Source of the DNA: an uncultured Sulfitobacter sp.
GTDB lineage: Bacteria > Pseudomonadota > Alphaproteobacteria > Rhodobacterales > Rhodobacteraceae
Assembly: GCF_947497275.1 (NCBI RefSeq)
Contig: NZ_CANMFS010000002.1
Location: 186,001-250,000 of the forward strand
Direction of reading: 5' to 3'
DNA: 64,000 bases
The stretch's first letter is position 1. Every line of letters starts with the position of its first letter. The notes under the pieces were generated by a model. The model had not been told where the DNA came from, did no database searches, and worked only from the letters and a program-made list of their open reading frames with translations. Shown one piece after another: positions 1 to 64,000 of the stretch. The translations under genes and the position numbers were made by a program.

Positions 1-571
1 CGGACTGGCTTGGGGCGAGCAAGGCTTTCGCCACATCACCAACAACCGCAACGCGATCGAAACGCCTGCCGATGTCCAGGGGCTAAAGATCCGCACAATG
101 GAAAATCCGGTGCACCTGACTGCATTCAACGCGATGGGCGCTGCACCTACCCCGATGGCCTGGCCCGAGGTGGTCTCTTCGCTGCAGCAGGGCGTGATCG
201 ACGGGCAGGAAAACCCGCTTTCGGTGATCGTCTCCGTCAAGCTCGATGAGGTTCAGGAATACCTCACCTTGTCGGGCCACGTCTATTCGCCCGCCATGCT
301 GCTGGTCTCCAAGCCGTTCTGGGAAGGGCTGGACGCCAGCCAGAAAGCCATCTTCGAGACAGCCGCGACCCAAGCCGTGGCCGCAATGCGTGGTTTTGTC
401 GACAACGTCGAGACAACAGGCGTAGAGACGCTGAAAGAGCGCGGCATGAAGGTGAATGCGATCTCGGCCGAGGAAAAGGCCAAATTCCAGGAGGCGATCG
501 CCTCGGCCTATGAAGAGTACTACGAGACCTACGGTCAGGAGCTCGTCGAATCCATCGTGAACTTCGAGTAA
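1..571 (+). CDS. TRAP transporter substrate-binding protein (DctP family), 3' part
   Basis: This is the C-terminal part of a periplasmic DctP-type solute receptor; the reading frame is open from base 2 and the N-terminus lies outside the window. About 190 residues are visible. They include the family's LKIRTMENPVH stretch, whose Arg normally clamps the carboxylate of the ligand, and the MAWPEVVSSLQQGVIDGQE segment typical of the second lobe. It hands its ligand to the DctQ and DctM membrane subunits that follow at 625 and 1145, so the three form one operon. The ligand cannot be named from sequence; carboxylates are usual for the family. Confidence 0.93.
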   Translation, partial: GLAWGEQGFRHITNNRNAIETPADVQGLKIRTMENPVHLTAFNAMGAAPTPMAWPEVVSSLQQGVIDGQENPLSVIVSVKLDEVQEYLTLSGHVYSPAMLLVSKPFWEGLDASQKAIFETAATQAVAAMRGFVDNVETTGVETLKERGMKVNAISAEEKAKFQEAIASAYEEYYETYGQELVESIVNFE

Positions 572-624
572 ACACTTACCGCCGGCGCCAATCACGCGCC
601 GGCCTTCCTATCCGAGGTCGCGTC

Positions 625-1152
625 GTGAAACGGCTGGAACACATCTTCGTCGTGCTGAACGGCTGGGCGCTGATCCTGATGTTGGCTGCCATGACGCTGA
701 TCGTCGGCGCGAATATCTCGCTGCGCTACCTTACCGGGCATTCGCTGCCCTGGGCGGACGAGGCGGCCCGCTACCTTATGATCTGGATGACCTTCGGCGG
801 TGCCGGACTGGTCCTGCGTATTGGCGGGCACGTGGCGATCACCAATCTTCAGGACGCGCTGCCCGACGCAGGTCAGAAGATCATGCGCGCGGCAATCGCG
901 CTGGGGCTGCTGATCTTCTTCGGCTTTATGGTCTATGTCGGCATTCAGTACGCGCAGCGCATGCAGTACCAGGTGACCCCGGCGCTGCGGCTGCCGTTCC
1001 TTTATGTCTACGCGGCGATGCCGGTGGGGTTCGGCCTGCTAATCCTGCACCTGCTTTTGGTCGCGCATCCGTTCATCACCGCCGGCACCTACAAGCGCCG
1101 CGACGGTGACACGGGCGAAACCGCCGCGATGCCTGGGGGCGCCAATGGCTGA
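625..1152 (+). CDS. TRAP transporter small permease (DctQ)
   Basis: This is the four-helix small membrane subunit of a tripartite ATP-independent periplasmic transporter. The 175-residue product has hydrophobic segments near residues 10-32, 48-66, 88-108 and 127-147, and the LPWADEAARYLMIWMTFGG stretch characteristic of DctQ. I chose the GTG at 625, which has a purine-rich GAGG about seven bases upstream. It follows the binding-protein gene by 53 bases, and its stop overlaps the start of dctM by eight bases, so translation of the two is probably coupled. The C-terminal tail after residue 150 is hydrophilic. Confidence 0.93.
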   Translation: MKRLEHIFVVLNGWALILMLAAMTLIVGANISLRYLTGHSLPWADEAARYLMIWMTFGGAGLVLRIGGHVAITNLQDALPDAGQKIMRAAIALGLLIFFGFMVYVGIQYAQRMQYQVTPALRLPFLYVYAAMPVGFGLLILHLLLVAHPFITAGTYKRRDGDTGETAAMPGGANG

Positions 1153-2428
1153 AATCCTGTTCCCGGCGCTCTTCGTGCTTCTGGCGCTTGGGGTCCCGGT
1201 GGCCTTTGCCATGGCAATCTCCGTCTTTGCGGCGCTCAGCTTTGGCTCTACCTACCCGAACCTCGTCGTGGTCAAGGAGATGTTCTCCGGTCTCGACAGC
1301 TTTCCGCTGCTTGCGGTGCCGTTTTTCGTGCTTGCAGCCGAGATCATGACCGGGGGCGCGATCACCCTGGCGGTGCTGCGTCTGGCGCAATCGCTGGTCG
1401 GCCACCTCAGGGGCGGGTTGGGCCATGCCAACGTGGTCAGCTCGGCCATGTTTGCCGGGATCTCCGGCAGCGCGCTGGCCGATGCGGCGGGGCCGGGAAC
1501 GATGATGATCCGGATGATGGAAAAGGGCGGCTACGACCGCCCCTATGCCGGCGCGCTCACGATCGCCAGTTCTGTCGTCGGGCCGATCATCCCGCCCTCG
1601 ATCACCATGATCATCTACGCCATGCAGGATCAGGAGGTTTCCGTCGGCTCATTGTTCATGGCAGGTGTCCTGCCCGGCGTTGTGATCACCCTCGCGGTTC
1701 TGTTCGCCAATGCCCGCGTCAGCCATCTGCGCGGTTATACCTCCGGTGCACCGCGTCCGCCGGTCGCCGAGATCGCGCGTATCGCTTTCTACGCGGTGCC
1801 GGCGCTGCTCCTGATCGTATTGATCGTCGGAGGCATCCGTTTCGGCATCTTCACCCCGACCGAAGCCTCCGTCATCGCCGTGTTCTACGCGCTGGTGGTG
1901 GGGATGTTCGTTTATCGCTCACTGCGGCTGCGCGATCTGCCCGACATCATCCTGCGTGCCGCGCTGACCTCGGCGGCGGTGCTGCTGATCCTCGGCGCGG
2001 CCCGTGCCTTTGCCTGGGTCCTGATTATCGAGGGCATCCCGCAACTCCTTGCCGATACCATCATCGGCTGGGAACTCTCGCCGATCGTCTTCCTGCTGGC
2101 GGTCAACCTGTTGCTGCTCGTCTTCGGCTTGTTCATGGATCCCCTGCCGGGCGTAATGATCCTGGTGCCGATCCTGGCTCCGATCAGCCTCGCGATGGGA
2201 ATCGACCCCAACCACTTTGCCATCGTTGTGATCGTCAATCTGACGCTGGGCCTGACCACGCCGCCGGTAGGCAGCCTAATCTTCGTGGTCTCGTCGACGG
2301 TCAATCTCAAGCCCTCGACACTGATCAGGGAGATGCCTCCCTTCTTCATCGCGCTGGCTGCCGCGCTGCTGCTGATCACTTTTGTGCCATCGCTTTCGAC
2401 CTGGCTGCCCAGGGTAAGCGGCTTCTGA
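1145..2428 (+). CDS. TRAP transporter large permease (DctM)
   Basis: This is the large transport subunit of the TRAP system, which couples solute uptake to an ion gradient. The ATG at 1145 starts a protein of 427 residues with about twelve hydrophobic segments; the longer reading frame from 1106 would run deep into dctQ. Family signatures visible are SGSALADAAGPGTMMIRMM, the SSVVGPIIPPSI motif, and TLGLTTPPVGSLIFV near the C-terminus. It completes the operon that begins before the window. No catabolic gene follows directly, so the neighbours give no hint of the substrate. Confidence 0.94.
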   Translation: MAEILFPALFVLLALGVPVAFAMAISVFAALSFGSTYPNLVVVKEMFSGLDSFPLLAVPFFVLAAEIMTGGAITLAVLRLAQSLVGHLRGGLGHANVVSSAMFAGISGSALADAAGPGTMMIRMMEKGGYDRPYAGALTIASSVVGPIIPPSITMIIYAMQDQEVSVGSLFMAGVLPGVVITLAVLFANARVSHLRGYTSGAPRPPVAEIARIAFYAVPALLLIVLIVGGIRFGIFTPTEASVIAVFYALVVGMFVYRSLRLRDLPDIILRAALTSAAVLLILGAARAFAWVLIIEGIPQLLADTIIGWELSPIVFLLAVNLLLLVFGLFMDPLPGVMILVPILAPISLAMGIDPNHFAIVVIVNLTLGLTTPPVGSLIFVVSSTVNLKPSTLIREMPPFFIALAAALLLITFVPSLSTWLPRVSGF

Positions 2429-2728
2429 GACGCCGGCCAATCGCTTTTGCCACCCGGGCGGCAGGGTCCAGTTTCGCTTAATGGGTATCTGCCGGGTTGA
2501 CCCACGACCGCATCTGCCGGGTCGCGGTCGATCCGATCACCCGCCCCCCTGGCCGGAAAAAAGACACGCCACGCCGGACCCCGAGGCATGCGCAGCCGCG
2601 CGTGAGATCAAACGCGCCCCGGAACTCTTGATCATTTTAGTAAACTATGATTTGAACCCCTCCTGACAGGCAGCCAATGATTCCGATCGTAGCCACCGAA
2701 TTTCCAGAAAATTCAGGATCGCTGCACC
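2429..2728. promoter_or_regulatory. Intergenic region upstream of the first TonB receptor
   Basis: The 300 bases between dctM and the TonB receptor hold no convincing gene; the 61-codon frame at 2481-2666 has no family resemblance and a proline/arginine-rich composition. The distal part is AT-rich. An imperfect 19-base palindrome (TCAT...ATGA, 2632-2650, about six of nine pairs matching) sits about 80 bases before the receptor start and could be an iron-regulatory operator, but it does not match a consensus I can confirm. Confidence 0.3.
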
Positions 2729-4690
2729 ATGTCCCCATCTCGTATCTTATTGACCGCCACCGCTACGCTGTGGGCGACCACATCGCTTTCGCAATCCACT
2801 GAACCGTTCCAGCTGAACACCATTGTGCTGGAGGCAGGCGCAGATAACGACAACTCGGTCGAAGTAACGGGAGAGGACATTGCCCGACAGAACCCGGCAG
2901 ATATTGATGACCTCTTCAAAAGCGAGCCGACTGTATCAGTGGGCAGCTCGATCCCTGCGTCGCAAAAGCTCTATGTTAACGGGGTTGAGGAGACCAACCT
3001 ATCCGTCACTATTGATGGCGCGCGGCAGAACAACAAGATTTTCCATCACAACGCGACGACACTGATTGATCCGTCCCTGCTCAAGGCCGTACGAGTGGAT
3101 CCAGGTGTCGCGCCGGCGGACGCAGGCGCGGGGGCGCTTGCTGGCTCGATCGCCTTTGAGACGCGTGATGTCGATGATCTGCTGGACGATGGTCTGGGCT
3201 TTGGCGGCTTTCTCAAATCGGAATATGACAGCAACGGTGATATCTTTACCGAAAGCGGCTCGGTCTACGGGCGCAAGGGCGGGTTTGAATATCTTGGCTA
3301 CCTGAAAACCGCAGACGGGAATTTTCGCGAGGATGGCGCGGGTGATGCCATCATCGGCTCGGGAACCGACATGCTGTCCGGTCTGGGCAAGATCGCCTAT
3401 GAGACGCAAGGCGGCGACCGGTTCGAATTTTCGGCAGAGCATGTCAACGACGATGATGCCCGCCCCTACCGCGCGAACATCGGGCAAATTTTCGGTGGCC
3501 GCCCTGTGCCGCTGACACGCAATTATGACCTGACACGCCAGAACTTTGTCTTTACCTACACAAAAGTGGCGCCGACAGGCTGGTGGGATCCGACGATCAA
3601 GCTGGCGTACAGCGAGACCGATCTGGTCATCGACGATGATGATCAATACATCAACGGCACCACCACCAGCTTTAACGGGAAAGTTGAAAACCGCTTTGCG
3701 CTGGCCCGAGGCGGCGTCACCGCAGGTATCGATTTCTATTCCGACAACGCATCGCTGGACTATCTCTATCTGGCCGACAGCACATTTGACGAGAGCGGCG
3801 AGGAAGAGTCTCGCAACATCGGCATCTATGCGCAGGCCCGGCTGGAGTTGAACCCGCGGACGCGCGTCTCCTACGGCGTGCGCGCGGATTATCAAAGGTT
3901 CACCGGCGTCGATGACATCACTCATTCCGACGAGGGCCTGTCCGGTAACGTCTCGGGCGAGTTCGACGTCAATGAACAGCTCACGTTGAGTGCCGGGTAT
4001 TCCAGCGTCTGGGGCGGTACGTTTCTGGCCGAAAACTTCATCATCAACCCTGCATGGACCTATCCGGCAGACGGGATCGAGGCAGTCACGTCGCGCAACC
4101 TGTTTGCCGCGGCCAATGCAGAACTGGGCGCATGGGACCTTTCCGGCAAGATCTTTCGAACCGACATAGATAACGCGCGCGCACCGAGTTATGGCGGTGG
4201 CTCCGACCTGACCGCCAACCTGGAGGCACGCGGTTTCGAGCTGGGCCTTGGCTACGCATGGGAGAACGGTTTTGCGCGGATCGGCTATGCGAATATCGAC
4301 TCTGATGTGAACGGGCGCGCGGCGGATTCCTACACCGGCAACTACCTGACGACACCGCTGGGCGAAGTGATCACACTAGAGGTCGCCCACCGCATGCCGC
4401 GATACAACCTGATCGTCGGCGCGGACGCACAACTGGTTCTGTCTGAAACCGACACCTACGACTTTGACACTGGTGGTGCCGGCCCCACCCTGCCCTCCTA
4501 CGAGGTTGTGAATGCGTTTGTGCAGTGGCAGCCCAGACAGAATGAAAATTGGACCCTGCGCGCAGAGATCAATAACCTATTCGATACGGATTACTCTAGC
4601 CGCGCAACCTACGGACAAGACTTTGCGACCGTTGAAAGCCTGAAGGAGGTGGGCCGCTCTTTCAAGATTTCCGCATCGCTGAAGTTCTGA
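2729..4690 (+). CDS. TonB-dependent outer-membrane receptor, heme/siderophore type
   Basis: This is an outer-membrane gated beta-barrel that takes up an iron complex with TonB energy. The 653 residues comprise a signal peptide (about 1-22), a plug domain (about 40-150) with the VTIDGARQN and ALAGSIAFET signatures, and a barrel ending in an aromatic residue (SLKF), as outer-membrane proteins do. Plug and barrel resemble heme/hemoglobin receptors most. An FHH motif at about residues 105-107 recurs at the same place in the next receptor. A second receptor gene follows after about 210 bases, and an iron-complex ABC operon converges on the pair. Ligand class (heme or siderophore) is uncertain. Confidence 0.9.
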   Translation: MSPSRILLTATATLWATTSLSQSTEPFQLNTIVLEAGADNDNSVEVTGEDIARQNPADIDDLFKSEPTVSVGSSIPASQKLYVNGVEETNLSVTIDGARQNNKIFHHNATTLIDPSLLKAVRVDPGVAPADAGAGALAGSIAFETRDVDDLLDDGLGFGGFLKSEYDSNGDIFTESGSVYGRKGGFEYLGYLKTADGNFREDGAGDAIIGSGTDMLSGLGKIAYETQGGDRFEFSAEHVNDDDARPYRANIGQIFGGRPVPLTRNYDLTRQNFVFTYTKVAPTGWWDPTIKLAYSETDLVIDDDDQYINGTTTSFNGKVENRFALARGGVTAGIDFYSDNASLDYLYLADSTFDESGEEESRNIGIYAQARLELNPRTRVSYGVRADYQRFTGVDDITHSDEGLSGNVSGEFDVNEQLTLSAGYSSVWGGTFLAENFIINPAWTYPADGIEAVTSRNLFAAANAELGAWDLSGKIFRTDIDNARAPSYGGGSDLTANLEARGFELGLGYAWENGFARIGYANIDSDVNGRAADSYTGNYLTTPLGEVITLEVAHRMPRYNLIVGADAQLVLSETDTYDFDTGGAGPTLPSYEVVNAFVQWQPRQNENWTLRAEINNLFDTDYSSRATYGQDFATVESLKEVGRSFKISASLKF

Positions 4691-4716
4691 TCCGGCTCTC
4701 GGGTACCACCGAAAAT

Positions 4717-4750
4717 AACGCGGCTCTCCCATCCGGACGGTCGCGTTTTT
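4717..4750 (+). terminator. Probable intrinsic terminator after the first TonB receptor
   Basis: AACGCG at 4717-4722 pairs with CGCGTT at 4742-4747, enclosing a near-palindromic CCATCCGGACGG segment, and is followed by a short T run. It lies 26 bases after the receptor stop codon. It suggests that the two receptor genes are at least partly transcribed separately. Confidence 0.5.
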
Positions 4751-4899
4751 CGTGTCCATCGGGTCACAATTGGAACTGAGCAATCTGGTTTGAATTCGGC
4801 ATCTGTACATTTCCGATAATTTCACTCAGTTAATACGCCAAGCAAGCAAGCGGTTTCATGAGTCCCAGCCAGCCACCAATTTCTGGAAGGGACGAAATA

Positions 4900-6840
4900 A
4901 TGACACACACAACCGCCTCGCGCGTCGCGCTTTCATGCCTCATGTGCTCCGCAGCTACGATTGCATACGCGCAAGAAAATGCTGGTGTTGATCTGGGCAC
5001 CATCCGCATTGAATCCACGAGCGCGCAAGCCGTTCTTGGTAATGACCAAATTACCGAAACCGAAATCGAAGAACGCAATCCGGCGACTGTTTCCGGCGTG
5101 TTTGCAGGCGAGTCCGCGATCACCGCCAGCGGCGGTGCGCCCATTGCGCAAAAGGTGTTTGTGAACGGAATCGAGGAAAGCCTTCTGTCTGTCACCATCG
5201 ACGGCGCGCGTCAGAACAAGTCGGCGTTTCATCACACCGGCAATGTCCTGCTGGACCCTGCCCTGTTGAAATCTGTTGAAGTCAGCGCCGGCTTGGCGCC
5301 CGCCGATCAAGGGCCAAACGCACTGGCGGGTTCCATTGCCTATACCACAAAGGATGCCCGCGATCTGTTAGCGGCAGGCGATCCGTTTGGCGGTATCTAC
5401 ACCCTTTCCTATGGCAGTAACGGTCAGGGTTTCCGCAACACGTTGACCGTATTCGGTCAGGCTGAAGGCTTTGATTACCTGCTAAGCGGCACGCGCGCGA
5501 CAGGAGATGACTATGACGATGGATCAGGCGACACTATTACAGGGACTCAGGCAGACCTGACAGATTACATCGCAAAATTTTCCTATACCTCGAAATCGGG
5601 CAAGCGTCTCAGCTTCTCGGCCTCCGAGACCACCGATAACGGCCTGCGCGCTTCGCAAGGCGGCTTCATCCGTCCCGACTTTGCAGCTGTGATCGGGCGT
5701 GACACTGAACTTTACAGCGCGCTGTCACAGCGCAAGTCCTACACACTGACCTATCAAGAGGAAAACCCGGCAGGCATCTTCGCACCCTATGCACAGCTGA
5801 GCTATAACGAGCAGGCGATGGATGTGGGCACGCTCTACGGCGTGAATAAGAGCTTCAGCGGTGTGTTCAGTAATGAATTCAAGTTGCGCAATGGCAGCGT
5901 CAACGTCGGCCTCGATTTCTTCGACGAAAGTGCGGAAGGGTTTGCAAACACGGCCAGTCCCCGCACCTCAAGCGGGCGCGAGGATCTGAGCAATATCGGT
6001 GTGTTCGCACAGGCACGGCAAGATCTGTCCCGCCGCGTATCCGTCTCCTACGGCGCGCGCTATGATTGGGCGTCATTCGATGGCGCGGACGGCTCCGAAT
6101 TCGACGAAAGCGGCGCCAGCGTCAACGGCTCGATCGACTTTGTGCTGAACAACCAATGGACACTCAACGCGGGGGCCGCATCCAGTTGGGGCGGCTATGA
6201 ATTGGGTGAAGCCGCCCTGGTCAACTTCCGCACGGTCTGGAACTATGACGGGTTTGCGACGTCGCGTGCCAATGCGGTGCGCCTGGGCCTGCGTTACGAC
6301 AACGGGCCATGGTCGGCCAAAGGCGCGCTGTTTGACACCGAGATCAAAGACATCAACGCTGTTTTGCCCACATCCGGTGCGCGTGGGTTCACTGATGATC
6401 TAACCTCGCGCGGGTTTGACGGCTCGGTCACCTACACCGCCGCCAAGGGGTTCGCAACACTGAACTATACCTATGCGGATGTGAAGACCAATGACACCAC
6501 AGCCGAGACCACGGCCTACTATCTGGGCCGCCCCGTGGGCCACATCCTTGGTCTGGAAGCGGGTTATGACGTGACGCCGGAATGGCGTGTTGGCGGGACC
6601 GCGCAGATCGCGTTGAAAAACGACGACACCGAGGTAACGCTCGATGGCTTCGAAGTCGTCAACTTCTACACAGAATACAAACCGCAGCGGATGGAGAACC
6701 TGAGCGTGCGCATGGACCTGCACAACGTGTTTGATGCGGCATACGCCAGCCGCAGCTCTGACGGTCTGGGCCTTTCCAACGTGGTCCCGCTGACCGAGCC
6801 GGGCCGCACCATCAGTCTGACAGCGTCGATCAGGTTCTAG
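4900..6840 (+). CDS. Second TonB-dependent receptor, paralogue of the first
   Basis: This is a 646-residue outer-membrane receptor for an iron complex. I chose the ATG at 4900 because it has the GGAAGGGAC ribosome site just upstream and is directly followed by a signal peptide (about 1-24, ending in AYA); the ATG at 4858 would put a polar stretch before it. The plug carries LSVTIDGARQN (about 96-106) and ALAGSIAYTT (141-150), and the protein ends in SIRF. It is clearly homologous to its upstream neighbour along its whole length but well diverged, so the duplication is old and the two may bind different ligands. Confidence 0.9.
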   Translation: MTHTTASRVALSCLMCSAATIAYAQENAGVDLGTIRIESTSAQAVLGNDQITETEIEERNPATVSGVFAGESAITASGGAPIAQKVFVNGIEESLLSVTIDGARQNKSAFHHTGNVLLDPALLKSVEVSAGLAPADQGPNALAGSIAYTTKDARDLLAAGDPFGGIYTLSYGSNGQGFRNTLTVFGQAEGFDYLLSGTRATGDDYDDGSGDTITGTQADLTDYIAKFSYTSKSGKRLSFSASETTDNGLRASQGGFIRPDFAAVIGRDTELYSALSQRKSYTLTYQEENPAGIFAPYAQLSYNEQAMDVGTLYGVNKSFSGVFSNEFKLRNGSVNVGLDFFDESAEGFANTASPRTSSGREDLSNIGVFAQARQDLSRRVSVSYGARYDWASFDGADGSEFDESGASVNGSIDFVLNNQWTLNAGAASSWGGYELGEAALVNFRTVWNYDGFATSRANAVRLGLRYDNGPWSAKGALFDTEIKDINAVLPTSGARGFTDDLTSRGFDGSVTYTAAKGFATLNYTYADVKTNDTTAETTAYYLGRPVGHILGLEAGYDVTPEWRVGGTAQIALKNDDTEVTLDGFEVVNFYTEYKPQRMENLSVRMDLHNVFDAAYASRSSDGLGLSNVVPLTEPGRTISLTASIRF

Positions 6841-6848
6841 GCCGCGCC

Positions 6849-6877
6849 GGTACCGCCCCTGCTCTTGGGGCGGTACC
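6849..6877. terminator. Convergent hairpin between receptor and ABC genes
   Basis: A perfect 11-base-pair stem (GGTACCGCCCC at 6849-6859, complement at 6867-6877) with a seven-base loop lies between the receptor stop and the ABC ATPase stop. It touches the ATPase stop codon. There is no clear T run, but the location between converging genes fits a bidirectional terminator. Confidence 0.6.
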
Positions 6878-7629
6878 TACACTTCGATGATAACTTTCCC
6901 GTCGATCCTGTGGATCTTTGGATCGGTCTCGAACACTTCTCTCACAACAGCTTCGGTCACGATGTCATCAGGGGTGCCCGTGGCCACGATCCGTCCACCT
7001 TTCATGGCGACGATCAGGTCGGCGTAGGCTGCTGCATAGTTGATATCGTGCAGGACGATAACGATCGTGCGCCCCTGCGAAGCCGCCAGATCCCGCAGAA
7101 CGCGCATGAGCGAGCGTGACGCGGCGATATCCAGATTGTTAAGCGGCTCGTCCAGAAGGATGTAATCGGTGTCCTGCGCATAGGTCATCGCCACCTGCGC
7201 CCTTTGCCGTTGCCCGCCCGACAACGTATCCAGCCGCCGCGCCGCCAGATCCGTCAGTCCAAAGGTGGCCAGCGCCCGTTCCACCTTGGCGTGATCTTCC
7301 GCCGAGGGTCTGCCTTTGTGATAGGGGTAGCGTCCGAAACCGACCAGCTCGCGCACGCTCAACAGCGGGGCTGCATCACTGGCCTGCGGCAGGATCGCCA
7401 GCTTTCGCGCAAACGTGTTGTTCGGACAGGCGCCCACCACCAGATTATCGACCGTGATTGTACCCGTCTGGTGTGGCATCAGTCGCGCAATTAGCGACAG
7501 CAATGTGGATTTGCCAGCCCCGTTCGGCCCGATCAGTGCCGATATGCCGCCCTTGGGCAGCGTCAGATTTATCCCGTCCAGAATCCTGGCCCCGCCAATG
7601 CGGTAACTAACGCCCGAGATTTCAATCAT
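6877..7629 (-). CDS. Iron-complex ABC transporter ATP-binding protein
   Basis: This is the cytoplasmic ATPase that powers uptake of a ferric siderophore through the two adjoining permeases. The 250-residue protein shows Walker A GPNGAGKST (34-42), Q-loop Gln82, the ABC signature LSGGQ (136-140), Walker B YILLDEP (156-162) and the H-loop His194. The start at 7629 overlaps the permease stop by four bases (ATGA), typical of coupled translation; the longer open frame upstream is only the shadow of the permease gene. It is the last gene of a four-gene operon in the order binding protein, permease, permease, ATPase. Confidence 0.95.
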   Translation of the reverse strand: MIEISGVSYRIGGARILDGINLTLPKGGISALIGPNGAGKSTLLSLIARLMPHQTGTITVDNLVVGACPNNTFARKLAILPQASDAAPLLSVRELVGFGRYPYHKGRPSAEDHAKVERALATFGLTDLAARRLDTLSGGQRQRAQVAMTYAQDTDYILLDEPLNNLDIAASRSLMRVLRDLAASQGRTIVIVLHDINYAAAYADLIVAMKGGRIVATGTPDDIVTEAVVREVFETDPKIHRIDGKVIIEV

Positions 7630-8570
7630 CGGTATTTCCTTTTCAATAGAAGGATCAGGAAGACGACCCCACCGATCACGTCGATCACAACAATCAGCGG
7701 CGTAGACATGCCCAGCACACGCTCCAGCACGAACTGCCCGCCCACCAGCGTCAGCGCCGAAATAAGCGCGGCGGACAACAGCAGCGTGGCGTGCGATGCC
7801 GTGGGCGTGACCAGATGCGCAAGGCTGACGACCAGCAGCCCCAGAAATCCCATCGGTCCGACGAGAGCGGTCGAGACCGAAACCAGAACCGCTATCACAA
7901 CCAGAATCTGGAACATACTTCGCTTGGGGGTCTCGCCCAGATTGATCGCCGCCGTCTCCCCCAGGGCCAACACATCCAGACGGTGGCGCATACGCCATGT
8001 GACCGCCAGCGCGCTACAGGTCATGACGGCTGCAACAGCCAACAGCTCTACTTCGATCCGCGCGAACCGCGCGAAGGACGCAACCTGCACCACCGCATAC
8101 TCACTGGGATCTATCACCCGTTGCAAAAAACCGGTGACGGCGCGCAACAGCACTGCAATAATAATCCCCGTCAGGACCATCCGCATCAGATCATTGCGCG
8201 TTTTGCTCAGGAGTGTGCCGAAAAGCGCAAGAGCCGCGATAAGCATCAACACCACGTTGGCAATGAATTGCCCCGACTGTGATAGCCGCACATACTCCTG
8301 CGCCCCCAGCGCATAGATCTGGACCGTCAGGATCAGGACATAAAGCGCGTCAAACCCCATTATCGCAGGTGTCAGAATCCGGTTGTGTGTGATTGTCTGG
8401 AACAGCACCGTTGCGGTCGAGATCGCCACAGCAACGATCACCAGCGCCACGAGCTTGTTGCCCCGAAACGGAAGCACAAAGTCCCAATTCCCCCGCGCGC
8501 CCAGCGTAAGGTATCCCGCCATGCACGCCATGAGCAGCACCGCAAGCACGATGAGCCGTCCTCTATGCAT
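7626..8570 (-). CDS. Iron-complex ABC transporter permease (FecCD family), second subunit
   Basis: This is an inner-membrane permease of the FecCD/BtuC type with about nine to ten hydrophobic segments over 314 residues. Family signatures include the GLLVVSLAHLVTP segment that contacts the ATPase and the ALGETAAINLGE coupling region. I place the start at the ATG at 8570 (MHRGRL), which overlaps the preceding permease stop by eight bases; an ATG at 8582 is an alternative. It should pair with the other permease as a heterodimer. Confidence 0.92.
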   Translation of the reverse strand: MHRGRLIVLAVLLMACMAGYLTLGARGNWDFVLPFRGNKLVALVIVAVAISTATVLFQTITHNRILTPAIMGFDALYVLILTVQIYALGAQEYVRLSQSGQFIANVVLMLIAALALFGTLLSKTRNDLMRMVLTGIIIAVLLRAVTGFLQRVIDPSEYAVVQVASFARFARIEVELLAVAAVMTCSALAVTWRMRHRLDVLALGETAAINLGETPKRSMFQILVVIAVLVSVSTALVGPMGFLGLLVVSLAHLVTPTASHATLLLSAALISALTLVGGQFVLERVLGMSTPLIVVIDVIGGVVFLILLLKRKYR

Positions 8571-9510
8571 GGCGACGGGGGGCATAGAGCAGCCACAAGA
8601 ACACCGCGGCACCCAGAACGCCAAAGACGGAGCCGACTGCAATCTCGAAAGGGTAGCGGATCAAGCGACCCACAATATCGCTGGCAAGTACCAACGCGGC
8701 GCCGCTGACGGCCGTCATCGGCAATGTGGCACGCAGGTTGTCGCCACTTAACCGCGATACGATATTGGGCACCACCAACCCGACAAAAGGGATCATTCCG
8801 ACGGTCACAACTGTCAAGGCGGTGACGACAGAGATCGACAACAGGCCGACGACCACAACTTGGGTATAATTGAGGCCAAGATTGACACTCGCCGTGCGGC
8901 CCATGCCGATTATCGCAAACTGGTCCGCCGCCAGATAGCTCAGCGCGGCCACCCCTGCCGCGATCCACAAAAGCTCATACCGGCCTTGCAATACGCCCGA
9001 GAATTCGCCGTTCATCCAGATATCAATATATTGCAATAGATCCGCCTGATACGCGACGAACAAGACACCGGCGCCGATGATACCGCCGTAGATCAGCCCG
9101 ACCAACGGCACCAGCATCGGCTGCGTCGGCGGCAACCTGTTGACAATAAACAAAAAGACGGTGCTGGTCGCGAGCGCCACGGTTGTAGCCAGCGCCATCT
9201 TCATCAAAATGGGCAGTGACGGCGTAAACAGTGTAACCAGCAAGATACCCAGCGCCGCACCCTGGCCTGTGCCTGCCGTCATAGGCTCCACAAACCTGTT
9301 CCGGACGATCATCTGCATGATTGTACCGCTCACCGCAAGCGCGCCGCCGGTGATGACAACGGCTACCGTGCGCGGGCCGCGGCTGGTCCATATCAGGTCC
9401 AGCGCGGCGGGATCAGATAAAATTGCCGCAGGAGACAGATCCGCCACCCCCACAAACAGCGAGGTGATGCATAGCAAAACCAGCGTCAGGACAAGAGCGA
9501 GACAGATCAC
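8563..9510 (-). CDS. Iron-complex ABC transporter permease (FecCD family), first subunit
   Basis: This is a 315-residue inner-membrane permease of the FecCD family. It has an N-terminal helix, the family's GALAVSGTIMQMIVRN and TGQGAALGILLV motifs, and FVGLVVPNIVSRL near residue 240, which forms the ATPase-coupling helix. The start is a GTG at 9510, immediately next to the stop codon of the binding-protein gene with no spacer, so it probably depends on read-on translation. It is the second gene of the operon. Confidence 0.92.
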   Translation of the reverse strand: MICLALVLTLVLLCITSLFVGVADLSPAAILSDPAALDLIWTSRGPRTVAVVITGGALAVSGTIMQMIVRNRFVEPMTAGTGQGAALGILLVTLFTPSLPILMKMALATTVALATSTVFLFIVNRLPPTQPMLVPLVGLIYGGIIGAGVLFVAYQADLLQYIDIWMNGEFSGVLQGRYELLWIAAGVAALSYLAADQFAIIGMGRTASVNLGLNYTQVVVVGLLSISVVTALTVVTVGMIPFVGLVVPNIVSRLSGDNLRATLPMTAVSGAALVLASDIVGRLIRYPFEIAVGSVFGVLGAAVFLWLLYAPRRHA

Positions 9511-10401
9511 CTAACGGTCCTTCATGCCCGCTAAAATCTCGTCCAGCGTGAGGGTCATAGACTGGATGCCGCCGCTTGAAATATAGATCGGCGCAGGGCT
9601 GAGATAGATCACGCGTCCGGTTTTCCATGCCTTCGTTTCATGCACCAGAGCGTTGTCCAGCGTTGCACGCGCGCTGTCGCCGTCCTGTCCCACCGCGGCC
9701 AGCCGGTCGATCACCAGCAGGATGTCGGGATCCACCTCGCGGATGAATTCAAAGCTGATCGCTTCGCCGTGAGTGTTGTGTCCTACACTTTCGACAGCTT
9801 CGGGCAGGTCCAGCGCATCGTGCAGCCAGCCGAAGCGCCCGCCCGTGCCAAAGGCACTGACCTTGGGACCGTTGGTCATCACGATAAGGGCGTCCCCCTG
9901 TCTCGCTACGGCTTCGCGTGCCTCTGCCAGCCTGCTCTCGAACGTGGATGCAAGCTGTGTCGCCTCCGCCTGCTTGCCAAACAGCACGCCGTAGCTGCGC
10001 AGCCGTGCCAGACCATCGCCCACGGTATTCTCCCAGATTGTCATGTCGATGGTTGGTGCAATCCGCGTAAGGTCCGCCACCTGCCCCGAAGAACGCCCTC
10101 CCGCAATGATCAGATCAGGATCGAGGGCAAAAACCGCTTCGAAATCCGGCTCGAAGAGCGACCCGACAGGGACCGTGCCTTCTGCCGCAGCCTCAAGGTA
10201 TTGCAGGTAAACGGGACGCACCACACCGTCGACAGCCACTCCCAGAGCGGTCAGCGTATCGAATGCCGCAAGGTCGAACACCGCGATGCTCTCCGGCTTT
10301 GGCGGCAGGTCTACTGAGCCGGTAAAGGTATCGACAGATACCGTCTGCGCCCGAACAGGCGATGCCATCAGGGCGAGGAGCAAAACGATTGTTCTGAGCA
10401 T
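9511..10401 (-). CDS. Periplasmic iron-siderophore binding protein
   Basis: This periplasmic receptor of the FecB/FhuD/BtuF class delivers a ferric siderophore to the FecCD permeases. Its 296 residues begin with a signal peptide cleaved near residue 19 (VRAQ). It has the class hallmarks ESIAVFDLAAFDTLTALGV, the LIIAGGRSSGQ segment and VDPDILLVIDR. The closest subgroup by pattern seems to be the FatB/YclQ type rather than the heme-specific HmuT type, so the ABC system is more likely to carry a siderophore than heme. It is the first gene of the operon, and a divergent DUF2218 gene lies 126 bases away. Confidence 0.9.
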   Translation of the reverse strand: MLRTIVLLLALMASPVRAQTVSVDTFTGSVDLPPKPESIAVFDLAAFDTLTALGVAVDGVVRPVYLQYLEAAAEGTVPVGSLFEPDFEAVFALDPDLIIAGGRSSGQVADLTRIAPTIDMTIWENTVGDGLARLRSYGVLFGKQAEATQLASTFESRLAEAREAVARQGDALIVMTNGPKVSAFGTGGRFGWLHDALDLPEAVESVGHNTHGEAISFEFIREVDPDILLVIDRLAAVGQDGDSARATLDNALVHETKAWKTGRVIYLSPAPIYISSGGIQSMTLTLDEILAGMKDR

Positions 10402-10527
10402 GTCGAACGTCCTTGTTTATCGACGCATGGCTCAGGAAGATTGGCTTTGCTATGGGTTGTTCCTGTCTGTTTACGCAGCCATATATTCTTTGTCCAGCGC
10501 TGCGGACATAAATGGAAAGGATATGAG
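10402..10527. promoter_or_regulatory. Divergent promoter region, siderophore ABC operon and DUF2218 gene
   Basis: This 126-base region separates the divergently read binding-protein gene and the DUF2218 gene and must hold both promoters. It contains an AT-rich stretch near 10480-10495. The GGAAAGGA ribosome site of the DUF2218 gene is at 10514-10521. I cannot assign a Fur, Irr or RirA operator with confidence. Confidence 0.5.
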
Positions 10528-10815
10528 ATGCCAACGGTAAAAGGCTACTATGCGACTGAAAATGCTTCAAAATACATGCAACAGCTGTGCAAGCACTTCG
10601 GTCATAAAATCGAAGTGTCCTGCGACGCCGAAAAAGGCTGGGCTGCGTTCGAGATGGGTACAGCCCACATGACCGCCACGGACGCCGGCCTGCGCTTGAT
10701 CTGCGAGGTGCAGGACGCCGCCGCAGTGTCCGCGGTCCACGATGTGATCGACCGGCATCTGGAAAAATTCGCCTTCCGTGAGCCTGTCAAGACGATGGAA
10801 TGGTCCGTGGAGTGA
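10528..10815 (+). CDS. DUF2218 domain-containing protein
   Basis: This is a 95-residue soluble protein that matches the DUF2218 family by its N-terminal motif (TENASKYMQQLCKHFGHK), the Trp-Ala-Ala-Phe strand and its length. The ATG at 10528 is preceded by GGAAAGGA at good spacing; the longer frame from 10441 is unlikely because it runs through the promoter region. The biochemical role of the family is not established. It is often found beside iron-siderophore uptake genes, as here, where it is divergent from the ABC operon, which suggests a role in handling the imported iron complex. Confidence 0.85.
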   Translation: MPTVKGYYATENASKYMQQLCKHFGHKIEVSCDAEKGWAAFEMGTAHMTATDAGLRLICEVQDAAAVSAVHDVIDRHLEKFAFREPVKTMEWSVE

Positions 10816-11312
10816 CCATTTGTCGAAATGTCCGGCCCCGTTGAACTTCAAACTGGATGCGGCACTTCGATTAGAAAGACTGCAATCCCCAGCCAGACCT
10901 CAGCCAGGCCGCAGTTGCCCCATCTTTCCATCCTGCCCCCTTTTTCGAATACAGCACCCTTGCGGCGTAGCGCACGAACGTTTCTGCTACACAAAAACGC
11001 ATGGAAACCTTAATATTCGAATAGCTTGGCGACGTATGAGCCGCATGGCCAGAGAATGCTCTCGACCGAAATTTTCTTTATCGGCAGCTGCTTACGGTGG
11101 GCGTGTTCGCCGTGGATGTACTTCCCCATTCGCATCTGTCGCGCAGTTAGCATCCCGGTGAACCCCTTGCGGTGCCGGTCCTCTTTCAAAAGCTAGCGGG
11201 AATTTTTGCGCGTCGGTCACGGAACAAGCGAAGCAATGTCCTTGTGGTTTGAACTCGCAAACGTCAATCCAGAAGCTGGGAAGCCTAGCATAAAACACCG
11301 AACTAACCCTGC
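10816..11312. other. Non-coding stretch between DUF2218 gene and marR-type gene
   Basis: About 500 bases contain several short overlapping open frames on both strands, none with a ribosome site plus a recognisable protein pattern. The two flanking genes converge here, so the stretch should hold their terminators, yet I see no strong hairpin with a T run. Confidence 0.5.
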
Positions 11313-11801
11313 TCAAACGTCGCAATTCACATTTCGCACATCCTCGGTTTCGAGTAGATTGCGACGGATTTTCTTCAGTGTGCCCACAAGTGTTATGATC
11401 TCAGCTTCGCTCAGCCCTTTGAGTGACATGTCGTTCAAGGCGCTGATTTCGGAAAAAACAATCTTCAGATGTTCATCGATCCGATCAGTCAGCCAAACTT
11501 GTTTGGCCCGTTTGTCTGCGAGATCAGGCTTGCGTTCGATCCAACCGCGGGCCTCCATGCGATCAATAATACCGCTGACACCGACCGCGCTCATACCTAG
11601 ATGATCGGCCAGCTCGGCCTGGTTCATCCCGTTCCTGCGCAGCAGATGATTGATGACGAAGACCTGTGCGTGGGTCAGGCCCGTATCCCGAATTGCATTG
11701 TCGTAAATCTTGGTACGTAGACGCGCAATGTCGTGAAACAAAAGCCCGATGCTGCGGTCAGTCTCCGACAATAGTTTATCAACACCGTTAATCTTGCTCA
11801 T
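11313..11801 (-). CDS. MarR family transcriptional regulator
   Basis: This is a dimeric winged-helix regulator of 162 residues. The helix-turn-helix lies at about residues 57-85 (MNQAELADHLGMSAVGVSGII) and the wing at about 92-104 with the conserved D..DKR pattern (DLADKRAK). The ATG at 11801 lies inside the last codons of the acyl-CoA synthetase gene (14-base overlap); its purine-rich AAAGAGG lies very close to the ATG, so a start further upstream cannot be excluded. It is the last gene of the synthetase transcript. MarR proteins beside CoA-ligase genes usually sense a CoA thioester, so it may control the synthetase and the divergent dehydrogenases. Confidence 0.9.
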   Translation of the reverse strand: MSKINGVDKLLSETDRSIGLLFHDIARLRTKIYDNAIRDTGLTHAQVFVINHLLRRNGMNQAELADHLGMSAVGVSGIIDRMEARGWIERKPDLADKRAKQVWLTDRIDEHLKIVFSEISALNDMSLKGLSEAEIITLVGTLKKIRRNLLETEDVRNVNCDV

Positions 11802-13929
11802 CCTCTTTATGTGCCACTGAAGCGATCGCGGGTGAAGTTGACGGCACAATCAAGCCATCAACCGCTATCGCATCTGTCGGCGATACGATCAATGGGTTGA
11901 TGTCGATGCTCTCAATGAGCCCCGCGTTCTTGTCAGCAAAGACCGAAAGGCGCGAAATGGCCAGTGCAAGGGCCTCTCGATTGACGGGTGCCGCTCCGCG
12001 CGCGCCATTCAGTATGGGCGCGCCGCGCAACTCCGAAATCATGCGATGCGCTTCGGCAAGCCCAACAGGTGCCAAGCGAAAGCTCACATCTTTCAGCACT
12101 TCGACAAACACCCCACCCAATCCAACCATCACAACAGGGCCAAAGAGCTTGTCATGGGTCATTCCAACGATCACTTCGACGCCCGCCGGGGCCATCTCAG
12201 AGATCAGAACGCCTTCTATGCGTGCGTCGGGTACCGCCGTGCGTGCCCGGGCCAGCAGCGTATCGACCCCGTCCGAAATCGCATCAACGCCCTCAACGTT
12301 CAGCAACACGCCGCCCATTTCGGTCTTGTGTGGGATGTCTGGAGAGGCAATCTTTAGCGCCACAGGCCTCGGAAACCGCCCGGCCGCGTCGCGGGCCGCT
12401 GATCCGTAACTCACAAACAGTTCTTGAGGGATCGTTAGGCCACAAGCGGCAAGAATCCGTTTGGCGCCATATTCAGATATAATGTCTTTGGGCGCATCGG
12501 GCATCTCTTCCCCGGCTGCCGCCAAATCAGCGTTGGCCGCCGGGCGTTCGAAATGTTCCTGAAAATCCGCGAGAGTGGCCATCACCCGAACTGCCACAGC
12601 CGGATCGCTGAAACAGGGCAACCCCAATGCCTCGTAGTCTGCGATAACTTCGTCGGCAACCAGCATGCTCATCACAATCACCGCGTCGGGATGAGCCTCG
12701 CGGATCCGGCGAAAGGCATCAAGGCACGAGACACGCGTAAAGGGGGACCCAGGCACCGAGGTCAGATAAACAACATGTCCGTCGAACAGGTCGCTGGACA
12801 GAGTATAATCCAGGTTGCGCGGCATGATTTCAGGGTCGTTGACGGCATTTGCGGTAAAGTCGACGGGGTTCAACGGGCTCGCCTGTGGGATCAAAGCTTT
12901 GATCTTGGCCTGCAAGCTGTCCGGCAGTGGTGGTACCCGAAGTCCGGTGTCTTCGGCCACATCGGCCATCTGCACACCTGCCCCACCAGAGATGCTCTGC
13001 AAGCAGGTGCGCCGCCCCTTTGGGTACCGGCCGAACTGGCAGGCATATGCCACGTCGACCATTTCCTGGGTGGTCTGTGCGCGATAGGCGCCGTACTGGC
13101 GGAACACGGCGTCATAGATGCTGTCACGCCCGACCACTGAGGCCGTGTGTGTCGCCGCAGCCTTCGCGCCGATAGCGGAGCCGCCGACCTTCATGATGAT
13201 GACCGGTTTGCGTGCTGATCGTGCATCTGCCAGAGCGCGGCGCATGCGCGGCCCGTCTTTGACGCCCTCGACATAGGCCATGATCACGCGGACCTCTGGG
13301 TCATGCGCATAGAAGTCGATCATCTCGGCGACGTCGATATCAGCTTCGTTGCCTGTGGTGACCCAATAACGCACCCCGATCCGGCGGGCCTGGGCGGAGA
13401 TGTAGATATGGCTGCCATAGGCACCGCTCTGGCTGACGATGCCCACGCTTCCGCCTGTTGCCGGACGGCTCTCGGCAGGGCCGTTGGCGAAGGTGCCAAA
13501 CCAGTTGTGGTCGCTGTTGATGACCCCGAGGCAGTTTGGCCCAAGCAGGCGCAACCTGCCTTCGCGCGCAATGGAAGCCACCTCGGCCTGAGCGGTCGCG
13601 CCGTCATGGCCTGCCTCGGCAAACCCGGAACTGAACAACACCGCTGACTTTACTCCCGCAGACACGCAGGCCCGCATGGTATCCACCACATCTTTGGCCG
13701 GGACCGCAATGATGGCACAATCCACTTTCTCTGGCACATCGGCGATGGTTGGGTAAGCGGGCAAGCCTTGAACCCGGTCGCGGCGCGGATTTACAGGATA
13801 AATGGCACCTTTGAACCCGTGCTTCAGCATGTAATGCAGGGGACGTCCGCCAATGCGTTCGGGGGCCGAAGAGGCCCCGATGATCGCAACGGACTGTGGG
13901 TTCAAGAGAGGTTTTAAAGAGGTCGTCAT
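11788..13929 (-). CDS. Acyl-CoA synthetase, NDP-forming (acetate--CoA ligase family)
   Basis: This enzyme activates a carboxylic acid to its CoA thioester with ATP through a phosphohistidine, usually forming ADP. The 713 residues contain a CoA-binding Rossmann domain (about 8-105, SVAIIGASSAPERIGG), a succinyl-CoA ligase-like domain (about 150-300) in which His261 (ATHTASVVG) is at the place of the phosphorylated histidine, and a C-terminal ATP-grasp domain (from about 485, EYGAKRILAACGL). A close paralogue lies at 19943-22033. The gene precedes the MarR regulator and is divergent from two acyl-CoA dehydrogenases, so the CoA ester it makes is probably their substrate. Confidence 0.92.
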   Translation of the reverse strand: MTTSLKPLLNPQSVAIIGASSAPERIGGRPLHYMLKHGFKGAIYPVNPRRDRVQGLPAYPTIADVPEKVDCAIIAVPAKDVVDTMRACVSAGVKSAVLFSSGFAEAGHDGATAQAEVASIAREGRLRLLGPNCLGVINSDHNWFGTFANGPAESRPATGGSVGIVSQSGAYGSHIYISAQARRIGVRYWVTTGNEADIDVAEMIDFYAHDPEVRVIMAYVEGVKDGPRMRRALADARSARKPVIIMKVGGSAIGAKAAATHTASVVGRDSIYDAVFRQYGAYRAQTTQEMVDVAYACQFGRYPKGRRTCLQSISGGAGVQMADVAEDTGLRVPPLPDSLQAKIKALIPQASPLNPVDFTANAVNDPEIMPRNLDYTLSSDLFDGHVVYLTSVPGSPFTRVSCLDAFRRIREAHPDAVIVMSMLVADEVIADYEALGLPCFSDPAVAVRVMATLADFQEHFERPAANADLAAAGEEMPDAPKDIISEYGAKRILAACGLTIPQELFVSYGSAARDAAGRFPRPVALKIASPDIPHKTEMGGVLLNVEGVDAISDGVDTLLARARTAVPDARIEGVLISEMAPAGVEVIVGMTHDKLFGPVVMVGLGGVFVEVLKDVSFRLAPVGLAEAHRMISELRGAPILNGARGAAPVNREALALAISRLSVFADKNAGLIESIDINPLIVSPTDAIAVDGLIVPSTSPAIASVAHKEDEQD

Positions 13930-14272
13930 AACAACTCAGCTATCCTTTGGAAGGGGCGGTACGCAGAACGACATCACCCGAAGGTCTCGATCAGAAAACT
14001 CGGCCTGCGCGCCGACAAGAGCCGTTGCTGGCGCAAAACCAAGGCTGGCATCAGACAGGTGCATTCCGGCATTTATCGCCGTAACTTTGCCGCCAGAGTT
14101 GTTGGCGCATCCGAACGAAACGCCAAGAGAGACCCATTGCGCAGCGTTCTTAGTTTTGGCCAGGCGTTCCAAGTTTAGGCAGCAGCATTCACACATCCTA
14201 CTCAAGCAGCTTGCATCCTTTTCACGTTTTTTGTAATTTACTTAGCATGCGAATTAAAATCGGGCAATAACA
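13930..14272. promoter_or_regulatory. Divergent promoter region, synthetase and acyl-CoA dehydrogenases
   Basis: These 343 bases separate the divergent synthetase and dehydrogenase genes. The end next to the dehydrogenase is AT-rich (14218-14270) and probably holds its promoter. An 89-codon frame on the minus strand (14205-13936) ends six bases before the synthetase start. It resembles no family I know and its N-terminus is cysteine-rich, so I do not call it a gene, but its position would allow a small leader gene. Confidence 0.4.
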
Positions 14273-15478
14273 GTGGATCTTACTGATGGAGAGGAACACA
14301 GGGCGTTTCGGGTACAGGTTCGTGTCTTTATCGAACAAAACCGCCACCTTGCTCCAAAGACGGCTGCACAATCCTACCGGCTCAGACCACGACCCTACGA
14401 GCGCGACACGTTGCGCTGGCAGAAATTGCTGGTTGAACATGGTTACGCCTGCCGTACGGTTCCTGCGGAATATGGCGGATTTGGCGCCGAAGAAGACATT
14501 CTCAAAACCGCTATCATCTCTGAGGAGTTCTTTGCCGCCGACCTACCTCAAGGACTGAACAGCCAGGGCATTTCGATGTTGGTGCCGACGATATTGGAAC
14601 ACGGCACCGAAGCGCAGAAATCCGCTTGGATCGAAAAGACAATTCTTGGAGAGGTCTTTTGGTGTCAGGGCTATTCCGAACCGGATGCCGGTTCGGATCT
14701 GACAAGTCTGAAAACCGCTGCGGTAGAGGACGGTGATGATTTTGTCATCAACGGTCAGAAAATCTGGACCTCGTCGGCTCATATCGCGCAGATGATGTTC
14801 TGCCTTGTCCGAACTGAAGCCGATGCGCCACGCCACGCTGGTATCAGCTATATGATCTTTCCCGTGGATCTGCCCGGCATTGAGATACGCCCGCTACAGA
14901 CCATGACCGGCCATCCGTCGTTTAACGAGGTTTTTCTAACCGACGTTCGCGTGCCCAAAACCGCGCTCGTCGGTGATCGTGGCCAAGGCTGGGTCGTCGC
15001 AAATTCAACCCTAAAGCATGAGCGCGGGATGCTTGGCGCGGCCCATGGGCTGGCCTGGCGGCTCTCGCGCCTGAGAGATCTCATTGCAAGGCAAAAGGCC
15101 GCAGGTTCCTTGGCAATGCCGATTGAGGTTCTGCGCGACCGGTATGCCGGTCTTCAGGCTCGGGTAGAAGGGTTGCGGCTACACGAGATGCGCTTGGTAA
15201 GTATGGCAGCAGAAAACCAACCCGCAGGGACAGGCGCATTGGTATGCAAGCTGCTCGGCTGTGAGTTGAACCACCAGCTGGACATTTTGGCGATGGACCT
15301 GCGGGGACCTGAAAGTGCCGCATACAACCCAGATGCCGAACTGGCCAGCGATGAGATCTGGCATCAGTTGTCGATGTACGACCTCGGCCTGATCATCGGC
15401 GGAGGCACAGCACAGATCCAAAAGAACATAATCGCGAAACGCGGGCTGGGTATGCCGCGCGAGGCACGGCGGAACTAA
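14273..15478 (+). CDS. Acyl-CoA dehydrogenase family protein (large partner of a pair)
   Basis: This FAD-dependent enzyme of 401 residues introduces a double bond next to the CoA thioester. The N-terminal helical domain (about 1-125) is followed by the beta domain with CQGYSEPDAGSDLTSLKTAA (about 129-148), which binds FAD and substrate, and the C-terminal helical bundle ending in GGGTAQIQKNIIAKRGLG. The GTG at 14273 is the start that keeps the whole first helix; no strong ribosome site is visible. The next gene, 11 bases on, is a shorter dehydrogenase. Such large/small pairs form hetero-oligomers in sterol and pimelate degradation, which may apply here. Confidence 0.92.
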   Translation: MDLTDGEEHRAFRVQVRVFIEQNRHLAPKTAAQSYRLRPRPYERDTLRWQKLLVEHGYACRTVPAEYGGFGAEEDILKTAIISEEFFAADLPQGLNSQGISMLVPTILEHGTEAQKSAWIEKTILGEVFWCQGYSEPDAGSDLTSLKTAAVEDGDDFVINGQKIWTSSAHIAQMMFCLVRTEADAPRHAGISYMIFPVDLPGIEIRPLQTMTGHPSFNEVFLTDVRVPKTALVGDRGQGWVVANSTLKHERGMLGAAHGLAWRLSRLRDLIARQKAAGSLAMPIEVLRDRYAGLQARVEGLRLHEMRLVSMAAENQPAGTGALVCKLLGCELNHQLDILAMDLRGPESAAYNPDAELASDEIWHQLSMYDLGLIIGGGTAQIQKNIIAKRGLGMPREARRN

Positions 15479-15489
15479 GGGACAGGACG

Positions 15490-16548
15490 ATGGATTTCAC
15501 GCTATCGGAAGAACAAACTATGATCGCCGAAGCGTTCCGTGGCCAGTTGACCCGGGACGTAACACTCGACGTGATCCGCACGCAGGCCGCATTGGGTCAG
15601 GCCGGGAAATCTCCGACGGATCAAGGTCTATGGCAACAGCTGACTGAAATGGGGCTGCCTGGACTGCTGATCGATGACACCTATGGCGGTGCGGGACTGG
15701 GCATGCTGGAGGCGGTGGTGGTTGGCCAGGAACTGGGCCGCGCAGCCGCACCGGTCCCCTTTGCCGCTACCTGTGTCATGGCCCCTCTGGCGATAACCGC
15801 CAGCGCAGAGGTAGAGCAGCATAAAACCTGGCTCACACAGATCGCCGCGGGAGAGATGCGGGTCGGGGTGGCTCTTGGGGCAGATATGTTGCAGGTCGAT
15901 AGTGGCCGGATCAGCGGACACGCGCGCTTTGTTTTTGACGCGGGCGGGGCGACACACTTTCTTTTAGAAACCGGTGGCGTGTTTTATCTGGTTGAGGCAC
16001 ACGCCAGTGGCGTGTACCTGACCCTGGAACGGCCATTTGACCCCCTGCAAAGCCTAGGCCATCTGGCGTTGGACACTGTGCCTGCGACACCTCTCAGCGG
16101 AGTTTCTGTAGACCGCGTGACCGAGGCTGGCCGCATTGCCCTCGCGGCACAAACCATCGGGGCGTGTGAGTTCCTGCTCGACGCTTCGGTCGAATATGCC
16201 GCCGACCGGGTCCAATTTGGCCGTCCCATCGGTTCTTTTCAGGCGATCAAGCACATGTGCGCTGAAATGGCAGCACAGCTCTATCCGGCGATCTCGTTGG
16301 TCTGGTACGCGGGATATGTGTTCGACAAAGATGCGGCCCGGTCGCCATTAAATTCATTGCTTGCCAAGGCACTGGCGGACGAGGCCGGTCGGTTCATTTC
16401 CAGAACGGCAATCGAAGTGCATGGCGGGATGGGCTATACTGATCTGCAAGGGCTTCACTATTGGTATAAACGTGCTGCATTCAATCGCAACTTGCTAGGC
16501 AACCCAGAAGAATTGCGCCAAGACATCGCTGCAATGCAGGGGATCTGA
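15490..16548 (+). CDS. Acyl-CoA dehydrogenase family protein (small partner of a pair)
   Basis: This is a 352-residue acyl-CoA dehydrogenase-like protein, shorter than the usual 380-400. The N-terminal domain (MDFTLSEEQTMIAEAFRG) and the C-terminal helices (EVHGGMGYTDLQGLHYWYKRA) are intact. The middle beta domain is shortened and lacks the family's usual PxAGSD-type FAD/substrate stretch. It shares a transcript with the larger dehydrogenase upstream. Together they look like an alpha-beta enzyme in which one subunit has lost part of the active site; this is inferred from other such pairs. Confidence 0.9.
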   Translation: MDFTLSEEQTMIAEAFRGQLTRDVTLDVIRTQAALGQAGKSPTDQGLWQQLTEMGLPGLLIDDTYGGAGLGMLEAVVVGQELGRAAAPVPFAATCVMAPLAITASAEVEQHKTWLTQIAAGEMRVGVALGADMLQVDSGRISGHARFVFDAGGATHFLLETGGVFYLVEAHASGVYLTLERPFDPLQSLGHLALDTVPATPLSGVSVDRVTEAGRIALAAQTIGACEFLLDASVEYAADRVQFGRPIGSFQAIKHMCAEMAAQLYPAISLVWYAGYVFDKDAARSPLNSLLAKALADEAGRFISRTAIEVHGGMGYTDLQGLHYWYKRAAFNRNLLGNPEELRQDIAAMQGI

Positions 16549-16656
16549 CCTTCCGGCGCTCGTTTGCATAGGCTGCATTCACCACCCCGACTTTAACTGA
16601 AAACTTTGGCGTTAGGGTTCTGGGACAAAGTTCCACGCTCGTGCTTCAATGTCGCC

Positions 16657-16700
16657 AAACTTTAAAAGACCGCACCTGCCGGCACGCTCTCTTAAAGTTT
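16657..16700. terminator. Bidirectional terminator between dehydrogenase and TRAP genes
   Basis: A 13-base stem with one mismatch (AAACTTTAAAAGA at 16657-16669, TCTCTTAAAGTTT at 16688-16700) encloses an 18-base GC-rich loop. T runs follow it on the plus strand and are implied on the minus strand. It lies between the end of the dehydrogenase gene and the end of the convergent dctM gene. Confidence 0.7.
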
Positions 16701-16746
16701 TTGTTCGTAAGCCACGGCGCTTTCTCTTGCCGAGCCAGGATCAAAG

Positions 16747-18069
16747 TTACTGGCCGGAGTTTGCCAGATCCGGGAGAAAGGTAACAATTTCTGGATATAG
16801 CGTAAGGACTGCTACGATCAGAAATTCCACAGCCACGAACCACGTTAGACCCTTGAAGATTGTGCCGATAGACACCTCGTCTCCGACGACCCCTTTGACA
16901 ACGAAAGCATTCATCCCAACCGGCGGCGTAATGAGCCCGATCTCGACCCACTTGACGACGAAGACCCCAAACCAGATAAGACTGAACCCGGTTTCCTGCA
17001 CCAAGGGAATAAAGATCGGTAGGGTCAGTAGCATCATCCCCAAGGAATCGACGAACATTCCGAGGAAGAGAAAAACCGCAGCCATCACAAGGAAAAGAAG
17101 ATACGGATTGTCTCTTCCAAATGCGGCAGTTTGCGCGATTACTTCCGGGGTGCCGGTGATTGCCAAGAATTTCGAATAGAGCGCTGCGCCAAGTACGATA
17201 AAAAATATCATACTGGTCATGTGCAGGGTATCTTTTATGCTTCCGAGAAAGACGTCCCAGTTTAGACGCCTCATCCCCAGGGCGATCAAGAAGGCCGCGA
17301 GGCTGCCGACCGCTGCAGCTTCCGTTGCGGTTGCGAAACCGGAATAAATCGTGCCGACAACTGCCAATACCAGTACCGGCAAGGGCCAGATGCTCCTTAG
17401 CATAAGGAGTCGCTCAACAAGCGGGACCCTGACTGCTTCCGTATCCCGAGGTGCCAGGTCCGGATTGAAAGTACAACGGACGATGATCATTGTCGCATAA
17501 ACCATGGCGGTTAGCACCCCCGGGATAATTCCAGCCAGCAGTAGATCCCCGATGGAGACCTCGGCGATGAGCCCATAGATAACCAGAAGAATGCTTGGCG
17601 GAATGAGCGAACCCAAAGTTCCTGATGACGCTATGACAGCGGTAGAGAGCGACGGCTGGTAGCGGGCTTTTTGCATTTCCGGGAATGCAAGTTCGCCCAT
17701 CGCGGCAGTGGTTGCCAAAGAAGAGCCGGACGCGGCGGCGAAACCTGCCGCCGAGAAATTCGTTGCCACAGCAAGTCCGCCGGGAACACGGGCCAGCCAA
17801 ACCTGCGCGACTTGATACAGGCTCGCGACCAGCCCGCTATGGGCGCTGATTGCACCCATGAAAATGAACAGCGGAATAGCTGATAATTCCCAGCTTGCGA
17901 CGAAATCGAAAGTGAGGCTTCCGGAGGCTCCGATCATTGGTTCGAAACCCAGTATCAGGTACAACCCGACCATGGCCACAGAACCCAACGCAACTGCGAT
18001 GGGAATTCGAAATGCCAACAAAACGACGAGAATGGGCAGGCTGAGAAAGCCGTATAGTTCTGCGTTCAT
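16747..18069 (-). CDS. TRAP transporter large permease (DctM)
   Basis: This is the large membrane subunit of the second TRAP transporter, 440 residues with about twelve hydrophobic segments. Signatures include SGSSLATTAAMGELAFPEM, the SGTLGSLIPPSILLVIYG motif and VEIGLITPPVGMNAFVVKG. The ATG at 18069 follows the stop codon of a 61-codon frame with no spacer. It is the last gene of a long minus-strand operon that encodes a CoA-ester catabolic pathway, so this transporter probably imports that pathway's substrate. Confidence 0.94.
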   Translation of the reverse strand: MNAELYGFLSLPILVVLLAFRIPIAVALGSVAMVGLYLILGFEPMIGASGSLTFDFVASWELSAIPLFIFMGAISAHSGLVASLYQVAQVWLARVPGGLAVATNFSAAGFAAASGSSLATTAAMGELAFPEMQKARYQPSLSTAVIASSGTLGSLIPPSILLVIYGLIAEVSIGDLLLAGIIPGVLTAMVYATMIIVRCTFNPDLAPRDTEAVRVPLVERLLMLRSIWPLPVLVLAVVGTIYSGFATATEAAAVGSLAAFLIALGMRRLNWDVFLGSIKDTLHMTSMIFFIVLGAALYSKFLAITGTPEVIAQTAAFGRDNPYLLFLVMAAVFLFLGMFVDSLGMMLLTLPIFIPLVQETGFSLIWFGVFVVKWVEIGLITPPVGMNAFVVKGVVGDEVSIGTIFKGLTWFVAVEFLIVAVLTLYPEIVTFLPDLANSGQ

Positions 18070-18255
18070 TTATTCACTCCGTGAACGTAAGGTCAACTTC
18101 AGGACGATTGCACACATCGTTACGAACAGTGCCGACCCAGCAGAGAACCGGTGCAATTCATAAGAATCTCGAATCCGTGATTTCAGTTCGCTTTCGCGGA
18201 GGACCCCGCGACCGAATTCAAGGCCGCCGGTGCTGTCGCCCATAGAACTGGTCAC
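18070..18255 (-). CDS. Small 61-residue ORF locked between dctQ and dctM
   Basis: The frame starts with a GTG that overlaps the dctQ stop (GTGA, 18255-18252) and ends in TAA directly before the dctM ATG, so it fills the gap between the two TRAP subunits exactly. The product has a polar N-terminal half (about 1-40, charged around ESELKSRIRD) and a short hydrophobic stretch near residues 41-54. I recognise no family. DctQ is full length, so this is not a frameshifted DctQ tail. The junctions argue that it is translated, as a small membrane-associated partner or as a coupling device for dctM. Confidence 0.5.
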   Translation of the reverse strand: MTSSMGDSTGGLEFGRGVLRESELKSRIRDSYELHRFSAGSALFVTMCAIVLKLTLRSRSE

Positions 18256-18731
18256 AACTTTTTCCGTCGAGAGATGAGCATGTTGCAGGCCGTTACAAGA
18301 AAACCGAATAGCCCCAAGGCCAGAACCCAGCGCGATGGCCAGATAATCAAGTCAAAACGAAAGAGCCGATAGAATTCGCGCGTCTCAAAGGCGTCCATGG
18401 CTGCAAGTGTGCAGCCCCAAGCCAAAACCGCAGAATAGATCGTTGTGAATGCCAGAGCCAGCCAGTCTATGACCGCCCTGGCGCTGGCACTCATCCATTG
18501 AGTAAAGACTTCAACGAACACATGCTCCCTTGCCGCCTGAACAGCGCCGAGCGGAAGGGCCGACAGCACCACCATGTAGTAGTACTTGGCGATTTCGACA
18601 TTGCCGTCAAAAGCAATATTGAACAGTCCTCGCATAAGCGCCACCAGTCCGATCTGTAACGTCATGATGACCAGAACGATGCCGCTTATGATCAAGAATA
18701 CTCGATTAAGCTGAAGGGCGAATTGTCGCAT
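18252..18731 (-). CDS. TRAP transporter small permease (DctQ)
   Basis: This is the four-helix small subunit of the second TRAP transporter, 159 residues, with hydrophobic segments near 10-33, 48-66, 85-108 and 127-149. The conserved EIAKYYYMVVLSALPLGAVQ region corresponds to the DctQ core. The start lies 18 bases after the end of the binding-protein gene. Its stop codon overlaps the start of the 61-codon frame that leads to dctM. Confidence 0.92.
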   Translation of the reverse strand: MRQFALQLNRVFLIISGIVLVIMTLQIGLVALMRGLFNIAFDGNVEIAKYYYMVVLSALPLGAVQAAREHVFVEVFTQWMSASARAVIDWLALAFTTIYSAVLAWGCTLAAMDAFETREFYRLFRFDLIIWPSRWVLALGLFGFLVTACNMLISRRKKL

Positions 18732-18749
18732 ACCTACACCTGTGCTTTC

Positions 18750-19853
18750 CTATTGGGCAGACCAGTCGACCTTACTGAAGATACGATCATGCAGTGCCTG
18801 TTCATATTCCTCCGGAGATGAAATGTTCGCCACAATCTCGCGCCATTCTTGCCCAAGCTCCAGATAACGAGCCAGCAATTGTTCGGGGTCTTTCATGCCC
18901 TTGCCCTTTGCGAGTTCAACAAAGCGCTCGCCGCCCTCCTTACCGACTTGATCGAAAGCGGCAATAAAATCGTCGAAAGGTTTAATGAATTTGATACCGG
19001 CGGCGGCACCGTTGTCACGCGCGCTTTGGTCTTCGTCAGCATAGCCGAAGGCTGCATCAGTTATGAGCTTCTCAACCCCGGAAGTGAAGGCATTCTTTTC
19101 TTCGTCACTCAGGCCGTTCCACTTTTTGGCGTTCATATTCATGTGGTTAACCGGACGGAACACGCCAACTGGCAACTCGACTACGTAATTGACCACGTCT
19201 TTGAGGCCATAGGTATCCAGCCAGGCAGCCGAGCCCAGAACGCAGTCCAATGTACCCTGGCTCATGCCGGTATAGAGCTCGGTTGCGGTCAGACCCATCG
19301 GCAAACCGCCGAGTTTAGCCGCCAGTGCACCGAATTCGCCGGTGCCCTGTATCCGCTTACCTTTGAGATCGTCCAGGCTCGTCACATCTTCAACACATTG
19401 AAGGTAATATGGAGAGCTACCGTACATCGCCAATGGCTTGATGTTGGCTGCGCCCCATTCGGGCTGACATTCTGCACAATTCAGGAAGAACAATTCGTTG
19501 ATCGTTCCGGACTCGATCAGGGAATCTGTTTCCAAGGTCGGCAGGTTGCTGAACAAGGACGTCATGGGAAACGTCGACGACGTATAAACCGGGATGATGG
19601 TACCCATACTGACCAAACCCTGCTGGATGCCCTTGGCTGTTGTACTTGCCCCCACGACCGTCGCGTCTGTCAGCAATCTGAAGGTAAGCTCATTGTCAGT
19701 CATTTCAGATATGCGGTCGAAATAGGGCTGGACTGCATCTGTGAGGATGTTGTGGGAATTCTTGAAGTACGTGCCATACGTAAGTTGCTCGGCGTTTGCC
19801 GCGCTACTAAGCGCCACCACACTTGTTGCGAATGCTGAAAGTGCCTTGTACAT
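18750..19853 (-). CDS. TRAP transporter substrate-binding protein (DctP)
   Basis: This periplasmic solute receptor of 367 residues has a signal peptide ending near residue 21 (NAEQ). It has the DctP core LDDLKGKRIQGTGEFGALAAKLGGLP (about 158-183), where the Arg usually binds a carboxylate, and TATELYTGMSQGTLDCVLG. Three cysteines, two of them in LNCAECQ, are unusual for a periplasmic receptor and could form a disulfide. It is longer than the average 330 residues. It follows the CoA-synthetase gene by 89 bases. The context suggests it binds the acid that the synthetase and carboxylase handle. Confidence 0.93.
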   Translation of the reverse strand: MYKALSAFATSVVALSSAANAEQLTYGTYFKNSHNILTDAVQPYFDRISEMTDNELTFRLLTDATVVGASTTAKGIQQGLVSMGTIIPVYTSSTFPMTSLFSNLPTLETDSLIESGTINELFFLNCAECQPEWGAANIKPLAMYGSSPYYLQCVEDVTSLDDLKGKRIQGTGEFGALAAKLGGLPMGLTATELYTGMSQGTLDCVLGSAAWLDTYGLKDVVNYVVELPVGVFRPVNHMNMNAKKWNGLSDEEKNAFTSGVEKLITDAAFGYADEDQSARDNGAAAGIKFIKPFDDFIAAFDQVGKEGGERFVELAKGKGMKDPEQLLARYLELGQEWREIVANISSPEEYEQALHDRIFSKVDWSAQ

Positions 19854-19942
19854 GGTTTTATCCTCCTGTTGCCATGCAATTGTCTGTTCTTTTGTCCTGT
19901 CTTGTTTTCAGATGATCATAAATTTGCGTTTGCAGGTCCCGT

Positions 19943-22033
19943 CTAAACCTTCGTAGCGATCAAAGCGTCCAGCGCCACAGCACCGTCCGGCAATAGAAGA
20001 AACGGATTAACGTCCACGGATTCAATTCGGTCGGCGTTCTCGGCTGCAAAGATCGAAAGACGCGAAAGCGCACGGGCCAAGGCATCGATATCCGAGCCCG
20101 CAGCACCGCGTACGCCATCAAGTATGGCACGCCCCCGTATCTCTTCGATCATCCGACGCCCTTCAACTTCATCAAAAGGGGCCAGGCGGAACGTAACATC
20201 CTGCAGCACCTCAACGAATACGCCACCCATTCCGAACATAACCGCCGGCCCAAACAAGGGGTCGTTGATGACACCCAGGACAGTTTCAACACCTCCGCTG
20301 ACCATCGGGCCAACCAACACTGCAACCTCATCCACTTCGGGATGTGCCGCCCGAGCGCGTTCGATAAGCGTGTCAAAAGCATCCGCCGCTGCTTCTGCGG
20401 AAGCAATGTTCAGCAACACCCCTCCTATTTCGGTCTTGTGCAGGATGCTTGCGGCGACAACCTTCATGACCGCAGCATCCCCGATCGTGGACCAGGCTGC
20501 TGCAGCTTCCTCGCGTGTATGCACCAGATGATCGTCGGTCACTGGGATGCCCCAGCTCTGAAGCACTTTCTTGGCCTGATATTCATCGACCGGACCCATC
20601 GGAACGTCGAGCGCATCCTGTGGCCGCGCGCTATCTTCTGAGGGCAATACCTGCTCGAAAGCCTCGCCGAAATAGCTGAGCGCCGCTATCGCCCGCACAG
20701 CCAACGATGGATCCTCAAAGCATGGAATACCCAGATTTTCGTAGTGTGCCTGGTCTTCAGCTGTTGCCATGATGCTTAGTATCAGGTTCTGGGTCTTGTG
20801 CTTTTCACGTAGCCGTCGGTAAATCTCCGCTACCGCATCCCGAGTGAGCGGCGAAGATGCAACCGAGGCCATGTAAACCAGGTAACTGTCGCAACTGCCG
20901 GTCTCGATGACCAGGTCGGTGATTTCCTCGATCAAACGGGGATCGGCCAGTGCTTTGCCAGTGAAATCGACCGGGTTGCGCGTACCCGCAAACGCAATCA
21001 GGTCTGAGATCCGCTTCTGTACTGCGTCCGGCAACGGCGGCACTTCCAGCCCTGCCGCCTCGGCTGCATCGGCCATTAACACGCCAACGCCGCCCGAAAT
21101 AGTCTGCAGGCAGATCCTCCGGCTTTTTGGAAACGTGCCGAACTGGCAGGCGTAGGCCACATCCAGCATCTCTTCGGTGGTCAGCGCCCGGTAGACGCCA
21201 TATTGCGTGAACAATGCATTATACAGTGCATCGCTTCCGGCCAGCGACGCTGTGTGGGATGCCGCAGCGGCAGCGCCAACGCTCGATTGACCTACCTTGA
21301 TAAAGATAACCGGCTTACGTGCCGCATGGGCCGCGCGCAGTGCCCGCTTCATGGCCGACATGTCTTGCACGCCTTCGGCGTAGGAAATGATCACTTTGAC
21401 CTCGGGTTTCCCCGCGTAGTATTCGATGACCTCTGCGACATCGACATCGCATTCATTGCCGGTCGTTACCCAATAGCGCACGCCTAAACCGCGTTTCTGG
21501 GCCATCATGTATAGGTGCGAGCCGTAGGCGCCAGATTGACTGATAATGCCGAGGCTGCCCGACTTCATCAAACCCGTCGCTGGATAATTGGCAAAGGTGC
21601 CGTACCAGTCGTTGGCCGGCACGGCGACTCCGAGGCAATTGGGGCCAACTATGCGCATGCCGGAGTCGCGCGCGATTGCAGTCAGCTCTTCCTGAATTTC
21701 AGCCCCCTCTGCGCCGCTTTCCGCCAGACCGGAGGTAAAAACCACCACTGAACGCACGCCGATGTCGGCACATTCGCGGATCGTCTTGAGCAGGTGGGCC
21801 ACGGGAACCGCGACGATGGCGCAGTCAACGACCTCCGGCACGTCGGCGATGCTTGAAAAAGCGGGCAATCCCTGAACTTCGGAATACTTCGGGTTGATCG
21901 GGTAGATATTTCCTTTGAACCCGGAACCGATCAGGTTGTTGATGGGACGTCCACCAATACGCGCTGGCACATTCGACGCACCGATGATCGCCACTGACTT
22001 CGGATTAAGGAACGCTTCGAGCGACGCACTCAT
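19943..22033 (-). CDS. Acyl-CoA synthetase, NDP-forming, paralogue of 11788-13929
   Basis: This 696-residue enzyme should form an acyl-CoA from a carboxylic acid and ATP through phosphohistidine. It has the CoA-binding domain (about 8-105, SVAIIGASNVPARIGG), the ligase domain with the candidate phospho-histidine His260 (ASHTASLAG), and the ATP-grasp domain from about residue 485 (DEYQAKKVLQSWGIP). It aligns with the synthetase at 11788-13929 along its full length. Its start overlaps the stop of the AtuA-like gene by four bases. It gives the operon a route to activate its imported acid. Confidence 0.92.
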   Translation of the reverse strand: MSASLEAFLNPKSVAIIGASNVPARIGGRPINNLIGSGFKGNIYPINPKYSEVQGLPAFSSIADVPEVVDCAIVAVPVAHLLKTIRECADIGVRSVVVFTSGLAESGAEGAEIQEELTAIARDSGMRIVGPNCLGVAVPANDWYGTFANYPATGLMKSGSLGIISQSGAYGSHLYMMAQKRGLGVRYWVTTGNECDVDVAEVIEYYAGKPEVKVIISYAEGVQDMSAMKRALRAAHAARKPVIFIKVGQSSVGAAAAASHTASLAGSDALYNALFTQYGVYRALTTEEMLDVAYACQFGTFPKSRRICLQTISGGVGVLMADAAEAAGLEVPPLPDAVQKRISDLIAFAGTRNPVDFTGKALADPRLIEEITDLVIETGSCDSYLVYMASVASSPLTRDAVAEIYRRLREKHKTQNLILSIMATAEDQAHYENLGIPCFEDPSLAVRAIAALSYFGEAFEQVLPSEDSARPQDALDVPMGPVDEYQAKKVLQSWGIPVTDDHLVHTREEAAAAWSTIGDAAVMKVVAASILHKTEIGGVLLNIASAEAAADAFDTLIERARAAHPEVDEVAVLVGPMVSGGVETVLGVINDPLFGPAVMFGMGGVFVEVLQDVTFRLAPFDEVEGRRMIEEIRGRAILDGVRGAAGSDIDALARALSRLSIFAAENADRIESVDVNPFLLLPDGAVALDALIATKV

Positions 22034-23856
22034 TGTTCTCCTCCCCTGCGCGCGTGTTCCAAGAGGGATGCCGGGATCTTGACAGGCATCGCCAGAAGTT
22101 GCTGCGCGTAGCTCTTGCCCTGTGGATCAAGGAAAAGCGACGAGGTGCCGCCACCGTCAAGCGCATTTATCAAGACAAAGTTGAGAGCCAGCAAACCCGA
22201 CAATTCGTAGCGAACAGCCTTACCGCGCTGCACATGAGCGAACCAGCGATTGATACGTTCGACTGTCAGCTCCTGTTTCAGCCAGGGCAGCAGCGCCTCA
22301 TAGCGGGCGATCACACCGACATTGGCGTTGTCGCCCTTGTCACCGCTGCGCGCTACCGCGAGTTCAATAAGAGGTACTTCCACCAAATCGTTCGCTTCTC
22401 CTTCTGCTGGCAGCGGAATCTGCAAATCGCGCATTTGTGCCGGTTCGAAAAACTCAGACGGTGTTTGGGAGGTAAATGGGATCTTGCTACCGTTGACCTG
22501 TACTTCGATCTTCGTTTTGTCACGATCAACCAAGAACGCAAACTGAGCGATGACGGGCGCGACTTTCGGTCGGCCACCGGCGCCGCCAGAGGTCCGCCCG
22601 GTGGTCATGGACAGGGCAACACCTGTCACCTCTTTCGAAAATAGTTCGAGCGCTTCTCTCTGATCGTGACGCACGTCGACACGTACCATGACCTCCCGGC
22701 TGTCACGGGCTTCGGGGCGGGCGTTGGCGCCAAGAAGCGTCTCAGCACCAATGATATGGACGGCAGTTTTGCGGAAAGGTTCAAGTCCGCGTTCCTCGAT
22801 CAGTCGGCTCACGCGTTCAAGCAGAGCCTGGCTGTAGGCCTCGGCCTTTTCGACGACGTCGAAACCGGCGATGATCGTTCCCGCAGATGCCCGATAACCG
22901 TCCTTCCAGGTTGCTGACACCTTCAGCTTTTCAGGAGGCGGATAGCCTCTCACCCCATCGATGCTCACACGATTTTGCCCGCACTCGGTAATGCGCGCGT
23001 TCCGAAAATCACAGGTCACGTCCGGCATCAGATACGCACCGGGATCGCCAATCTCGTAGACGATCTGCTCGGATACGGTAAGGCGTGACACCAAGCCGCC
23101 GGTATCGTCGGGTTTTGTGATGACAAACCCGCCTGAGGGGTCGCACTCGGCAATAGGATATCCCATGTCTGACCACCCCGAAACGACATCTCGCCAATCA
23201 GTAAAGTTGCCGCCGGTTGACTGGGCGCCACACTCAAGGATGTGGCCGGCCAAGGTGCCTGCTGCTAATTGGTCATAGTCCTGCGGCTGCCAGCCGAATT
23301 CATGGATCAGCGGACCAAGCGTCGTTGCGCTGTCGACGCAGCGCCCGGTGACGACGATATCCGCGCCAGCGTCAAGCGCCGCCGCGATCGGGAAGGCCCC
23401 CAGATAGGCGTTGGCACTGACGAGTTCGTCAGGCATGGGGATGCCATTTGTCATATCCCGCACATCTTGTCCGCGAAGCTCGTGTGCACGCCCGAGCAAG
23501 TCATCGCCGGTCACTGTCGCGATGCGCAGGTTGAGCCCTGCATCCTCGGCCACCTTGGCCAGCGCGCTGGCGCAGGCCTCGACATTCACCCCACCTGCGT
23601 TGGCGATAACCTTGATTCCGCGTTTCTGAATATCCGGAAGAAGGGGTTTCATTACCAGATCTACAAAATCCCGGGCATACCCGGCATCGGGGGCCTTGGC
23701 GCGCGCGCGGACCAGGATCGACATCGTCACTTCGGCCAGGTAGTCGAAAACCAAATAGTCGATGTTTCCCTTTTCGATGAGCTGCCGGGCAGCCTGGGGG
23801 GTATCGCCCCAATAACCCGACGCACCGCCAAGGCGGATCTTTTTCGCCTCTTTCAT
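22030..23856 (-). CDS. AtuA-type acyclic terpene utilization family protein (DUF1446)
   Basis: This 608-residue protein belongs to the DUF1446/AtuA family. The large N-terminal domain (about 6-450) has the family patterns RLGGASGYWGDTPQAARQL, VIANAGGVNV and DIVVTGRCVDSATTLGPL. A C-terminal AtuA-like domain (about 490-590) has LAVARSGDKGDNANVGVIAR. In Pseudomonas, AtuA is needed for citronellol and geraniol breakdown, but its reaction is not established. The ATG at 23856 overlaps the enoyl-CoA hydratase stop (ATGA) and has a GGAG site upstream. Its presence beside the carboxylase makes the operon Atu-like. Confidence 0.88.
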   Translation of the reverse strand: MKEAKKIRLGGASGYWGDTPQAARQLIEKGNIDYLVFDYLAEVTMSILVRARAKAPDAGYARDFVDLVMKPLLPDIQKRGIKVIANAGGVNVEACASALAKVAEDAGLNLRIATVTGDDLLGRAHELRGQDVRDMTNGIPMPDELVSANAYLGAFPIAAALDAGADIVVTGRCVDSATTLGPLIHEFGWQPQDYDQLAAGTLAGHILECGAQSTGGNFTDWRDVVSGWSDMGYPIAECDPSGGFVITKPDDTGGLVSRLTVSEQIVYEIGDPGAYLMPDVTCDFRNARITECGQNRVSIDGVRGYPPPEKLKVSATWKDGYRASAGTIIAGFDVVEKAEAYSQALLERVSRLIEERGLEPFRKTAVHIIGAETLLGANARPEARDSREVMVRVDVRHDQREALELFSKEVTGVALSMTTGRTSGGAGGRPKVAPVIAQFAFLVDRDKTKIEVQVNGSKIPFTSQTPSEFFEPAQMRDLQIPLPAEGEANDLVEVPLIELAVARSGDKGDNANVGVIARYEALLPWLKQELTVERINRWFAHVQRGKAVRYELSGLLALNFVLINALDGGGTSSLFLDPQGKSYAQQLLAMPVKIPASLLEHARRGGEQ

Positions 23857-24662
23857 GACTTGCTCCAATCAGGGGCGCGTTTTTCTACAAACGCGGCTTG
23901 ACCTTCGCGGCCTTCACCAGTGCGATTCAGTTCAGCAAACTGTCGTGCGGCAAATCGGATCATTTCCTCCGGAGAACCGGAACTGGCCATCCGCATCATG
24001 ATTTCCTTGCTTGCTGCGCGCGCACCTGGCCCACATGCGAGAACCTCGGAGCAGACCTGCTCCAGTGTGTGCTGAGCATCGTCAGTATCACAGATGTATT
24101 GCCCGACACCCAATTCGTATGCCTGCTGTGCGTCAATTCGCTGACCAGTCAAGGCCAGCTGCAAGGCGCGGGACAACCCAATGCGGCGCACCACCCATGG
24201 CGCAATCTGGGCAGGCGCGATACCCAGCCGGGTTTCCGGCATACCCAGCCGCGCGCCCCGGACGAGAATGGTGATATCGGCCAAACAAGCATAACCCATA
24301 CCGCCGCCAAATGCCGCGCCCTCTACAAGCGCGACCGTGGTCGCGCGCAGTTTCGAAAATCGGAGGAACGTTTCGCCTGCACGCATGTTACGTGCCTCGA
24401 TCGGGTCCTCCTCGCCTTCGTGTCCAATCGTGGTTTCACGGCGTTCTTTAATGTCGCCGCCTGCACAAAAATTGCCGTCGGCACCAAAAAGGGTAACAAG
24501 ACTTGTCGAGGGGTTCTGCTCAAGCCAGTCAAGAGTTTCACTAAGTTCGCGCGACATCACGGCGTTGATCGCGTTCCGTGTTTCGGGACGATTGAACATG
24601 ATGTCCAAGCGGCCTGGTTTCGCTGTTAGTGTAAGGCATTCGGTTTGCGGCAGTGCCGTCAT
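23853..24662 (-). CDS. Enoyl-CoA hydratase/isomerase family protein
   Basis: This crotonase-fold enzyme of 269 residues should hydrate or isomerise an enoyl-CoA. The two oxyanion-hole segments are visible as NFCAGGDIKER (about 66-76) and GAAFGGGMGYACLADI. The ATG at 24662 has a GGGAGAG site six bases upstream; the longer frame back to 24788 is only a shadow of the neighbouring gene. It stands between the TIGR03084 and AtuA-like genes and would act on the product of the carboxylase, in the way AtuE or a methylglutaconyl-CoA hydratase does. Confidence 0.92.
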   Translation of the reverse strand: MTALPQTECLTLTAKPGRLDIMFNRPETRNAINAVMSRELSETLDWLEQNPSTSLVTLFGADGNFCAGGDIKERRETTIGHEGEEDPIEARNMRAGETFLRFSKLRATTVALVEGAAFGGGMGYACLADITILVRGARLGMPETRLGIAPAQIAPWVVRRIGLSRALQLALTGQRIDAQQAYELGVGQYICDTDDAQHTLEQVCSEVLACGPGARAASKEIMMRMASSGSPEEMIRFAARQFAELNRTGEGREGQAAFVEKRAPDWSKS

Positions 24663-24678
24663 GTCGTCTCTCCCATCC

Positions 24679-25536
24679 TCAATTTCGCACGCTACTCGAG
24701 ACCATTGTGTCGCGTGGTGGTCCTTGCCACGAAGGGGCATTGGGCCCGCGAGTTCCGGGCGGTGGTGGCGTGCGTGGCGGGCCAGCAAAACATTGGGCGA
24801 TATTCATCCAGCGCTTTGCGGTATCGCCATGCAGCTCAAGCGCCGTGTCAGCGACATTGCGTGTCTGGGTCACCACCTGACAAAATTCGACTGCCGCGCC
24901 TTCTATCCGATCCGCATCTGACGGTTCGTTCCACGTCCACACCGACCCCGACGGGCCGGAAAGCACCACATACGGGCTCGGTTCCGGCACCGGCTTCTTG
25001 CGGTTGCGAAAGGACCAGCCAAAGGTATTGATACCCAAGTAGGCAATCGACCTGAGGTGGGCGCCATTGTCTTGACGCGAAACACCTAGCAGATCATAGA
25101 CCGCCTGCGCATGAGCCCATGTCTCCATCATACGTGCCGAGACCGAAGACCTCGCGCTCATGTCCGGTCCGACCCATTTCACTCGCATCTTCGGGTCCGC
25201 CGCGGAGAAGGCTGCGCCAACGCGTTGATAACCTTCGCGCCACCGCTCCAAAAGGAGGTCCCCGCGACTGCCCTCAAGCTCATGATCCGTTGCTTCTATC
25301 AGCGTTTCGCCGCCACGGCGGCGTGCATTCAGACTTTCATAATAGGCGTCAAAAGCCTCTTCGTCCGTCAGCGATAGATAGGCCGCGTTGTTGAAGAAGT
25401 GGAGATGTTGGACAATGTTATCCACATTCCACCCCTTGAATTGGGTTTGCCGCTCGAAGACCTCTCCACCGGCTGATTTGATCAACTGGTAGAGAGCATC
25501 GCTGGTGGTCGTAAATCCGGTGGTTTCGGAGCTCAC
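24679..25536 (-). CDS. TIGR03084 family metal-binding protein (DinB/maleylpyruvate isomerase fold)
   Basis: This 285-residue protein matches the TIGR03084 family. The N-terminal four-helix bundle of the mycothiol-dependent isomerase type shows WNVDNIVQHLHFFNNAAY (about 36-53) and METWAHAQAVYDLLG (about 136-150), whose histidines are the probable metal ligands. The C-terminal part is a smaller alpha/beta domain, ending in a proline-rich tail. The function of the family is unknown. The start overlaps the stop of the nitronate monooxygenase-like gene by four bases, so it belongs to the catabolic operon. Confidence 0.85.
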   Translation of the reverse strand: MSSETTGFTTTSDALYQLIKSAGGEVFERQTQFKGWNVDNIVQHLHFFNNAAYLSLTDEEAFDAYYESLNARRRGGETLIEATDHELEGSRGDLLLERWREGYQRVGAAFSAADPKMRVKWVGPDMSARSSVSARMMETWAHAQAVYDLLGVSRQDNGAHLRSIAYLGINTFGWSFRNRKKPVPEPSPYVVLSGPSGSVWTWNEPSDADRIEGAAVEFCQVVTQTRNVADTALELHGDTAKRWMNIAQCFAGPPRTPPPPGTRGPNAPSWQGPPRDTMVSSSVRN

Positions 25537-26684
25537 GCATCGTCTCCCTCAAGCGCATTATGCAAACGCTCGTAAGCAGCGAGGAAGTCATCCCGAAAGG
25601 CCTGAACCGTTTGCCTCGCGGACTGTACCTCGTTCATCATGCCGACCCCTTGACCCACGAAGTAGGTGTTGAGTTCTTTCGCCCCCTCATGACCGCCAGT
25701 CGCGAGCTTTTCGACTTTGCGCAACGGCGCGGTAACAAGAACGTTCTGAAGCGGAAGCGGCAGTTTTTCCGGGGCATCAGCGCTTTCCCAGGCATCGGTC
25801 CATGCGGACCGCAGTTGGCGCGAATACTTGCCAGTTCGCGCACGGGAGCGCACCGTGTCCCGCGTACCGGCCGCCAACAGCTTTTCCTTGATCGCGGGCG
25901 AGTTTTCCGCCTCTGTTGTCGTCAGCCAAACAGACCCACACCAAGCGCCGGAAGCCCCCATCGACATGGCCGCCGCCATCTGCCGACCCTGAACAATACC
26001 TCCTGCGGCGAGGACGGGCACATCTGAGATCTTTTCGACTGCCTCGACGACATCGGGAACCAGAACCATCGTTCCGATTTCACCACAATGGCCACCTGCT
26101 TCGGTCCCGGCTGCGATTATGAGATCGACGCCAGCGTTGACCTGAGCCACTGCGTGTTCTTTTGTGCCGACCAACGCCGCAACCGGAACACCATGTTCCT
26201 TGGCCTTGTCGAGCATACTCTGTGGTGGAACACCAAGCGCGTTTGCAATCATCGCAATCGGGTGGGAAAAAGCGACATCCATCGCCCGTTCCGCCCCGGC
26301 GACGCGCGCGTTCTCACTCAGATACATCGTCTCCCTGCGGGCGTCGTCCCCAACATCGGATGGGTCGACATTGAACTTGCGCATCAACTCGTCGGTGAAG
26401 GCCTTGTGTTCTTCGGGAATCCTGCTGAGAATTTCATCGGCGGCTGGGTCCTCGTCACGGCCGTCCATCTTGTTGGGAACGATCAGATCAACACCATAGG
26501 GTTTCCCGTCGATGTGGTCGTCGATCCATTTCAATTCGGTCTCAAGCTCTTCTGGTGAGAAACGGACAACCCCCAAGACTCCCATCCCTCCGGCCTTTGA
26601 CACCTCGACGACGACGTCGCGACAGTGGCTGAAGGCGAACAGAGGAAAATCAATTCCGAAACGCTTGCACAGATCGTTGTTCAT
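25533..26684 (-). CDS. Nitronate monooxygenase-like flavoprotein
   Basis: This FMN-binding TIM-barrel protein of 383 residues belongs to the nitronate monooxygenase/2-nitropropane dioxygenase group. The glycine-rich phosphate-binding segments are visible as VDLIIAAGTEAGGHCGEIGTM, VPVLAAGGIVQGRQMAAAM and MGASGAWCGSVWL. Enzymes of this kind in acyl-CoA operons are not always true nitronate oxidases; they may act as enoyl reductases or remove a toxic by-product. It overlaps its neighbours by four bases on both sides, so it is firmly part of the operon. Confidence 0.88.
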   Translation of the reverse strand: MNNDLCKRFGIDFPLFAFSHCRDVVVEVSKAGGMGVLGVVRFSPEELETELKWIDDHIDGKPYGVDLIVPNKMDGRDEDPAADEILSRIPEEHKAFTDELMRKFNVDPSDVGDDARRETMYLSENARVAGAERAMDVAFSHPIAMIANALGVPPQSMLDKAKEHGVPVAALVGTKEHAVAQVNAGVDLIIAAGTEAGGHCGEIGTMVLVPDVVEAVEKISDVPVLAAGGIVQGRQMAAAMSMGASGAWCGSVWLTTTEAENSPAIKEKLLAAGTRDTVRSRARTGKYSRQLRSAWTDAWESADAPEKLPLPLQNVLVTAPLRKVEKLATGGHEGAKELNTYFVGQGVGMMNEVQSARQTVQAFRDDFLAAYERLHNALEGDDA

Positions 26685-28669
26685 TCTTCTACTCCTGAGT
26701 TAAGTTCCAAATCGAGTTCGATCATCAAAGAATTGGCCGCCACTTGGGCAGCCACGCTGCAATGGATTGCGGTAACGCGGCCTGCGGCGGGCGCAATGAT
26801 GTCATGTTGCATCTTCATTGCTTCCATCACCGCCAGACGCTGTCCGTGGTCGACTTGTTGGTTTGGTTCCACGAGAATTTCGATAACGGTACCGTGCATC
26901 GGTGCTTCGATCATTCCGTCGCCACCTGCCGAACTGCCTTCCGCAGAGTCCGCATAGCCGTCGTGGAAATCAAATTCTCCGTCTTCAAAGATGAGGTTGA
27001 TACTGCTTGGGTGAGCGAGAAAGGTCGCCCGCTCTAATACGTTGCCAATCCGGAAACGCGCACTGTGGCTGTCCTCGGACACATCCGCCAAGGCAATCAC
27101 ATCCTCATCGACGACAACCCGGTACCCATTTTCCTTTGGCGTGACGGAAACCTTTTTCCCGGCCAACAAGTAATTGGTAACAAGAGGCGGTCCCGAGGAC
27201 CAATTCAGCAATTCCTCAGGTATAGTCAGCGCTTGTTGCCGAGCAGCCTTACGTTGTGCGCCGTATAGCAGAACAGCACCAACCGCGATTTGCTCTGATG
27301 TAGGTATCAGTTCGGCAAACCCTTCGGCGAACTCTTCCGAGATGAAACTGGTCGTAGCCTTGCCTGCGATAAAGGCCGGGCGCTCAAGCGAACGAACAAG
27401 AAAATCACGGTTGACCTTTGGGCCAATCAGAACGGTCTGGTTTAGCGCCTTGATAAGATTCAGGCGCGCCGCTTCCCTATCTGGTCCTATGCCGATAATT
27501 TTTGCGAGCATTGGATCGTAGTGGGGAGACACCTCCAGCCCGGTTTTCAACCCGTCATCGCAGCGTATTCCATCACCTTCCGGCGCTACCCAAATTTCGA
27601 TCTTGCCAGTCGCTGGCATAAAATCATTCGCCGCATCCTCAGCATAGAGCCGGGCCTCGATGGCATGGCCACTGAGGGCGATTTGCTCTTGCGAAATACC
27701 CAAGGGGAGCCCTTGCGCGACGCGCAGTTGAAGTTCAACCAAATCAAGCCCAGTCACTTCTTCCGTCACAGGGTGTTCGACCTGCAAGCGCGTGTTCATT
27801 TCCAGGAAATAGAACTCGCCATCGGCACCTAAAAGAAATTCGACCGTGCCAGCGCCTTGGTAATCCACGGTACGAGCCGCTGCCACTGCGGCTTGCCCCA
27901 TGCGCTCACGCAGGTCCGGCGTCATGATCGGCGACGGCGATTCCTCCAGGATCTTTTGGTGACGGCGCTGCACCGAGCAATCCCGTTCGCCCATATGGAT
28001 GATATCGCCGGCCTGATCTCCGAATACTTGGATTTCGATATGCCGAGGATTGATGATGGCCCGCTCCAGGATCAGTTCACCCGACCCAAAGGAATTGCGC
28101 GCTTCGGACCTTGCGGCAAGCAGGCCAGCTTCCAGATGATCGACTGAGTGAATCAAACGCATACCCTTGCCACCGCCCCCGGCAGCAGCCTTGATCATAA
28201 GCGGAAAGCCTACAGCCGTGGCCTCGCGGATCAGGGTCTCGTCGGATTGATCCTCGCCCTGATAGCCGGGAACACACGGCACATCGGCATCAATCATGAG
28301 CCGTTTTGCTGCTGCCTTATTGCCCATCAGATCAATTGACCTTGGCTTGGGCCCGACAAAGACGATATCCTCTTCGGCGCAGCGCTTCGCGAACTCTGCA
28401 TTCTCAGACAGAAAGCCATATCCGGGATGGATCGCATCTGCGCCTGTTTCATGCGCCGCGGCTATGATGCGCTCAATATCCAGATAGGATTGCGCAGCAG
28501 GTGCGGGCCCGATCTCGACCGAGACATCGGCCATCTGAGCATGGGGCGCCTGTGCGTCAACATCAGAGTGAACGGCAACAGTCCGGTATCCGAGCCTGCT
28601 TGCGGTGCGCATTATCCGACAAGCGATTTCGCCGCGGTTTGCTATCAGTAGTGTCTTAAACGTACGCAT
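26681..28669 (-). CDS. Acyl-CoA carboxylase, biotin carboxylase/BCCP subunit
   Basis: This is the biotin-bearing alpha subunit of an acyl-CoA carboxylase. Its 662 residues comprise an N-terminal biotin carboxylase (about 1-450) with KTLLIANRGEIACRI, the ATP-grasp glycine loop KAAAGGGGKGMR and the EMNTRLQVEHPVTE active-site stretch. A linker domain follows, then a C-terminal biotinyl domain with EAMKMQH, where Lys619 carries biotin. The family layout fits methylcrotonyl-, geranyl- or propionyl-CoA carboxylase alpha chains. It lies six bases after the carboxyltransferase gene. The AtuA homologue in the operon points to the geranyl/methylcrotonyl type. Confidence 0.94.
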   Translation of the reverse strand: MRTFKTLLIANRGEIACRIMRTASRLGYRTVAVHSDVDAQAPHAQMADVSVEIGPAPAAQSYLDIERIIAAAHETGADAIHPGYGFLSENAEFAKRCAEEDIVFVGPKPRSIDLMGNKAAAKRLMIDADVPCVPGYQGEDQSDETLIREATAVGFPLMIKAAAGGGGKGMRLIHSVDHLEAGLLAARSEARNSFGSGELILERAIINPRHIEIQVFGDQAGDIIHMGERDCSVQRRHQKILEESPSPIMTPDLRERMGQAAVAAARTVDYQGAGTVEFLLGADGEFYFLEMNTRLQVEHPVTEEVTGLDLVELQLRVAQGLPLGISQEQIALSGHAIEARLYAEDAANDFMPATGKIEIWVAPEGDGIRCDDGLKTGLEVSPHYDPMLAKIIGIGPDREAARLNLIKALNQTVLIGPKVNRDFLVRSLERPAFIAGKATTSFISEEFAEGFAELIPTSEQIAVGAVLLYGAQRKAARQQALTIPEELLNWSSGPPLVTNYLLAGKKVSVTPKENGYRVVVDEDVIALADVSEDSHSARFRIGNVLERATFLAHPSSINLIFEDGEFDFHDGYADSAEGSSAGGDGMIEAPMHGTVIEILVEPNQQVDHGQRLAVMEAMKMQHDIIAPAAGRVTAIHCSVAAQVAANSLMIELDLELNSGVEE

Positions 28670-28675
28670 ATTTCC

Positions 28676-30298
28676 TCACATCCGCCCGATACCGAAAGTG
28701 TTGGTGCGGACTTCACGTCCGCGGGCCTCGCGGCAGGTGTCCAATGCGAAACCGATGATTTTACGCGTGTCGCGCGGGTCAACTATGCCCATGTCGAGCA
28801 TTTGCCCCGAGGTGTAAAAGGCGCTTTCCTGTTGCTCGAAATGCGCCAAAAGAGCTGCTTTACGCTCACTCAGCTTCGCCTCGTCCACCTCAAAACCCTT
28901 ACGCGCCGCGCTGCCGCGCGCCACCATATCCATCGTGGTCGCCGCCTGCTCGCCGCCCATCACGCCGGAACGCGAATTAGGCCAGGCAAAAAGGAAATCA
29001 GGCTCGTAGGCAAAACCCGACATGCCGTAATTCCCCGCCCCGAAACTGGCTCCAATATAAAAGGTGATCTTTGGCACACGAACATTCGATACTGCCTGGA
29101 TCATTTTTGACCCGTGCTTGATCATGCCAGCTTGTTCGTAATCCTTACCGACCATGTAACCGGTGATGTTATTTAGGAAAACCAGCGGCATGTCCGCTTG
29201 ATCGCACAATTGCATGAACTGAGCCGCCTTGGCCGCCCCGTTTGGGTCGATGGGACCGTTATTGCCTATCATACCAACGGCATGCCCCATCACGGATGTC
29301 TGGATGCAGACCAAGCTGGGTCCGAAATCGGGCTTGAATTGATCCAGATCCGAACCATCTGCCAAGCGCGCCATTACTTCGCGGGTGTCGTAGGCCTTGC
29401 GGTAATCGACCGGCACCACGCCCGCCAACTCTTCGGGTGAATAGTGCGGAGGTGCGTAGTTGCCCTGCGCGGGCGCGGCGCAATTTCGGTTCCAATCAAG
29501 CCGCGCAACCAACTGGCGGAGTTTAGCCATCGCATGAGCATCGTCTTCGACCAAATGCTCCACGACACCTGAAATCTCAGCATGCATCTGAGCGCCCGCC
29601 AACTCTTCTTCGTCAGCGACTTCGCCTGTAGCCGCGCGGACCAACGCCGCACCGCCCAATGAGGCCCGGCCACGCCCTTTGACCGCAATAACATAGTCCG
29701 AAAGACCCGGATAGTATGCCCCGCCCGCCGTCGACGGACCGTGCAGAACCGCAAAGGATGGAACGCCGGCCGCGCTTAGTTGCGCAAGACGTCGAAACGC
29801 GCCGCCTCCCCATGCCCAACCGGCAACTCGGTATTCAAGCAGGTTGGCACCCGCGCTTTCCACCAAATGCAGAAACGGCAACTTCTTGTCGAGCGCGATG
29901 TCCAGACAGTTACGCAGTTTTTCCCCTGTCTTTGGGGTGCCGGCACCGGCGTTAATTCCGCTGTCACTTGCATAGATCATGCAACGCGTACCGCTGACAA
30001 ACCCAATCCCGGCAATTGTATTGGCACCGGGCAGCGATTTCTCGGGGTCAGAGGTATCGATAAGATAGTTGGCCATTCCGAACAATTCGAGAAATGGCAA
30101 TCCGGGGTCCAGCAGCCGCGCAATACGTTCACGGGGAGTCAGTTGCCCGCGCTCTTCAAACACTGCGCGTCGACGTTCTGACGCCTGAGACGACCGATCC
30201 TTCAAAGTATGTACGCGATCAACAAGCGCAAGCATATCGCTGCGATCATTGGCAAAAGCCTCTGAGCTCACGTCGATGCGCGAAGTAAAAACTGGCAT
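28676..30298 (-). CDS. Acyl-CoA carboxylase, carboxyltransferase subunit
   Basis: This beta subunit moves the carboxyl group from biotin to the acyl-CoA. The 540 residues have the two crotonase-like halves of the family: the N half with GIGFVSGTRCMIYASDSGINAG and GPSTAGGAYYPGLSDYVI, and the C half with NNITGYMVGKDYEQAGMIKHG and ASFGAGNYGMSGFAYEPDF. The last is close to methylcrotonyl/geranyl-CoA carboxylase beta chains rather than to propionyl-CoA carboxylase. The ATG at 30298 follows a GAGGGGGGG ribosome site. It is the first gene of the minus-strand operon. The exact acyl chain is not decided by sequence alone. Confidence 0.93.
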   Translation of the reverse strand: MPVFTSRIDVSSEAFANDRSDMLALVDRVHTLKDRSSQASERRRAVFEERGQLTPRERIARLLDPGLPFLELFGMANYLIDTSDPEKSLPGANTIAGIGFVSGTRCMIYASDSGINAGAGTPKTGEKLRNCLDIALDKKLPFLHLVESAGANLLEYRVAGWAWGGGAFRRLAQLSAAGVPSFAVLHGPSTAGGAYYPGLSDYVIAVKGRGRASLGGAALVRAATGEVADEEELAGAQMHAEISGVVEHLVEDDAHAMAKLRQLVARLDWNRNCAAPAQGNYAPPHYSPEELAGVVPVDYRKAYDTREVMARLADGSDLDQFKPDFGPSLVCIQTSVMGHAVGMIGNNGPIDPNGAAKAAQFMQLCDQADMPLVFLNNITGYMVGKDYEQAGMIKHGSKMIQAVSNVRVPKITFYIGASFGAGNYGMSGFAYEPDFLFAWPNSRSGVMGGEQAATTMDMVARGSAARKGFEVDEAKLSERKAALLAHFEQQESAFYTSGQMLDMGIVDPRDTRKIIGFALDTCREARGREVRTNTFGIGRM

Positions 30299-30763
30299 GT
30301 CCCCCCCCTCAAGCAATCAGGCCCCGTCACAAGCGCGAACCGGGTTACCTCGCGGATCCTTTTCAGGACCGCTCCTCCCACGCCAGCGGTGATCCACGAC
30401 TGTGATTTATCGTTAGCGTCTCTGATACAGTCATGCATCAGTACCTACCTGTCAACAATAATTTCACACATCTGGATAATATGCCATTTTTGATCCAGAT
30501 ATATGTACCTGTGCTCGGAGGAGGTAGTCGGATCTTGCGGACGAGGTATTTCAGCGTGCAACGGAACTGCCGCGCACAGATGCAATAAAACTCGTGTGCG
30601 CACTGCATATCCGGCGGTGCCCGCGCCGGCTCCGCCTGCAGATAACAGGGACCTACAATTTGATAGTTTTGGGACAGGACGCGCCGGATTTGAGCGACAC
30701 CACCGAGCGCCCTCTCAATCGTAAGAAGCCGCGCCAACTTCAAGAAGCAGCGCCGCGCTGCCT
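30299..30763. promoter_or_regulatory. Intergenic control region upstream of the carboxylase operon
   Basis: These 465 bases lie between the end of the IclR gene and the first gene of the operon and contain no convincing gene. They hold the promoter elements and inverted repeat listed separately (30450-30509). The part between 30510 and 30763 shows nothing I recognise. Confidence 0.6.
30450..30509 (-). promoter_or_regulatory. Candidate promoter with operator, carboxylase operon
   Basis: Read on the minus strand, a perfect TTGACA (30455-30450) is a candidate -35 box for the carboxylase operon; the -10 box downstream is weak. Just upstream lies an eight-base inverted repeat, ATCTGGAT (30470-30477) and ATCCAGAT (30493-30500), with a 15-base spacer. 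The right arm continues as ATCCAGATATATGTACC (30493-30509), which matches 15 of 17 bases at 31516-31532 near the IclR start. The position fits binding by the IclR regulator. Confidence 0.5.
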
Positions 30764-31498
30764 TTACTTTGGTATGATTTTGTCGATCGCGACCCGCATG
30801 GCCTCGGCAATCCGCAAGGCATTTCCTTCAAACCTGAACATCGGTCCCGCAACTGTAAAAGCGAGATGGCGCCCAAAAACAGGCAAAGCCATCGAGATCC
30901 CGCCCAGATCAGGACTGAAATTGGATGCGCTGACGAACCAGCCTCGTTCGACGCCCTCTGTAATCCTGTTCTCGACTTCAGCGGCATTCAACGGAGTGCC
31001 GGAACCGTACTTCACGAACATGGCACGCTTCAGCAGCGATTCACGTTGCTGCGGTGACATCAAGGACATCAGCGCATGGCCCGTTGCGGTTGCATGGATT
31101 GGTACACGCTTTCCTGGTTCCGCGACATAGCGGATCGGTTGCGGTGAGTTCGCAACGCTCAGCATTATCGCGTTCTGACCGCTGGGCGCGGCTACCCATG
31201 TCGTTTCGCCCATCTGCTCGGAAACTGTGCGAACAAGTTCGAAAACTTCGTCCGGTAGAGGTTCCGCAGTTGATATCTCTTGCGACAAACTCAGCCAGCG
31301 AGGTGTTGGATAAAAACCAGCTCTGGTGCGGGGTTCATATAGGAAGCCCCGCTCAACCAAGGTATCGATCACGTTGAAAGTACTCGACCGGGGCCAACCG
31401 AAATGTTCGGAAAGCTCCTTCAAGCCCGCTGGCCTTCCCACTTGAGCATAGAACTCAAGCACATCCAGCGCGTTCGAAATCTGACGTACCTGAGCCAC
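30764..31498 (-). CDS. IclR family transcriptional regulator
   Basis: This regulator has 244 residues. The N-terminal winged helix (about 8-65: ALDVLEFYAQVGRPAGLKELSEHFGWPRSS is split here by its two helices) precedes the ligand-binding domain (about 80-244) with the IclR patterns GKRVPIHATATGHALMSL and SPDLGGISMALPVFG. I chose the GTG at 31498, with GAGGGGG about seven bases upstream; a frame back to 31657 would run through AT-rich promoter sequence. It sits between the two arms of the acyl-CoA cluster and is the likely local regulator, sensing a pathway acid or CoA ester. Confidence 0.9.
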   Translation of the reverse strand: MAQVRQISNALDVLEFYAQVGRPAGLKELSEHFGWPRSSTFNVIDTLVERGFLYEPRTRAGFYPTPRWLSLSQEISTAEPLPDEVFELVRTVSEQMGETTWVAAPSGQNAIMLSVANSPQPIRYVAEPGKRVPIHATATGHALMSLMSPQQRESLLKRAMFVKYGSGTPLNAAEVENRITEGVERGWFVSASNFSPDLGGISMALPVFGRHLAFTVAGPMFRFEGNALRIAEAMRVAIDKIIPK

Positions 31499-31647
31499 AC
31501 ACGCCCCCTCTTTAAATCCATATATATGTATCACTATCAGATTCTCAGCGCAAATGTTGAATGCTGTTGACTGCCTTTCTTGCCCCATGTAATCCATATT
31601 TGAAGATTTATTATGCAGAAATGTGAACAAATGAAGGGGTGAGGTAA
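31499..31647. promoter_or_regulatory. Divergent promoter region with candidate IclR box
   Basis: The region separates the IclR gene and the CoA-transferase gene. ATCCATATATATGTAT (31516-31531) is a 16-base palindrome with one mismatched pair, and matches the copy before the carboxylase operon. A partial copy, ATCCATAT, lies at 31592-31599. On the plus strand TTGACT (31567-31572) and TGTAAT (31588-31593) form a possible promoter with a short 15-base spacer. The box close to the regulator's own start suggests autoregulation. Confidence 0.5.
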
Positions 31648-32862
31648 ATGGGGCCACTGGAAGGATTGCGCGTGCTGGACATGACGTCCGTAGTCATGGG
31701 CCCTTATACGACGCAGTTTCTGGGCGATTTCGGCGCAGATGTGATTAAGGTCGAGGCTCCGGGAGGCGATGTTGTCCGGCAGGTCGGTCCCAGCCGGAAC
31801 AGCGGAATGGGCCCTCTTTTTCTAAATTCCAACCGCTCAAAGCGCTCAATTACACTGGATCTGAAAACGCCCGAGGGATTGAAGGCTTTGTTGCGCCTTG
31901 CCGAGCGAGCCGATGTACTGGTCTACAATATCCGCCCCGCTGCCATGGCGCGCCTTGGCTTGTCCTACGAAGAGGTCTCAGCGCACAACCCGCGCATCAT
32001 CTATGCGGGCATGTTTGGCTATTCACAGGATGGGCCCTACGCCGCCTATCCCGCCTACGACGATCTGATCCAGGGCGCTGCTGCGCTGCCTTATCTGTTT
32101 CAACGCGCAGGGTCGGCGGAGCCGCACTACGTTCCAACGGCGATCAGCGACAGGGTTGTTGGGCTGTTTGCCCTGTCAGCAATATTGGCGGGGATTCACG
32201 AACGTAGTTCTTCCGGCCAGGGCCAACGGATTGACATACCAATGTTCGAATGTATGGCAAGCTTTATCCTGTCGGATCATCTAGGCGGCCAAAGCTATGA
32301 TCCACCGCTGGATCGCGGCGGCTATCACAGACAATTGTCACCTGAGCGGCGCCCCTACCAAACCAGTGACGGCTACATCTGCGCGTTGCTCTACACCGAC
32401 GCGCACTGGCGACGGTTTTTTATGGCAATCGAGCGCAGCGATCTGATCGAGAATGATCATCGCTTTGCCACGTTCAATGCACGCATGGAGCACCTCGACG
32501 AGGTCTACAGGACGTTGTCGGACCTTCTGTCTCAGCGCACCACCGCCGAATGGCTGGAGGTTTTCGGGCAAGCCGATATTCCGGCCATGCCGATGAACGA
32601 CATCGAGGGAATATTGAACGACCCTCATATGCAAGCGACCGATTTCTTTCAATTTACCGACCATCCGAGCGAAGGCCGCCTGCGCGAGATGAAGGTGCCA
32701 ACGCAGTTTTACCGCACACCGGCCACCCCCTCGCAGCCGGTTCCCAGACAGGGGCAAGACGGTCACCAGATTCTGAGCGAGGCTGGGTTCAGCACTGAGG
32801 AATTGCAGGAATTGGCCGATACTGGCGGTTGGTTGGAGCCAGATGAAACGATTGAAGCATAG
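31648..32862 (+). CDS. Class III CoA-transferase (CaiB/BaiF family)
   Basis: This enzyme moves CoA between organic acids. The 404 residues start with the family's LEGLRVLDMTSVVMGPYTTQ and contain GADVIKVEAPGGD. Asp168 (TAISDRVVG) is at the position of the catalytic aspartate that forms the acyl-anhydride in this family. The C-terminal part includes RIDIPMFECMASF. It is the first gene of the plus-strand arm and offers a second way, besides the ADP-forming synthetase, to put CoA on the substrate. The donor and acceptor cannot be told from sequence. Confidence 0.93.
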   Translation: MGPLEGLRVLDMTSVVMGPYTTQFLGDFGADVIKVEAPGGDVVRQVGPSRNSGMGPLFLNSNRSKRSITLDLKTPEGLKALLRLAERADVLVYNIRPAAMARLGLSYEEVSAHNPRIIYAGMFGYSQDGPYAAYPAYDDLIQGAAALPYLFQRAGSAEPHYVPTAISDRVVGLFALSAILAGIHERSSSGQGQRIDIPMFECMASFILSDHLGGQSYDPPLDRGGYHRQLSPERRPYQTSDGYICALLYTDAHWRRFFMAIERSDLIENDHRFATFNARMEHLDEVYRTLSDLLSQRTTAEWLEVFGQADIPAMPMNDIEGILNDPHMQATDFFQFTDHPSEGRLREMKVPTQFYRTPATPSQPVPRQGQDGHQILSEAGFSTEELQELADTGGWLEPDETIEA

Positions 32863-32875
32863 GAAGGAACACTAG

Positions 32876-34042
32876 ATGGATTTCTCCATGACGGAAGAAC
32901 AACACGCCATCCGTGATGCGGTCGCCGCGATTTGCACACGCTTTGACGAAAACTACTGGCTGGAAAAGGACAGAACCGGCGGTTTCCCCGATGATTTTTA
33001 TAATAGTCTGGCCGATGCGGGTTGGCTGGGCATCTGTATCCCGCAAGCCTACGGTGGTTCAGGGCTCGGGATTACCGAGGCGGCCATCATGATGCGAACA
33101 ATCGCAGCGTCAGGTGGAGGAATGTCGGCAGCCTCTGCTGTGCATATCAACATCTTTGGGCTCAACCCCGTCGCCGTCTTCGGCACCGAAGAACAGAAAC
33201 AGCGCATGTTGCGACCAATGGCAGAAGGAAAAGAAAAAGCCTGTTTCGGCGTGACCGAGCCCGACGCCGGGCTGAATACCACGCAGTTGAAGGTGCGCGC
33301 TGTTCGCGATGGCGATCGCTATATCGTCAATGGTCAGAAGATCTGGATATCTACCGCCCAGGTGGCTGACCGGATCCTGCTGTTGGCCAGAACAACGCCG
33401 CTGGACAAGATCAAGAGACCGGCAGAGGGCCTCAGCCTGTTCTACACCAAGCTCGACCGCACCCGTGTTAAGATCAAGGAAATCGACAAGATGGGGCGCA
33501 AGGCTGTCGATTCCAACGAATTGTTCTTCGAGGACTACGAAATTCCGGAAGAAGACAGAATTGGAGAAGAAGGCCGAGGGTTCGAGTATATTCTGCACGG
33601 GATGAACCCCGAACGGGTTCTGATTGCCTCGGAGGCCATCGGTTTAGGCAACGCCGCGCTAAGGCATGCTTCAAAATACGCCGCCGAACGTGTGGTTTTT
33701 AACCGCCCCATCGGACAAAATCAGGCCATTCAGCATCCGTTGGCCAAATGCTGGTCAGAGCTTGAAGCCGCTTGGCTGATGGTCATGTCCGCTGCATGGA
33801 GCTACGACAATGGTAAGTCGGTAGGCGTGGCTGCGAATGCAGCTAAATACCTTGCCGGTGAAGCCGGGTACAATGCATGCCAGACGGCGGTCATGACCCA
33901 TGGCGGATTTGGCTATGCCAAGGAATTCCATGTGGAGCGGTTCCTGCGGGAGTCGCTGATCCCCCGGATCGCCCCCGTCAGCCGCGAACTCGCCCTGAGC
34001 TTCATCGCAGAAAAAGAACTCGGCCAGCCCAAATCTTACTGA
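32876..34042 (+). CDS. Acyl-CoA dehydrogenase
   Basis: This is a FAD enzyme of 388 residues with the complete family layout: N-terminal helices, the beta domain with CFGVTEPDAGLNTTQLKVRA (about 123-142) and QKIWISTAQ, and the C-terminal bundle with THGGFGYAKEFHVERFLRE. The ALIPRIAPVSREL-like C-terminus is typical of medium or branched-chain members. The start is 13 bases after the CoA-transferase gene. In an Atu/Liu-type pathway it would make the alpha-beta double bond that the carboxylase needs, as citronellyl- or isovaleryl-CoA dehydrogenase does. Confidence 0.93.
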   Translation: MDFSMTEEQHAIRDAVAAICTRFDENYWLEKDRTGGFPDDFYNSLADAGWLGICIPQAYGGSGLGITEAAIMMRTIAASGGGMSAASAVHINIFGLNPVAVFGTEEQKQRMLRPMAEGKEKACFGVTEPDAGLNTTQLKVRAVRDGDRYIVNGQKIWISTAQVADRILLLARTTPLDKIKRPAEGLSLFYTKLDRTRVKIKEIDKMGRKAVDSNELFFEDYEIPEEDRIGEEGRGFEYILHGMNPERVLIASEAIGLGNAALRHASKYAAERVVFNRPIGQNQAIQHPLAKCWSELEAAWLMVMSAAWSYDNGKSVGVAANAAKYLAGEAGYNACQTAVMTHGGFGYAKEFHVERFLRESLIPRIAPVSRELALSFIAEKELGQPKSY

Positions 34043-34160
34043 GCTGCTGTCGGAGACAAGAGGTCATCGGCGGATGGCCCACTCCGAGGGACAACCTACA
34101 TTGGCAGATCGTCCCGGCCCCTGACGTCATCGGACCGGTCGCAACGAAAAGGATAGAAAC

Positions 34161-35336
34161 ATGAGTCTTCCAGTTATTGTATCTTTGGCGCGAACCCCAA
34201 TTGGAAAAGCGGCGCGTGGCGCGTTGAATCAGACCCATGGCGCGACTATGGGTGGTCATGTTGCGTCCATCGCTGTAGAGCGCGCCGGTATTGACCCCGC
34301 CTTGATCGAAGACAGCGTCTGGGGCGTTGGCCACCCAGAGCATGTGACCGGCGGGAACATCGGTCGTCAGATCGTCATCCGGGCAGGCCTTCCCGACGAG
34401 ATCGCGGGGATGACGGTAAATCGGTTTTGTTCGTCCGGCCTGCAGGCGCTGGTCATCGGCTCAGAGATGGTGCGGCAACAAGGGGCTGCGGCAGTCCTGA
34501 CCGGCGGGCTTGAAAGCATCAGTCTGAACCAGCCGCCCCCGCGCCACCCCCGGGAAGAATGGATTGAAACCCATCGCCCCGAACTTTACATGCCGATGAT
34601 CGAAACCGCAGACATTGTGGCTGAACGCTATGGCATCGATCGTGAGGCGCAGGATCGTTACGCGTTCGAATCTCAAAAACGTATGGCCCGCGCGCAGGAA
34701 GCCAACCTTTTTGCAGACGAAATCGTCCCCATTACAGTTGAGCGATCGGTAACCAACCGTGAAACTGCGGAACAGCGGATCGAAACCGTTCGGTTTGACG
34801 CTGACGAGTGCAACCGGCCGGGAACAACCTATGAAGCACTGGCCAGTCTCGATCCGGTGCGCGGTCCGGGCAACTATATAACGGCAGGAAACGCATCGCA
34901 GTTGTCGGATGGGGCGGCGGCACTGGTCGTCGTGTCAGAGGAAATTGCGACCCGAGAGGGCTTGGTCCCGTTAGGCACCGTGCGCGGGTTCGCCGTTGCC
35001 GGATGCGCCCCTGACGAAATGGGTATTGGCCCTGTCTTTGCGATCCCCCGGCTGTTGGAACGACAAAACCTGAAGGTAGATGATATCGACCTTTGGGAAT
35101 TGAACGAGGCCTTTGCCAGCCAGTGCCTCTATTGCCGTGACAAACTGGGAATCGACCCGGAAAAATACAACGTGAACGGCGGCGCTATCGCCATCGGCCA
35201 TCCCTTTGGAATGTCGGGTGCGCGCATGACGCAGCATATCTTGCTGGAAGGCCGCCGGCGAAGTGCCAAGTGGGGGGTCGTATCCATGTGTGTCGGCGGG
35301 GGCCAAGGCGCCGCAGCGTTGATTGAGATTTTTTGA
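34161..35336 (+). CDS. Thiolase family protein (acetyl-CoA acyltransferase)
   Basis: This 391-residue thiolase cleaves a 3-oxoacyl-CoA with free CoA. The acylated cysteine is Cys90 ([11 protein letters not shown]), the catalytic His is His347 ([12 protein letters not shown]), and the second cysteine is Cys377 ([11 protein letters not shown]); the NEAF motif (ELNEAFASQ) is also present. All active-site residues are intact. It follows the dehydrogenase by 118 bases, a gap that could hold its own promoter. It would complete the beta-oxidation part of the pathway. Confidence 0.94.
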
Positions 35337-35439
35337 TGTTTCCCGATTTTAGGATACATCGCTCTGCCCGCCAACCGAACACTGCAGGATACCTTTTCGG
35401 CGAAGCCGCATTGCTGTCATTACGCGACGAGGATCGGTC

Positions 35440-35874
35440 ATGAGCGAAGATGCAATGGCAGAAGTAAACGCCAAAACGACCATCGGCTATGAAATCGAAC
35501 GGAGCAACCCGGATGGAGATGCTATTATAAGCCTGCAAGTCGATGAGCGGCATCTCAACGGTCACGGGATTGCGCATGGCGGCATAGTCGCAACGCTTCT
35601 TGATACGGCGGCAGGTCGCACAGCGGCGACGTTTTTCGATCAGGATCGAAAGATCTCAATTGTTACAGTCTCGATGAACATCAGTTACCTTGCCCCCTGC
35701 ACTCCCGGTCGGGTGATATGTACGGGTCACGTCCTTGGGGGTGGAAAAACATCCGTAGTATGTGAGGCCGAGTTGCGTGATGAAACCAAAAAACTGCTCG
35801 CTAAGGCTGTCGGCGTATTCCGCAGCATCGGCGCGAAGAAATGGAACAAACCAGCCACCAAGGATGATGGCTAA
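35440..35874 (+). CDS. PaaI family hotdog thioesterase
   Basis: This is a 144-residue hotdog-fold thioesterase that hydrolyses acyl-CoA esters. The HGGIVATLLDTAAG stretch (about 46-59) is the PaaI active-site helix with the conserved His-Gly-Gly and Asp. A short charged C-terminal tail follows the last strand. An alternative ATG lies five codons later. It is the last intact gene of the plus-strand arm before the decayed island and probably rescues CoA from stalled intermediates. Confidence 0.9.
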   Translation: MSEDAMAEVNAKTTIGYEIERSNPDGDAIISLQVDERHLNGHGIAHGGIVATLLDTAAGRTAATFFDQDRKISIVTVSMNISYLAPCTPGRVICTGHVLGGGKTSVVCEAELRDETKKLLAKAVGVFRSIGAKKWNKPATKDDG

Positions 35875-36279
35875 TAGAGGTACTTGTGCCTGACTACCGG
35901 TCGAATACGGGCTGGGCGCGGCAGTTATAACACCAGATTTCGCCGATGGATGATCATAATCTGATGCGCGATAAGATTGGTTTCAAGATCAATCCAATAA
36001 ACTGGATCGCGTTTAGAACAGCATCCCTGTCGCTATCGTTCGCAAGAACTGAACCGCTGAGGGTTTGCCGCAGGCTCTAAGTCATGGATGAAAAGGGCGG
36101 ATTGCAGGGCAGCGGATCGACCTTCGGGTATTCACCTGGCTCTGATGATGTCACCGCCCCCGAGGGCATCAATAAGCCAAGGTCGGTCTGCGATGATCCA
36201 CAAACGAGGACGGCCATGTCGGGGTTGTCCGTCGTCTAATAAAGTTGGACTTTCGAGCGTTTTGAACATCGGTGACTAA
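35875..36279. other. Non-coding stretch before the decayed island
   Basis: About 400 bases hold only short open frames without ribosome sites. I compared both strands by eye with transposases and regulators and recognise nothing. The sequence may be eroded coding DNA like the next 2.2 kb, but I cannot name the source. Confidence 0.4.
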
Positions 36280-36603
36280 ATGCCGCCTGGAACAGCGTGC
36301 CCACGGAAACGACCGCCTGTTCGCCCAGATAGGTTAGCGCAACCCGCAGCCGCCGCGCGTGCCTCCTGCGCGGCGGCGTACAGATCACCCGCAAGTTAGC
36401 CGAGCAGAACGATCACGATAGAGGGCGGAATGATCTGCCCCAGCGTGCCGGATGCGCCGATCAGGCCCGTGGCGATTTCAGGCGAATAGTTATTGCGCAG
36501 TATTGTGGGCAGCGCCAACAGACCCATCGCTACAACGGTCGCGCCCACGATACCGGTCGAAGCCGCCAAGCGCAGATTTCTTCATAAATGAACGGCGAGC
36601 CAT
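36280..36603 (-). pseudogene. Remnant of a TRAP operon: DctP start fused to a DctM fragment
   Basis: The minus strand begins with an ATG at 36603 (AAAGGA just upstream) and [14 protein letters not shown], the twin-arginine signal of a DctP-type receptor. It then switches frame near 36570 into DctM sequence: [39 protein letters not shown], then a stop codon. After it come LAGDLYAAAQEARAA and, in another frame, LGEQAVVSVGTLFQAAF. The order shows a deletion of most of dctP and all of dctQ plus later point mutations. The intact parent would have been a Tat-type TRAP transporter. Confidence 0.8.
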
Positions 36604-36900
36604 AAGGTATCCTTTCGGAAATGTACGCCCGCGCGATTTGGTCCGTGCAGGTCGTTTCAAGTGGCGTCACCCTAACGATGGCGCGTCGTTTGAAAATACT
36701 GACAACTGCGGAGACGACGATGTCTGTTTGCAACAACCCGTGCTTTCCCGCCCACGCGATGCTCCAATTTCAATATAAAGGTGTGCGAAAAATCTGCGAT
36801 GCACCTTCAGGCTGCGCCGGACGCATAGCCTTTGGTTCCGAACGGAATGCGCCGTATCGATTCGTCGATCTGACTACCATTCTTCGTTCCGCAATTTCCC
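36604..36900. other. Former divergent promoter region of the decayed island
   Basis: This stretch of about 300 bases separates the TRAP remnant (minus) from the sensor kinase remnant (plus). No gene is supported. The arrangement suggests that it was once the control region through which the two-component system regulated the TRAP genes. Confidence 0.4.
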
Positions 36901-37917
36901 TGTGCGAAAAAGTTGGCGCTTCTCACTTCCGTCCCGCTGGTTCTGGCGGTAGCTGCCATTGCCCTGTTGGTCGCGACACAGTCGCGCGCGTTGGCTGAAC
37001 GGGAAATAAACGCCCTTGAACAACAGCTTACCGAAGCGACAAAGGCCGAGTTGCGCAATTAAGTCACGCACGCCCCTAACAGTTTCTACTTTATCTACGG
37101 GTCCGCCGCCCCGAACGACGAAGTGGCTAAAGCGCGCGTCGCTCAGATTCTGTCGGCGAGGATTTACGGCGAGGAGGGTCAGTTCTTTGTCTATGATCAC
37201 GAAGGCACCCCCCGTGGTCGACACCCTGATCGAAATCGCGCGCGCCGGTGCGGGCTATCACACCTATGTGGCCCAAATCCTTCACCGGTGAGCAAGCGCA
37301 GATGATCAGCTATGTAACCTCGTTCCGTCCTGGCGGTGGGTGGTCGGTACCGGTGTGCTCATCGACGACGTGCTCGCAGATGTCGCCGCCGCCGAACCTC
37401 TAGCCAAAGGCATCACCGCTCTTGCGCAGGCCATTTCCGAAGTTCGCCGGATCAGCCGCGATCTGCGCCCCGGTATCCTCAACGATCTCGGTCTCGGGCC
37501 CGCGCTCAAGACACTGGCGGACGAGTTTGCCGCACGCACGGGTATAGATGTCAGCTATAACAGCGTGGTGTTCCGCAACCGGCTCGATAACGAGGCGAAG
37601 ATCGCGCTGTACCGGATCGCGCAGGAGGCGCTGACCAATATCGAACGCCATGCGGGCGCAAGCGATGTGGCGATTGACCTCGACGGCTACCGTACGGGGG
37701 GCGACGATGCGCATTACCGACAATGGGGTTCGAATTGCGGGGCGGTACCCCGGGGTTGGGCCAGCGCAACATGCAAGAGCGCATGGAACAGCTCGGCGGC
37801 AGCTCGCAATTGCGACCCGCGGTAGGCAAAGGTGTAGAGATCAAGGCAATAGCCCCCCTAACCCACATGCTGCCCCCCGACCCCGGCGGTGCAGACAGCA
37901 GAAAGTCCGCCGCATGA
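36901..37917 (+). pseudogene. Decayed sensor histidine kinase (Cache domain, NarX-type ATPase)
   Basis: The remnant starts with a membrane segment (LALLTSVPLVLAVAAIALLV), runs to an in-frame TAA after KAELRN, and continues as a Cache sensor (YGEEGQFFVYDHEG, GAGYHTYV, WVVGTGVLIDDVLADV) through several frameshifts. The HAMP domain and the H-box with the phospho-acceptor His are missing. The sequence jumps to SEVRRISRDLRPGILNDLGL and the ATPase part (ALYRIAQEALTNIERHAGA, then a frameshift before GLGQRNMQERMEQLGG). It cannot make a working kinase. Its end overlaps the response regulator start (ATGA). Confidence 0.85.
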
Positions 37918-38516
37918 CCTACAAGCTGCGCATCGCCATTGTTGACGATCATCCGATGGTTGCCGAAGGTATCCAGAGCATTCTTGAAAGCGACGATGAT
38001 GTGGTGGTGGATGCACTGAACAACAGTCGTAATGTCATAGAACAACTCGATACGCTCGATCCTGACGTGATCCTGATGGACCTTAACATGCCGGATATCG
38101 GCGGCCTCTCGGCGACCGAAATCGTGCTGGAGGGACGTCCCGGCACCCATATAGCGACCTGTCCATGCACGACACTCCCGAATACACTTCATCCGCGCTC
38201 AACCACGGTGCGATGGGAAATATCCTCAAGGATGTCCCGACCGACGAGATCAACCCGGCAATCAACACAGTGATACAACGGGATAGTTATCTTTGCACCG
38301 GCGCCAAAGGGTCTTTGGCACTCAAGGATAGCTGTGCGCGAGGTGCTGACGGACCGGGAGCAGACAATATTGCTTTAACTTGTGCAGAACCAATCGCACA
38401 AACAGGTCGCTCACGCCCTAGAGATATCTGTGAGGACGGTTGAGACGCATCGGAAGAACATCAAAAGCAAGCTTGGCATCTCGTCTACCGCCGGTTTGAC
38501 GCGATATGCGCTGTAG
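37914..38516 (+). pseudogene. Decayed NarL/FixJ-type response regulator
   Basis: The receiver domain begins intact at the ATG at 37914 (LRIAIVDDHPMVAEGIQ, with DVILMDLNMPD carrying the phospho-acceptor Asp). Near 38160 the frame shifts to MHDTPEYTSSALNHGAMG and ILKDVPTDEI, and near 38340-38400 it shifts again before the LuxR-type helix-turn-helix (SVRTVETHRKNIKSKLGIS). The last codon and stop (38514-38516) are preserved. At least two frameshifts separate receiver and DNA-binding domain, so it is not functional as one protein. It was the partner of the kinase remnant. Confidence 0.87.
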
Positions 38517-38563
38517 CATGGTGTTCTTCAAGGAACCGGCGTCGATCTTTAGATGTACAGATG

Positions 38564-38593
38564 GCCCCTTCCCCTTTTGCAAGGGAAAGGGGC
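38564..38593. terminator. Hairpin between the decayed regulator and the acidic protein gene
   Basis: A stem of about 13 positions with one mismatch (38564-38576 against 38581-38593) has a four-base loop. It lies between two converging units. No clear T run follows, so it is a likely but not certain bidirectional terminator. Confidence 0.5.
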
Positions 38594-38618
38594 TGATCCG
38601 AGTTTTCAGTCGTTCGTT

Positions 38619-38897
38619 TCAGTCGTTCGCGGGCGGGCTGACGTCAAGTGAGGGAACGGTGATTGTTTTTTCTTCGGTCGTGACATCCACTTCGGGAACT
38701 TCCACATCCACCTCTTCTTCGGTGACATTGACGCTACCGACTTCCGCATCGTACTCGGGCAGATTGCCGTCTTCAACGGATACATCCACGTCGGGCATAC
38801 TTCCCTCCTCTGTCTGATCCACATCGACCATGTAAATGGCCGCAAGCGCTACGATCGCAACAATTGCAACGCCGGCAACAATGGGTCCGGTTTTCAT
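38619..38897 (-). CDS. Small acidic membrane-anchored protein
   Basis: The 92-residue product has an N-terminal hydrophobic helix (about 5-23, VAGVAIVAIVALAAIYMV), then a strongly acidic tail rich in Val, Asp and Glu with repeated V-D-V type units (for example PDVDVSVEDG, EVDVEVPEVDVTTEE). The ATG at 38897 has an AAGGA site upstream, and the reading frame has a codon pattern like its neighbours. I recognise no named family; similar one-helix acidic proteins occur in Rhodobacteraceae. The tail probably faces the periplasm and could bind cations. Confidence 0.7.
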   Translation of the reverse strand: MKTGPIVAGVAIVAIVALAAIYMVDVDQTEEGSMPDVDVSVEDGNLPEYDAEVGSVNVTEEEVDVEVPEVDVTTEEKTITVPSLDVSPPAND

Positions 38898-39199
38898 CTC
38901 TTATCCTTCCAGCTAATCACTTTTCAGTTCGTGTGACCAACTGCCGCAGAAGGAAATGGTTCGCGGTTTTGCACAATTAATTTTCCCGAAAGCGATTCAT
39001 GTTCAGAAAATGGCGCTGTTTTGCTGCGATACTACCGCAGACCTTCCCCGAATTTTGCCGAAATTTCATTTTCAACCTTCCGCACGCAACAAAATTTCTC
39101 CATTTAGAACTGCAGGGACACATTTTTTGGCCCATTGCCGGTTGACGCCTCTAGATCACGAACATAATGTCGCCTCGTAATCGAAGGAGTATTGGACCA
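38898..39199 (+). promoter_or_regulatory. Upstream region of the acetolactate synthase transcript
   Basis: About 300 bases without a convincing gene lie between the divergent acidic protein gene and the ilv leader peptide. The stretch is AT-rich compared with its surroundings and should carry the ilv promoter and that of the acidic protein gene. The leader's ribosome site GAAGGAGT is at 39183-39190. Confidence 0.5.
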
Positions 39200-39247
39200 A
39201 TGCCTTGCCTGGTCGTCATCGTAGGAAACGCGCGCATGGGCCGGTGA
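39200..39247 (+). CDS. ilv leader peptide (attenuation)
   Basis: A 15-codon frame, MPCLVVIVGNARMGR, starts nine bases after a strong ribosome site. Codons 4-8 are Leu-Val-Val-Ile-Val in a row, exactly the amino acids whose synthesis acetolactate synthase controls. A rho-independent terminator follows 25 bases after its stop and precedes ilvI. Ribosome stalling at these codons when charged branched-chain tRNAs run short would change the RNA fold and let transcription continue. The same principle is known for the ilv operon of Caulobacter. Confidence 0.82.
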   Translation: MPCLVVIVGNARMGR

Positions 39248-39272
39248 CGGTAGTCCCTTTCCGACACCATGC

Positions 39273-39299
39273 GCCCCCGACATTCTCGGGGGCTTTTTT
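39273..39299 (+). terminator. Attenuator terminator of ilvI
   Basis: GCCCCCGA (39273-39280) pairs perfectly with TCGGGGGC (39286-39293) around a five-base loop and is followed by six T residues: a textbook intrinsic terminator, about 100 bases before ilvI. An alternative pairing of GCGCATGG (39232-39239) with CCATGCGC (39267-39274) is perfect over eight bases and takes the first two bases of the terminator stem, so it is a candidate competing fold. Confidence 0.82.
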
Positions 39300-39397
39300 A
39301 TGCGACGGTCAAACAACACAGCGGTGGCACTCTGACGATTGCGCCGGCTCGGTATGGGCCAAACGAGAAACTGGAAGCCAAGAGAAGGACCAGCACG

Positions 39398-41149
39398 ATG
39401 ACACGCCAGATGACCGGAGCGAAAATGATCGTTCAAGCCCTGATTGACCAGGGCGTCGATACCGTATTCGGGTATCCCGGCGGTGCTGTCCTGCCGATCT
39501 ACGACGAGATTTTCCAGCAAAACCATATCCGGCATGTGCTGGTGCGCCACGAACAGGGGGCCGTGCACGCTGCCGAAGGGTACGCCCGCTCGACCGGTAA
39601 ACCCGGTGTGGCGCTGGTGACATCCGGTCCCGGTGCCACGAACGCGGTGACGGGTCTGACGGACGCGCTTCTGGACAGCGTCCCGATTGTGGTCCTGACC
39701 GGACAGGTGCCGACTTTCATGATCGGGTCGGACGCGTTCCAGGAGGCGGATACCATCGGCATCACACGCCCCTGCACCAAACATAATTGGTTGGTGAAGG
39801 AAACGGACAGACTGTCTTCGATAATCCACGAAGCATTCCATGTCGCCACGCACGGGCGCCCGGGTCCGGTGCTCGTGGACATCCCCAAGGACGTTCAGTT
39901 CGCCAGCGGTACCTATGCCCCGAAGACTCCGTCCGTGTCGCACTACCAACCCCAACTCAAGGGCGACATGGAAGCGATTGTCGAACTTGTTGATGCCATC
40001 GAGAAAGCCAAGCGTCCGGTGTTCTATACCGGTGGCGGGGTGATCAATTCCGGTCCGGGCGCCAGCCAGTTGTTGCGTGAATTGGTCGAGGCGACCGGTT
40101 TCCCGATCACATCGACATTGATGGGTCTCGGCGCTTATCCCGCGTCAGGCGACAAATGGCTCGGCATGCTGGGAATGCACGGTCTCTACGAGGCGAACAT
40201 GGCGATGCACGACTGTGATCTGATGATCAATGTTGGGGCGCGCTTCGATGACCGTATTACGGGCGTCGTCGAAAAATTCAGTCCCAATAGCAAAAAGGCG
40301 CATATCGACATCGACCCCTCTTCGATCAACAAGGTGATCCGCGTCGACATTCCCATTATGGGCGATGTCGGTCATGTGCTTGAGGATCTACTCAAGGTCT
40401 GGAAATCGCGCGGTCGTAAAACCAATTCGGAAGCCATCGTGAAATGGTGGAAGAAGATCGAGGAATGGCGCGCGGTTGACTGTTTGAAATTTACCCAGAA
40501 GGGCAAGACGATCAAGCCGCAACATGCGGTGGCGCGGCTTGAAGCACTCACCAAGGATCACGACCGCTATATCTGTACCGAGGTCGGACAGCACCAGATG
40601 TGGGCCGCGCAGTACCTCAATTTCGATAATCCAAACCGTTGGATGACCTCTGGTGGGCTTGGAACCATGGGCTATGGGTTTCCCGCCTCCATCGGCGTTC
40701 AGATGGCACATCCCGACAGCCTCGTGATCAACGTGGCGGGCGAAGCGTCATGGCTGATGAACATGCAGGAACTAGGCACGGCGATGCAATATAACCTGCC
40801 GGTCAAGCAGTTCATCCTCAACAACGAACGCCTTGGCATGGTGCGTCAGTGGCAAGAGTTGCTGCACGGCGAGCGCTATTCGCAAAGCTGGTCCGAAAGC
40901 CTGCCTGATTTTGTTAAGCTGGCAGAAGCATTCGGCGCCAAGGGTATCATCTGTTCGGATCCCGATGATCTGGACGACGCAATCATGGAGATGCTTCAGC
41001 ATCAAGGCCCTGTGCTGTTCGACTGCCTCGTCGAGAAACACGAAAATTGCTTTCCTATGATACCATCGGGCAAAGCTCATAACGAGATGATCATGGGCGA
41101 GGTAGATACCTCGACAGCGATCGACGCTGAAGGAAAGGTGCTGGTTTGA
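39398..41149 (+). CDS. ilvI: Acetolactate synthase large (catalytic) subunit
   Basis: This thiamine diphosphate enzyme joins two pyruvates, or pyruvate and 2-oxobutyrate, in valine, leucine and isoleucine synthesis. The 583 residues hold the N-terminal ThDP domain with the catalytic Glu (VRHEQGAVHAAEGYAR), the central FAD-binding domain, and the C-terminal domain with the ThDP/Mg motif (NVAGEASWLMNMQELGTA). In that motif the usual GDGSF is replaced by GEASW. The ATG at 39398 follows AGAGAAGGA; the longer frame upstream would run through the terminator. The regulatory subunit gene lies 726 bases further on. Confidence 0.95.
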   Translation: MTRQMTGAKMIVQALIDQGVDTVFGYPGGAVLPIYDEIFQQNHIRHVLVRHEQGAVHAAEGYARSTGKPGVALVTSGPGATNAVTGLTDALLDSVPIVVLTGQVPTFMIGSDAFQEADTIGITRPCTKHNWLVKETDRLSSIIHEAFHVATHGRPGPVLVDIPKDVQFASGTYAPKTPSVSHYQPQLKGDMEAIVELVDAIEKAKRPVFYTGGGVINSGPGASQLLRELVEATGFPITSTLMGLGAYPASGDKWLGMLGMHGLYEANMAMHDCDLMINVGARFDDRITGVVEKFSPNSKKAHIDIDPSSINKVIRVDIPIMGDVGHVLEDLLKVWKSRGRKTNSEAIVKWWKKIEEWRAVDCLKFTQKGKTIKPQHAVARLEALTKDHDRYICTEVGQHQMWAAQYLNFDNPNRWMTSGGLGTMGYGFPASIGVQMAHPDSLVINVAGEASWLMNMQELGTAMQYNLPVKQFILNNERLGMVRQWQELLHGERYSQSWSESLPDFVKLAEAFGAKGIICSDPDDLDDAIMEMLQHQGPVLFDCLVEKHENCFPMIPSGKAHNEMIMGEVDTSTAIDAEGKVLV

Positions 41150-41270
41150 GATCCGCTTGGTTCTTCGACTTTACCGCGCGTACGGACATTTCGCCTACCA
41201 GACGGAAAACCGCTGACATGGCTGATAGCAATAAGGAAGCTGTGCTATGATCGGTAGAATGAAGAAAGCC

Positions 41271-41395
41271 CCCGGCGGATCTCGCCGGGACGCTTCACCA
41301 CTAAGCCGAATTATTCAAATAATTCGATCCGGAATTTTCGAAAATTCCGGGTACCAGCAGCGGCCGATACGATCAATTCGAACTAACGTATACGT
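41271..41395. repeat. Cluster of palindromes between ilvI and the EF-hand gene
   Basis: Four inverted repeats stand in a row. They are a GC hairpin (CCCGGCG 41271-41277 with CGCCGGG 41283-41289), a palindrome CGAATTATT/AATAATTCG (41307-41326, two-base centre), a perfect 22-base palindrome CCGGAATTTTC/GAAAATTCCGG (41329-41350), and AACGTATACGTT (41384-41395). They fill the space between the end of ilvI and the end of the convergent EF-hand gene. Some may act as terminators, but the number and perfection are unusual. Confidence 0.75.
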
Positions 41396-41722
41396 TCAAT
41401 CGTCGTCTTCCTCGCCTTCGCGCGCGACTTCACGGTCGTATTCGCGATCCGCGCCTTCGCGCTCCATCTTGTCGATGGTTCCGTCACCATCAGTGTCATA
41501 CCGTTTGAAATTGCCGCGCACGAACTCTGCGTCATTGATCGTACCGTCACCATCCTCGTCCCAGCGTCCAAACAGACCGGATGCTCCATATCCTTCACCG
41601 AACTCCGCTTCGCTATATCCGCCGTCACCATCACGATCCCAGTCTTCTTCAGCAAACGCAGGCGCTGCGATCGCAATGGTTGCGAGGGCTGCGGCGCGTG
41701 CCATGGATCTCTTCAACGTCAT
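41396..41722 (-). CDS. Exported EF-hand calcium-binding protein
   Basis: The product has 108 residues: a signal peptide (about 1-24, ending in AFA) and three EF-hand loops at about 29-40 (DRDGDGGYSEAE), 55-66 (DEDGDGTINDAE) and 76-87 (DTDGDGTIDKME), each with the Asp/Gly/Glu pattern of a 12-residue Ca-binding loop. The C-terminus is very acidic. A strong GGAGGAA site precedes the ATG at 41722. It should bind calcium in the periplasm. The gene stands on the opposite strand between the two acetolactate synthase subunits. Its role there is unknown. Confidence 0.88.
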   Translation of the reverse strand: MTLKRSMARAAALATIAIAAPAFAEEDWDRDGDGGYSEAEFGEGYGASGLFGRWDEDGDGTINDAEFVRGNFKRYDTDGDGTIDKMEREGADREYDREVAREGEEDDD

Positions 41723-41875
41723 TGGTCATTCCTCCTGTTCATCGCCGCTAGCCAAATCACTCTTTCGCGGCTCTGCAGAGAAACCCCCGTACGGTGCCAC
41801 GAGTTCCGTCCGTGCCCCCGATAGACGTCAGATTTGCCGATTTCTTGCGGTCCCCACACTACGAAAGGCCACCAT

Positions 41876-42436
41876 ATGTCTGCCCTGAAAATCAAAAAAG
41901 GTGCCACCAGCCACTCCGCCTACAACCTGCGTCCCAATTTTTCCGACGTCGAAGAACGCCATACACTTGCCGTTCTCGTGGAGAACGAGCCGGGCGTTCT
42001 GGCACGGGTTATCGGGCTGTTCTCGGGGCGTGGTTATAACATCGACAGCCTGACCGTGGCCGAAGTCGATCATACCGGCCACCTCAGCCGCATCACCATC
42101 GTGACAACCGGGACGCCACAGGTTATCGAGCAGATCAAGGCCCAGTTGGGTCGGATCATTTCGGTGCGCGAGGTTCACGATCTGACCGTCGAGGGGGCCA
42201 GCGTCGAACGTGAACTGGCCATGCTCAAGGTCACCGGGAAAGGTGACCAGCGGGTCGAGGCGCTCCGCCTCGCGGATATTTTCCGCGCCAACGTCGTCGA
42301 CAGCACGCTGGAAAGCTTCGTGTTCGAAATCACCGGGGCACCGGACAAAATCGACGCATTTGCTGAATTGATGCGACCATTGGGCTTGGCTGAAGTCGCC
42401 CGCACCGGTGTCGCCGCACTTTCGCGCGGCAGCTGA
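41876..42436 (+). CDS. ilvN: Acetolactate synthase small (regulatory) subunit
   Basis: This 186-residue regulatory subunit binds valine and feeds back on acetolactate synthase. The N-terminal ACT domain is seen in TLAVLVENEPGVLARVIGLF (about 30-49) and RGYNIDSLTV; the C-terminal domain includes ELAMLKVTG and FVFEITGAPDKIDAF. The ATG at 41876 has GAAAGG upstream; the longer frame to 41834 is not needed. The EF-hand gene on the other strand separates it from ilvI, so it must have its own promoter or read-through from ilvI. Confidence 0.95.
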   Translation: MSALKIKKGATSHSAYNLRPNFSDVEERHTLAVLVENEPGVLARVIGLFSGRGYNIDSLTVAEVDHTGHLSRITIVTTGTPQVIEQIKAQLGRIISVREVHDLTVEGASVERELAMLKVTGKGDQRVEALRLADIFRANVVDSTLESFVFEITGAPDKIDAFAELMRPLGLAEVARTGVAALSRGS

Positions 42437-42824
42437 GCGGCAAGGATAGTGCAGACGCGGGGAAAGACCTGCGTCTGATCTCAACCACCACACAGTTTGG
42501 GTCTCTTCCCACGTTGCGGTTGCTTTCCAACTCTTTTCCCTCTCTCCTTTGGATTGAGGAAAAACATCGGGGGGTATCCATACCAATTCCAGCCATGTGC
42601 GTCGGCCATAGTCTGTTCGACGCGCGCGACACCGATCCACCTCCTTCACCCACGTGCAAGAGCGTCTATCGAGGCTTTTCGACACCTGATCAGGCGTGCA
42701 CCACTGGCCGGCAGTGTCGCGTCCCCGCGCGGTGAACATTTCCTCGCCCATGGCGATTTCGCCGGGCTGACTGCGGCCACGTGGCCGCAGCGTGCGGCGT
42801 GCGACAGGCCGTACAAAGCCCCCA
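42437..42824. other. Intergenic stretch between ilvN and DUF2189 gene, with hairpins
   Basis: These 388 bases lack a gene. A ten-base-pair hairpin (42452-42461 against 42468-42477, GAAAGA-type loop) lies 15 bases after ilvN and may be its terminator, although no T run follows. A perfect 20-base palindrome (CTGCGGCCAC 42771-42780, GTGGCCGCAG 42781-42790) lies before the end of the convergent DUF2189 gene and may end that transcript. The middle shows nothing recognisable. Confidence 0.5.
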
Positions 42825-43622
42825 TTAACCGGTTTGTAGTGCCCCACCGTCGCGCAAAGCGGCATAGACGTGCCAGGATGAATGGCCAAGCCAAGGCAAC
42901 ACAACCAGCAGCCCGAAGAACGCAGGCACCATCGCAAGGATCAACAGGAACGCGATCAAGACCGCCCATCCCAGCATCATCATAGGATATTGCGCAACCA
43001 CACTGATGGAGCGGATCATGGCGGTGACATAGTCAACCTCGCGGTCGAGCAGCATCGGCAGACCGACAACGCAAACCGAAAACAGCAAGAGCGCAAAGAC
43101 GCCGCCGACCAAGGACCCCAGGCCAAGCATGATCAATCCGTCGACGCTCAGGAAAACCTGCGTGGAGGACATTATGTTGGTCATCGGCTTGAGCCCCAAC
43201 ATCAGGGCGAAAATCATGTGCCCGAGAAAGAACCAGAACAGCAGGATCACCATCATCAACGCACACAGCCAGGGCAATTGTCGGTTGCGTTCCTGCCAGA
43301 GGACGCGCCACACATCGCGCGTCGTAACGTAGGTGCCGCTGCTGCGCAGACGCGAGACTTCGTAGGTGCCAAGTGCTGCGAACGGCGCGAAAAGAGGAAA
43401 TCCGAATACCCCCAGCACCAACCAGAACGTGTGCCCCGCCCAGACGGTCAGTGCGGTCATCCCCCACCCCGCCAACAGGCACAGCGCGGCTACGATCACC
43501 CCAAAGGCGGGCGCGGCACGGAAATCTGACCACCCTGCGCGCAGTGCATGGCGGAACGTCTGAATCGTCGGCGCTGCAAAGGCGGGCGCGCCGTGGGCCC
43601 GCTCCATCATCAGGTCAGCCAT
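42825..43622 (-). CDS. DUF2189 domain-containing membrane protein
   Basis: This 265-residue inner-membrane protein matches the DUF2189 family. It has about six hydrophobic segments, an N-terminal LRAGWSDFRAAPAFGV signature with the conserved Gly-Trp-x-Asp, FPLFAPFAALGTYEVSRLR after the second segment, and a C-terminal GHSSWHVYAALR. Its function is unknown. The start overlaps the end of the amidase gene by eight bases. The family is common in alphaproteobacteria. Confidence 0.88.
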   Translation of the reverse strand: MADLMMERAHGAPAFAAPTIQTFRHALRAGWSDFRAAPAFGVIVAALCLLAGWGMTALTVWAGHTFWLVLGVFGFPLFAPFAALGTYEVSRLRSSGTYVTTRDVWRVLWQERNRQLPWLCALMMVILLFWFFLGHMIFALMLGLKPMTNIMSSTQVFLSVDGLIMLGLGSLVGGVFALLLFSVCVVGLPMLLDREVDYVTAMIRSISVVAQYPMMMLGWAVLIAFLLILAMVPAFFGLLVVLPWLGHSSWHVYAALRDGGALQTG

Positions 43623-45048
43623 TGGTGTATCCTCCGTGGGGCGGGGGTGCAGGACGGGTTTGCGGCCAAAGCGTCACCTTGTGCCATTGCTGCGCCAGCC
43701 GTAACAGCATCGCATCGCTTCCGCGCGGGCCGATCAGCTGCAGACCCGCCGGCAGGCCGTTTTCGCCGAAACCGGCGGGTACGTTGACGACCGGAAGCCC
43801 GATCAACCCGGCGGGCACCACCACCTGCATCCAGCGGTGATACGTATCCATCGCATGGCCTTCGATGGATTGGGGATGCTCCCATTCCACCGGAAACGGC
43901 CAGACCTGCGCCGACGGCAATACCAACACATCATAGCTCTCGAACAGGCGCACGGTCCGACGGTACCAGTCAGAGCGGATCGCGCTGGCCGTCTGTATCC
44001 GGGCCGCATCCATTGCGCGGCCCCGTTCAATCTCCCAAATGGCCGCAGGCTTGAGCAACAATCGTTGATCGGGGTTGTCATAGTAGACGCCCGATCCCGC
44101 CGCGACGGCGAAAGACCGCAGATCAGTCCAGGATTGCCAGATCGCATCGGCGCTGAACGGGGCTTTCAGAGTTTCAACGCGATGCCCCGGTTCGGCCATC
44201 TGCAAGAGAGCCGACTGCGACAGATCGCCGATGCCCGGCGCATAGGGGAACGCGCCGTCCCAATCGCCCAGCCAGCCGATGCGCAGCGCCTTCGGCGTGC
44301 GATCTATGCCTGCTAGAGTATCGGCACCCTCACGGCTAAGGGGCTGGCGCGGATCCGCTCCGGTCATCGTATCCAGCAAGGCGGCAAGATCAGCCGGTGT
44401 CCGTGCCATCGGTCCGGCGGTCGAAAGCTGGTGCATGAACAGATCGCCAGCAGGCTCCGCAGGTACGGTGCCCCATGTGGGCCGCATCCCGTAGACGTTG
44501 TTCCACCCCGCCGGATTGCGCAGCGATCCCATCATGTCGGAGCCGTCCGCGACGCTGAGCATGCCTGTAGCCAATGCGACTGCGGCACCGCCCGATGATC
44601 CGCCCGCTGAGCGGGACGTGTCGTAGGGGTTGCGCGTGACCCCGTGGACCGGATTGAACGTATGCGAACCCAGACCGAATTCGGGCGTGTTCGTCTTGCC
44701 GATCACGATGGCCCCGGCGGCGCGCAGGCGTGCGACCAGCAAATCGTCGGCTTCTGCCTCATGGTCCGCGAACAGAGGCGATCCCATCGACGTGGGAAAG
44801 CCCGCCGCATTGGCAAGATCCTTGATGGCGATGGGGATCCCGTGCAGCCAGCCGCTGCGCGGCGCGTTGTCGGCTTCGCGCGCCTCGGTCATGAGCCTGT
44901 CGCCATCGCGCAGGCTGACGATTGCGTTGACAGAAGGATTGATGACAGCGATCCGTGCCAGCGTCGCCTGCATCATTTCGGCGGCGGAGATTGCACCGCT
45001 TTCGAGCGCGGCAGATTGGGCGCACGCATCCATTTCATGTATTTTCAT
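43615..45048 (-). CDS. Amidase (amidase signature family)
   Basis: This Ser-cisSer-Lys amidase of 477 residues hydrolyses an amide bond. The catalytic Lys is in PIAIKDLANAAG, and the signature GGSSGGAAVALATGML holds the cis-Ser and its neighbours; the nucleophile Ser lies in MGSLRNPAGWNNV, where the family has GSIR-P. The ATG at 45048 begins at the usual N-terminal helix (DACAQSAALESGAIS), although its ribosome site is poor and the longer frame to 45108 remains possible. The substrate is unknown. It follows prfB at about 100 bases. Confidence 0.9.
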   Translation of the reverse strand: MKIHEMDACAQSAALESGAISAAEMMQATLARIAVINPSVNAIVSLRDGDRLMTEAREADNAPRSGWLHGIPIAIKDLANAAGFPTSMGSPLFADHEAEADDLLVARLRAAGAIVIGKTNTPEFGLGSHTFNPVHGVTRNPYDTSRSAGGSSGGAAVALATGMLSVADGSDMMGSLRNPAGWNNVYGMRPTWGTVPAEPAGDLFMHQLSTAGPMARTPADLAALLDTMTGADPRQPLSREGADTLAGIDRTPKALRIGWLGDWDGAFPYAPGIGDLSQSALLQMAEPGHRVETLKAPFSADAIWQSWTDLRSFAVAAGSGVYYDNPDQRLLLKPAAIWEIERGRAMDAARIQTASAIRSDWYRRTVRLFESYDVLVLPSAQVWPFPVEWEHPQSIEGHAMDTYHRWMQVVVPAGLIGLPVVNVPAGFGENGLPAGLQLIGPRGSDAMLLRLAQQWHKVTLWPQTRPAPPPHGGYTNG

Positions 45049-45145
45049 ACAGCCAGAAAAGCACGTCACGCCAGCGCCGCGCAATAGCCTATGGTAGCGG
45101 TCTTTCACGCCGGTGCGCGTTCAGACCGGGCCTTCCAACTTCGGA

Positions 45146-46270
45146 TCAGTCGCCCTGTGCCTGCGCCCGGCTCTTGCCGGAAACCGCCAGCGCCAGCGTC
45201 GCCCCCATCAGACCATCCAGATCGCCGTCGAGCACGCCCTTGGTATCGGATGTCTCATAGTTGGTGCGCAGATCCTTGACCATTTGATAGGGTTGCAGGA
45301 CGTAGGACCGGATCTGGTTGCCCCAGCCCGCATCGCCTGCATTCTCGTGCGCCGCGTTCACGAGCGCGGACCGTTTGTCCAACTCCATCTGGTAGAGCCG
45401 CGATTTGAGGGCCTTCATCGCGATGTCGCGGTTCTGGTGCTGTGATTTCTCCGAAGAGGTCACGACGATCCCGGTGGGGTGGTGCGTGATCCGCACGGCG
45501 GAATCGGTGGTGTTGACGTGCTGGCCGCCCGCACCGGACGACCGGTAGGTGTCGATGCGGATATCGCTGGGGTTCACCTCGATCTCGATGTTGTCATCGA
45601 CGACCGGGTACACCTTCACGGAGGTAAACGATGTATGCCGCTTCGCCGCGCTGTCGAAGGGTGATATCCGTACCAGCCGGTGCACACCGGATTCGGATTT
45701 GAGCCAGCCGTAGGCGTTGTGCCCCTCGATCTTGTAGGTCGCGGATTTGATGCCCGCCTCTTCGCCCGCGCTCTCCGCCTGCAGCTCGACCTTGTAGCCC
45801 TTCTTTTCGGCCCAGCGGACGTACATCCGCGCCAGCATCGACGCCCAGTCGCACGATTCCGTACCGCCCGCGCCCGAGTTGATTTCGAGAAATGTATCGT
45901 TCGCATCCGCCTCGCCATCGAGCAGGGCTTCAAGCTCCTTCTGCGCGGCCTTCTCGGCCAAAGCCGCCAGCGCCTTCTCCGCATCGCCGACGACTTCGGC
46001 GTCGTCTTCCATCTCGCCCAACTCGATCAGATCTATGTTGTCCTGCAGATCGGCCTTGATGCCTTCATAGGTGTCGATTGCATCGACCAGCGCCTGACGC
46101 TCACGCATCAGCTTTTGCGCGGCTTCGGGATCGTTCCACAGGTTGGGGTCCTCGACGCGGGCGTTGAATTCCTCCAGCCGGTAGGGCGCTGTCTCCACGT
46201 TCAGACGCTGGGCCAACAGCTCAAGCGATTTGGCGATCTGGTCTGCTGTATTCTGTGCTTCTGCGCGCAT
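45146..46270 (-). CDS. prfB: Peptide chain release factor 2
   Basis: This factor ends translation at UGA and UAA codons. The 374 residues carry the SPF recognition tripeptide ([16 protein letters not shown]) and the catalytic GGQ motif ([17 protein letters not shown]). The ATG at 46270 has AGGA upstream. The gene is read in one frame: the programmed +1 frameshift of the enterobacterial gene is not needed here, which is common in alphaproteobacteria. It lies about 100 bases after the PBP1A gene. Confidence 0.97.
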
Positions 46271-46373
46271 CGTGTCCTGCCCCGAAATAAATTGCGGCCC
46301 CTGCATCGCAAGGGCCGCCTTATGTGTTAAACCAGCCCTCCCTTGGCGACAAGCCATGCAGCGCCACTATGGC

Positions 46374-48917
46374 CTAGTAGAGACCGCCCGAGCTGAGCGT
46401 CCCGAAACCTGCCTTTGGCCCCACGACCGCCTTCTTGCCGGTCGATGTCGTCACTTCACGCGGACTGCGCCCGCCCGCTTCCTCGACCAGCGGCAGGTCC
46501 GCGCCCATTGCAAAGCCGCCGTCGAAGGTGATGCCGAAATTGATGAACTCGCCCTCGCGGAAACACTCCGAGACGACATTCGGACCAGAGGTATTTGACG
46601 ACAGACGCGCCCCGGTGAAACGGTCGATGTTGATGAACTCGCACCCCTGCGGCACTTCGAACTTTCCGCCGCCGTATTTCTGCACGGCCTTCGACATGAA
46701 CCGTTGGAACACCGGCCCGCACATGCCGCCGCCGGACGCCCCACGCCCCATATTGCGCGGCTGATCATAACCGATATAGCAACCCGCAACGATGTTGTTG
46801 GTAAAGCCGACGAACCACACATCCTTCGAATCGTTGGTTGTACCGGTCTTGCCCGCCGTCGGAACGCCGAGGTTGACGCTCTTGCGCGCCGTGCCGCGCT
46901 CGACCACGCCCTGCATCATCGAGGTGAGCTGATAGGCGGTGACCGGGTCCATGACCCGCTCACGGTTCGAGATCACCCGCGGCGCGACACCGGCGGCGAG
47001 CGTCGGCAGATCGCAATCGTTGCACACGCGTTTGTCGTGCTTGTAGACCGTGCGGCCATACCGGTCTTGCACCCGGTCGACCAGTGTCGGCTCCACCCGC
47101 TCGCCGCCGTTGGCGAACATCGCGTAGGCGGCGACCATCTGGTACAGCGTCGTTTCCTGAGATCCCAACGCATTTGCCAGCACCGGCGACAGGTTTTCGT
47201 AGACGCCGAAGCGTTCAGCATAATCGCCCACGACGTCCATACCGACTTCTTGCGCCAGACGGATCGTCATCAGGTTGCGCGACTGTTCAATCCCGGTGCG
47301 CAAGGGTGTCGGTCCGTAGTAGCGGTTCGAAGCGTTTTTTGGGCGCCAGACGCCCTGCGGCGTGTTGATCTCGATCGGGGCGTCCACAACGATGGTCGCC
47401 GGGGTATAGCCGCTGTCGAGCGCCGAGGCGTAGACGAATGGTTTGAAGCTGGAGCCAGGCTGACGCCTCGCCTGCGTCGCGCGGTTGAACACGCTTGCCT
47501 GATAGCTGAAGCCGCCCTGCATCGCGATGACGCGCCCGGTGTTCACGTCCATCGCCACGAATGCGCCCTGGACTTCGGGGACCTGCCGTAGCGTCCAGCG
47601 GATAAACGAGCCGCCGTCGTCCGTGACCATCCGGCGCACCAGCACGACATCTCCCACATCGACCAGATCGCCGCGGTTGCCAAGCTTGCCGGTTTCCAGA
47701 CGTTTGCGGGCCCATTGCATGTCTTCGCGCGGAACCCAGTTGCCGCCTTGCGCGGTTTCGACGCTTTCGATGCCCAGACGTGCACCTTGCGGGCCGGTTT
47801 CGAGCACCACGGCCGGGTACCACTGCGTCTCCAGCAGGATATCGCGCGGCACCGATACGTCAGAGAGGGCCTCGCGCCAGCTTTCCTCATCCACCAACGC
47901 CTCCGCCGGCAGCGTCTGCCGGGTGCCACGCCAGATACCGATGCCCCGGTCGAATTGTTCCAACTGCCGGCGCAACGCATCGGCGGCAATCGGCTGCATC
48001 TCGTTGTCGATCGTGGCGCGCACAGTCAGACCGCCGGTAAAAAATTCACCCTCGCCGAAGTTGTCGGACAGCTGGCGGCGAATTTCGTCGGTAAAATAAT
48101 CGCGCGGCGGCAATTCCGCCTTGAAACTTTCGAAGTCACCATTCTGCACCGAGCGCAGCGGCATCTCGCGTTCCTGCACAAAGGCGGCCTCGGTGATATA
48201 GCCGTTTTCCTTCATTTCACGCAGAACGAAATTGCGCCGCGCCATCAGACGGTCCTTGCGGCGGACCGGATGGTAATCCGACGGCGCCTTTGGCAAAGAT
48301 GCCAGAAACGCGGCCTCGTGCGGCGCAAGTTCGCTGAGCGTCTTGTTGAAATAGGTCTGGCTTGCAGCGGCCACACCATAGGAATTCTGGCCGAGAAAAA
48401 TCTCGTTGAGGTAAAGTTCAAGGATTTTCTCCTTATCCAGCGTCTCTTCGAGGCGCGCTGCAAGGATGATTTCCTTGATCTTGCGCTCCGCACGGCGGTC
48501 CCCTGACAGAAGGAAGTTCTTCATTACTTGCTGCGTGATGGTGGACGCCCCGCGCACATCGCGCCCGCGCGATTTCACCGCATCCACGGCCGCCGCGCCG
48601 ATGCCGCGCAGGTCATAGCCTTCGTGGTCGTAGAAATTCTTGTCCTCTGCCGAGATGAACGCCTGCTTCACAAGGTCGGGAATGGTGTTGGCAGGCGCAA
48701 ACAGCCGTCGCTCCTGCGCAAATTCGTCGATCAGACGTCCCTGCCCCGAATAGATCCGGCTGATCGTGGGCGGGGTATATTGCGAAAGGGATTCGTGGCT
48801 TGGCAAATCGCGCCCGTACATCCAGAAGATGGCACCGACCGTCAGCGCGATCATGCCGACCGACATCGTCAGGGTGGTGAAGATACCGCCAAAGAAAGAC
48901 AGGATAAAACGGAACAC
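46374..48917 (-). CDS. mrcA: Penicillin-binding protein 1A (bifunctional transglycosylase/transpeptidase)
   Basis: This inner-membrane enzyme polymerises and crosslinks peptidoglycan. The 847 residues start with a membrane anchor (about 10-33). The GT51 domain (about 55-235) has the catalytic Glu91 (ISAEDKNFYDHEGYD) and STITQQVMKN. A middle domain precedes the transpeptidase domain, with active Ser in PGSSFKPF, the SRN motif and KTG (AGKTGTTND). The GTG at 48917 follows a GGAG site. It lies downstream of the cell-wall amidase gene and is probably co-transcribed with it and prfB. Confidence 0.96.
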   Translation of the reverse strand: MFRFILSFFGGIFTTLTMSVGMIALTVGAIFWMYGRDLPSHESLSQYTPPTISRIYSGQGRLIDEFAQERRLFAPANTIPDLVKQAFISAEDKNFYDHEGYDLRGIGAAAVDAVKSRGRDVRGASTITQQVMKNFLLSGDRRAERKIKEIILAARLEETLDKEKILELYLNEIFLGQNSYGVAAASQTYFNKTLSELAPHEAAFLASLPKAPSDYHPVRRKDRLMARRNFVLREMKENGYITEAAFVQEREMPLRSVQNGDFESFKAELPPRDYFTDEIRRQLSDNFGEGEFFTGGLTVRATIDNEMQPIAADALRRQLEQFDRGIGIWRGTRQTLPAEALVDEESWREALSDVSVPRDILLETQWYPAVVLETGPQGARLGIESVETAQGGNWVPREDMQWARKRLETGKLGNRGDLVDVGDVVLVRRMVTDDGGSFIRWTLRQVPEVQGAFVAMDVNTGRVIAMQGGFSYQASVFNRATQARRQPGSSFKPFVYASALDSGYTPATIVVDAPIEINTPQGVWRPKNASNRYYGPTPLRTGIEQSRNLMTIRLAQEVGMDVVGDYAERFGVYENLSPVLANALGSQETTLYQMVAAYAMFANGGERVEPTLVDRVQDRYGRTVYKHDKRVCNDCDLPTLAAGVAPRVISNRERVMDPVTAYQLTSMMQGVVERGTARKSVNLGVPTAGKTGTTNDSKDVWFVGFTNNIVAGCYIGYDQPRNMGRGASGGGMCGPVFQRFMSKAVQKYGGGKFEVPQGCEFINIDRFTGARLSSNTSGPNVVSECFREGEFINFGITFDGGFAMGADLPLVEEAGGRSPREVTTSTGKKAVVGPKAGFGTLSSGGLY

Positions 48918-49023
48918 GCGCGGACAGCTCCTTGAACAAGGCTGTGTGGATTTGCCTTTCTATACGCGCGATTGCGCGGATGGTCAAAAGGCAAGCGGGT
49001 CACGATAAAGCGATAAGCCGCCG

Positions 49024-50238
49024 TTATTGCCGCACAAGGACCGCGCGGGCCGCGTCCTCGTCGCGCCATTGCAGAATCGCCTCGACAATGCCGCCGACCA
49101 TGACCGCACGCCAGATCGGATCGCGCAGATTCGCCAGATCGCGCTTCGAACTGAGAAAGCCGACCTCGATCAGGACGGACGGGATGTCGGCTGATTTAAG
49201 CACCGAGAACCCCGCCTCGCGCAACGGACGGCGGTTCATCGGGCCACCTGCCGCCTTCATGCGCGCGACCAGCGTGCGGGCCAGTGCCGCCGAACGCGGC
49301 TCTGTTTCCTGCCGCGCCAGATCCAGCAGAACGCTTGCCACCTGATCATCGGAACCCGTCAGATCCGCGCCCGCAATAATATCGGCGCGGTTGTGACGCG
49401 ACGCAAGATGGTCGGTGGCTGCATCGCTTGCCGCGTCCGAGAGGGTATAGACGGTGGCCCCGTGCGCACCGCCCTGGCTCAGGCTGTCGGCGTGCAATGA
49501 GATGAACAGATCGCCACCGCTTTGGTGTGCGATCGCAACCCGTGTTTCAAGTGCTACGAAATAATCGTCGTCCCGCGTTAGTACCGCATCGACACCGGCA
49601 CGGCGCAGCTCGTCGGCAAGCGCGCGCGCGATGGTCAGCATCAGATCCTTTTCGGCTACATCATCACGCTCGGCGCCCGGATCAATGCCGCCGTGCCCGG
49701 GATCAAGCACCACGGTAAACCGGCCATCATCTGTCTTCGGCGATCTGGAAGGGCGCAGAAATGCAGGCGTCCATCCCGGATCAACGGGGGCGCCTGACGC
49801 AGCGGCAAAGGTTTCTGCCGATACCGTTTCAAGGTCGATCTCAAGGATCGCACGGCCGCTGCCTTCGGTCACGGGCATGCCGATCTCGCGCGGCAACATG
49901 GGTTCCGCCAGTTCGGCCACCAAACGCGACCACCCCGGCTGGAACGCACCAAAGCGCACCGCGGACACGCGGCCCTTCTGCGCGAGCAGATCGCCGGAGG
50001 AGACCCCCGCAAAATCCGCCTCGCGGAAATCCACCACCAACCGCGCGGGATCATCGAGGGTGAAGACGCGAAACGGCACGCCTTGGCTCAGATGCAGCGC
50101 CAGCGTGGTACGTCCCCACCAGCCGTCGGTGATCCCGCTCGCCTGCGGATCGACGCGCGCAAGCGCCGTCAGATCCTGAGCTTGGGCGGACGGGGACAGG
50201 CCAAGCGCGAAAGCGAGGCCGAGAAGAAGGTTTTTCAT
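49024..50238 (-). CDS. N-acetylmuramoyl-L-alanine amidase (AmiC-like)
   Basis: This periplasmic zinc amidase cuts the peptide from peptidoglycan during cell separation. The 404 residues begin with a signal peptide (about 1-19, PSAQA), then an AMIN domain (about 25-140) and the Amidase_3 domain (about 170-395) with zinc ligands in LDPGHGGIDPG, the Glu in AEKDL, and the second His in SLHADS. The Glu in LIEVGFLS near the C-terminus is the catalytic one. The start at 50238 is the first Met followed by a signal peptide. Its pairing with PBP1A downstream is usual in this group. Confidence 0.94.
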   Translation of the reverse strand: MKNLLLGLAFALGLSPSAQAQDLTALARVDPQASGITDGWWGRTTLALHLSQGVPFRVFTLDDPARLVVDFREADFAGVSSGDLLAQKGRVSAVRFGAFQPGWSRLVAELAEPMLPREIGMPVTEGSGRAILEIDLETVSAETFAAASGAPVDPGWTPAFLRPSRSPKTDDGRFTVVLDPGHGGIDPGAERDDVAEKDLMLTIARALADELRRAGVDAVLTRDDDYFVALETRVAIAHQSGGDLFISLHADSLSQGGAHGATVYTLSDAASDAATDHLASRHNRADIIAGADLTGSDDQVASVLLDLARQETEPRSAALARTLVARMKAAGGPMNRRPLREAGFSVLKSADIPSVLIEVGFLSSKRDLANLRDPIWRAVMVGGIVEAILQWRDEDAARAVLVRQ

Positions 50239-50310
50239 CACTGCTCCGGCTATTGTTGCGGGTGCCGTTCGCCGCGATACTAGCATCGCGATGTCCGGCA
50301 ATCCAGCGTC

Positions 50311-51453
50311 TCACCGAGCCTGCATGAACGCCTTGAGCCGTGCCAGCCCCTCGCGGATATCATCGGTGGCGCGGGCATAGGAGAAACGCAGGGTCGTATG
50401 ACCGCGCACCGGATCGAAATCCAGCCCCGGTGTGACAGAAACACCCGCTTTTTCAAGGATTTCCGAGGCGAGAGCGCGGCTGTCGTCGGTGAGGGCACTG
50501 ACGTCGGCGTAGACATAGAACGCGCCATCGGGCGGCGCGATCCGGTCAAATCCGGCTTCGGGCAGCCCTGTCATCATCAGCGCGCGGTTGGCACGGTAGA
50601 CATCCATGTTGGCCTGCAACTCATCGTCACAGTCCATAGCCGCGAGGGCAGCGACCTGGCTTGCGTGCGGCGCACAGATGAACATGTTCTGCGCGATCCG
50701 TTCGATCACGCGGACCTGCGCGTCCGGCACCACCATCCAACCGACCCGCCATCCGGTCATCGAGAAATACTTGGAAAACGAATTGATCACATAGGCCTCG
50801 TCGGTGATTTCCAACGCCGTGACCGCCTTCTTCTCGTACTCGATGCCGTGATAGATTTCATCCGAGATAAAGGACGCGTCTGTGTCATGGCACGCCGCGA
50901 TCAGCGCGGACATCGCCCCACGGTCAAGCATGGTGCCCGTCGGGTTTGCCGGCGAGGCAACGAGCAGGCCTTTCAGATCCAAATCCGCGAAATCCTGCGG
51001 CACCGGCTGAAAACGGTTCTCTGCCGCCGTGGGCAGATCGACCGGCGTCATGCCGAGTGCGCCGAGGATCTGGCGATAGCTGGGATAGCCGGGCGCACCG
51101 ATGCCGACCCGGTCACCGCTGTCGAACAGTGCGGTGAATGCCAGGATGAACCCCGCCGATGAACCCGAGGTGATCACCACGCGGCCCGGGTCAAGATCGA
51201 CATCGTACCAATCGCCGTACATCCGCGCGATACGCGCCCGCAGCGCGGGCAGCCCCAGTGCCACGGTATATCCCAGCGGTCCTTCCTCCATCGCGCGCGC
51301 AAGCGCCCCGGTGGCCTTTTTCGGCACGCCGGTGCCAGGCTGACCCACTTCCATATGGATGATGTGCCGGCCTTGCGCTTCGGCGTGCGCCGCAGCCTGC
51401 ATGACGTCCATCACAATAAAGGGATCGACCCGTGATCGGCTTGAATTTCGCAT
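50311..51453 (-). CDS. Class I/II pyridoxal-phosphate aminotransferase
   Basis: This PLP-dependent aminotransferase has 380 residues. The PLP Lys is in INSFSKYFSMTGWRVGW. The ASPANPTGTML and SDEIYHGIEYE segments hold the Asn and Asp/Tyr that bind the cofactor, and the C-terminal RFSYA Arg binds the substrate carboxylate. The ATG at 51453 has a GGAG site upstream. It starts only 23 bases from the divergent M48 protease gene. The amino donor is unknown; aspartate/valine-pyruvate type enzymes look similar. Confidence 0.93.
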   Translation of the reverse strand: MRNSSRSRVDPFIVMDVMQAAAHAEAQGRHIIHMEVGQPGTGVPKKATGALARAMEEGPLGYTVALGLPALRARIARMYGDWYDVDLDPGRVVITSGSSAGFILAFTALFDSGDRVGIGAPGYPSYRQILGALGMTPVDLPTAAENRFQPVPQDFADLDLKGLLVASPANPTGTMLDRGAMSALIAACHDTDASFISDEIYHGIEYEKKAVTALEITDEAYVINSFSKYFSMTGWRVGWMVVPDAQVRVIERIAQNMFICAPHASQVAALAAMDCDDELQANMDVYRANRALMMTGLPEAGFDRIAPPDGAFYVYADVSALTDDSRALASEILEKAGVSVTPGLDFDPVRGHTTLRFSYARATDDIREGLARLKAFMQAR

Positions 51454-51476
51454 GATCGCTCTCCTACAGTGCGCGC

Positions 51477-52808
51477 ATGAGGTTTCACCGCATTCCCCGT
51501 CGGGCGTCAATCCCCGCCCTGCTGCTCGCTCTTGTACTGGCGCTTCCCGCACAGGCAGCCAGCCTGCTGCGCGATGCCGACATGGAATACGCCCTGCGTC
51601 AAATGGCTGCACCGGTGCTGCGTGCAGCGGGGCTTAGCCCCGACCGCGTCAAGATATTGATCGTCGACGACAGTTCGCTCAATGCCTTCGTCATCAGCAA
51701 CGATGCGATTTTCCTGCATTACGGCCTGATTAACAAGCTCGGCTCCGCCGCGATGCTGCAAGGGGTTATCGCGCATGAAGCGGCGCATATCACCAATGGG
51801 CATATCACACGGCGAATGGGCAATATGGCCAATGCCCGCACCGTCACCGGGCTTGGCCTCGCCCTTGCCGTTGCGGCGGCAGCGGCGGGCGGGTCCGATG
51901 CGGCCGGTGGCATCGCCATCGGCAGTGCCAGTGCGGCGCAGCGCGCACTTCTTGGGCATACGCGCGCCGAGGAAGCCTCCGCTGATCAATCGGGCATACG
52001 CTACATGAAATCCGCCGGCGCCTCGCCGCAAGGCCTGCTCGACACGCTGAAAATATTCGAGGGGCAGGAAGCCCTGAACATCGGGCGGCAGGATCCCTAT
52101 TTGCGTAGTCATCCGCTGAGCCGTGACCGCATCCGCGCGGTCGAGGGGTATGTCGCCAGTTATGGCACCCTGCCCGCCGATCCTGCCGCGCGATACTGGT
52201 TCGCGCGGCTCAAGGGAAAGCTGACGGCCTACACCCGCGCACCATCCTGGACGCTGCGCCGGTTGGGCGACAGCGGATATGCCGACATCGCGCTCTTGCG
52301 CGAGGCGATCGCCCAGCACCGCAACTCGCGCACGAAAGTCGCCCTCACCGCCATCGACCGCGCCATCGCCGCGCGGCCCAAGGATGCGTTTCTGCACGAT
52401 CAGCGCGGTCAAATCCTGCTGGAAACGCGTAATTTCGACGCGGCGGTCAACGCCTACGCGCGCGGCGTGCGGCTTGCCCCGAACGATGCGCTGATCCTGT
52501 CGGGCTACGGGCGTGCGCTTCTGGCCAACGGACAGGTGCAGCAGGCCCTGCCGGTGCTTGAGAAATCGCGGCGGCAGGACTTTCGCGACGGCTCCATGCT
52601 GCGGGATCTGGCGACGGCCTATGCCAAGGCGGGACAGACCGGCATGGCCGCCCTCGTGACCGCCGAGCGCTATGCGCTGGGTGGGCGGCTGAAAGATGCC
52701 GGAATTCATGCAAAACGTGCAACGGGCCTTCTTGCCACAGGGTCCGGCCCTTGGCAGCGGGCGCAGGATGTGCTGATTGCTTCCCAACGCGCAGCCAAAA
52801 GAAAGTGA
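51477..52808 (+). CDS. M48 family metalloprotease with TPR repeats (BepA-like)
   Basis: This exported zinc protease of 443 residues probably has a role in outer-membrane protein quality control, as BepA has. The signal peptide covers about 1-27 (ALPAQA). The catalytic HExxH is His100-Glu101-x-x-His104 (IAHEAAHITNGH), and the third ligand Glu lies in RAEEASADQSGIRYM. The C-terminal half (about 270-430) is made of TPR-like helices (FDAAVNAYARGVRLAPNDAL). It is divergent from the aminotransferase with only 23 bases between the starts. Confidence 0.93.
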   Translation: MRFHRIPRRASIPALLLALVLALPAQAASLLRDADMEYALRQMAAPVLRAAGLSPDRVKILIVDDSSLNAFVISNDAIFLHYGLINKLGSAAMLQGVIAHEAAHITNGHITRRMGNMANARTVTGLGLALAVAAAAAGGSDAAGGIAIGSASAAQRALLGHTRAEEASADQSGIRYMKSAGASPQGLLDTLKIFEGQEALNIGRQDPYLRSHPLSRDRIRAVEGYVASYGTLPADPAARYWFARLKGKLTAYTRAPSWTLRRLGDSGYADIALLREAIAQHRNSRTKVALTAIDRAIAARPKDAFLHDQRGQILLETRNFDAAVNAYARGVRLAPNDALILSGYGRALLANGQVQQALPVLEKSRRQDFRDGSMLRDLATAYAKAGQTGMAALVTAERYALGGRLKDAGIHAKRATGLLATGSGPWQRAQDVLIASQRAAKRK

Positions 52809-52815
52809 TTTACCG

Positions 52816-53559
52816 ATGAAGCGTCTTCTTGCCACTACCGCCTTTCTGGGCACCTTTGCCACCGCAGCTCTGGCGCAGGACGTCCAGGAGATGAGCGATG
52901 CAGAGCGCGCACAATTTCGCGCCGAAGTGCGCGCCTATCTCTTCGAGAATCCCGAAATCATCATGGAAGCGGTAGAGATCCTGCGCACCCGTGAGGCGCA
53001 GCAACAGGCGCAGAGCGATTTCGATCTGGTGTCCGAGAATGCCGGCGCGATCTTCGACGACGGTTATTCATACGTCGGCGGCAATCCCGAAGGCGACATC
53101 GTGCTGGTCGAATTCCTCGATTACCGCTGCGGCTATTGCAAACGCGCCCATCCTGAAGTCGAAGAACTGCTGGCGCAGGACGGCAACATCAAGCTGATCG
53201 TGAAGGAGCTGCCGATCCTGGGGGATGCATCGGTGCTTGCTTCGCGCTTCGCGGTCGCGGTGAAGCAGGTCGCGGGCGATGAAAGCTACAAGGCCGTGCA
53301 CGATGCGCTCATGGAACTCAATGGCGATGTGACCCTGCCGACGCTGCGCCGTCTGGGCAGCACATTCGGGCTGGACATGGACGCGGTCGAGGCACAGATG
53401 GACAGTGACGAAGTGACCGCCGAAATCGCCGCGACACGCGCGCTAGCGGGTGCGCTTGAAATCACCGGGACACCGACTTTCGTGCTTCAGGACGAACTGC
53501 TGCGCGGCTACCTGCCGCTCGAGCAGATGCAACAACTGCTGGCAGACAAGCGCGGCTGA
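52816..53559 (+). CDS. DsbA family periplasmic thiol-disulfide protein
   Basis: This exported thioredoxin-fold protein has 247 residues. The signal peptide ends near residue 20 (AALA). An N-terminal coil about 25-75 precedes the thioredoxin domain, with the CGYC active site at 105-108 (DYRCGYCKRAH) and the cis-Pro loop GTPTFVL. It resembles the Com1/ScsC/BdbD-like branch of DsbA proteins, which often oligomerise through such an N-terminal region. The ATG at 52816 lies seven bases after the end of the M48 gene, so both are probably one transcript and act on envelope proteins. Confidence 0.93.
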   Translation: MKRLLATTAFLGTFATAALAQDVQEMSDAERAQFRAEVRAYLFENPEIIMEAVEILRTREAQQQAQSDFDLVSENAGAIFDDGYSYVGGNPEGDIVLVEFLDYRCGYCKRAHPEVEELLAQDGNIKLIVKELPILGDASVLASRFAVAVKQVAGDESYKAVHDALMELNGDVTLPTLRRLGSTFGLDMDAVEAQMDSDEVTAEIAATRALAGALEITGTPTFVLQDELLRGYLPLEQMQQLLADKRG

Positions 53560-53892
53560 ACCTCGTATGGGGGCGCTGAGCCCCTTGCCGCAAGGGCGGA
53601 TACGTTCGCGGCTCGGTGGATAAAGGCGTAGTGCCGACAGCCCACGTCATTGCGTTGCACGAATTTACCGGGACCGGCGCTGATGCCGGTGGGATCGACT
53701 GACGTCGGGATGACGGACTTGGCGGCGTTACGCGCCGCCCGTCCTGATAGTCAAGGGCGTGCGTCACGAAGGCAGCAATCATACCCTGCAACGCGAAATT
53801 GAACGACGCGGCGAAGCAATCTTTGGCGCGATCATCAGATGGGCGCGGCCGCGCTGATCTCGTGTCTCCTTTTCGGGATCCAGATCGGCAGG
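53560..53892. other. Non-coding stretch between dsbA-like and glycosyltransferase genes
   Basis: These 333 bases between converging genes show no supported gene. A hairpin GGCGGCG/CGCCGCC (53721-53727, 53733-53739) with a five-base loop may end one of the transcripts, although no T run is present. Short open frames on both strands have no recognisable product. Confidence 0.5.
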
Positions 53893-54765
53893 TCAGATTA
53901 CGCCGATGAAACGCTCTGGCAGCTTGTATTGGGTGGTGTATTCCGGGCGGTTAAATTCATAAAACCCGGTCTCGCCGCGCGGGCGGAAGGACCGCTGCAT
54001 TCGTTTGCGGATGACGCGCAGGTCGAAATCCTCTTCCAACGTCAGATCAGCAAAGGCGTCAAAGACGGCGCGATCCTCGCCGCGCGCCTCGGCGAACCAG
54101 TGCCGCCCGATCGACGCCTCCTTGACCTCCGCACCAACCTCTTCGGTCACGGCGTTGCGCCGGTCCATCGCAGCGGCGTAGTGGTGGAAATCGCAAAATT
54201 TAAGGTGGAAGAGGTACAATTCGGGCGGTGTGTGCAATTTGGGATACTGCGCGAAATGCCCGCCCCGAGACAGCTTGGATGCCGCCGACACGATGCACGG
54301 CTTTGAATAGTGTGGCGCTGGCCGCACGTAGCGGCGCGGCCCAACGATATGATCCGCAATCGCCTCCTGCTCCAGATCGACCCGGTGGATGATCTCAAGC
54401 CCCAAGGGGGTCAGGACGCGCTTTTCGGGCATGTCTTCAAGGTACTGCAGGAGGTTCTTGCCGTATGCGGGGTCCACGATGACCAGTTCGTCCACGTCGC
54501 CTACGATCACATGCTTGTAGTATTTGCGCAGCCCCACCAGCAGCCCGTTGAGCAGGCCCCACCGCTTGACGTCGAAACTCTGATGCGGGTCGCCGGGGAT
54601 GCCGATGATGTTGCAGCCAGCCGCCATCTCGGCCACACCATCGCCGTATCCGTGGTTGATGACATAACAATTCCTGCGCCCCAGCGTCGCGCCGTAATGC
54701 TTTAGCCAGGCGTCGAGAAAAAAAGCGTCGTCGCGCACCATCGTTACTGCGGCTACTGTCTGCAT
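53893..54765 (-). CDS. Glycosyltransferase family 2-like protein
   Basis: The 290-residue protein looks like a glycosyltransferase of the GT-A/family 92-like kind. MVRDDAFFLDAWLKHY (about 9-24) is the usual start of the nucleotide-sugar fold. HVIVGDVDELVIVDP holds a D-x-D-type motif, which here reads DVDE and binds a metal-nucleotide. The ATG at 54765 has AGAGGG upstream; the longer frame to 54903 runs through the divergent gene. It is adjacent to a divergent sulfotransferase-like gene, so both may decorate a surface polysaccharide. Confidence 0.85.
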   Translation of the reverse strand: MQTVAAVTMVRDDAFFLDAWLKHYGATLGRRNCYVINHGYGDGVAEMAAGCNIIGIPGDPHQSFDVKRWGLLNGLLVGLRKYYKHVIVGDVDELVIVDPAYGKNLLQYLEDMPEKRVLTPLGLEIIHRVDLEQEAIADHIVGPRRYVRPAPHYSKPCIVSAASKLSRGGHFAQYPKLHTPPELYLFHLKFCDFHHYAAAMDRRNAVTEEVGAEVKEASIGRHWFAEARGEDRAVFDAFADLTLEEDFDLRVIRKRMQRSFRPRGETGFYEFNRPEYTTQYKLPERFIGVI

Positions 54766-54841
54766 CGCTGCCCTCTTTTCTTTCGGGGGTGAATTGACGA
54801 AACTCCCCGCTTGACGGGTAATAAGCCGCGAGAGGCACGGA

Positions 54842-55636
54842 ATGACAATGGGAGACACAGCGACAAGTGCGGAATTCGCGGCACTGGCGCAGGATATGGC
54901 CACGCAGGGGTGGCATTTTCACCGCGACGGCGACGGTCCGTTCGACCGGTTTCAGGTCATGGGCGAACGCGGATGCGGCACCAATGTAGTGCGCAAGAGC
55001 ATCACGAAAACGCTTCAGATCGCGCGCACCGAATGTCTGGGGTGGAAACACGGCGTGCCGATCATGGTCGGGCTTCCGCCCTCGTTTCTGACCGTCTGCG
55101 TGGTGCGCAACGCGCGCAGTTGGGCCACATCGCTGTTCAAGCGCCCCTGGCATGCGGAGGTATCGCTTCAAAACCTCGATTTCCGTGATTTCCTGCGCAC
55201 GCCGTGGCAGGGGGAGATCGACAACATGAACCATTTCGAGGTCGTGCACCCCGAATTGAAGCCGCTCGGCCAAGAGTTGCAATGGGACCGGCATCCGATC
55301 ACCGGTCGACGTTTTGCCAATATCTTCGAGATGCGCAACGTCAAACACCGCGGATTGCTCAGCTTTCTCGATCGCGGCTGTTCGGTGGCCTATGTGACAT
55401 TGGAGCGGTTCAACGCCGACCCTGTCGCGTTCCTGCACGCATTGGGGGAGGCCTACGGGCTTGCGCACACGCCACGCGGTTACCGCCCCATCACCCGCCG
55501 CATGGGCAACCAGTGGCGCGCGTCTGTTGACAGGGCACCGGCCCCGGACACCTGGGATGCCGCCGATGTCGACTGGATGAATACGCAGATCTCGCCGGAG
55601 CTGGAGCAGGTGTTCGGCCTGCCGTACCCGGCCTGA
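54842..55636 (+). CDS. Sulfotransferase-like P-loop protein
   Basis: The 264-residue protein has VMGERGCGTNVVRKSI near residue 39, resembling the P-loop-like 5'-phosphosulfate-binding loop of sulfotransferases, and TVCVVRNARSWATSLFKRPW (about 85-104), which fits the 3'-phosphate-binding segment with the Arg and Ser. The C-terminal part has no clear match. A second ATG two codons later is possible. It is the divergent partner of the glycosyltransferase. Assignment to the sulfotransferase fold rests on these two motifs. Confidence 0.75.
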   Translation: MTMGDTATSAEFAALAQDMATQGWHFHRDGDGPFDRFQVMGERGCGTNVVRKSITKTLQIARTECLGWKHGVPIMVGLPPSFLTVCVVRNARSWATSLFKRPWHAEVSLQNLDFRDFLRTPWQGEIDNMNHFEVVHPELKPLGQELQWDRHPITGRRFANIFEMRNVKHRGLLSFLDRGCSVAYVTLERFNADPVAFLHALGEAYGLAHTPRGYRPITRRMGNQWRASVDRAPAPDTWDAADVDWMNTQISPELEQVFGLPYPA

Positions 55637-55668
55637 AGAACCTCCCGTAAATCTTTGGGCGCACACGA

Positions 55669-55696
55669 AAAAGGGCCCCCACGAGGGGACCCTTTT
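55669..55696. terminator. Bidirectional terminator, sulfotransferase-like gene and tRNA-Asp
   Basis: AAAAGGG (55669-55675) pairs with CCCTTTT (55690-55696), and CCCC with GGGG inside, with a four-base loop and one mismatch. T runs flank it in both directions, so it serves the sulfotransferase-like gene on the plus strand and the tRNA-Asp on the minus strand. Confidence 0.8.
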
Positions 55697-55707
55697 ACAA
55701 GCAGCGG

Positions 55708-55784
55708 TGGCGCGGTTGACGGGGCTCGAACCCGCGACCCCCGGCGTGACAGGCCGGTACTCTAACCAACTGAGCTACAACCGC
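55708..55784 (-). tRNA. tRNA-Asp (anticodon GTC), copy 1
   Basis: This is a 77-base cloverleaf on the minus strand with acceptor stem GCGGTTG/CAACCGC, anticodon GTC in the CCTGTCACG loop region, a normal T arm (GGTTCGAGCC) and an encoded CCA end. It is nearly identical to the copy at 56365-56441. Confidence 0.97.
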
Positions 55785-55912
55785 CCGCTGCACCTTCGAT
55801 GCGTACGCTCCGAAGTGTTCGTGCGGGATATGCGATGGGGTAGTAGGCGTCAAGAGATTACTTCGCCCGATCGGGCATTTCTTTGCACAGCTTCCGAAGC
55901 CTGCGGAGCCAG

Positions 55913-56227
55913 CTATTTCAGCAAGATCTGCGGTGCGGCTTTGGCTTTGGCGGGAACGCGCGCCGGTACACCCAACCCCCGGCCCGGCCCGTTGTCTTTG
56001 TTCTCCGGTTCGGCCATGAGCATTACAGCGACGGCAAATTGCACACCGGCAAACACGATACCGTTGAGCACCCAAAACACGATGACCGCCAATGTGCCGA
56101 TGTCGGATGTGTTGACCAGGTGCCCCAGATTACCGACATTGTACCACAGGATTGCGCGGGTGAAGGCAGCGGCAAGAATAAAGCCGATAATGCAATTCTT
56201 GATATAGAAACGGATGAGTTGTGGCAT
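55913..56227 (-). CDS. Small membrane protein between two tRNA-Asp genes
   Basis: The 104-residue product has two hydrophobic segments (about 11-30, and 42-72 which may be one or two helices: IGTLAVIVFWVLNGIVF) and a basic, Ala/Pro-rich tail. A strong GGAGG site precedes the ATG at 56227. I recognise no function; proteins like it appear to be conserved near tRNA-Asp in related bacteria, which I state from memory and cannot check here. It is on the same strand as the tRNAs on both sides. Confidence 0.75.
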   Translation of the reverse strand: MPQLIRFYIKNCIIGFILAAAFTRAILWYNVGNLGHLVNTSDIGTLAVIVFWVLNGIVFAGVQFAVAVMLMAEPENKDNGPGRGLGVPARVPAKAKAAPQILLK

Positions 56228-56364
56228 GATGTGCCTCCTGCTGGTCCGTCCAGGATAAACCGCGAACGGACGCGTTCAAGATCTATCAAAACCCGCGCCC
56301 AAACCGGCGATAAGCTGCCATAGAGTGTAGCCTTGGAAACGCCATTGACGAGTATGCAAAACAG

Positions 56365-56441
56365 TGGCGCGGTTGACGGGGCTCGAACCCGCGACCCCCG
56401 GCGTGACAGGCCGGTACTCTAACCAGCTGAGCTACAACCGC
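56365..56441 (-). tRNA. tRNA-Asp (anticodon GTC), copy 2
   Basis: This 77-base tRNA on the minus strand has the same stems, anticodon GTC and CCA end as copy 1, and differs by one base in the D-arm region (CAGC instead of CAAC on the plus strand). It lies 30 bases downstream of the tRNA-Val, so the two may be co-transcribed. Confidence 0.97.
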
Positions 56442-56471
56442 GCAGTGCTTGCCCTTCCCGGAAGGAAGGAA

Positions 56472-56547
<76 letters not shown>

Positions 56548-56588
56548 GTGATCGGGGGTTTAGCCAAAGGCTTGGCGCATGGCAAGTG

Positions 56589-57161
56589 TCAATCGAGACG
56601 ATTTTGCACCCTGTTTTCGATGTGAAAGACGATACCTTGCCCGCACGGCATGTGCGCCAGATCGCACACCTCCCCGCCCGTCGCGATCACGCGCAGCATC
56701 CGCGAGGTGATCGAATGGGTGACGATCACACACGGCTCGCGCAAATCCTCCAAAAACGCCTTGCAGCGGGCGTGCAGACGGTCAAAACCCTCTCCTCCGG
56801 GTGCGTCTTCGTACAACTGCAGCGCCTGTGGAGCAATCCCGCAATAGCGGCCTTCCGGATCAAGATCGCGTCGCAAACGCCCCGCCCAGTCGCCGATGCC
56901 GATCTCGCGCAGCCGTGCATCCGTGCGCAGCGGGCCGGGATGCCCCGCAAGGGCGATCCTTGCGGTCTTCACAGCGCGACCCTGCGGGCTGCAGAAGGTT
57001 GAGAAGGCGTCCAGACCGATGCCGCGCAGCGTCCGGGCGACCGCTTCGGCCTGTCTCAGACCCCTTGGCGTCAATGGCGCGTCCAGCGCCCCCTGCAACC
57101 GTCCCTCGACATTCCATTCCGTCTCTGCGTGGCGCAAAACATACAGGGGCGGAATTTCCAT
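56589..57161 (-). CDS. Histidine phosphatase family protein
   Basis: This is a 190-residue phosphoglycerate mutase-like phosphatase. The phosphohistidine is His11 in the motif LRHAETEWN (about 9-17), the second catalytic His lies in VIVTHSITSRMLR, and the Arg in RGLRQAEAVA is the usual third residue. The start at 57161 has GAGG upstream. The small-molecule or protein substrate is not known. It lies directly upstream of the tRNA-Val gene on the same strand. Confidence 0.92.
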   Translation of the reverse strand: MEIPPLYVLRHAETEWNVEGRLQGALDAPLTPRGLRQAEAVARTLRGIGLDAFSTFCSPQGRAVKTARIALAGHPGPLRTDARLREIGIGDWAGRLRRDLDPEGRYCGIAPQALQLYEDAPGGEGFDRLHARCKAFLEDLREPCVIVTHSITSRMLRVIATGGEVCDLAHMPCGQGIVFHIENRVQNRLD

Positions 57162-57455
57162 GTCAGATGGCCTCGTCTTCAGGTTCTGGCGGGCCCGCCG
57201 GTGCCGTCCCCGTTGTCAAATCCCGGGTTAGCAACAGCAGGCCGGTGCCGTATACCCCGCTCTCTACCGGTCTTGCGGTACTCACGCAAATACGCCCTTC
57301 GGCTCAGGGTGACGCGCGACCCTGAGAATACGCAGGCGTGCGGCGCAAAGCTATGCGAGACTTGCAGATCACATATGCGCCGGAAGATGTGGTAAGCGCG
57401 AAACAGCCCCCATATATCCCGGTCATAACGACAACTCACCTGAAGGATCACCACT

Positions 57456-57551
57456 ATGGCACAGGTTGTAAAAAACGTCCTTGGTATCGCCACGCTGGTT
57501 TCGGCAACGGCCTTCTTCATCGGCCTGCATTCCTGGATGTACGTCCAGTAA
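57456..57551 (+). CDS. 31-residue membrane microprotein
   Basis: The ATG at 57456 is preceded by TGAAGGA at eight bases and opens a 31-codon frame ending in TAA. The product has a charged Lys near the start and one hydrophobic helix (about 8-25, GIATLVSATAFFIGLHSW), then a short tail. It is followed after about 40 bases by a strong terminator. The combination of ribosome site, single helix and terminator argues that it is a real gene, too short for most gene finders. No function is known. Confidence 0.7.
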   Translation: MAQVVKNVLGIATLVSATAFFIGLHSWMYVQ

Positions 57552-57590
57552 GCACGCCTCCGCACCGTTCGTGTCCGGTATTTAAGTAGA

Positions 57591-57616
57591 AAGGCGCCCT
57601 GAAAGGGCGCCTTTTT
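57591..57616. terminator. Terminator after the microprotein gene, shared with TRAP dctM
   Basis: AAGGCGCCC (57591-57599) pairs perfectly with GGGCGCCTT (57605-57613) around a five-base loop and is followed by Ts on the plus strand. On the minus strand it lies just after the dctM stop, so it can serve both genes. Confidence 0.85.
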
Positions 57617-57634
57617 CGTTATCTGACGAACGGA

Positions 57635-58927
57635 TCACTTGCCCAGAAGCAATTCAGGAAGCCAAAGCGCCAGCTCGGGCACGAAAGTCGTCAGCATCAG
57701 TGTCGGCAACCATGCGAAGATGATGAACACCAGCGTGGGCCACAGCATCCGTGACACAGGAACCTCGCAAATCTGGGCCCCCAGATACAATAGCGGCGCG
57801 GTTGGCGGCGTAATGTTTGCCATCCCGAGGTTCACGCCGATCACGGCGGCAAAGTGGATCGGGTCCATGCCGGTGCTTTGCGCGATGGGCAGAAGGATCG
57901 GCGTCGCCAACAGCAGGCCAGAAATATCGTCCATCAGCATCCCGATCAGGATCATCACCACATTGATCATCAACAATATGACGATCGGGTTTTCTGACAC
58001 CGAGTAGACCATGTTCTTGGCCAACTGCGGTGCGCCCTGCGCGATCAGATTGTCGGATACGATCAGCACCATGAAGATCATCACCATCACCACACCGATG
58101 GTCACGCCCGACCCTGCAATGGTCTGCGCCAGTGTCTTCCAGGTCAAACCCCGGTAAAAATAGATCGCGATCGGAATGGCGTAGACCACCGCAATTCCCG
58201 CCGCCTCGGTCGGGGTCATGATCCCGCCGTAGATGCCGCCAAGGATGATCAGCGGCATCATCAGCGCCGGACCTGCCAGCCGCCCCTGATTGGCGAAGGC
58301 GGGAAAGAACGGTGAAGGCCGATCCTTGAGTGTGATGTTGTCTACCTTGCGCAACTGGAACTGGTTGGTGATGATCAGCAGCGTGATCAGGATGATCGCC
58401 GGAATGACCGTCGACAAGAAGCATTTCAGCACGTTTTGCTGGGCCACCCACCCGTAAAGGATGTGAGATGCGCTTGGCGGGATCAAAAGGCCCAGCGGGC
58501 TGGCCGACACGATGAGTGCTGCGGACAGCCCTGTCGGATAATTCGCGCGCCTGAGGTGGGGCATCATGATGCCGCCGATGCAGGTCAATGTCGCATTGGC
58601 GCTGCCGGAAATGGAGCCGAAGATGCCGCAGGCCAGAACACCGGCAGCACTCAGCCCGCCCTTGATGTGTCCGATGAACATCTCGGCAAGGGCGACGAGC
58701 GGGGCCGCGATCTTGCCCTTTTCCATGATCCCGCCGGCGATCATGAAGAGCGGAACCGCAAGCAGCACAAGAGACCGGATGCCCGTTGATCCCGTGGGCA
58801 AATACCCCGAGATCGACTGATCCCCGACAAGCGCGATGAAGAGAAGGACAGAGCCGAATGCGACATAGACGCTGACACCGAGCAGCAGCATCGCGCATAC
58901 GATCAAGAGACTTCCAGTGATGATCAT
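57635..58927 (-). CDS. TRAP transporter large permease (DctM)
   Basis: This is the large transport subunit of the third TRAP system, 430 residues with about twelve hydrophobic segments. It has the family patterns SGSANATLTCIGGIMMPHL, ASPLGLLIPPSASHILYG and LGMANITPPTAPLLYLG. The ATG at 58927 overlaps the dctQ stop (ATGA), which is the natural start; the longer frame to 59053 lies inside dctQ. It is the last gene of the unit that begins with the aminotransferase at 63277. Confidence 0.94.
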   Translation of the reverse strand: MIITGSLLIVCAMLLLGVSVYVAFGSVLLFIALVGDQSISGYLPTGSTGIRSLVLLAVPLFMIAGGIMEKGKIAAPLVALAEMFIGHIKGGLSAAGVLACGIFGSISGSANATLTCIGGIMMPHLRRANYPTGLSAALIVSASPLGLLIPPSASHILYGWVAQQNVLKCFLSTVIPAIILITLLIITNQFQLRKVDNITLKDRPSPFFPAFANQGRLAGPALMMPLIILGGIYGGIMTPTEAAGIAVVYAIPIAIYFYRGLTWKTLAQTIAGSGVTIGVVMVMIFMVLIVSDNLIAQGAPQLAKNMVYSVSENPIVILLMINVVMILIGMLMDDISGLLLATPILLPIAQSTGMDPIHFAAVIGVNLGMANITPPTAPLLYLGAQICEVPVSRMLWPTLVFIIFAWLPTLMLTTFVPELALWLPELLLGK

Positions 58928-59538
58928 CGTAGAGTTTCCTTCGCGGTGTCGGACTTGAGCGGCAAGCCGAGCCCCTTGCGGATATGAACATAGAGATAGG
59001 CGCCGATGAACATGGCCATGAAGGAAAAGGCGACCATGATCGCGATGCGCCATGACACGAACGGTATCCGCAAGACGGTTGTCGCGCGCAGACGCGGGAA
59101 AGAGAAGTCGTCGAGCAGTGAAATGTAGCAGGCGTAGACCATGAAGAGCGTTATGAACAATTCAATCGACAGGACGACAAACCCCCGCCACCACGTCAAC
59201 CTGGGGTTCTCGATCACCATGCCGAGGATGTCCGCGTTGATGTGCAATTGACGCTCGGACGCCAAGACGGCGCCCGCGAAAAAGCCCACGATGCTGATCG
59301 CCAGAAGCCATTCCTCGTAGGCGAACAGATCGCCGCCGAATCCGTACCTGATGACCACCACCGCGCCGAAGGTGAACGCCATCAGAAAGCCGGAAAACAT
59401 CACGATGCCTTTCATCGCGATCAAGATCCAGTCCATCGGCTTGCCGATAAATCCGGGCAGCTCTTTCGTAATTTCTATCGGGTGTCCGTCAATTTCGCCG
59501 CCGATGCCGACCGGCAGCTCGTCGATTACCTTAGACAT
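58924..59538 (-). CDS. TRAP transporter small permease (DctQ), long form
   Basis: This small TRAP membrane subunit of about 204 residues is longer than usual because of a roughly 35-residue polar N-terminal stretch before the first helix. Four hydrophobic segments follow. The EEWLLAISIVGFFAGAVLASERQLHINADI stretch, seen here in two parts, corresponds to the DctQ core. The start at 59538 has GAGAGGGG upstream; the frame to 59571 is an alternative. Its end overlaps dctM by four bases. Confidence 0.9.
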   Translation of the reverse strand: MSKVIDELPVGIGGEIDGHPIEITKELPGFIGKPMDWILIAMKGIVMFSGFLMAFTFGAVVVIRYGFGGDLFAYEEWLLAISIVGFFAGAVLASERQLHINADILGMVIENPRLTWWRGFVVLSIELFITLFMVYACYISLLDDFSFPRLRATTVLRIPFVSWRIAIMVAFSFMAMFIGAYLYVHIRKGLGLPLKSDTAKETLR

Positions 59539-59576
59539 GCCGCGCGCCCCTCTCGTTTTCGTTGCAGTCACAAGAA

Positions 59577-59602
59577 AAAGGCCGGTGAGTTCACCGGCCT
59601 TT
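59577..59602 (-). terminator. Partial terminator between dctP and dctQ
   Basis: A 12-base-pair stem (AAAGGCCGGTGA 59577-59588 with its complement 59591-59602) is followed on the minus strand by a T run (59579-59575). It lies after the binding-protein gene and before dctQ on the same transcript. It would lower expression of the membrane subunits relative to the binding protein. Confidence 0.75.
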
Positions 59603-59617
59603 CCAACATTCGGGCGA

Positions 59618-60622
59618 TCAGTTCATCGCGCCTTTCAGCCGGTCGATGATGTCCTGCCCGACGCTGTCCGCCATCATCGGCCAGATCTCATCGCGCACCC
59701 TCGTCGCCATTGCGGTCTGATCCTCATCGTTCAGGCTCAGGATGGTGTAGCCACTGTCGAGCAGCTTCTGCGCGAAGAGGTCGTCGTTCTCGCGATTGTA
59801 GGCAAAGAAGTCGTCGGACGCCTTGGTCATCGCCGTTTGCAGGACTTCGACCTGCTCTTCGGTCAGCTTGTCGAGCGAGCGCTGGGACGCGTAGAAGCTG
59901 GTCAGCTCCGAAATGGCGTTATACTCGACAAAATGCGTGCCGACATCGGATTGGGCGAAGATCGTGTATGTCGCTGTCTTGGTACAGCAGATGGCACCGT
60001 CGACGATCCCCGACTGGATCGCCGGGAAGATGTCACCCCAAGCCATCGTCGTGGCCTTGAAACCGATCATTTCCATCATGGACTTCACGATCGTGGACGA
60101 CCAGACGCGGATGTTCATGCCCTTGTCGTCGAAGGTGTTCCAGTTGGTCGGCTCTTTCGTGGCGACGACGCCCACGAATCCTTCGGGGTTCTGGGCCATG
60201 ACGCGCACGCCGTACTCGTCGGTGATTTCCTGAAGGATCTGGTTATACTCGGAATCCATGTCTCGCATGATGGTGTTCATGTCGTCCCAGCCGCTTACCA
60301 GAAATGGCATGGACAGAAATTCGAGGCGCGGATCGGTGTCGGCGTAGATGAAGGCCGCCGCAAGATCGATGTTGCCGCGTGCGACATCCTCGAACAGAGC
60401 TTCGCCGGAGCCGAGCTGGTTTGCTGGGAACAGTTCGATCTTCAGTCCGACATCGGCGGCTGCGACGTCCGCTGCGACCTGCTCCATCGTTTTCGTCCCC
60501 TGGTGGTCGATTGGAAAGACCCCCGCAAAGCGAAGCGTGGTTTCCTGCGCGTAAACGGCCGTCGACATCAGCGCACCGATCGCACCGGCTGTCAAAATCC
60601 TGGTAATCGTGTTGAAACTCAT
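59618..60622 (-). CDS. TRAP transporter substrate-binding protein (DctP)
   Basis: This periplasmic receptor has 334 residues and a signal peptide (about 1-25, AVYA). The core DDKGMNIRVWSSTIVKSMMEMIG (split around the Arg, about 166-188) and MAWGDIFPAIQSGIVDG are the DctP pattern; the Arg in NIRVW is the usual carboxylate clamp. Two adjacent cysteines (GAICCTK) are unusual for the family. It lies downstream of the deacetylase-like gene after a gap of 245 bases that may carry its own promoter. The ligand may be an N-acylated or amino-substituted acid that the neighbouring enzymes process; this is inference. Confidence 0.93.
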   Translation of the reverse strand: MSFNTITRILTAGAIGALMSTAVYAQETTLRFAGVFPIDHQGTKTMEQVAADVAAADVGLKIELFPANQLGSGEALFEDVARGNIDLAAAFIYADTDPRLEFLSMPFLVSGWDDMNTIMRDMDSEYNQILQEITDEYGVRVMAQNPEGFVGVVATKEPTNWNTFDDKGMNIRVWSSTIVKSMMEMIGFKATTMAWGDIFPAIQSGIVDGAICCTKTATYTIFAQSDVGTHFVEYNAISELTSFYASQRSLDKLTEEQVEVLQTAMTKASDDFFAYNRENDDLFAQKLLDSGYTILSLNDEDQTAMATRVRDEIWPMMADSVGQDIIDRLKGAMN

Positions 60623-60775
60623 TGAGTCTTCTCCCTGTTATTTTTTTCACGGCTCTCAGCATCGTGCAGTTCCCCGAGAACGCCATGGCGTTTAATGACG
60701 CTAGGGAAATAATCAGTTTTTAGCAATTTGTTTTGCTCTCTTTGCTTGTATTTAGGGCATTTGACCATATTTTAG

Positions 60776-60787
60776 CTGGTTAACCAG
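60776..60787. promoter_or_regulatory. Candidate operator palindrome upstream of dctP
   Basis: CTGGTTAACCAG is a perfect 12-base palindrome about 155 bases before the dctP start, in an AT-rich stretch between the deacetylase-like gene and dctP. TGGT/ACCA half-sites of this sort are used by GntR-type regulators, but spacing and regulator are unknown. Confidence 0.4.
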
Positions 60788-60867
60788 TATAGTTGCCTGA
60801 GAACAGGAATGACCGCGGATCAGAACGGCGGAAACGCGGCTTTGGTCCTTGGTTGGCCGATCGGCTT

Positions 60868-61899
60868 TTATACGGCGGTTTCCTCAAACCCACCGAGGAA
60901 CGATTGCAGATTGTCTCCAAGTTCTGCGCACAGGTATCCTCCTTCCTGAACGATGACTGTCGGCAGGCCCAATTCTGCGAGCAGACCGCCCATACGTGCG
61001 AACCCGGATGTCGACACCGAAAGCCCGCCGAAGGGATCACCTTCGAACGCATCAAGACCGAGAGCGATCACGACAGCGCCCGGCGCAAAGGAACGGACGT
61101 GGGTCAATCCCTCTTCCAGCCCTTTCATGAAGCCATCATCGGAGGTGCCACGGGGCAGCGGCACGTTAAGATTGTATCCCAGGCCCGCTCCTTCACCGGT
61201 TTCATGCGCGTGTCCCCAGAAGAATGGGTAGAACCGGGCAGGATCCGCGTGGACGGAAAGTGTGAAAACATCGTCGCGTGCGTAGAATATGCCTTGCGTC
61301 CCATTTCCGTGATGCAGATCGACATCAATGATCGCCACCCTTTCATGAGATTGGCGCAGTCTCTGTGCCGCTATAGCGGAGTTGTTGAGATAGCAAAATC
61401 CACCCGCCAGATCGGTAAAGCAATGGTGTCCCGGCGGACGACACAGCGCATAGGCAACCTTGTCTCCCGCCGCCACGGCCTGCGCGGCCGAAACCGCGCA
61501 ATTGGCGGACCAGCGCGCGGCCTCCCAGGTATGCTCCCCGATGGGACAGGACATGTCTGTGATGTGAAAACCGGCCTGCCCCACGGCGGACAACGGATAG
61601 CTCGTCGTGCGCCGGTCGGGATGGACGTTGGGGAAAATTTCTGCCGCGGCGTCGGGGATACGCTGCCACCGCGCATAGACGGTTGACAGGAATTTGACGT
61701 AGGCGGGCGTGTGCACGGCGGCGATGGGGCCGAGCCCGTGATCGTCGGGCGCATGAAGATCGTGCCCCCCCGCCGCAGCGCCCCGCAACAGAAGCTCCAT
61801 CCGCTCAGGCTTTTCCGGGTTGGGTTGCATGACCCCGTTGACCAGAAACCCGGTGGGGTAGTGTTGGCTTTGCCGCTGCTGATCCGCGAATACTTTCAT
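60868..61899 (-). CDS. Histone deacetylase-like amidohydrolase (acetylpolyamine type)
   Basis: This zinc hydrolase of 343 residues has the arginase/deacetylase fold. The twin His is in RPPGHHCFTDLAGGFCYLNN, the zinc ligands are in IIDVDLHHGNGTQGIFY (Asp, His), and the third ligand Asp is in LGLDAFEGDPFGG; the usual C-terminal Gly-Gly-Tyr is VQEGGYLC. Length and motifs fit bacterial acetylpolyamine amidohydrolases. It lies 28 bases after the aminotransferase gene, so the pair probably removes an acetyl group and then the amino group of a small molecule, not of histones. Confidence 0.92.
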   Translation of the reverse strand: MKVFADQQRQSQHYPTGFLVNGVMQPNPEKPERMELLLRGAAAGGHDLHAPDDHGLGPIAAVHTPAYVKFLSTVYARWQRIPDAAAEIFPNVHPDRRTTSYPLSAVGQAGFHITDMSCPIGEHTWEAARWSANCAVSAAQAVAAGDKVAYALCRPPGHHCFTDLAGGFCYLNNSAIAAQRLRQSHERVAIIDVDLHHGNGTQGIFYARDDVFTLSVHADPARFYPFFWGHAHETGEGAGLGYNLNVPLPRGTSDDGFMKGLEEGLTHVRSFAPGAVVIALGLDAFEGDPFGGLSVSTSGFARMGGLLAELGLPTVIVQEGGYLCAELGDNLQSFLGGFEETAV

Positions 61900-61927
61900 G
61901 ATTTAGAACCCTCCCTCTACCGCACCT

Positions 61928-63277
61928 TCAAGACGCGACACCCTGCGGCTCCAATCCGCAGTCCCTGGCAAGCACGCCCAGACTGTCGTCGAGGATGCTC
62001 AGGATCTCTCCGATCTGGGCTTCGGTCACGATCATCGGCGGGCAGACGAGGAAATGATCCCCGGCAACGCCGCCGCGCGTGCGGCGCGAATAGGTAATCA
62101 GATTGCGCGCATAGCAAATCTCGACAAACCGCTCGAAGGCACGCAGTTCCGCAGGCAGCGGCTCCATCGTGTCGCGGTCCGAGACAAGCTCGAACGCCGT
62201 CAAAAGCCCCTTGCCCCTGACATCCCCTATTATCGAGTGACGCGCCATCAGGTCGCGCAGCCCGGACATCAGCACCTCGCCCATCGTCCGTGTGTTCGCC
62301 ATGAGATCCAGCCGATCAATCTCTCCCAACACTGCCAGCCCGGCAGCACAGGCCAGCGGGTTGCCCGCGTAGGTGTGCCCATGAGCGAAACCGCCCGCGT
62401 CCAGCACGGTTTCGACCATTTCCCCGTCCGCAATCATCGCGCCCAGCGGCACGTATCCCGCGCCGAAACCTTTCGACAGGGCGACCAGATCAGGCCGGAT
62501 GTTCCAGTGTTCGGAGGCCAGAAACGTGCCGGTCCGACCGACGCCGGACATGACTTCGTCCATGATCAGCAACACGCCGAACTCGTCGCAAATTTCACGC
62601 ACGCGGGCGTAATAGCTGTCCGGCCCGACCAGAGCGCCCGTAGACGCGCCACCCACCGGCTCCATCGCAAAGGCGAGCACGCTGTCGGGGCCCTGGGCCA
62701 GTATTTCGTCGCGCAGCATCTGCGCATATTTCAAGCCCCGGTCGTGATCCGACAGGTTGTCGCGGTCCAGATAGCAGGTAGGAGCCGGGATTTTCGGCAT
62801 TTCCCTGAACAACGGCGCGAAGGCATCCGTCAACGGCCCGTAGCCCGTGATCGCCAGTGCCCCCATGGTGGATCCGTGATAGGACGGAAACCGCGAGATC
62901 ACCTTCCAGCGGCTGCCCTGCCCTGCCGCGACCGCCCACTGGCGCGCGAACTTCATGCAGGATTCCATCGCTTCCGATCCACCGGAAACGAAAAACACCT
63001 TGTCGAGCCCTTCGGGCATCCGGTCGGCAATCGCGCCTGCCAGATTTTCCGCCGCCGCGCTTTCGAAATGCAGACGGTAGGCAAACGTCGCGCTGTCCAT
63101 CTGCGCCTTCATCGCCGCAAGGACGTTTGGATTGGAATGACCGATGTTGCTAACCATCGCGCCGGACGATCCGTCGATGTATCGCTGCCCGTTCTTGCCC
63201 CAAATATAAATCCCTTCCGCACGATCCACTTCGGGACGACGCTGGCGGCTTTGGTAAAACAGGTTCGATTTCTTCAC
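61928..63277 (-). CDS. Class III aminotransferase (omega-amino acid type)
   Basis: This PLP enzyme of 449 residues belongs to the class III family, which acts on terminal amino groups such as those of beta-alanine, putrescine or diaminobutyrate. The PLP Lys is in VALSKGFGAGYVPLG, and LLIMDEVMSGVGRTG holds the Asp that binds the pyridine nitrogen. I chose the GTG at 63277 with GAGGGA about nine bases upstream; the frame to 63373 would overlap the divergent regulator gene. It begins the unit that continues with the deacetylase and TRAP genes. Confidence 0.92.
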   Translation of the reverse strand: MKKSNLFYQSRQRRPEVDRAEGIYIWGKNGQRYIDGSSGAMVSNIGHSNPNVLAAMKAQMDSATFAYRLHFESAAAENLAGAIADRMPEGLDKVFFVSGGSEAMESCMKFARQWAVAAGQGSRWKVISRFPSYHGSTMGALAITGYGPLTDAFAPLFREMPKIPAPTCYLDRDNLSDHDRGLKYAQMLRDEILAQGPDSVLAFAMEPVGGASTGALVGPDSYYARVREICDEFGVLLIMDEVMSGVGRTGTFLASEHWNIRPDLVALSKGFGAGYVPLGAMIADGEMVETVLDAGGFAHGHTYAGNPLACAAGLAVLGEIDRLDLMANTRTMGEVLMSGLRDLMARHSIIGDVRGKGLLTAFELVSDRDTMEPLPAELRAFERFVEICYARNLITYSRRTRGGVAGDHFLVCPPMIVTEAQIGEILSILDDSLGVLARDCGLEPQGVAS

Positions 63278-63363
63278 GACACTTATCCCTCGCAAAGCGG
63301 TTTTGTTGAGCTTGTGTTTGTTTCCGCCATAGAGCAAATAGATAGTGGTTATGAACGCCATTG

Positions 63364-64000
63364 ATGAAACCAATGAAGCCGCCCGCTGAACCGGAAAAAC
63401 TGGTCCGGGAACTGGACTGGAACCTGCTGCGTACCTTCATGATCGTGGTGCAGGAAGGCAGCATCACGCGTGCCGCCCACCGCCTGATGCTGCGACAGCC
63501 CACGGTCAGCCAGGCCCTCAAACGGTTGGAGACGCGACTGGGCACACGGTTGATCGACCGCAGCCCGACACAGTTTCGCGTCACCCCGGCAGGACAGACG
63601 TTATACCGGGAATGTCTGGAGATTTTCGGCAACCTTGTCCGCACCGTTCAAAGCACCCAAGGCACCCAGGACGTCGTGACGGGCAAAGTGACGCTGGCGC
63701 TTCTCAGCGGGGTGGAGAACGATTTCTTCGATACTGTCCTGTCGGACTTTCACCGCGCTCATCCGCACGTCAGCCTCGACATCGAGGTGATGTCCAGCAA
63801 GGCCGTTCAGCAAGCGGTGCTCGGCAAATCTGCTAGCCTCGGCGTCTGCCTGATGCATGACGCGCACCCAAATCTGGACTACCGGACGCTCTATCGTTCT
63901 TACTTCGGTTTTTATTGCGGCCCCGGTCACCCCCTGTTCGGTCTGCGTGATCTGAGTTTCGAGGACATGCGCGATTATACGTCGATCTCTTTCAGGACGG
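63364..64000 (+). CDS. LysR family transcriptional regulator, 5' part
   Basis: The frame opens at the ATG at 63364 and runs off the window end after about 212 codons. The N-terminal winged helix is complete (LLRTFMIVVQEGSITRAAHR, then LRQPTVSQALKRLETRLG), followed by the start of the effector-binding domain (GKVTLALLSGVENDFFDTVL). It is divergent from the aminotransferase with 86 bases between the starts, the usual LysR arrangement, so it probably controls the aminotransferase/deacetylase/TRAP unit. Confidence 0.93.
   Translation, partial: MKPMKPPAEPEKLVRELDWNLLRTFMIVVQEGSITRAAHRLMLRQPTVSQALKRLETRLGTRLIDRSPTQFRVTPAGQTLYRECLEIFGNLVRTVQSTQGTQDVVTGKVTLALLSGVENDFFDTVLSDFHRAHPHVSLDIEVMSSKAVQQAVLGKSASLGVCLMHDAHPNLDYRTLYRSYFGFYCGPGHPLFGLRDLSFEDMRDYTSISFRT

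Follow-up and report, generated by a model that had tools for sequence, protein, structure and literature searches.

The closest described systems are the Atu pathway of Pseudomonas (atuABCDEFGH), in which the AtuB and AtuG dehydrogenases are of the SDR class and the regulator AtuR of the TetR class, and the Liu (leucine/isovalerate) pathway. Their carboxylases, GCC and MCC respectively, can be distinguished by sequence, since GCC has a glycine in the pocket and lacks a three-residue insertion (PMC4673880). For acyclic terpene breakdown, the acetate-lyase step (EC 4.1.3.26) is given to LiuE in the available text of a review (PMC4097962) and to AtuA in that of another paper (PMC4847356). As the original prediction had held, the Atu parts named in the available text of these two papers (PMC4097962, PMC4847356) include no TIGR03084 protein, NMO-like protein or TRAP transporter.

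Here we analysed a 64,000-nucleotide stretch (the window) of the genome of an uncultured Sulfitobacter sp. and compared one of its gene clusters with these systems. Like the Atu pathway, the cluster encodes AtuA, a GCC-type CTβ/BCα carboxylase, a hydratase, a dehydrogenase and a ligase; with the Liu pathway it would share biotin-dependent gamma-carboxylation followed by hydration. In contrast to Atu, it adds a TIGR03084 protein, an NMO-like protein and TRAP uptake, has an ADP-forming rather than an AMP-forming (AtuH) ligase and an IclR regulator in place of the TetR-type AtuR, and its carboxylase belongs to a sister clade. No AtuB/AtuG dehydrogenase, AMP-forming AtuH or AtuR was found among the 18 genes scanned with profiles between 11788 and 35874. 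We consider it fairly likely that the cluster is an Atu-logic variant acting on a beta-methyl-branched, perhaps isoprenoid, carboxylic acid.

Gene content and arrangement of the cluster

All genes named in the original prediction were recovered by profile matches, with scores far above chance. The seven-gene minus-strand core, which looks like a variant of Atu gamma-carboxylation, comprises:

28676..30298, minus: CTβ, the beta (carboxyltransferase) subunit of an acyl-CoA carboxylase of the GCC lineage, predicted to carboxylate at the gamma position (PF01039, Carboxyl_trans, 356 bits); the ATG at 30298 is the most likely start
26681..28669, minus: BCα, biotin carboxylase and biotin carrier subunit (Biotin_carb_N, CPSase_L_D2, Biotin_carb_C, Biotin_lipoyl), with an AMKM biotinylation motif at residue 617
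25533..26684, minus: NMO/FabK-like FMN oxidoreductase (PF03060, 155 bits)
24679..25536, minus: TIGR03084 metalloprotein, a predicted thiol-dependent cis-trans isomerase-like enzyme (TIGR03084, 287.2 bits; curated cut-off 247.95)
23853..24662, minus: enoyl-CoA hydratase (ECH) with an ATG start, in an AtuE/LiuC-like pathway position (ECH_1, 151 bits)
22030..23856, minus: AtuA, predicted acetate-releasing carbon-carbon lyase (PF07287, 497 bits; PF23544, AtuA_ferredoxin, 95 bits)
19943..22033, minus: ACS1, ADP-forming acyl-CoA synthetase (ATP-grasp_5, Succ_CoA_lig, CoA_binding_2)

A regulator gene and two candidate operator sites lie between this core and a plus-strand arm:

30493..30508, plus: ATCCANATATATGTA, the first candidate operator site, located upstream of CTβ
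30764..31657, minus: IclR-type regulator between the two arms (IclR_C and HTH_IclR); start uncertain, probably nearer 31500
31516..31531, plus: the second candidate operator site, within the promoter region between the divergent IclR and CaiB genes
31648..32862, plus: CoA-transferase family III, CaiB-like (PF02515, CoA_transf_3, 353 bits)
32876..34042, plus: acyl-CoA dehydrogenase (PF00441, PF02770, PF02771)
34161..35336, plus: thiolase, acyl-CoA acyltransferase (PF00108, PF02803; TIGR01930 above cut-off)
35440..35874, plus: hotdog thioesterase, 4HBT (PF03061, 63 bits; TIGR00369 above cut-off)

To the left lie the transporter genes and a probable third arm:

18750..19853, minus: TRAP substrate-binding protein DctP (PF03480, 61 bits)
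18252..18731, minus: TRAP small permease DctQ (PF04290, 41 bits)
16747..18069, minus: TRAP large permease DctM (PF06808, 281 bits)
15490..16548, plus: paired acyl-CoA dehydrogenase, small subunit (best PDB match 6wy8_A, Tcur3481)
14273..15478, plus: paired acyl-CoA dehydrogenase, large subunit, the pair probably heteromeric (best PDB matches 6wy8_B, Tcur3483; 6wy9_A; 4x28_A)
11788..13929, minus: ACS2, second ADP-forming acyl-CoA synthetase (PF13549, PF13607)

The proposed minus-strand operon thus stands as to its genes, except that the TRAP genes, at 16747-19853, fall beyond the interval 19943-35874 first given for the cluster. Four-base overlaps join BCα to NMO, NMO to TIGR03084, ECH to AtuA and AtuA to ACS1, and gaps of 6 and 16 separate the two remaining core junctions. 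The prediction that most genes overlap in this way therefore holds for the core (four of six junctions) and fails once the three junctions to and within the TRAP genes, with gaps of 89, 18 and 182, are counted (four of nine). The core genes are presumably co-transcribed.

With at most one mismatch allowed, the 4.29-Mb genome contains the 15-base site ATCCANATATATGTA at just two positions, which flank the IclR gene; a reversed control gave no occurrence. This distribution indicates that the two arms are probably co-regulated, and the IclR protein probably controls both through one candidate site each, a reading drawn from the sequence. The anticipated link between the arms is thereby supported; the broader claim that all genes act together gains from this common element and loses from the TRAP genes, which lack overlaps.

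To the left, the cluster probably extends to 11788, so that the third arm, comprising the second ligase and the paired dehydrogenases, would probably be part of it. No neat island was found around the cluster. Alternatively, two separate systems may adjoin here, a TRAP/ADP-ligase/paired-dehydrogenase set for some organic acid and a carboxylase/AtuA module of Atu-like type that acts on a different substrate. In two of ten other stretches examined (L201, L202), homologues of the TRAP transporter, the ligase and both dehydrogenases are found as a group while AtuA and CTβ are absent, which also weakens the case for all genes acting together; the TRAP genes are parted by the gaps given above, and nothing closely resembling the shared site was found near the third arm. 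Set against this, ACS1 overlaps AtuA by four bases and is 52% identical to ACS2, the closest among the matches listed from 295 family genomes (three candidates scored per genome), one shared site flanks both arms, and the dehydrogenases of L201 and L202 are only about 30% identical. We therefore regard two adjoining systems as unlikely, if a serious contender. Solved structures were also tried as a guide to the TRAP ligand, and the best match (4p56, 61 bits) was too distant for ligand inference.

The paired dehydrogenases bear on another alternative. Degradation of C24-branched sterol side chains involves carboxylation at the branch followed by retro-aldol cleavage, and the cluster could be a module for this chemistry. 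The pair best matches 6wy8 and 4x28, which we take to be steroid enzymes, and on a Mycolicibacterium plasmid TIGR03084-AtuA adjoins genes for a P450, MaoC, a thiolase and a Zn-ribbon protein. However, the Sulfitobacter genome has no KshA_C match and hence shows no sign of the usual aerobic route through the steroid rings, and our literature search found no publication on this link. Weakened in this way, the sterol side-chain reading is improbable.

Lineage of the carboxylase

The Atu-type reading is carried largely by CTβ. Its best PDB match is the GCC beta subunit 5ikl (541 bits), with MCC 3u9r at 434 bits. CTβ has a glycine at the position of GCC Gly162 and lacks the three-residue insertion of MCC, and the MCC signature, a pocket phenylalanine together with that insertion, is absent. 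In a 44-row carboxyltransferase tree, from which we had removed two near-duplicates (L119, L121) along with seven rows from the Sulfitobacter genome itself that either duplicated others or came from misread frames, CTβ fell within a 27-row clade (support 100/100) sister to P. aeruginosa GCC. Glycine occupies the pocket position in 23 of the 27 members, the others having alanine (two), serine (one) or phenylalanine (one). The 29-row group including 5ikl was recovered at 100/99, with MCC and the genome's own Liu copy outside it. A single clade of CTβ and MCC was rejected (p-AU 0.0001); the grouping with Liu enzymes that had been set as a check on the original prediction was thus absent for CTβ from both the tree and the clade test. 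The same genome carries a separate Liu-type carboxylase at C1:343246, near an acyl-CoA dehydrogenase, which pairs with P. aeruginosa MCC at support 82/60. Together, pocket residue, insertion, tree, clade test and separate Liu copy uphold the assignment of the carboxylase and AtuA to an Atu-type rather than a Liu-type core.

A second leucine/isovalerate pathway, with CTβ/BCα as methylcrotonyl-CoA carboxylase and HMG-CoA as end product, would follow identical reaction logic and use a close relative of CTβ, but it is largely refuted by these same differences from MCC and by the Liu-type carboxylase located elsewhere, and the 18 cluster genes scanned include no LiuE-like gene or HMG-CoA-lyase family match, making it highly improbable.

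AtuA, the TIGR03084 protein and the predicted pathway

The AlphaFold2 model of AtuA (pLDDT 85.8) has a single PDB fold match with E < 0.001, chain A of citramalate lyase 9evf (E 7e-23, TMt 0.74; 17% identity), and a sequence profile match links AtuA to 9erq (E 1e-5). Chain B of 9evf is a weak match (ranked 13th, with E 0.015, probability 1.00 and TMt 0.74), outranked by unrelated proteins at far lower TMt, and a sequence comparison of the AtuA C-terminal domain with the PDB did not retrieve citramalate lyase chain B. AtuA thus has the chain A fold of CmlAB (9erq/9evf) and a suggested chain-B-like domain, but differs in being one chain of low identity with a weak chain B link. The fold supports AtuA as the acetate lyase of the pathway, an activity predicted from the model. 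The literature matches listed include no publication on 9erq/9evf, and our reading of these structures is based on their PDB titles; that of 9evf mentions ADP and pyruvate, which raises the possibility of an ATP-dependent mechanism.

The TIGR03084 family is labelled a hypothetical equivalog in NCBIfam. The model of the cluster's member (AlphaFold2, pLDDT 93.9) best matches, over its whole length, mycothiol-dependent maleylpyruvate isomerase 2nsf; 2nsf and 2nsg are the only two fold matches with E < 0.001 (about 1e-6), with moderate TM-scores of 0.48/0.55 for 2nsf. A candidate metal set of His and Glu-x3-His residues is invariant in 40 sequences. We assume that these residues bind metal in the maleylpyruvate isomerase fold; H52 is the only one named in the title of 2nsg. 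Despite only 16-17% identity to 2nsf, fold and residues suggest that the TIGR03084 protein may be a maleylpyruvate-isomerase-like cis-trans isomerase. To our knowledge, bacteria such as the present Sulfitobacter are not expected to make mycothiol.

The hydratase falls below the cut-offs of AtuE/LiuC-like models; with the model for gamma-carboxygeranoyl-CoA hydratase (AtuE) it scores 142 bits, where 426 would be required. The NMO-like protein scores 144 bits with the FabK model, below cut-off; homologues of at least 58% identity occur in four of 149 family genomes, its own included, and all four carry CTβ.

From this gene content we infer the following route, for which a beta-methyl-branched, perhaps isoprenoid, acid is the likeliest substrate. 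The acid would be imported by the TRAP transporter and converted to its CoA ester, for which either an ADP-forming ligase or CaiB could serve. An acyl-CoA dehydrogenase would then introduce the alpha,beta-double bond, and the metal-dependent, maleylpyruvate-isomerase-like TIGR03084 protein could bring this bond into the cis (Z) configuration required by a carboxylase of GCC type. CTβ/BCα would add a carboxyl group at the gamma (methyl) carbon, water would be added by the hydratase, and AtuA would remove the two-carbon branch as acetate, leaving a 3-oxoacyl-CoA to be cut by the thiolase.

Recurrence of the gene set

The original prediction had placed TIGR03084 outside the known Atu set, which stands; it is not peculiar to this cluster, being a recurrent partner of such carboxylase/AtuA sets in Pseudomonadota and Actinomycetota. 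In the best 80 of 590 confirmed TIGR03084 loci, a sample in which near relatives are over-represented and the TIGR03084 frame was recovered by ORF calling at 69 loci, a CTβ of at least 53% identity lay in the flank of 22. All 22 had BCα, 17 had AtuA and 11 had NMO. Another six of the 80 loci have carboxyltransferases that are only distantly related (28-42% identity), and five of these fall with MCC in the tree. In 55 of the 80, the fetched flank, in many cases cut by contig ends, held neither such a CTβ nor AtuA. The nine of 33 close co-directional neighbours that were scanned belonged to varied families and revealed no fixed TIGR03084 partner outside the module.

The gene order in relatives, AtuA-CTβ-(ECH)-BCα-(NMO)-TIGR03084, parallels atuA-C-E-F as that order appears in the available Atu literature. 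Among 149 family genomes searched with CTβ, TIGR03084 was present in 17 of 20 with a CTβ match versus 8 of 129 without, at the search's own cut-off; at a CTβ identity of at least 51%, a value chosen after the list was seen, the counts were 13 of 15 and 12 of 134 (Fisher 3e-10). Long AtuA was scored from about 430 bits upward, with one partial match at a contig edge (G087) also admitted. A search of 389 other genomes of the order at a strict cut-off (E 1e-200) returned no further AtuA copies.

The plasmid records examined (5 of 49 with TIGR03084 and 5 of 167 with AtuA) include three Rhodococcus plasmids with the order CTβ-BCα-ECH-TIGR03084-AtuA-ACAD-ligase. The Rhodococcus carboxylase in this similar gene company has alanine in the pocket and lies outside the 27-row clade, and its union with the 27 as one clade was rejected (p-AU 0.0003). 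The sets of the two phyla thus share gene company, not one carboxylase lineage. Separately, two contigs titled Pelagibacteraceae carry AtuA, a hydratase and TIGR03084, with no carboxylase in the flank.

It is plausible, as originally suggested, that the cluster encodes a pathway for a branched acid yet to be described. A bolder generalization, which we offer tentatively and hold to be rather unlikely as a whole, is that TIGR03084 marks an undescribed gamma-carboxylating catabolism that spans Actinomycetota and Pseudomonadota and relies on a different carboxylase lineage in each, that this metalloenzyme of maleylpyruvate isomerase fold turns trans (E) beta-methyl enoyl-CoAs into the cis form required by the carboxylase, and that AtuA, a citramalate-lyase-type enzyme uniting both subunits within a single chain, is the actual acetate lyase both here and in the classical Atu pathway. 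The gene set is present in marine alphaproteobacteria. Its recurrent company with a carboxylase type thought to accept only cis substrates gives TIGR03084 a testable role, and the citramalate lyase fold match makes AtuA a concrete, testable candidate for the acetate-lyase step.

Extent and setting of the cluster

The cluster lies on contig C2 of its own genome (window = G000:C2:186001-250000; genome size 4.29 Mb) and comprises, with its neighbours:

28676-30298, minus strand, carboxyltransferase subunit (CTβ)
26681-28669, minus strand, biotin carboxylase subunit (BCα)
25533-26684, minus strand, nitronate monooxygenase (NMO)/FabK-like protein
24679-25536, minus strand, TIGR03084 protein
23853-24662, minus strand, enoyl-CoA hydratase (ECH)
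22030-23856, minus strand, AtuA
19943-22033, minus strand, ADP-forming acyl-CoA synthetase ACS1
19853-16747, minus strand, TRAP genes dctP, dctQ and dctM, after ACS1
31648-35874, plus strand, arm of CaiB-like CoA-transferase, acyl-CoA dehydrogenase, thiolase and thioesterase
11788-13929, ACS1 paralogue (ACS2), 52% identical to ACS1
14273-15478 and 15490-16548, two acyl-CoA dehydrogenase genes adjoining ACS2

An IclR gene divides the minus-strand core from the plus-strand arm. The four-base overlaps that the original prediction ascribed to most genes hold within the seven-gene core (4 of 6 junctions) but not for the TRAP genes, where the junction with ACS1 and those inside the set are gaps of 89, 18 and 182 bases. 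The cluster is probably bigger than that prediction described. With three candidates scored per genome in 295 family genomes, ACS2 was the best match of ACS1, the next ones reaching 48%. Both chains of 6wy8 are the nearest solved structures of the dehydrogenase pair, and 4x28 also matches. Of 10 other family stretches, two (L201 and L202) combine homologues of the TRAP genes, the ligase and both dehydrogenases inside 20 kb and have neither AtuA nor CTβ; their dehydrogenases are about 30% identical and, in L201, non-adjacent. Three further stretches of the ten carry the ligase with one or both dehydrogenases and no TRAP genes. Since such sets recur elsewhere, a recurring uptake-and-activation set may be joined here to a module resembling that of acyclic terpene utilisation (Atu). 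At 2729-10401 lie two TonB-dependent receptors and a FecCD/periplasmic-binding/ABC iron-type uptake set.

Comparison with nine congener stretches revealed synteny from about 36279 rightward in seven; L216 matches only in two pieces (36278-36566 and from 39135) and L211 only from 39117. None of the nine is syntenic leftward, and no match of at least 150 bases links the 116 kb to the left with either of two congeners, compared over about 33 kb apiece. A two-component locus in the syntenic region is broken in the window. The stretch 36279-38550 is a decayed copy of a locus apparently intact in congener L212, where a TRAP set (DctP, DctQ-like, DctM) is divergent from genes for a histidine kinase with a Cache domain and a response regulator (MctS/MctR-like). 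In the window the TRAP genes have lost about 2.7 kb, and kinase and regulator survive as fragments.

The region upstream of CTβ and the IclR/CaiB intergenic region have a 9-base word in common, which was lengthened by eye to the pattern ATCCANATATATGTA. Allowing one mismatch, the whole genome contains exactly two copies, at window positions 30493 and 31516, and none of the reversed control; as the pattern was built from these sites, its uniqueness counts and its presence there does not. The uniqueness of this candidate shared site is the best evidence for a probable joint action of the two arms.

A carboxylase clade beside geranyl-CoA carboxylase

In an excerpt of PMC4673880, the beta subunit of methylcrotonyl-CoA carboxylase (MCC) is described as having Phe in the pocket and an insertion of three residues, and that of geranyl-CoA carboxylase (GCC) as having Gly and no insertion. 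The window CTβ has the Gly and lacks the insertion, whereas the own genome's copy of the leucine/isovalerate (Liu) type has Phe. In a tree of 44 sequences it falls inside a clade of 27 (support 100/100) whose sister is P. aeruginosa GCC with a Sphingobium copy; MCC and the Liu copy are placed elsewhere. Grouping with the Liu pathway would have spoken against the original prediction; a constrained clade of window, MCC and Liu copy was rejected (log-likelihood 431 lower, p-AU 0.0001), and none of 18 scanned cluster genes is LiuE-like. Across the 27 sequences the pocket residue is Gly in 23, Ala in two, Ser in one and Phe in one; together with the sister position, these sequence features make the clade GCC-like yet distinct, and its substrate may differ from that of GCC. 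A sterol side-chain pathway is improbable, the own genome having no KshA_C match.

Fourteen carboxyltransferase matches were found in the own genome, of which 12 are strong; contigs C7 and C30 contain several, and these are nearly identical to those of a Sulfitobacter pontiacus plasmid. A second AtuA gene runs off two contig ends: AtuA starts at the right end of C30 (L034) and the left end of C7 (L037) with the final 77 bases common to both, which suggests two more near-identical copies lost to assembly. C7:158000-183000 (L039, L040) is dense in carboxyltransferase and biotin carboxylase genes, with TRAP genes.

Candidate roles of AtuA and TIGR03084

The acetate lyase step is assigned to LiuE in an excerpt of PMC4097962 and to AtuA in one of PMC4847356. 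For the AtuA model (pLDDT 85.8), the sole PDB match under E 0.001 was citramalate lyase chain A (9evf_A, E 7e-23, TMt 0.74, 17% identity), an entry whose title names ADP, so that the mechanism may depend on ATP; chain B ranked 13th (E 0.015, prob 1.00, TMt 0.74). The sequence profile reached 9erq (E 1e-5), an entry that bears the name 'AtuA family protein / citramalate lyase subunit A', and the alignment pairs G-R-x-x-D and L-E-C motifs of the two; a sequence search with the C-terminal domain alone gave no link to chain B. Citramalate lyase splits citramalate into acetate and pyruvate, a cut of the kind that the Atu pathway requires, and a citramalate-lyase-like AtuA could be the acetate-releasing lyase.

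The TIGR03084 model (pLDDT 93.9) matched under E 0.001 only 2nsf and 2nsg, mycothiol-dependent maleylpyruvate isomerase (TM-scores 0.46-0.55). His44 and Glu138-x3-His142 (window protein numbering), the probable metal ligands, are invariant in 40 of 40 aligned sequences. According to excerpts, the carboxylase is unlikely to accommodate trans-geranyl-CoA (PMC4673880), and its substrate is listed as cis-geranyl-CoA (PMC4097962). From its modelled fold, we infer that TIGR03084 may be a cis-trans isomerase, which would allow trans acids to enter; action on the carboxylated intermediate instead is equally open. Searches of open-access PMC found no paper on TIGR03084, on maleylpyruvate isomerase with geranyl-CoA, or on AtuA with either citramalate lyase or carboxylase and TRAP.

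Distribution of TIGR03084 and its partners

Among 149 family genomes (148 genera), 25 have TIGR03084, 23 above its cut-off. It occurs in 17 of 20 genomes with CTβ at E 1e-130 or better versus 8 of 129 others, and in 13 of 15 with CTβ of at least 51% identity versus 12 of 134 (Fisher 3e-10; own genome left out, 12/14 versus 12/134, 1.4e-9). CTβ-bearing G092 and G131 have no TIGR03084 match, and some pairs are unlinked (e.g. G027, G101, G134). Long AtuA accompanies TIGR03084 in 13 of 25 genomes versus 9 of 124 without it (Fisher 7e-7); all four genomes with an NMO-like protein of at least 58% identity (4/149) also have window-type CTβ. Family-wide, whole PF07287 matches split into two groups. 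One is long AtuA, at about 430-550 bits; the other consists of proteins scoring about 63-96 bits and often near 450-500 aa, about the length of the citramalate lyase subunit CmlA (456 aa).

Among the nearest 80 of at least 590 TIGR03084 loci, many cut by contig ends, 22 have CTβ of at least 53% identity in the flank, with BCα in 22, AtuA in 17 and an NMO-like gene in 11; three more have AtuA without such CTβ, and 55 have neither. The common order is AtuA-CTβ-(ECH)-BCα-(NMO)-TIGR03084. In one Rhodospirillaceae MAG the module contains two adjacent NMO-like genes (L044:7660-9961). Mycolicibacterium chubuense NBB4 has ECH-TIGR03084-AtuA with the carboxylase near, on the opposite strand. In the stretch of a Streptomyces parvus plasmid (L185), TIGR03084 lies near P450, GMC oxidoreductase and acyl carrier protein genes, the carboxylase/AtuA partners are absent and no AtuA is annotated. 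AtuA-carboxylase sets also occur on three Roseobacteraceae plasmids, one from Roseibium and one from Sphingobium; the stretches retrieved from these five show no TIGR03084 annotation, so there are two kinds of such set.

Three Rhodococcus plasmids have the order CTβ-BCα-ECH-TIGR03084-AtuA-acyl-CoA dehydrogenase-ligase. The CTβ of these plasmids carries an Ala in its pocket and, in the midpoint-rooted tree, forms a long branch on the side of MCC; its membership of the 27-sequence clade was rejected (p-AU 0.0003). What both phyla share is thus gene company rather than one carboxylase lineage. Because the lineages differ, our already low estimate that TIGR03084 marks one undescribed catabolism fell slightly, and we regard it as a rather doubtful proposal that the protein, as an E/Z isomerase and with AtuA as the true acetate lyase, would be the mark of an undescribed gamma-carboxylating catabolism in both phyla.
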